From Oceanospirillaceae bacterium UBA7410 (GTDB lineage: Bacteria; Pseudomonadota; Gammaproteobacteria; Pseudomonadales; Balneatricaceae): 18,433 bases of DNA. A program made the translations under genes and the position numbers. The notes below the pieces were generated by a model that saw only the letters and a program-made list of their open reading frames with translations, did no database searches and was not told where the DNA came from. Of this stretch, positions 1 to 18,433 are shown piece after piece. The DNA lies in assembly GCA_002470565.1 (NCBI GenBank), contig DKMQ01000082.1, positions 1,266 to 19,698 of the forward strand, in the 5' to 3' direction. Position 1 is the first letter of the stretch. Each line of letters opens with the position of its first letter.

Positions 1-1386
1 ATGGCCGTGGCAGTCTTAGTCCCAATTTCATTCGGTATGGCTCCAGAAACAGCGCTGATTTTGTTAGGCGCTATTTATACTGGTGCCATTTATGGTGGCG
101 CATATGCTGCTATTTTACTGAATACTCCTGGCACACCTTCAGCTATTGCTACGACCTTTGACGGTTATCCACTAGCAAAGCGTGGCAAAGGAGATTTGGC
201 AGTTGCCATCGCTTGTTTTTCGTCCGTATTTGGTGGTTTAGTAGGTGCTTTTGCGCTGCTTTTTCTTGCTCCCCCACTCGCCTCTGTCGCTTTGGCATTT
301 GGACCAGTAGAGTATTTTTGGTTATCTATTTTTGGACTTTCTCTAATTGCTTCCCTGTCTCAAGGTAACCTAATGATGGGCCTAGCAGGCGGTGCCTTAG
401 GTATGATTATGTCGACGGTAGGAGTGGCAGAAATTTCAGCTGACATCCGCCTGACTTTTGGTAGTCAAACCATGATTTCAGGGTTTGAAGTAGTGGGTGC
501 AATGATAGGGCTTTACTGCATTCCTGTGCTCATAGACATGTGCTCTACAGGAGAGAAACATCTAAAAATAACGGGTGAAGTGGCTAAGATGCCAATTCTT
601 AGCGCAGCACGCATTACCTTTAATTCAAAGTTCAATTTAATTCGGTCTTCCATTATTGGCACACTGGTTGGTATCTTGCCAGGTGCTGGAGGCTCGGTAG
701 CTGGCTTGGTAGCGTATACCGAAGCAAAACGCACCGCCAAACCTCACCAACGGTTTGGTGAAGGTGAACCCGATGGAATTATTGCAACTGAATCTGCAAA
801 TAATGCCACAGTGGGTGGCGGGTTTATACCTACCTTGGTATTAGGTATCCCTGGCACTCCACCGGATGCAGTGATCTTGGGAGCGCTTATGGTTCAGGGT
901 GTGCGGACTGGGCCAGAATTATTTCAGTCAAATGGTTCTATTGTTTACACCTTTATTTATGGTCTATTGATTGCCACTATACTCATGCTACCTATTGGCC
1001 TAATTATTGGCCGCTATGCATATAAATCTATTGTTACTATCCCTAAAGCAGTATTGGTTCCCACTGTTGGATTCATGACCATCATAGGCACTTATGCAAT
1101 CAGAAACAGTATCTCTGATGTTGTTGTCATGCTGTGCTTGGGAGTGTTCGGCTGGCTTATTTCGAAATATGGCTTTTCGGCATCGCCAATTGTGCTTGGC
1201 TTGATTCTTGGCCCCATAGCAGAACAAGGGTTTGTTCAGGCGTGGACTATTGGTGCGGCAGTCAATAATTTGCCTGGCATGTTCTTTGGACGGCCCTTAT
1301 CACAGGCGATTATCGCATTCACATTAATTTCGTTGGTATTACCTTGGTATTTAAGTAGAAAAACACAAATTAAGGCGGACGCTTAA
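1..1386 (+). CDS. tctA: TctA-family permease of a tripartite tricarboxylate (TTT) transporter, 5'-partial
   Basis: This is the large membrane subunit of a TTT secondary transporter, which imports organic anions delivered by a periplasmic TctC-type binding protein. The visible 461 residues are very hydrophobic. They carry the TctA signature near the start (L-N-T-P-G-T-P-S-A, followed by D-G-Y-P), and a second G-I-P-G-T-P-P-D-A repeat in the middle, as is usual for the two-fold family architecture. Family members are about 500 residues. Here roughly 40 N-terminal residues, including the first membrane helix, are missing, so the ATG at position 1 is probably an internal Met and the gene starts outside the window. 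The tctB start lies one base after the stop. The TctC gene is not visible and may lie upstream. The neighbouring comDE and hydroxyacid dehydrogenase suggest a 3-sulfolactate-type substrate, as proposed for SlcHFG in Roseovarius. The substrate is inference; the family is firm. Confidence 0.9.
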   Translation: MAVAVLVPISFGMAPETALILLGAIYTGAIYGGAYAAILLNTPGTPSAIATTFDGYPLAKRGKGDLAVAIACFSSVFGGLVGAFALLFLAPPLASVALAFGPVEYFWLSIFGLSLIASLSQGNLMMGLAGGALGMIMSTVGVAEISADIRLTFGSQTMISGFEVVGAMIGLYCIPVLIDMCSTGEKHLKITGEVAKMPILSAARITFNSKFNLIRSSIIGTLVGILPGAGGSVAGLVAYTEAKRTAKPHQRFGEGEPDGIIATESANNATVGGGFIPTLVLGIPGTPPDAVILGALMVQGVRTGPELFQSNGSIVYTFIYGLLIATILMLPIGLIIGRYAYKSIVTIPKAVLVPTVGFMTIIGTYAIRNSISDVVVMLCLGVFGWLISKYGFSASPIVLGLILGPIAEQGFVQAWTIGAAVNNLPGMFFGRPLSQAIIAFTLISLVLPWYLSRKTQIKADA

Positions 1387-1387
1387 G

Positions 1388-1867
1388 ATGATTGAATCAG
1401 ATGTAAAAGCATCCTCAGTGAACCCCGTAGATAGTGGCAGTAGGTTAGGTTCCATTCTAGTGGCAAGTTTGCTTATTATAATTGGCGTCATTACTTTATA
1501 TGATGCTGCAAGTTATACAGACGTAGATTCCAAAGTATTTCCTCAAACATCAGCTATTGCATTAATCCTATTTTCTACCTTGGCTATAGGCAAACAAATC
1601 ATACAGCCTACAGTGGTTTCAGGGATTGAGCTTGGCTCTTGGTGGCGAAGGATCGTTTTAGTCTCTAGCATGCTCCTATCCTGTGCATTAATGCCGTATA
1701 CCGGGCTATTGATTGCTTGTGTCCTGACATTTGTACTGGGTTTAATTGCGTCTATGCATGATTCTTGGACTAACAGAAAGGCCATCGTTTACTTTCTTTC
1801 TGGGCTATCAATAATAGTGTGCTTTTACGTACTGTTTAAATTTGTACTTCATGTGCCACTCCCCTAA
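1388..1867 (+). CDS. tctB: TctB-family small subunit of a TTT transporter
   Basis: A 159-residue protein with about four hydrophobic segments (roughly residues 23-41, 52-66, 88-125 and 137-155). This is the size and layout of the small TTT membrane subunit, which pairs with TctA. The sequence is poorly conserved in this family, so the call rests mainly on topology, length and position. The gene begins one base after the tctA stop, with an AAGG at 1372-1375 as a weak, rather distant ribosome binding site, so translational coupling to tctA is likely. The order tctA-tctB is the reverse of the common tctC-tctB-tctA order. No other family fits better. Confidence 0.78.
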   Translation: MIESDVKASSVNPVDSGSRLGSILVASLLIIIGVITLYDAASYTDVDSKVFPQTSAIALILFSTLAIGKQIIQPTVVSGIELGSWWRRIVLVSSMLLSCALMPYTGLLIACVLTFVLGLIASMHDSWTNRKAIVYFLSGLSIIVCFYVLFKFVLHVPLP

Positions 1868-1911
1868 GGAGATTTCACTCCACTGTTTTTCGATGGGTTG
1901 TTGATGCAGTA

Positions 1912-4860
1912 ATGATGTATGACCCAATGCCAGATTCACCAAGCTGTAACAATAATATGACCAACCCTGCTATCTACCATGCTGAGTTAATCAACTTTCA
2001 CACTGAGCTGACACAGATGCTGGATGGTGAGTGTGATTTTTCTGCAACAGGTGTTGCATTATATACCTCAGACGCTTCCAACTATCGCCAAATACCACTA
2101 GGTGTCGTATACCCTAAATCGGTTGATGACCTTGTTAACACCATAACACTGTGTCAAACATTCGGCCTGCCTGTGCTAATGCGTGGTGGTGGCACCTCTC
2201 AAAATGGTCAGGGAGTTAATGAGGCTGTGGTTGTAGACTGCTCTCGCTACCTCACTCGAGTCTCAGAAATTGATGTTGAAAACCAAACCGCGCTAGTAGA
2301 CCCTGGTGTGATCTGTGACGAGCTAAAACAACAGGCAGAAGTTTACGGCCTGACATTTGGGCCTGACCCTGGCACTCACAGTCGCTGTACCTTAGGCGGG
2401 ATGATTGGTAATAATTCTTGTGGACCGCATTCTATGCTCGCAGGAAAAACAGTCGAAAACGTCATAGAACTTGAAATACTCACCTCAGATGGTGCTCGAT
2501 TCTGGGTTGGCCCAACAACAGGTGTAGAGCTTGAAAACATCATTACTGGACATGACCGCAGGGCTATAATCTATCGTGAGCTGCTATCAATCCGTGATGA
2601 CTACCAGGAGCTTATTCGACAACGATATCCCGATATAAAGCGCAGAGTGTCAGGTTATAACCTAGACCAGCTTTTACCCGAAAATAACTTCAACGTGGCG
2701 CGCGCTTTGGTAGGTACAGAAGGAACCTGCGTCACCATATTGCAAGCGCGTGTCAAACTCATCCAAAATCCAGTCCACACTCGTTTAATAGTGCTTGGTT
2801 TTGAAGATATATTTGCTGCTGCGGACAGTGTGCCTGAAATTCTGCCATTTTCTCCGATTGCAATGGAGGGTTTAGACTGGGGCATTATTGGTGACTTAAT
2901 AGACCGTAACCTTAAAAAGGTTGAAATCGCTTTGTTACCTCAAGGTCGCGCATGGTTGATGGTTGAGCTGTGCGCAGACAGCCCCGAACATCTAGATCAT
3001 TTGTGCAGTAAGTTTGAAGCTACAATGCAAGAATCAAAGCGTGTGAAGTCGGTATTACAAGTCAAAAGTTCTGCCCACACTGCTTCAATATGGAGTATTC
3101 GTGAGCAAGGTGCATCAGCAACGGCAATGGGGCTCAATCCAGGTGATCCAGACCCAGTGGTTGGTTGGGAAGACACCGCTGTAGATCCACAACAGCTGGG
3201 TGACTATCTACGTGAATTTAGCGCATTAATCCAACGTTATGGGTATACCAGCAGTCTATATGGCCATTTTGGTGATGGCTGTATCCATGCCCGAATAACC
3301 TTCGATACCCGCACAGCCAAAGGCATTAGCAAGTGGCGCAAGTTTAGTGTTGAAATTGCGCAGCTAGTCGTGCAATTTGGTGGATCACTGTCTGGTGAAC
3401 ATGGGGATGGCCAGGCTAAAGCTGAATTTTTACCCATTATGTTTGGGCCAGAATTGATGCATGCTTTTGGGAGATTTAAAAAAATCTGGGACCCAGAGCA
3501 ACGCATGAACCCAGGTAAGCTTATAGATGCTTACAAGATGGACGAAAACCTCCGCTACGGTGCCGACTATAAGCTACCACTGATACCAACTGTATTGCAT
3601 TTTAAAGACGATGTGGGTGGCTTCTCTCGCGCCACTGAACGCTGCATTGGCATGGGCAAGTGTCGTTCTCAAAGTGGTGCAATGTGCCCTAGCTATCAGG
3701 TAACCCAGGAAGAGCGCTATTCCACTCGTGGTAGGGCTCACTTGCTTCATGAGATGGTGCGAGGTGAAGTGATTCAGGATGGCTGGGCTAACAAGGATAT
3801 TGCCGATTCATTTGAGCATTGCCTGTCATGCAAGGCCTGTAAGACGGAATGCCCAACGCAGGTGGATATTGCAACCTACAAGGCAGAGTTTATGTCTGCC
3901 CATTATGCCAACAAGCGGCGACCACTGCACCACTACCCCTTAGCTTATATTGGTAATTTACTGCCTAAGCTTTCCAGAGTTTCTGGTGTGGTGAATATAC
4001 TGCAATCGGGATTTGCAGGTAAGCTGACAAAAATATTTTTGGGTTTGAGTGATGAAAAGGGTTTGCCCAAGCTTGCCGATCAATCCTTTACTAACTGGGC
4101 TAAAAAACATGCTGACCACCAGGATCATGCATTTGACTGGTTTGGTGAAAAGAGTCAGCCCACTGTTGTCCTTTGGGCAGATAGTGTGAATAACCATTAT
4201 CGTCCCCAATTATTAAAAAGTGCAGTTAATGTATTACTTAAAAGTGGCCACCAAGTGGCTGTGGCAAGGCAACATTTTTGTTGTGGGCGGCCATTATATG
4301 AATATGGTTTTTTAGCTCAAGCATTAAAGCAATTGGCTTTAATTCTAGAGGGATTTCACTCTAGCTTGCCAGCCAAATGTTCGGTGGTAGTGCTTGAGCC
4401 TTCGTGTTTATCAGTGTTTAAAGATGAACTCTTAAACGCTTTTCCTGACGATGCGCGGGCAATTGATTTAAGTAACAGGGCCAAAACATTGGCCAGATAT
4501 CTCAGTGATGAATCTATTGCCCTATCAAAACAATTAGATAGTGGGATGTTGCACCTTCACTGCCATGATAAGTCTTTAGGCATGTCATCACATGAAAGAG
4601 AGTGGATGCAGCGTTGTTTTAAAGACCTAAAAGAACCTGAAAGTGGCTGTTGCGGCATGGCAGGAACCTATGGATTAAAGAAGAAGACAAGGTCTATTGG
4701 GCAACGTTTATTTGAACGACGCCTAAAACCTGCAATTAATAATGCTACAGATGGCACAGTGTTGGTTACTAATGGGTTTAGCTGTTTTGAACAGATGTCT
4801 GATGGGCATGCCAAGCGCTGCGTTTTACACCCTGTTGAAGTCATTGAAATCTGTTTGTAG
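1912..4860 (+). CDS. FAD-binding / Fe-S D-2-hydroxyacid dehydrogenase (GlcD-GlpC fusion), candidate sulfolactate dehydrogenase
   Basis: A 982-residue fusion. Residues about 55-270 form a PCMH-type FAD domain, with R-G-G-G-T-S near 91-96 and P-D-P-G-T near 151. Residues about 280-540 form the FAD-oxidase C-terminal domain, with Y-G-H-F-G-D-G at about 450 and S-G-E-H-G-D-G at about 494. A ferredoxin-like Fe-S region follows, with cysteines from 578 and a C-x2-C-x2-C-x3-C-P cluster at 637-647. Two CCG-type heterodisulfide-reductase motifs lie at 790-791 and 913-914. The layout matches YdiJ/D-lactate-type dehydrogenases of about 1000 residues, which oxidise D-2-hydroxyacids and pass electrons to the respiratory chain. 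Lying between a TTT transporter and comDE, it may oxidise one enantiomer of 3-sulfolactate to sulfopyruvate, the role given to SlcD in Roseovarius; this is inference. The start is uncertain: the AAGGAG at 1866-1871 is too far upstream, and ATG 1915 or 1957 are alternatives. Glycolate, D-lactate or D-2-hydroxyglutarate are other possible substrates. Confidence 0.88.
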   Translation: MMYDPMPDSPSCNNNMTNPAIYHAELINFHTELTQMLDGECDFSATGVALYTSDASNYRQIPLGVVYPKSVDDLVNTITLCQTFGLPVLMRGGGTSQNGQGVNEAVVVDCSRYLTRVSEIDVENQTALVDPGVICDELKQQAEVYGLTFGPDPGTHSRCTLGGMIGNNSCGPHSMLAGKTVENVIELEILTSDGARFWVGPTTGVELENIITGHDRRAIIYRELLSIRDDYQELIRQRYPDIKRRVSGYNLDQLLPENNFNVARALVGTEGTCVTILQARVKLIQNPVHTRLIVLGFEDIFAAADSVPEILPFSPIAMEGLDWGIIGDLIDRNLKKVEIALLPQGRAWLMVELCADSPEHLDHLCSKFEATMQESKRVKSVLQVKSSAHTASIWSIREQGASATAMGLNPGDPDPVVGWEDTAVDPQQLGDYLREFSALIQRYGYTSSLYGHFGDGCIHARITFDTRTAKGISKWRKFSVEIAQLVVQFGGSLSGEHGDGQAKAEFLPIMFGPELMHAFGRFKKIWDPEQRMNPGKLIDAYKMDENLRYGADYKLPLIPTVLHFKDDVGGFSRATERCIGMGKCRSQSGAMCPSYQVTQEERYSTRGRAHLLHEMVRGEVIQDGWANKDIADSFEHCLSCKACKTECPTQVDIATYKAEFMSAHYANKRRPLHHYPLAYIGNLLPKLSRVSGVVNILQSGFAGKLTKIFLGLSDEKGLPKLADQSFTNWAKKHADHQDHAFDWFGEKSQPTVVLWADSVNNHYRPQLLKSAVNVLLKSGHQVAVARQHFCCGRPLYEYGFLAQALKQLALILEGFHSSLPAKCSVVVLEPSCLSVFKDELLNAFPDDARAIDLSNRAKTLARYLSDESIALSKQLDSGMLHLHCHDKSLGMSSHEREWMQRCFKDLKEPESGCCGMAGTYGLKKKTRSIGQRLFERRLKPAINNATDGTVLVTNGFSCFEQMSDGHAKRCVLHPVEVIEICL

Positions 4861-4921
4861 TCATACTAATTACGCAGTTTCAGTGCAAAAAGATGTAGCG
4901 AACTGCTCCGAATCCCACGAC

Positions 4922-4952
4922 ACTAAAAGTAAATTTTAAATTTACCTTTAGT
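4922..4952. repeat. AT-rich inverted repeat upstream of comD
   Basis: Arms at 4922-4934 and 4940-4952 pair over 13 positions with one mismatch around a 5-base loop. It lies in the 162-base gap between the dehydrogenase and comD. It is followed by an A-run rather than a T-run, so on the plus strand it does not look like an intrinsic terminator. It may be a regulator site or an mRNA hairpin; the function is unknown. Confidence 0.45.
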
Positions 4953-4966
4953 CAAAAAAATATAGA

Positions 4967-4998
4967 TTGAATTAAATTCTACTATACCTGATTATAAT
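4967..4998 (+). promoter_or_regulatory. possible comD promoter
   Basis: A perfect TATAAT at 4993-4998 sits 24 bases before the comD ATG. The best -35-like hexamer, TTGAAT at 4967-4972, is 20 bases away, which is longer than ideal. The surrounding gap is AT-rich and preceded by an inverted repeat, so a separate promoter for comDE and the genes after it is plausible but unproven. Confidence 0.3.
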
Positions 4999-5022
4999 TC
5001 ATAAATAACTTTGGAGGTGAGC

Positions 5023-5520
5023 ATGCAGTTGGACAAAATCGTTATCGATGCATTTGAAAAGAACAAAATTGAACTAGTCACTACGGTGCCCTGTAAACAG
5101 TTGAGTGGTGTAATAGCTGAACTAGAAGCACGCGAAAGTATGACGCATATTCCAGCCAACAAAGAAGACGAAGGTATGGGCATTTGCGCAGGTGCGTTTA
5201 TGGGTGGCAAAAGGTCTGCCATTATTATGCAAAACACAGCGATTGGTGTAACCATTAATACTTTGGTGACATTAACTCAATTTTATCGCTTACCATTGCC
5301 TATGTTAATTAGTTTCCGTGGCGAGCTAGGCGAGCCTGTGGCTTGTCAGGTTGAAATGGCGGTCCACACCAAGGCTCTATTAGCCCAGCTGGGTATTCCA
5401 ACCTATCACTTCCATAATCGTGATGATGTTCATGAGTTGGATGAGATATTAAAATATACCTTTATGTGTAACAAACCTGTAGCGATTTTGACCGACGCTT
5501 CATTTTGGAAAGGAGAGTAA
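5023..5520 (+). CDS. comD: sulfopyruvate decarboxylase subunit alpha (ComD)
   Basis: With ComE, this forms the thiamine-diphosphate (TPP) enzyme that converts 3-sulfopyruvate to sulfoacetaldehyde plus CO2. The 165-residue protein is the pyrimidine-binding half of a TPP enzyme. It carries the acidic segment N-K-E-D-E-G-M-G-I near residues 47-55, which supplies the activating glutamate, and the conserved Q-N-T-A-I-G that follows. The start at 5023 is chosen because an excellent GGAGGTGA (5013-5020) stands directly before it; the upstream in-frame TTG at 5011 would include that ribosome binding site in the protein. comE begins one base after the stop. The main alternative, phosphonopyruvate decarboxylase, is normally one chain of about 380 residues. 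The split subunits and the presence of xsc in the same window favour sulfopyruvate. Confidence 0.92.
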   Translation: MQLDKIVIDAFEKNKIELVTTVPCKQLSGVIAELEARESMTHIPANKEDEGMGICAGAFMGGKRSAIIMQNTAIGVTINTLVTLTQFYRLPLPMLISFRGELGEPVACQVEMAVHTKALLAQLGIPTYHFHNRDDVHELDEILKYTFMCNKPVAILTDASFWKGE

Positions 5521-5521
5521 T

Positions 5522-6076
5522 ATGATACGTTCCGAGATTATTAAAAATTTAGTCCCCGTCCTTTCCGGACAACTAGTGGTTTGTAATATTGGTCTGCCCA
5601 GTCAGGAAATGCATTTGTTTGGAGACCAACCTAGCAATTTTTATATGTTAGGCACCATGGGCTTATCTTCATCCATTGGACTTGGTTTAGCTTTGGCGCA
5701 GGACAAAACAGTGATAGCCATTGATGGTGATGGCTCGGTCTTAACCAACTTAGGCACGCTACCCACTATTGCAAACAATGTAAGAGATAACTTTATTTTA
5801 CTCATTATAGATAATGGAAGTTATGGCTCAACAGGTGATCAACCCACTTATGCGGGTAAAAAAACCTCTCTGGCTGCAGTAGCAAGTGCATGTGGTTGTG
5901 AAAACGTCATTGAATGTCAGGCTGATGAGGCGGTAGATGTTGTTGAAGCAGCTATTGCTAGCAAAAAAATGACTATTATTATTTGCAAATGTATCTCAGG
6001 CAATATCCCCGTCCCAGTGATTACTTTAGATCCTGTGGTGATTAGGCACCGGTTCATGCAGGCAGTAGAAGCATGA
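5522..6076 (+). CDS. comE: sulfopyruvate decarboxylase subunit beta (ComE)
   Basis: This is the TPP-binding half of sulfopyruvate decarboxylase. The 184-residue protein shows the classic TPP/Mg motif G-D-G-S at residues 69-72, with the paired Asn at 98 (D-N-G-S-Y), the usual 28-residue separation. The adjacent S-T-G-D-Q-P-T resembles that of sulfopyruvate and phosphonopyruvate decarboxylases. The start has a strong AAGGAGAG site overlapping the end of comD, and only one base separates the two genes, consistent with a fixed subunit ratio. The enzyme supplies sulfoacetaldehyde, the substrate of the Xsc encoded at 10151-11929. In methanogens the same pair makes coenzyme M. Here the presence of xsc and hydroxyacid dehydrogenases points to catabolism. 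Confidence 0.92.
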   Translation: MIRSEIIKNLVPVLSGQLVVCNIGLPSQEMHLFGDQPSNFYMLGTMGLSSSIGLGLALAQDKTVIAIDGDGSVLTNLGTLPTIANNVRDNFILLIIDNGSYGSTGDQPTYAGKKTSLAAVASACGCENVIECQADEAVDVVEAAIASKKMTIIICKCISGNIPVPVITLDPVVIRHRFMQAVEA

Positions 6077-6095
6077 AAGGCACTTTGAAGGTTCT

Positions 6096-7241
6096 ATGGT
6101 TAGCAAATTAGACAGCAGGGCTGCCAGTATTGCAGACCTGAAGCTGCTTACTAGAAAGCGCATCCCTAAGTTTGCCTATGAGTATCTGGTAGGAGGTTGT
6201 AATAATGATCAAGCTATCTCACATAACAGAGAAGCTTTAGATCGTATTTTTTTACACCCTTCTTACCTTTCTAGAACTCAACCTGCTAGCCTAAAAACCC
6301 GCGTTTTAGGGGTGGAGTATGATGCCCCATTTGGCATTGCTCCGCTGGGCTTAAGCGGATTGATTTGGCCTAAAGCTGCGGAGTATCATGGCGCAGCAGC
6401 AAAAAAAGCCAATATTCCATATATATTAAGTACCCTAGCAAGCACATCAATAGAGGATGCTGCTGCGTGTGCTGGGCGTAATCTTTGGTTTCAACTTTAC
6501 CCACCTAAAGATCAGGAAATCAGGCTTGACCTTATGCAAAGGGCCCAGCAGGTAGGGTGTAATAATCTAGTGGTCACTATTGATGTTCCTGTTGCTGGAA
6601 GAAGGCCAAACGATATTAAAAATGGCTTATCGGTGCCACCTAAAATCACTCTCAAGAGCATTTATCAAACCTTGTCTAGGCCATCCTGGGCAATGGCAAC
6701 TGGCTTGAATGGCATGCCACAATTTGCCAGCATGACGCCCTATATGAAAAAGCTATCCAACCTTAACGATGTAGCTAACTATATTCGCAGCACTTTAAAG
6801 GAACCTGTAGACATTACTATGCTGGAGCAGTTGCGACAGCAATGGTCAGGAAACTTGATTGTTAAGGGTGTTCTTAACGTTGAAGATGCAAAATACTGCG
6901 CCGCTATCAATGCTGACGCTATTATTGTATCTAACCATGGTGGCAGGCAACTGGATGCAGCCTGTTCTCCAGCCCAGGTGATGAAGGAAATAGTTGACAG
7001 CGTGGGTGATAAGCTTGAAGTCTTTGTAGATAGTGGCGTTGAATCGGGTGTTGATATTGCCAGATACTTGGCTTTAGGCGCTAACATGGTTTTTTCTGGC
7101 AGGCCGTATATGTATGGTGTTGGTGCATTTGGGCAGCAAGGGGCCGATCACTGCATCGACATACTTTATAGTGAGCTTGAGCAAGTTATGAACCAATTAG
7201 GGTGCTCATCGCCTGATGAACTAGTGAAATTTTTAAAGTGA
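6096..7241 (+). CDS. FMN-dependent L-2-hydroxyacid dehydrogenase/oxidase (LldD/glycolate oxidase family)
   Basis: A 381-residue member of the alpha-hydroxyacid-oxidising FMN TIM-barrel family, usually 350-400 residues. Family active-site elements are all visible: the N-terminal F-A-Y-E-Y (Tyr30, matching Tyr24 of glycolate oxidase), F-Q-L-Y with the second catalytic Tyr, the V-K-G-V lysine that contacts FMN N1, and S-N-H-G-G-R-Q-L-D with the catalytic His and substrate-binding Arg. Such enzymes oxidise L-2-hydroxyacids (lactate, glycolate, mandelate) to 2-oxoacids. The gene starts 19 bases after comE, so it is very probably co-transcribed. This suggests the product of its reaction is the ComDE substrate, sulfopyruvate, making L-(S)-sulfolactate the likely substrate. 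That assignment is inference from context; lactate remains possible. Confidence 0.88.
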   Translation: MVSKLDSRAASIADLKLLTRKRIPKFAYEYLVGGCNNDQAISHNREALDRIFLHPSYLSRTQPASLKTRVLGVEYDAPFGIAPLGLSGLIWPKAAEYHGAAAKKANIPYILSTLASTSIEDAAACAGRNLWFQLYPPKDQEIRLDLMQRAQQVGCNNLVVTIDVPVAGRRPNDIKNGLSVPPKITLKSIYQTLSRPSWAMATGLNGMPQFASMTPYMKKLSNLNDVANYIRSTLKEPVDITMLEQLRQQWSGNLIVKGVLNVEDAKYCAAINADAIIVSNHGGRQLDAACSPAQVMKEIVDSVGDKLEVFVDSGVESGVDIARYLALGANMVFSGRPYMYGVGAFGQQGADHCIDILYSELEQVMNQLGCSSPDELVKFLK

Positions 7242-7318
7242 CTATGCATTTACACCATCTTAAGGACTTAGATGGATCATTTTATTTGAGTGAGAATACT
7301 TAAATTATAGGAGTTGAT

Positions 7319-8074
7319 GTGGAACCTACAATGTTTAATGTTGCTGGCAAAGTGGTGTGTGTAACTGGTGCGAGTGGCGGCATAGGCCGTTCTATTGCTA
7401 CTTATTTAGCAGATAATGGAGCCATGGTCGTAGGCGTGGCCAGAAGAGAATCAGAGTTAATGGCTTGGTCTAAGTCAGCTGGGGGTAATACAGCTTTTGT
7501 GGCAACTGATTTGTCTGATAGAAGTTTGATGCCAGAAAACATTACCCAAATTGAAAGCCATTTTGGGGCGCCAGACATTTTAATTAATGCTGCAGGTATT
7601 AATACCCGAGAAGCCGCTGATGATGTGACAGCGGCTGGTTGGGACATTACTATGAATATTAATTTAATGGCACCCTTCTTCTTGGCTCAAGGTTTAGTGC
7701 CAGCCATGCAGCGTAAAGGCTGGGGGCGTATTATTAACTTCGCTTCTTTACAATCACGTAGAGCTTTTCCTAGTGGCATTGCCTACGGAGCATCAAAAGG
7801 TGGTGTTGAGCAATTGACTAGAGCCATGGCAGAAGCCTGGTCTTCTCAAGGGGTCAATGTCAATGCTCTGGCCCCAGGCTTTTTTCCTACAGAACTCACA
7901 GAATCTGTTTTTGCAGATCCAGTAAGATCTAATCGCAATGCACAGCAAACCTGTATAGGCCGCAATGGTAAAGAGAATGACTTGTATGGCCCGGTGTTAT
8001 TTTTCTGCTCCTCAGCTAGCGACTATGTTACAGGTCAAACGTTATTTTTAGATGGCGGCTTTACCGCTAAATAA
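7319..8074 (+). CDS. short-chain dehydrogenase/reductase (SDR), substrate unknown
   Basis: A 251-residue classical SDR with a Rossmann fold. The T-G-x3-G-I-G cofactor motif is at residues 16-23, N-A-A-G in the middle, and the catalytic Ser143, Tyr156 and Lys160 are all present. Arginines directly after the second strand (A-R-R) hint at NADP(H), a weak inference. The start is GTG at 7319, because a TAGGAG site ends five bases before it; the in-frame ATG at 7331 would be too far from that site. The 77-base gap from the FMN enzyme holds a short hairpin (7255-7275) but no clear terminator. In this setting it could oxidise 2,3-dihydroxypropane-1-sulfonate or a related sulfonated alcohol or aldehyde, or interconvert sulfolactate stereochemistry. 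It could equally be a sugar or polyol dehydrogenase. Confidence 0.87.
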   Translation: MEPTMFNVAGKVVCVTGASGGIGRSIATYLADNGAMVVGVARRESELMAWSKSAGGNTAFVATDLSDRSLMPENITQIESHFGAPDILINAAGINTREAADDVTAAGWDITMNINLMAPFFLAQGLVPAMQRKGWGRIINFASLQSRRAFPSGIAYGASKGGVEQLTRAMAEAWSSQGVNVNALAPGFFPTELTESVFADPVRSNRNAQQTCIGRNGKENDLYGPVLFFCSSASDYVTGQTLFLDGGFTAK

Positions 8075-8133
8075 CACAAATACACGCAACCTTTGACCCT
8101 AACCATCTATCAGAAGTGTTAGACGCCATAGAG

Positions 8134-8159
8134 GCTTATTTTTTGATTAAAAAATAAGC
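8134..8159. repeat. AT-rich perfect inverted repeat after the SDR gene
   Basis: Arms at 8134-8144 and 8149-8159 are perfectly complementary over 11 bases with a 4-base loop. It lies 60 bases after the SDR stop. The stem is mostly A/T with internal T- and A-runs, and no T-run follows on the plus strand. It may help stabilise the mRNA 3' end; a stronger terminator follows at 8205-8245. Confidence 0.5.
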
Positions 8160-8204
8160 TGTTAATTTATATAAGTAATTCGCAAATCCCAAAGCACCAA
8201 ACAC

Positions 8205-8245
8205 AAAAAAGCCGGTTAAACACTTAAGTTTAAACCGGCTTTTTT
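8205..8245. terminator. bidirectional intrinsic terminator between the SDR gene and tRNA-Ala
   Basis: A 13-base perfect stem (8205-8217 with 8233-8245), with a GCCGG core flanked by six A's on one side and six T's on the other, makes an intrinsic terminator readable in both directions. It can end the plus-strand sulfonate transcript and the minus-strand gltX/tRNA-Ala transcript. The rest of the 404-base gap from 8075 to 8478 holds the tRNA, its promoter, two other inverted repeats and no credible protein gene. Confidence 0.85.
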
Positions 8246-8257
8246 GTAACAATTAAT

Positions 8258-8333
8258 TGGTGGAGCCTAGCGGGATCGAACCGCTGACCTCAACACTGCC
8301 AGTGTTGCGCTCTCCCAGCTGAGCTAAGGCCCC
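8258..8333 (-). tRNA. tRNA-Ala (anticodon GGC)
   Basis: The minus strand gives a complete 76-base cloverleaf. It has a 7-bp acceptor stem with the G3-U70 wobble that identifies alanine tRNAs, a D arm, an anticodon loop C-T-G-G-C-A-G (anticodon GGC), a T loop T-T-C-G-A-T-C, and an encoded CCA end. It lies just downstream of gltX on the same strand; a tRNA-Ala(GGC) near gltX is a familiar gammaproteobacterial arrangement. It has its own promoter and shares the terminator at 8205-8245. Confidence 0.97.
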
Positions 8334-8342
8334 ACACGAGGT

Positions 8343-8378
8343 ATCAAGTCGATTGGGATGATACTGTTGTGACTTGAT
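8343..8378. repeat. inverted repeat in the tRNA-Ala leader
   Basis: Perfect 8-base arms (8343-8350 and 8371-8378) lie between the promoter and the 5' end of the mature tRNA. They would form a hairpin in the precursor leader, perhaps affecting processing. It could also be chance. Confidence 0.4.
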
Positions 8379-8386
8379 GGGGCCGT

Positions 8387-8414
8387 ATTATAGGCACATG
8401 AGAAAGGATTGCAA
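8387..8414 (-). promoter_or_regulatory. sigma70-type promoter of tRNA-Ala
   Basis: On the minus strand TTGCAA (8409-8414) and a perfect TATAAT (8387-8392) are separated by 16 bases. A GC-rich discriminator (C-G-G-C-C-C-C) follows directly, as is typical of stringently controlled stable-RNA promoters. It lies between the gltX stop and the tRNA, so the tRNA need not depend on gltX transcription. Confidence 0.72.
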
Positions 8415-8478
8415 GCCTATTTTTACTCGTTTGAGTAGAAAAAGACTGTTTTTAATCAATCACTTCGGCGCATATGCT

Positions 8479-9960
8479 TTATAGGGCTTGGTATTCTTTG
8501 TCCCACCGCTTGGCTTCTTTCTTAGACAGGCCACCCAGCAGCTCTACTGCATGGCGAATGCGTGCTCTTGTCATGTCTGGGCCTAGTATTTCCATGGCAT
8601 CAAATACAGACACAGAGTTGGCAGAGCCTGTGATCACTACAAACAAGGTAGCAAACACATCTTTAGGTTTGATCTCTAAGGTTTCAGCCATGCCTTTACA
8701 GATGGCAAATATGTCGTCCTTTTGCCAATGGCGCAAGGCTTCCAAGCGCCACAAGGTAAACTGCAGCACTTTGCGCATTTCTTCTGGCTCTAGCTTTTTG
8801 TTGGCTAGATCTTCTTGTGTAAGCTTGAGCATGCCGCTAAGGAAAAACCCAGCCAATGGCAGCACATCACTAAAGGTGTCCACACGGGGCTTTATAAGCG
8901 GCACAATGGGGGCTAAGAAATCATTATTAATAGCCCAGGTTTGCATGCGTTGCATAAATTGCGCATCAGATAGGTCTTCGCGTATCCATAGGCCGTTAAG
9001 CCAAGAAAGCTTTTCTTGATCAAAGATAGGCCCACCCAAAGACACGCGGTTTACATCAAAGTCTGCAATCATTTCTTCTAGGCTAAACTTCTCTCGCTCA
9101 TCAGGCATAGACCAGCCCATGCGGCCTAGGTAGTTAAGCAACGCTTCAGGTAGATACCCCATGCGTTGGTAATACATAATGCTGGTAGGGTTTTTACGCT
9201 TGGATAATTTGCTTTTATCTGGATTACGCAATAGTGGCAGATGACACAGCTGTGGCATGTCCCAGCCAAAGTAGCTGTATAGCAACTGGTGCTTAGGCGC
9301 GGAGTTGATCCACTCTTCGCCACGTAATACATGCGTGATGTCCATTAGGTGGTCATCCACCACGTTGGCTAAATGGTATGTAGGCATGCCGTCTGCTTTA
9401 AGCAACACTTGCATGTCTACTTGGCTCCATTCTATCTCTATGCTGCCACGTAACATGTCCTGAAATACACAGGTGCCTTCACGGGGCACCTTCATACGCA
9501 CTACATAAGGCATACCTGCATCTAGGTTTTGCTGCACTTGAGTAGGCGACAAAGATAAACCACGGCCATCGTAACCTATGGGGAGTTTGTTTTGTGTTTG
9601 GTGAAGACGCAGCTCATTGAGCTCTTGTGTGGTAGCAAAGCAGTAAAATGCGTGTCCGTTATCTACTAGTTGTTGAGCATAGTCTTTATAAATGCTGCCC
9701 CGCTCACTTTGACGATATGGGCCGTGCGGGCCGCCTACGTCTGGACCTTCACTCCATTTAATGCCTAACCAGCGCAGTGAGTCTAATATGGCTTTTTCAG
9801 ATTCTGGAGTGCTGCGTTCTTGGTCTGTATCTTCGATGCGCAGTATGAACTCACCACCGTGTTGCTTTGCAAAAGCTAGGTTAAATAAAGCAATGTAGGC
9901 GGTGCCTAAATGTGGGTCGCCAGTGGGTGATGGTGCAATGCGGGTACGAATAGCAGTCAT
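8479..9960 (-). CDS. gltX: glutamate-tRNA ligase (GltX)
   Basis: Charges tRNA-Glu with glutamate in the cytoplasm. The 493-residue class I synthetase has the HIGH-type motif ([11 protein letters not shown], residues 10-20) and the KMSKS-type motif K-L-S-K-R at 251-255. I see no C-x-C...C-x-H zinc site near residue 100, so it appears to be a zinc-free form. The start at 9960 is chosen because the conserved [11 protein letters not shown] start is there. A 43-residue upstream in-frame extension to 10089 has no family similarity and would run through the xsc terminator. The ribosome binding site is weak. This is a housekeeping gene lying between two catabolic blocks. Confidence 0.97.
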
Positions 9961-9997
9961 GGTTTTTGATCTAAAAGTGGGTGCGGATTTGCGCTGT

Positions 9998-10003
9998 ATT
10001 ATA
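9998..10003 (-). promoter_or_regulatory. probable -10 element of the gltX promoter
   Basis: A perfect TATAAT on the minus strand lies 38 bases before the gltX start, in the 190-base space between gltX and xsc. No convincing -35 hexamer is visible 16-18 bases upstream, so the element is only a candidate. Confidence 0.35.
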
Positions 10004-10065
10004 CCTGAAACTGGGTTTATGTATATTGGTAGCTGTGAGGCTTTGGTGGCCGGTGAATTGGGGGC

Positions 10066-10108
10066 AAAAAAAAGCCCCAATAACAACATCAGTTGTTATT
10101 GGGGCTTT
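10066..10108 (-). terminator. intrinsic terminator of xsc
   Basis: A perfect 17-bp stem (10071-10087 with 10092-10108) with a 4-base loop. Its descending arm is followed on the minus strand by a run of T's (complement of 10066-10073). It lies 42 bases after the xsc stop and should end the right-hand operon before gltX. Confidence 0.92.
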
Positions 10109-10150
10109 AAGGCTTCAATCTACCCGATTAAATGCCTATTTTATGTGCCT

Positions 10151-11929
10151 TTATGCACCTTTTTGTGGACGCATATCGTCTTTGCTAATACCAGCTACTT
10201 GCACTGGATTCTTCATAGCGTCACGACGGAACGGGTCGCCTAGCTCTTGGTTGATTAGGATTTCAATTAGCGTGGTCTTGCCCGCTGCTTGATCTACTAA
10301 TGCTTGGCTAAGTGCATCGCTTACTTCGTCCATTGTGCGAGCTTGTACGCCTTTAAGGCCACATGCTTGTGCAATGCCTGCATAGTTTACGTTTTCGTCA
10401 AGCTCTGTGCCTACGAAGTTGTCGTCAAACCATAAAGTAGAGTTGCGCTTCTCTGCGCCCCACTGGTAGTTACGTAGCACTACCATAGTGATTGCTGGCC
10501 ACTCGTCACGGCCAATGGCTGTAAGCTCAGTTACCGCAATACCAAATGCGCCGTCGCCAGAAAAACCAATTACTGGAGTATCTGGGCAACCAATCTTGGC
10601 GCCTACTACTGCTGGTAGTCCGTAGCCACATGGGCCAAACAAACCAGGAGCCAAATACTTACGACCTTCTTCAAAAGTAGGATAAGCGTTACCAATGGCA
10701 CAGTTGTTGCCTATGTCTGAAGAGATGATCGCTTCTTTAGGCATAACAGATGCAATTGCGCGCCAAACCATACGTGGGCTCAACCAATCTGGCTTAGCTT
10801 CACGAGCACGTTCGTTCCAAGTAGTACCTGGATCGTCTTCTTCGTGAGTCATGGCTTCTAGTTCTACATCCCAAGCCGCTTTAGTAGAGGCAATGCGCGC
10901 TTTACGTGCAGCACGATCAGTGTCGCCAGCTGTTGCTGAAAGTTGAGAGATAATACCGTTGGCTACTTTAGCAGCATCGCCTACAATACCTACTGTTACA
11001 GCCTTAGTTAAACCAATACGCTCTGGCTTAAGGTCTACTTGGATGATTTTGGCATTTTTTGGCCAGTAGTCAATACCGTAACCAGGCAAGGTAGAGAATG
11101 GGTTTAGGCGTGTGCCCAAAGCCAATACTACGTCTGCTTCTTGGATCAACTGCATGCCTGCCTTAGAGCCGTTATAGCCTAGTGGGCCTGCAAATAATGG
11201 GTGTGAGCCTGGGAAAGCATCATTGTGCTGATAACCACAACATACTGGAGCATCTAAAAGCTCAGCCAATGCCATAGAAGCTTCAATACCGCCAGCAGCC
11301 AATACCACACCTGCGCCGTTTAGGATAACGGGAGACTTAGCAGCAGACAAAAGCTTGGCAGCTTCAGCTACAGCCATTTCGCCACCTGAAGGCAATTCAA
11401 AGTCGATCATTGTAGGCAAGTTGATGTCTACAATCTGCGTGAACATGTCACGTGGAATGTTGATTTGAGCTGGGCCAGAAAAACGATGTGCGTTAGCAAT
11501 AACACGATCTAGCACTTCTGCAACACGCGTTGGATCACGCACTTCTTCTTGATAACAAACCATGTCTTTAAACAAAGCCATTTGCTCTACTTCTTGGAAA
11601 CCGCCTTGGCCAATCGTTTTGTTAGCCGCTTGAGGCGTTACCAACAAAAGAGGTGTGTGGTTCCAGTAAGCTGTTTTAACAGGTGTTACAAAGTTAGTGA
11701 TACCTGGGCCGTTTTGAGCAATCATCATACTCATTTTGCCAGTTGCACGGGTGTAACCGTCTGCCATCATGCCGCCAGAACCTTCATGGGCACAATCCCA
11801 GAAGCTAATTCCAGCTTTTTCAAAAAGGTCAGATACAGGCATCATAGCTGATCCGATAATACCAAATGCGTGCTCAATACCGTGCATTTGTAATGTTTTT
11901 ACAAACGCTTCTTCTGTAGTCATTTTCAT
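10151..11929 (-). CDS. xsc: sulfoacetaldehyde acetyltransferase (Xsc)
   Basis: A TPP enzyme that cleaves sulfoacetaldehyde with phosphate to acetyl phosphate and sulfite, the desulfonation step for taurine, isethionate, sulfoacetate and sulfolactate carbon. The 592-residue chain has the usual length and three-part layout of the acetolactate-synthase superfamily: N-terminal pyrimidine domain with the activating Glu49 (C-A-H-E-G-S-G-G), central domain, and C-terminal TPP domain with G-D-G at 458-460 and the L-R-N-Y-Q-W-G-A-E-K Asn segment. Overall wording is distinctly Xsc rather than acetolactate synthase, and no FAD-type regulatory subunit gene is adjacent. ATG 11929 has AGGG ten bases upstream; ATG 11923 is an alternative. 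It is last in the minus-strand block after the TRAP genes, with its own 250-base leader. Phosphotransacetylase, often next to xsc, is absent here. Confidence 0.96.
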   Translation of the reverse strand: MKMTTEEAFVKTLQMHGIEHAFGIIGSAMMPVSDLFEKAGISFWDCAHEGSGGMMADGYTRATGKMSMMIAQNGPGITNFVTPVKTAYWNHTPLLLVTPQAANKTIGQGGFQEVEQMALFKDMVCYQEEVRDPTRVAEVLDRVIANAHRFSGPAQINIPRDMFTQIVDINLPTMIDFELPSGGEMAVAEAAKLLSAAKSPVILNGAGVVLAAGGIEASMALAELLDAPVCCGYQHNDAFPGSHPLFAGPLGYNGSKAGMQLIQEADVVLALGTRLNPFSTLPGYGIDYWPKNAKIIQVDLKPERIGLTKAVTVGIVGDAAKVANGIISQLSATAGDTDRAARKARIASTKAAWDVELEAMTHEEDDPGTTWNERAREAKPDWLSPRMVWRAIASVMPKEAIISSDIGNNCAIGNAYPTFEEGRKYLAPGLFGPCGYGLPAVVGAKIGCPDTPVIGFSGDGAFGIAVTELTAIGRDEWPAITMVVLRNYQWGAEKRNSTLWFDDNFVGTELDENVNYAGIAQACGLKGVQARTMDEVSDALSQALVDQAAGKTTLIEILINQELGDPFRRDAMKNPVQVAGISKDDMRPQKGA

Positions 11930-12016
11930 AATGGTTACACCCTAATTAGGTTGAAAGTGAGTTAAATAAAATAGAAAATTTTAGACTTCTTAGGTCATGG
12001 GTAAATGATACTAAAT

Positions 12017-12075
12017 AATTGGCTAAACCCTTAGAACCAAATGGGCCATTTCGATTAGCCCAGTTAAGGCCAATT
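12017..12075. repeat. nested inverted repeats upstream of xsc
   Basis: Outer arms AATTGGC (12017-12023) and GCCAATT (12069-12075) enclose inner arms TGGGC (12042-12046) and GCCCA (12058-12062). They lie 90-150 bases before the xsc start, in a 250-base gap with no gene. They could be regulator binding sites or a leader structure; I see no strong -35/-10 pair here. Confidence 0.35.
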
Positions 12076-12103
12076 GTCCTAGCTGTTTCTTCAAATTTTT
12101 AGC

Positions 12104-12152
12104 AAAAAAAACACTTAGCCTGCCTACACTATTAATAAGTAGGCAAACCAAG
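12104..12152 (-). terminator. intrinsic terminator after the TRAP permease gene
   Basis: On the minus strand a 14-bp stem with a few G-U pairs (12139-12152 with 12114-12127) is followed two bases later by eight T's (complement of 12104-12111). It lies 30 bases after the permease stop. It implies that xsc is at least partly transcribed from its own promoter. Confidence 0.78.
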
Positions 12153-12181
12153 CGTAAAACCACTGCCAGATGAAGAAACTG

Positions 12182-14515
12182 CTACCAGTAATTAGGCAAC
12201 CACAATGCAATTTGTGGGAAGAATATGATCAACAGCAAACCGATTAGCTGAATTACCATAAACTGCATCATACCCAAATAAATATCTTTTAAGTCCCACT
12301 CCGGCACTACTCCTTTTAAGAAGTAGGCAGATAGAGCCACAGGAGGACTTAACCAAGCCGTTTGTAGGTTCACTGCGACCAGTATGGCAAACCAAATCAA
12401 CAAGTCTGCCTGACTCAAGCCAAAGTCTAGTGTTTCTACCACAGGCAATAAAATAGGTACGATGATCAATACAATAGGCACCCACTCTAGGGGCCAGCCT
12501 AGCAAGAAAATCAATGCCAAGATGAAAAACAGCATAGCCCATGACGACATATCAAAGGACAAAAGTAATTCGGTTAGCATTTGCGGTGTGCCTAAGTTAG
12601 AGAAGACCGCACCAAAGAAGTTTGATGCTGCCACCAAGAACATGATCAACACAGTAATTTCTAAAGTTTTAATCAAGGCATCATACGTAGCAACAACACT
12701 AAACTTTTTATAACCGATAGATAGAATTAACGATCCAAAAGCACCACACGCAGCTGCTTCTGCTGGAGTTGCAAGGCCTGCCACAATAGAGCCTAAAGAA
12801 AAGGCAATCAGTACTGTCGGTGGCACTAGCCCCATAAAGAATTCATACCACAAATCAGAGAAATAGAACCCTTTAGGTCTCACTGCACGAGCCCATTTAA
12901 ACGCCCAAAACATAAAGCCAATCCATAATAATGGAATCACTAGCCCTGCAAGTGGGAAGAATGATATGGCGCCTTTAGTAGCCAATACACATAAGAATAC
13001 AAACATGCCCAAACCAGACATGACAAGTATGACTTCTAGGCCATAGTAAGGTGAGGTTTCTGGCTGATCTTCTTCAGGCAAGATAGGCCCAAGATCAGGG
13101 TTAATCATGCATCGACCAATAGTGTAAATCATATACAAACTAGCCAATAACACCCCAGGCAGCACTGCCGCACGGAATAAATCTGTTACGGGCACTTCTA
13201 ATACTGGGCCCATTACAATCAACATGATGGATGGCGGTATTAAAATACCTAAGGTACCACCTGCGGTAATCGCACCTGCAGATAGACGCACATCATAATT
13301 AGAGCGATTCATGGTTTTAGCTGCCATGATGCCCAAAATAGTCACCGAGGCGCCCACGATGCCGGTAGCTGCTGCAAAGATCATAGATACAAACAATACG
13401 GCTACAAATAGCGCACCACGTGTGCGAGACATCATCATTTGTACAGCGTTAAACAGGCGCTCCATTAGCCCTGCTTGCTCCATCATAATGCCCATAAAGA
13501 TAAACAAAGGCACCGCTACAAGCTGATCATTAAGCATGGTGGAGTTAACTTGAAGGGTAAGCAAGAAGAAAGCTAACTTGCTACTACCTGCTATGGAAGC
13601 AAACACAAACCCAAGAAAAATCAAGGTAAAGGAAATAGGGAAACCAATGAAAATAGAAAACAACATGGCTGCCAACATAAGCATACCAATCATAGGTTTT
13701 GAAATATTTACATCACCTAGTGCACTTGCTATCCAATCACCTAAGGGTAAAACATCAGGATAAAACACGGATACAAAAACACACGCCAAACCAATTAAAT
13801 AGAATGGAAAAAAGCTTAAAAACTTCGCTTCTCGCTGCTTGCCCATTTGATGGAAAGCACGGAATAGCTCAGGGAAACCTTGTAAAAATAGTAATCCTGC
13901 ACCGATAGGCATAAATATGCGCGCAGGCCATAAGTAAGGTGCCCATGTCGAGTCAGCACTAGCATCTTCCCAAATACCCCACTCTTCACCCCAGCCATTA
14001 AATCCTAAAGAGTCACCAGCAAAACCTAGTGCGCTCCAAAAGAAGAACAACATGGCAGGGAAATAGAACATCATATATAACACTGCATCCACAGTGGCTT
14101 GCGTTCTTTCGTGCCAATTACGGAAGATAAAATCAGCGCGAATATGCACACCACGCATCAAGGCATAGCCTGATGCAGCCATAAATATGACACCTCCAAG
14201 CATTCGACTGATGTCATACACCCAAGTGGTAGGCCCCAAATTCACAGCTCGAGCAAGGTCTCCCAAGTCATAAGAAACCAGTAGAGCAAACATACCGCGA
14301 GAAAATACTTCAGTAACCATTACAGCCACTAAGGGAATAATAGCCAAACAAATGATGCGCCCCATCCACAAGTTCAGCACATCAATGAAAGCTGTTATGG
14401 GCCGCTGCCAAGACGTCATGTCCTCTGGTGTTTCACCAGGTTTTTCAGCGCGCCGCTCTGCAATTAATTCATCGGTGATTTCAAGTTCACCAATGTCTGT
14501 TGTTTGTGTCGCCAT
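12182..14515 (-). CDS. fused TRAP transporter permease (DctQ-DctM)
   Basis: Membrane component of a TRAP transporter, which uses an ion gradient to import organic acids delivered by a periplasmic binding protein. The 777-residue chain fuses the small DctQ domain (residues about 35-230, four membrane segments, with a tryptophan- and glutamate-rich loop between) to the large DctM domain (about 275-770, many membrane segments, typical G-x-P-x-x-F and G-I-L-I-P-P-S features). A clear AGAGGAAG site precedes the ATG. The binding protein gene is directly upstream, separated by a terminator-like hairpin. TRAP systems are known for taurine (TauKLM), isethionate (IseKLM) and dihydroxypropanesulfonate (HpsKLM). 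Xsc downstream and a GMC dehydrogenase upstream make isethionate the best guess, by inference. Confidence 0.92.
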   Translation of the reverse strand: MATQTTDIGELEITDELIAERRAEKPGETPEDMTSWQRPITAFIDVLNLWMGRIICLAIIPLVAVMVTEVFSRGMFALLVSYDLGDLARAVNLGPTTWVYDISRMLGGVIFMAASGYALMRGVHIRADFIFRNWHERTQATVDAVLYMMFYFPAMLFFFWSALGFAGDSLGFNGWGEEWGIWEDASADSTWAPYLWPARIFMPIGAGLLFLQGFPELFRAFHQMGKQREAKFLSFFPFYLIGLACVFVSVFYPDVLPLGDWIASALGDVNISKPMIGMLMLAAMLFSIFIGFPISFTLIFLGFVFASIAGSSKLAFFLLTLQVNSTMLNDQLVAVPLFIFMGIMMEQAGLMERLFNAVQMMMSRTRGALFVAVLFVSMIFAAATGIVGASVTILGIMAAKTMNRSNYDVRLSAGAITAGGTLGILIPPSIMLIVMGPVLEVPVTDLFRAAVLPGVLLASLYMIYTIGRCMINPDLGPILPEEDQPETSPYYGLEVILVMSGLGMFVFLCVLATKGAISFFPLAGLVIPLLWIGFMFWAFKWARAVRPKGFYFSDLWYEFFMGLVPPTVLIAFSLGSIVAGLATPAEAAACGAFGSLILSIGYKKFSVVATYDALIKTLEITVLIMFLVAASNFFGAVFSNLGTPQMLTELLLSFDMSSWAMLFFILALIFLLGWPLEWVPIVLIIVPILLPVVETLDFGLSQADLLIWFAILVAVNLQTAWLSPPVALSAYFLKGVVPEWDLKDIYLGMMQFMVIQLIGLLLIIFFPQIALWLPNYW

Positions 14516-14613
14516 GCCGGCTTCCTCTTATTATTGTATTTAAAAAATATACTACTGGTCTTCATAAAAGCTAACTAAAGACACAAAGCTTATTGTTACA
14601 GAGTGAAAAATCT

Positions 14614-14619
14614 ATTATA
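14614..14619 (-). promoter_or_regulatory. possible -10 element before the TRAP permease gene
   Basis: A perfect TATAAT on the minus strand lies about 100 bases before the permease start and after the hairpin at 14670-14700. No good -35 is seen at the usual distance, so this is a weak candidate for an internal promoter. Confidence 0.25.
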
Positions 14620-14669
14620 GGCTCCTGACCAAACGCGCCAGAAGACTATGATAAAACTCTTACCATCCT

Positions 14670-14700
14670 AAAAACCGGCCTAGCACAAAGTGCTAGACCG
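14670..14700 (-). terminator. hairpin with short T-run between the TRAP binding protein and permease genes
   Basis: An 11-bp stem with one mismatch (14690-14700 with 14676-14686), 3-base loop, followed on the minus strand by G and five T's. It lies 21 bases after the binding protein stop. Placed inside the operon, it probably acts as a partial terminator or 3' stabiliser, raising binding protein over permease expression. Confidence 0.65.
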
Positions 14701-14721
14701 TTATCAAGTTAATATAAAATA

Positions 14722-15825
14722 TTACTTGAGACTGTCGGCAAAAGCCTTACCTAAACTAGCATTAGATGCTTGAGCACCTGACCAGAAAGGCACTGCGATT
14801 TCAGCGAAGTCTTTTTGTGACTGCCAAACTTCTGCAAAGAATTCATTATCATCAGAAGCTTTTTGAAGCAGAGCATTAGCTGCATTCATATACTCAGGGA
14901 AATAATCTGCAGGCGTATCATGCAATTGCACACCATGGTTTTCGGTTAAGTCTTTAAGAGCTTTACCGTTCTCATAGATACGATAAGAGATCGCTTTTGA
15001 CAATGAAGCATTAGCAGCTACTTCTATAGCTTTCTTTTGCAACGTTGTTAAAGAGTCATAAACATCACCGTTTAAGTACATGTCAGCATTTACCACTACC
15101 TGGTGAAGACCTTGTAGATAATAATGCTTTAATACTTTTTGGAAACCAAACACACTGTCAGGCTTTGGACAGCACCATTCGGCAGCGTCAATTGTGCCTT
15201 TTTCAAGTGCAGGTAGTATGTCACCACCACCCATTGCAACAGAAGCTACGCCAATGTCTTTATAAGCTTGACCTACCATGCCTGGAGGAGCACGGAAACG
15301 CAGCTTACGGAAGTCATCCATAGAGTTAATTGGCTCAGGGAACCAACCCAAAGCTTCTGGGCCTACAGGTTGTAACATAAAGCCTTTAACGTTTACGCCC
15401 ATTTCATCCCACAAACGGTCATAAAGCTCTTTACCACCGCCGTACTGGAACCAAGAAAGGAAGGCGATGTTATCAAGGCCTACACCTGCACCTGCGATTG
15501 GCGCACCAAATAGGTTAGCCGCTGGATGCTTACCACCCCAATAATGGGTCCAAGCAAAACCACCATCTAGCAAACCAGCATCAATAGCGTCGATGATGTC
15601 AGTGTTACCAACCACTGAACCGCCTGGCAATATTTCAATGTTCACAGAACCGTCAGTCAAGTCACTTACATCTTTAGCAAATTCCTTTAACATGTGAACT
15701 TCATCAGATTTAGTGCCAAGTACTGATTGCACACGAATAGTCACATCTTTTGCAACAACTGCAGTAGAGCTAATAATTAGCACACCAGCAGCAACAGCAA
15801 CCTTCATTTTATTTAAAACGGACAT
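14722..15825 (-). CDS. TRAP transporter periplasmic substrate-binding protein (DctP/TakP type)
   Basis: A 367-residue secreted binding protein of a TRAP transporter. Residues 1-25 form a signal peptide: lysines, then a hydrophobic stretch, ending V-V-A before K-D-V. The mature protein shows the DctP pattern, including K-L-R-F-R-A-P-P-G around 174-182 (Arg178 is the likely anion-binding arginine) and I-D-A-A-E-W at 212-217, characteristic of the TakP subgroup. The start is ATG 15825, because GGAGG (15831-15835) precedes it at five bases; the in-frame ATG at 15837 lies upstream of that site. It works with the fused permease at 12182-14515. A sulfonate ligand such as isethionate is inferred from xsc and the GMC dehydrogenase; a carboxylate ligand is the alternative. 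Confidence 0.93.
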   Translation of the reverse strand: MSVLNKMKVAVAAGVLIISSTAVVAKDVTIRVQSVLGTKSDEVHMLKEFAKDVSDLTDGSVNIEILPGGSVVGNTDIIDAIDAGLLDGGFAWTHYWGGKHPAANLFGAPIAGAGVGLDNIAFLSWFQYGGGKELYDRLWDEMGVNVKGFMLQPVGPEALGWFPEPINSMDDFRKLRFRAPPGMVGQAYKDIGVASVAMGGGDILPALEKGTIDAAEWCCPKPDSVFGFQKVLKHYYLQGLHQVVVNADMYLNGDVYDSLTTLQKKAIEVAANASLSKAISYRIYENGKALKDLTENHGVQLHDTPADYFPEYMNAANALLQKASDDNEFFAEVWQSQKDFAEIAVPFWSGAQASNASLGKAFADSLK

Positions 15826-15928
15826 AATGTCCTCCATTTTTATTGTTTACCTTCTAGATCACTGTTTACGTCTGCTACATGGAAGGCTTCATGCAACATC
15901 CCACAAGGGGACAACAGAGGTTTTATAG

Positions 15929-16534
15929 CTAGCCGGTTAATAACCCACTAGACAATAAATTCATTACACCGTCATACAACATGTCACAAGCTAAGTATAC
16001 TAGGAATAATAATCCAATATAAGATATCCATGGATACTTTAGCATGAATCTCATAATAATTGAGGCAAAAAAGGCCATCATAATAATGGCAAATACCAAA
16101 CCAAATATCAGTAGCTGAGTATCTTCTCTGGCAATGGCTGCAACCGCCACTACATTATCTAAAGACATAGAAATGTCTGCTACCGCAATAGTAAATAATG
16201 CACCCAACAAACTATCTTTACCCTGCACGGCAGTGACTTCGTTAGGGTTAGCTGCGTTGTTAGTAAACTCAACAATTTCGTGATAAAAACGCCAACATAC
16301 CCACGCTAGCAATAAACCGCCAATAATCAAAATACCCGGAATATCAATTATATAGGTGGCTCCAGCAGCAAATATAATGCGGAAAAAAGCCGCTAATCCC
16401 ATGCCTACAGCCAGCACCATACGGCGCTTCTCTGGCGCTATGCCTGCTGCCACCATACCAATGACTATTGCGTTATCTCCAGATAAAATGATATCTGCAA
16501 AAATGATCTGTATCAGACCTGTCCAATCAAACAT
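15929..16534 (-). CDS. TerC-family integral membrane protein (YjbE-like)
   Basis: A 201-residue membrane protein with about seven hydrophobic segments. It has the paired TerC signatures S-G-D-N-A at residues 18-22 (Asp20) and V-A-D-I-S-M-S-L-D-N at 118-127 (Asp120, Asp126), the intramembrane aspartates that define the family. Characterised relatives export manganese or take part in tellurium resistance; the role of most members is unknown. Its start overlaps the end of the GMC dehydrogenase by eight bases, so the two are translationally coupled. The TRAP binding protein follows after 103 bases with no clear terminator. This places a TerC protein where sulfonate clusters usually encode a TauE-type sulfite/sulfonate exporter. 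A role in sulfite efflux or in supplying a metal is speculation. Confidence 0.88.
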   Translation of the reverse strand: MFDWTGLIQIIFADIILSGDNAIVIGMVAAGIAPEKRRMVLAVGMGLAAFFRIIFAAGATYIIDIPGILIIGGLLLAWVCWRFYHEIVEFTNNAANPNEVTAVQGKDSLLGALFTIAVADISMSLDNVVAVAAIAREDTQLLIFGLVFAIIMMAFFASIIMRFMLKYPWISYIGLLFLVYLACDMLYDGVMNLLSSGLLTG

Positions 16535-18122
16535 TAACGCTCTCCTGCAAAATCATTGCGGCTACTTTTTCACCAATCATAATGGCTGGCGCATTGGTAT
16601 TTCCTGAAGTAATAATGGGCATAATAGACGCGTCAGCTACACGTAAGCCTTCTATGCCATGCACCTTAAGCGCAGAGTCAACTACAGCCATATCATCTTG
16701 CCCCATTTTGCAGGTGCCTGTGGGATGATAAATAGTGGTGGCAGTTTCCCTTGCCCAGTCAAGAATATCTGCATCAGATTCTTCGCCCACACTTTCGCCT
16801 GGGCTAAATTCTTGTGTGATAAGTGAATTCAATGGGGCTTGTTTGGCAATCTGGCGAGCCATTTTTATACCCGCCACAATAGTTTGTTGATCTAATTCTG
16901 TGGCTAGGTAGTTGGGGTGAATGTCTGGATGGTCTGCAAACCGATCAGACACTATGCTTAAGTGTCCTGAACTTTGCGGACGCATTTGTAATACAGACGC
17001 TGTAAACGCATCAAATTTATGCGTACCCTCGGCAGGTGAATCGGCGCTAAAGGGTTGGATATGAAATTGAATATCTGGCCGATCTGGGCTTAGATGTGAC
17101 TTCACGAACCCTGTGCCAAGGCTTGCTGCCATAGTCATGGGGCCTGTTCGGTTTAATACATATTGCAGGCCAATAAGGCCCTGCTTAAACCAATTGCTTA
17201 TTTCTGTATTAATAGTGCTGGCAGCGCATTTAAACACTGGCCTAGCTTGTAAATGATCCTGTAAATTTTGTCCAACACCTGGCAACTCTTTAACTATTTT
17301 AATCTTATGGGGATTGAGCTGATCAACACTGCCTATGCCAGACACCATGAGTAATTGTGGTGAGCCTATAGCCCCAGCACACACAATGACTTCTTTGTTA
17401 GCTTTAAGTAAGCCATCAGCTAACTGCACTCCCGTTGCGCGCTTGCCTTCAAACAGCAGCTTTTCTACACAAGAGTTGGTAAGAATTGTAAGATTGCTGC
17501 GGCTACGCGCTGGGTTAAGGTATGCAACAGCAGAGCTGCAGCGCCTGCCTCTTTTAGCAGTGAGTTGAAACAGACCTACACCTTCTTGGTCTGCCCCGTT
17601 GTAGTCTTTGTTTTCAGGATAGCCACAATTTTTTGCTGCTTGTAACCATGCATCTACCACAGGTCTGCTTACGCGAGTCTTTGACACTGTAAGCGGCCCA
17701 CCTTGGCCTCGTAATGGACTACTTTGACCTTGCCAATCTTCAGAGCGCTTAAAATAGGGCAAGACATTGTCCCATTCCCAGCCTTCATTGCCTAAGTTTG
17801 CCCAGTCGTCAAAGTCTTGCGCTTGGCCGCGCACATAAAGCAGCCCATTAATAGAGCTACTACCACCCAACACTTTGCCTCTTGGCCAAGGTATTGAGCG
17901 ACCATTAAGGCCAGAACAGGATTTAGTTTTATAGCACCAGTCTGTGGACGGATTACCCATAGTTTTAAAGTAACCCACCGGAACATGGATCCAAGGATTT
18001 AAATCTCGGCTTCCTGCTTCGAGCAATGCCACTGTGTGGAAGCCATCTTGTGATAATCGGTTGGCAACAGCACACCCTGCTGAACCAGCTCCTACCACAA
18101 TGTAGTCAAATTGCCTTTGCAT
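16527..18122 (-). CDS. GMC-family FAD alcohol dehydrogenase, candidate isethionate dehydrogenase (IseJ-like)
   Basis: A 531-residue choline-dehydrogenase-like flavoprotein. It has the FAD-binding G-A-G-S-A-G at residues 12-17 with L-E-A-G following, GMC signature 1 (P-R-G-K-V-L-G-G-S-S-S-I-N-G) near 79-92, signature 2 (G-A-I-G-S-P-Q-L-L) near 251-259, and the active-site pair His466 (H-P-T-G-T) and Asn510 (N-T-N-A-P). The family oxidises alcohols to aldehydes and passes electrons to the respiratory chain. Choline dehydrogenase would normally sit with a betaine aldehyde dehydrogenase, which is absent. The TRAP genes and xsc downstream fit IseJ, the GMC-type isethionate dehydrogenase that yields sulfoacetaldehyde. 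The family is certain; the isethionate substrate is inferred. An AGAGG site precedes ATG 18122. It is first in the minus-strand block, divergent from an IclR-type gene. Confidence 0.9.
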   Translation of the reverse strand: MQRQFDYIVVGAGSAGCAVANRLSQDGFHTVALLEAGSRDLNPWIHVPVGYFKTMGNPSTDWCYKTKSCSGLNGRSIPWPRGKVLGGSSSINGLLYVRGQAQDFDDWANLGNEGWEWDNVLPYFKRSEDWQGQSSPLRGQGGPLTVSKTRVSRPVVDAWLQAAKNCGYPENKDYNGADQEGVGLFQLTAKRGRRCSSAVAYLNPARSRSNLTILTNSCVEKLLFEGKRATGVQLADGLLKANKEVIVCAGAIGSPQLLMVSGIGSVDQLNPHKIKIVKELPGVGQNLQDHLQARPVFKCAASTINTEISNWFKQGLIGLQYVLNRTGPMTMAASLGTGFVKSHLSPDRPDIQFHIQPFSADSPAEGTHKFDAFTASVLQMRPQSSGHLSIVSDRFADHPDIHPNYLATELDQQTIVAGIKMARQIAKQAPLNSLITQEFSPGESVGEESDADILDWARETATTIYHPTGTCKMGQDDMAVVDSALKVHGIEGLRVADASIMPIITSGNTNAPAIMIGEKVAAMILQESVNV

Positions 18123-18283
18123 TAATAACCTCTAGTTAAAATAAATATCAATAAATGAGACTTTTATGCTCAATTTATGTATTATATGTACAGAAAAACA
18201 CATTACCTGATTGAACTCAAGCTTTTATTGAAGATTGCGTTAACATGGCGCTTATATAAATAACTCAAAAGGGAGTAAACATC
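18123..18283. promoter_or_regulatory. divergent control region between the GMC dehydrogenase and IclR-type regulator
   Basis: A 161-base AT-rich gap shared by two divergent genes. On the minus strand a perfect TATAAT (18181-18186) lies about 60 bases before the dehydrogenase start, with no strong -35. An imperfect inverted repeat (18151-18159 with 18169-18178) lies between that element and the start, where a regulator could block or assist transcription. On the plus strand TATATAAA (18253-18260) is a possible -10 for the regulator gene. Confidence 0.45.
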
Positions 18284-18433
18284 TTGTCCGATTCACCAAG
18301 AATAGCGACTAACATGAGATTGTTTTACATTTTAGATGTGCTGGCTACACAACAATCTCCACTGACTCCCTCAGAGATAAACCAACATTTAAACTGGTCC
18401 AAACAAACCATGCACAGGCTATGTAAGTCGATG
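18284..18433 (+). CDS. IclR-family transcriptional regulator, 3'-partial
   Basis: Only 50 codons are visible before the window ends, still open. They read as the N-terminal winged helix-turn-helix of IclR regulators: a first helix (M-R-L-F-Y-I-L-D-V-L-A), then S-P-L-T-P-S-E-I-N, and a recognition helix (S-K-Q-T-M-H-R-L). IclR proteins are about 250 residues with a C-terminal effector domain, which is outside the window. The start is taken as TTG 18284, since GGGAG at 18271-18275 stands eight bases before it; ATG 18314 is in frame but would remove part of the usual N-terminus and lacks a site. Divergence from the IseJ-like gene suggests that it controls the sulfonate operon, perhaps sensing isethionate or a downstream metabolite. 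That is inference. Confidence 0.78.
   Translation, partial: MSDSPRIATNMRLFYILDVLATQQSPLTPSEINQHLNWSKQTMHRLCKSM

Follow-up and report, generated by a model that had tools for sequence, protein, structure and literature searches.

A probable composite organosulfonate-catabolism island in the genome of an Oceanospirillaceae bacterium

Results

The window, that is, the whole stretch of 18,433 nucleotides analyzed here, belongs to contig C54 of the host MAG (G000, completeness 93%), and its ORFs and their orientations were verified. A left block on the forward strand, comprising tctAB, the gene for a 982-aa D-2-hydroxyacid dehydrogenase, comD, comE, and genes for an FMN L-hydroxyacid dehydrogenase and an SDR, is separated by tRNA-Ala and gltX from a right block on the reverse strand that holds the GMC, TerC, TRAP and xsc genes (Table 1). 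The identities and orientations given in a preliminary description of this DNA (comDE, hydroxyacid dehydrogenases and a TTT transporter on the left; GMC, TRAP and xsc on the right) were borne out by the NCBIfam and Pfam models. That description did not mention the HpsO-like SDR, tRNA-Ala, gltX, the terminator-like stem, tctC, the start of iclR or the N bases at the edge. The called start of gltX is probably too early, and an Rfam scan of the window returned tRNA only.

Table 1 Features of the window, with their positions and the matches on which each assignment is based
Feature	Position	Strand	Evidence
tctA, tripartite tricarboxylate transporter membrane subunit	1..1386	+	Pfam TctA, 424.5 bits
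tctB, small membrane subunit	1388..1867	+	Pfam TctB, 44.6 bits
982-aa FAD and 4Fe-4S D-2-hydroxyacid dehydrogenase	1912..4860	+	Pfam FAD_binding_4, FAD-oxidase_C, Fer4_8, CCG
comD, sulfopyruvate decarboxylase alpha	5011..5520	+	TIGR03845, 153.9 bits, cut-off 147.95 (NCBIfam equivalog)
comE, sulfopyruvate decarboxylase beta	5522..6076	+	TIGR03846, 230.4 bits, cut-off 221.5 (NCBIfam equivalog)
FMN L-2-hydroxyacid dehydrogenase	6096..7241	+	Pfam FMN_dh, 397.7 bits; SNHGGR motif at residue 279
HpsO-like (R)-DHPS dehydrogenase (SDR)	7319..8074	+	best PDB match 8wwf HpsO, 345.9 bits
tRNA-Ala (ggc)	8258..8333	-	ARAGORN, Rfam
gltX, glutamyl-tRNA synthetase, housekeeping	8479..10089	-	TIGR00464, 471 bits, cut-off 290
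terminator-like 17-pair stem with T run, after xsc, between xsc and gltX	10071..10108	-	
xsc, sulfoacetaldehyde acetyltransferase	10151..11929	-	TIGR03457, 906.3 bits, cut-off 676.4 (NCBIfam equivalog)
fused TRAP membrane subunit DctQ-DctM	12182..14515	-	Pfam DctM and DctQ
TRAP substrate-binding protein DctP	14722..15837	-	Pfam DctP; nearest solved relative 2hzk, labelled sorbitol/mannitol SmoM
TerC/YjbE-family membrane protein	15929..16534	-	TIGR03717, 167.6 bits, cut-off 134.8
GMC FAD alcohol dehydrogenase, IseJ-like	16527..18122	-	Pfam GMC

The left edge of the window is abutted by two N bases (contig positions 1264-1265), where TctA is read without its N-terminus, and tctC lies upstream, just beyond the window (contig positions 173-1126). 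At the other end, iclR starts just beyond the window; contig C54 ends inside this gene, the other half of which opens contig C20, where a second FMN dehydrogenase gene, hpsP and hpsN follow in that order. The IclR of a genus relative (G013) matches the C54 and C20 parts at residues 1-50 and 98-254, with 86% and 83% identity, respectively, and gmc, iclR, hpsP and hpsN are found on one contig in G001, G006, G007, G010 and G013.

As the preliminary description had proposed, ComDE and one Xsc that could serve the locus are present above the equivalog cut-offs. The Xsc model has four matches in G000, of which one is above the cut-off (others among the matches listed score 318 and 217 bits), and a second xsc elsewhere in the genome, named beforehand as evidence against sharing, was thus not found over the cut-off. 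The 982-aa dehydrogenase scores 493 bits with the YdiJ model, under the cut-off of 1350, and may oxidise D-configured (S)-sulfolactate. The FMN dehydrogenase of the window is SlcD-like by family and position only, being 33% identical to a comDE-linked Alisedimentitalea enzyme in the SlcD position; both such enzymes of G000, in the window and on C20, fall in this family and position, with 33-35% identity to the same enzyme. For the SDR, the HpsO assignment is not exclusive, as the second PDB match (6le3, 325.2 bits) is labelled gluconate 5-dehydrogenase. Gln147 of RpHpsO, named in excerpts of PMC11131964, was considered as a discriminator between DHPS and gluconate and was rejected, since 6le3 and 9pvq share it with the window SDR. 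A tctC-tctA-tctB set adjoins the comDE run in G000, G004 and G006, and lies beside comDE in L086, L123, L125 and L128. By position, this transporter matches the slcHFG-type sulfolactate import module, with sulfolactate as its putative substrate.

On C20, HpsN matches 8v35 (sulfopropanediol 3-dehydrogenase, 579 bits) and 8wwe ((R)-DHPS dehydrogenase, 553 bits) ahead of histidinol dehydrogenase (243 bits). Its neighbour has a sole PDB match at 1e-40, namely 8wwd (281 bits), labelled zinc-containing alcohol dehydrogenase, and we infer from the PDB entry series that it is HpsP. Judged by sequence, homologues of HpsN, HpsO and HpsP would all be encoded in G000. Elsewhere in the genome are PTA-family genes, a CuyA over its cut-off and, on contig C76, SoeC/DmsC-like, molybdopterin and FeS subunits, a TauE exporter, a class III aminotransferase and TauA/TauB-like genes. 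A search of four genomes (G000, G004, G010 and G013) for SuyB (PF04295) gave no match.

In the right block, terC and the GMC gene overlap by 8 bases. The GMC protein is 60% identical to the GMCs of Leisingera/Ruegeria IclR-TRAP-GMC loci and forms their sister clade (SH-aLRT 90) in a tree that was a quick search with some very long-branched paralogue rows, so that its inner clades only were used; GMC paralogues of the genus are at most 50% identical to it. The regulator is of the IclR type, its C-terminal part being 42-46% identical to Leisingera/Ruegeria IclR. The TRAP binding protein, by contrast, has no blastp match at 1e-5 to the proteins that occupy the IseK position in Leisingera/Ruegeria, and its membrane subunits match theirs in part (40% over 126 residues); as far as sequence goes, this is not a TRAP of the IseKLM type. 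In the PDB, ketoacid- and lactate-binding proteins rank below 2hzk, and the DHPS TRAP protein 24gc reaches 31.8 bits only, so this assignment is not decisive. No match to the binding protein at 1e-60 was found among 72,556 plasmid records.

Xsc was found in 46 of the 50 named comDE genomes (38 at at least 72% identity, 8 at 44-47%), these representing 50 of 80 comE loci, with L141 and L150 dropped and a further 28 deliberately omitted. In a sample of 56 genomes, 7 of the 10 with comDE had xsc, as against 9 of the 46 without comDE (Fisher p 0.003). Physical linkage is nonetheless uncommon, as L105 alone of the 80 fetched comE stretches has a nearby xsc at at least 70% identity. Co-occurrence in other genomes was borne out for the genes, but conservation of the two blocks together was not observed. 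Four other genus genomes have split comDE and readable flanks (G004, G006, G007 and G013), and the blocks were seen combined in none of them; it is hps that recurs with the GMC/TRAP block. In G006 and G013 comDE is on a different contig from xsc, while in G004 and G007 no xsc was found. A count of three genus genomes with comDE but without xsc was cut to G004 alone (completeness 89%), because the contigs of G001 and G007 break where xsc would follow: the former ends about 80 bases past the TRAP gene, and the start of the latter lies just ahead of the TRAP binding-protein gene. Judged by GMC, the closest relative is G002 (94% complete), which has xsc, gmc, hpsP and hpsN; G005 and G014 carry clusters of the type hps-FMN dehydrogenase-xsc, and comDE was not found in any of these three. 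In G013, a TauE/SafE exporter gene comes after the run comDE-FMN dehydrogenase-hpsO.

The TRAP orthologue is present in 22 of the 50 comDE genomes, as compared with 1 of 397 sampled Pseudomonadota other than G000, and lies beside hps as often as beside GMC. It should be considered that most of the genomes behind these counts had been selected for comDE, which biases the hps linkage upward; the phylum sample is the one check not so selected, and it contributes one further locus (G171). The linkage that recurs, in both Gamma- and Alphaproteobacteria, is that of TRAP, GMC and IclR, with or without TerC, to hps.

Discussion

We consider that the stretch probably represents most of a composite organosulfonate-catabolism island. 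With an HpsO-like SDR in the window and hpsP and hpsN beyond iclR on C20, the island would be largely a DHPS/sulfolactate-to-Xsc pathway with an isethionate-type module. Of the substrates proposed beforehand, sulfolactate fits the ComDE route, but DHPS fits equally, given the HpsO-like enzyme in the window and HpsN/HpsP on C20. Isethionate is a probable substrate of the GMC enzyme; as the TRAP binding protein has no match to the two IseK-position proteins, this part of the proposal depends on the GMC, IclR and xsc genes. The island is drawn from gene families, the one xsc over the cut-off, co-occurrence and the recurrent GMC/TRAP/hps linkage, and all activities, substrates, fluxes and regulation given here are to be taken as putative.

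Whether the two blocks belong together physically depends on one contig junction, as the left block was adjacent to gltX-xsc in none of the four relatives checked, and its join to tRNA-Ala-gltX may reflect a rearrangement or faulty assembly. That the blocks meet as a MAG chimera or by chance neighbourhood, being physically unrelated, is a minority possibility that we take seriously: the alignment to relatives switches across window positions 8074-8191, the left block is elsewhere in G004, G006, G007 and G013, and the MOSC gene that comes next after it in G004 and G007 is found 157 bases from the start of another G000 contig (C97), which would occur by chance in about 1.7% of cases. However, the junction contains no N, only short repeats are found at 7950-8400, and hairpins at 8134-8159 and 8203-8247, potential transcription ends, border it. 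Other genes follow the comDE block in G006 and G013, so MOSC need not be ancestral. The idea that MOSC adjoins the block universally was rejected, since the G013 gene is the TauE-family exporter and MOSC is present in G004 and G007 only.

Another reading, rather unlikely in our judgement, is that the TRAP and GMC proteins serve DHPS or another C3 sulfonate and not isethionate, the whole being a DHPS island with xsc as its last step. Consistent with this, hps genes are near the TRAP orthologue in 16 of the 22 named loci (5 of these 16 without GMC nearby), TRAP is directly ahead of hpsN in L138 and L120, and G171, the sole other carrier in the phylum sample, has GMC-TRAP-hpsN-hpsP. Six of the 22 loci, however, have GMC with no hps seen, the stretches of Paracoccus L185 and G061 (L230) show GMC adjoining xsc and IclR but no hps, and G000 already has three other DHPS dehydrogenases. 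G022 was rejected as a stand-alone isethionate module, as it is a decayed island in which the first ~160 residues of gmc are missing, terC and trapP have each broken into fragments, and a remnant of LacI lies directly against gmc. A dedicated, compact C2/C3 locus, with sulfolactate alone on the left and isethionate with its own TRAP on the right sharing xsc, is improbable. The gene identities and the single xsc over the cut-off fit it, and GMC and IclR resemble the Leisingera/Ruegeria loci in the gene order of R. pomeroyi iseRMLKJ, but the left block contains the HpsO-like SDR, hpsN and hpsP continue past iclR, the TRAP is not IseK-like and the adjacency is unseen in the four relatives.

The composite island is of a kind already known, since a pathway from DHPS/sulfolactate to Xsc has been published. 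PMC11382572 gives HpsNOP-SlcD-ComDE-Xsc as a DHPS degradation route, and homologues of HpsN, HpsO, HpsP, ComDE and Xsc are likewise in G000. Its survey reports the Xsc pathway from Alphaproteobacteria only, with a Granulosicoccus example also given in the figure text, whereas the genus studied here has public relatives labelled Oceanospirillaceae/Pseudomonadales; its genes, moreover, are split over separate runs, and it has a D-type dehydrogenase and TctABC as well as another TRAP. The R. pomeroyi isethionate cluster, iseR-iseMLK-iseJ in excerpts of PMC4334477, PMC10130141 and PMC9870897, has GMC, IclR and TRAP together, with Xsc downstream in the pathway, as in G000, which differs in its kind of TRAP binding protein, the fused QM, the added TerC and xsc in the same run. 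For this comparison, Leisingera/Ruegeria loci with the same gene order were used in place of R. pomeroyi sequences. In plasmid locus L186 of Alisedimentitalea scapharcae, xsc and LacI-TRAP-hpsN-hpsO-hpsP-comD-comE-FMN dehydrogenase (hps names assigned here by sequence comparison) form one stretch, with another TRAP and no GMC/TerC module within it. Planktomarina L126, L135 and L150 and Alphaproteobacteria UBA4588 L134 carry TRAP-TerC-GMC, iclR, lacI and hpsN-hpsO-hpsP-comDE; unlike in G000, these four stretches have no Tct or 982-aa block, and in the three searched (L126, L134 and L135) xsc is on another contig. Roseovarius nubinhibens reportedly has a bifurcated 3-sulfolactate pathway with the slcHFG TTT transporter, SlcD and either ComDE-Xsc or CuyA; in gene content, G000 is similar (TTT beside comDE and an FMN dehydrogenase, CuyA in the genome), with the HpsO-like SDR and the 982-aa dehydrogenase added. 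The titles and abstract openings on isethionate-TerC, hpsN/iseJ/xsc/comDE and Nitrincolaceae/Oceanospirillaceae sulfonate themes that were listed do not describe the arrangement, and TerC does not occur in any of the 17 papers listed for the isethionate-TerC theme. The pathways are thus known, while the arrangement, the candidate TRAP transporter and the occurrence in this bacterial group are not previously characterised.

Marine plankton release organosulfur compounds on which bacteria feed, among them DHPS, isethionate, sulfolactate and taurine. In the proposed pathway, both DHPS enantiomers would be oxidised via HpsO, HpsP and HpsN, and the resulting sulfolactate, together with imported sulfolactate, would be converted to sulfopyruvate by the FMN L-type dehydrogenases and, presumably, the 982-aa D-type dehydrogenase. 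ComDE would decarboxylate sulfopyruvate to sulfoacetaldehyde, the GMC dehydrogenase would yield the same product, probably from isethionate, and the single Xsc would produce acetyl phosphate and sulfite from it. The taurine-type genes on C76 may also supply this Xsc, and CuyA may provide a way round it, so an xsc deletion need not abolish C3 growth and the prediction that it would abolish growth on both sulfonates is unsafe. As a wider and decidedly tentative proposal, less likely to be right than wrong, the previously unassigned TRAP family (SmoM/ketoacid-type binding protein, fused QM and usually a TerC partner) would be a shared importer of C2/C3 hydroxyalkanesulfonates (isethionate and DHPS), carried together with GMC, IclR and hps on an island that moves between marine Alpha- and Gammaproteobacteria; in the genus, the respiratory 982-aa enzyme would replace SlcC, giving both enantiomers of sulfolactate a route to ComDE and one Xsc.

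If the island functions in this way, a small-genome marine gammaproteobacterial lineage would use several organosulfonates through one Xsc, and the Xsc route would extend beyond the Alphaproteobacteria of the HpsN survey as excerpted (PMC11382572). It would also provide a candidate transporter, TRAP with TerC, which is enriched in comDE genomes and would be overlooked if annotation relied on similarity to IseKLM or HpsKLM.

Gene content and layout of the locus

The genes and orientations that had been read from the sequence were borne out by ORF calls. In a profile search of the window, ComD, ComE and Xsc passed curated cut-offs, and Pfam assignments covered TctA, TctB, FMN_dh, a FAD/4Fe-4S fusion, a fused DctQ-DctM, DctP, TerC and GMC. 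The forward left block (tctAB to the HpsO-like SDR) and the reverse right block (GMC to xsc) are separated by tRNA-Ala and gltX, and a 17-pair terminator-like stem lies 3' of xsc. Short gaps inside each block (1 base between comD and comE, 19 between comE and the FMN dehydrogenase gene, and an 8-base overlap of GMC and TerC) suggest that each is organized as operons. The genus's public relatives carry the labels Oceanospirillaceae or Pseudomonadales.

Just beyond the window, the same contig holds TctC and the start of an iclR gene (50 codons), while the first gene piece on another host contig, C20, encodes the C-terminal 157 aa of an IclR protein. The intact IclR of a genus relative, G013, aligns to the two pieces at residues 1-50 (86%) and 98-254 (83%), which leaves a gap of about 47 codons from one contig to the other; judging from this alignment, the gene island runs on past the window onto C20. 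There, the iclR piece is followed by a second FMN dehydrogenase gene, hpsP, hpsN and a LacI-type regulator. HpsN matches 8v35 (sulfopropanediol 3-dehydrogenase) with 579 bits, 8wwe ((R)-DHPS dehydrogenase) with 553 and histidinol dehydrogenase with 243, while HpsP matches 8wwd, labelled zinc-containing alcohol dehydrogenase, with 281 bits. The run GMC, iclR, hpsP, hpsN is kept in G001, G006, G007 and G013. Of the loci seen in the genus, that of G010 is the most clearly combined, with FMN dehydrogenase, fused ComDE, HpsP, HpsO and HpsN adjoining GMC-TerC-TRAP-xsc-gltX.

Coordinates of the features discussed
Feature	Sequence	Position	Remark
Window	Host contig C54	1266-19698	
Switch in the alignment to relatives	Window	8074-8191	
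TerC/YjbE-family gene	Window	15929-16534	Also L246-L264
TauE/SafE-family exporter gene	L059 (G013)	11094-11870	Downstream of comDE-FMN dehydrogenase-hpsO
Decayed island	L069 (G022 C1)	184000-203000	xsc intact; terC and trapP broken

Probable substrates of the left block

The preliminary description assigned the left block to sulfolactate; the SDR best matches HpsO and points to DHPS as well. Its top solved relative is 8wwf (HpsO, (R)-DHPS dehydrogenase; 345.9 bits), followed by 6le3 (labelled gluconate 5-dehydrogenase; 325), 9pvq (238) and then a score of 154. The SDR has Gln at the position of RpHpsO Gln147, named as a binding residue in an excerpt of PMC11131964; this is not decisive, because 6le3 and 9pvq share it. 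More telling is gene position in G013, where the SDR orthologue follows comDE and the FMN dehydrogenase gene and precedes a TauE/SafE exporter gene, and the left block is best read as a putative DHPS/sulfolactate block. This exporter fits expected sulfite export.

NCBIfam and Pfam matches class the 982-aa protein as a D-2-hydroxyacid-type and the FMN protein as an L-type dehydrogenase. L-sulfolactate is (R) by CIP rules, the CH2SO3 group outranking COOH. As the L-type would thus handle the (R) and the D-type the (S) form, the pair would cover both sulfolactate enantiomers. The same excerpt of PMC11131964 gives SlcD as the R- and SlcC as the S-sulfolactate dehydrogenase. The 982-aa gene also adjoins comDE in the relatives G004 and G006 and in two Granulosicoccus loci (65% identity). 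Counting against a simple SlcD label, the window FMN enzyme shares just 33% identity with the Alisedimentitalea enzyme that is linked to comDE.

The GMC dehydrogenase, the TRAP transporter and isethionate

The right block had been assigned to isethionate, an assignment that the GMC/IclR/xsc context favors and the TRAP binding protein does not. The window GMC is 60% identical to GMCs of Leisingera and Ruegeria plasmid loci and at most 50% identical to its genus paralogues. The order of those plasmid loci (IclR, large permease, small permease, binding protein, GMC) is the R. pomeroyi iseR-M-L-K-J order listed in an excerpt of PMC4334477. In a tree built by quick search, a 19-row clade (SH-aLRT 99) comprises the seven genus GMCs and 12 of the 17 named ones linked to TRAP, and is sister (SH-aLRT 90) to those of Leisingera, Ruegeria and Paracoccus. 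The Paracoccus GMC adjoins xsc and IclR, with no hps in the fetched stretch, as does that of another sampled genome, G061, which is placed in a different part of the tree. This likeness, together with xsc and IclR neighbors without hps, supports isethionate as the probable GMC substrate.

For transport, iseKLM mutants lose isethionate growth, according to an excerpt of PMC10130141. The window TRAP binding protein gave no blastp match to the IseK-position proteins of the Leisingera and Ruegeria loci and matched the protein in the HpsK position only weakly. Among solved structures it is closest to one labelled SmoM; proteins that bind ketoacids and lactate rank lower. Isethionate is therefore no more than a candidate substrate of the TRAP system.

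TRAP orthologues (E <= 1e-100) are found in 7 of 15 genus genomes, with a broken copy in G022, and in 22 of 50 named comDE genomes versus 1 of 397 (G171) among 398 evenly sampled Pseudomonadota, the host included (Fisher p ~2e-22, to be read considering that the comDE genomes are related to one another). Around the 22 named TRAP loci, in stretches of 9-19 kb, some ended by contig ends, GMC (at least 50% identity) lies near 17 and hps (at least 45%) near 16, with both at 11, hps only at 5 and GMC only at 6. The G171 locus reads GMC-TRAP-hpsN-hpsP with IclR; TerC was looked for there and not found. Two loci, L120 and L138, carry GMC-TerC-TRAP-hpsN-hpsO-hpsP-comDE-FMN dehydrogenase, all in one direction, and on another contig of the L138 MAG (L140) an Alisedimentitalea-type TRAP occupies the TRAP position. 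The most economical reading is that the TRAP system would be a shared C2/C3 sulfonate importer.

The TerC/YjbE-family gene accompanies TRAP in 16 of the 22 named loci, even without GMC (L247, L255, L256). Within the genus it is more divergent than its neighbor genes (63% between the host and G013), and it was not found in the G002 locus L237. Its product is a candidate sulfite or ion exporter. In the decayed G022 island, gmc lacks its N-terminal third and a LacI remnant abuts it.

Xsc and its association with comDE

The expectation of a single xsc held in the host MAG (2.07 Mb, 93.4% complete): one of four Xsc-model matches passes the cut-off, two others score 318 and 217 bits among the matches listed, and the fourth ranks below those listed. 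PTA-family genes are present. When an identical set of 56 genomes was searched for both, comDE was found in 10 (six split and over cut-off, four as fused frames below it), and xsc in 7 of these 10 (in pieces in G003 and G006) versus 9 of the 46 without comDE (Fisher p 0.003, indicative only as the genomes are related). Among 50 named genomes, picked for carrying comE, 46 have xsc (E <= 1e-150), 38 at 72% identity or more and 8 at 44-47%; in two genomes an in-frame stop interrupts the best copy. The association of comDE and xsc in genomes is thus well supported. Physical proximity of the two lacks such support: for 80 named comE loci, the stretches retrieved showed xsc at 70% identity or more in L105 only, a further case being the Alisedimentitalea plasmid locus.

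The fused ComD-ComE, one frame of 372-373 aa in four genus genomes (L055, L056, L057, L058), scores below the ComE equivalog cut-off and is possibly a separate sulfopyruvate decarboxylase lineage. In the searches made, comDE was not found in G005 (L067), G014 (L068) and G002 (L177/L237), though xsc, hps genes and FMN dehydrogenase are present.

Position of the left block

That the two modules meet is weakened as an evolved unit. G002, G006 and G013 share the tRNA-Ala-gltX-xsc side, and so does G010, where two genes separate the tRNA from gltX. In G004, G006, G007 and G013 the split comDE block sits elsewhere, each time preceded by a LysR-type gene. The host alignment to relatives switches near the junction of the left block and tRNA-Ala, where no N bases were found, only short repeats and two hairpins. 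A MOSC gene, downstream of the comDE block in G004 and G007, lies 157 bases from the start of host contig C97, a closeness to a contig end that has a probability of ~1.7% by chance. The genes after the block in G006 and G013 differ from MOSC. Rearrangement, coincidence and a chimeric contig are all possible explanations of the junction. For the putative metabolic sharing of Xsc, the blocks need not be adjacent. In G008 (L065, contig C91), xsc-gltX is kept and the entire TRAP-to-LacI island is absent, with a formate-tetrahydrofolate ligase gene directly before xsc.

Other putative sulfonate genes of the host

On contig C76 lie a class III aminotransferase gene, three genes of molybdopterin/FeS/DmsC type whose products resemble SoeABC, a gene for a TauE-family exporter, and transporter genes like those for TauA/TauB. 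As taurine and aminotransferase models matched there below cut-offs, taurine use is graded as likely only. CuyA on contig C85 exceeds the D-cysteate sulfo-lyase cut-off (533 vs 450), with a near relative on C97 below it (426), and may offer an Xsc-independent route for C3 sulfonates. In the C85 stretch (L274), CuyA is preceded by a regulator-like gene and followed by transporter-like genes, as read from sequence. G004, which has comDE and in which xsc was searched and not found, has a CuyA relative below cut-off (431 bits). A search for SuyB (PF04295) in the host, G004, G010 and G013 gave no match.

Relation to described pathways

The arrangement had been thought possibly undescribed, but the pathway kind is published: an excerpt of PMC11382572 describes an Xsc pathway made up of hpsNOP-slcD-comDE-xsc, counts it in 37 of 272 organisms and states that only Alphaproteobacteria have it, although a Granulosicoccus also appears as an example in its figure text. 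We also find hpsN, hpsO, hpsP, comDE and xsc in two Granulosicoccus genomes (L118, L119) and in another gammaproteobacterium (L084). Planktomarina-type genomes have hpsN, comDE and soeABC, according to an excerpt of PMC10675870. Within the open-licence literature searched, what appears new is that the window's genus has the pathway, that a GMC-(TerC)-TRAP-hps island recurs and that a D-type dehydrogenase gene adjoins comDE.
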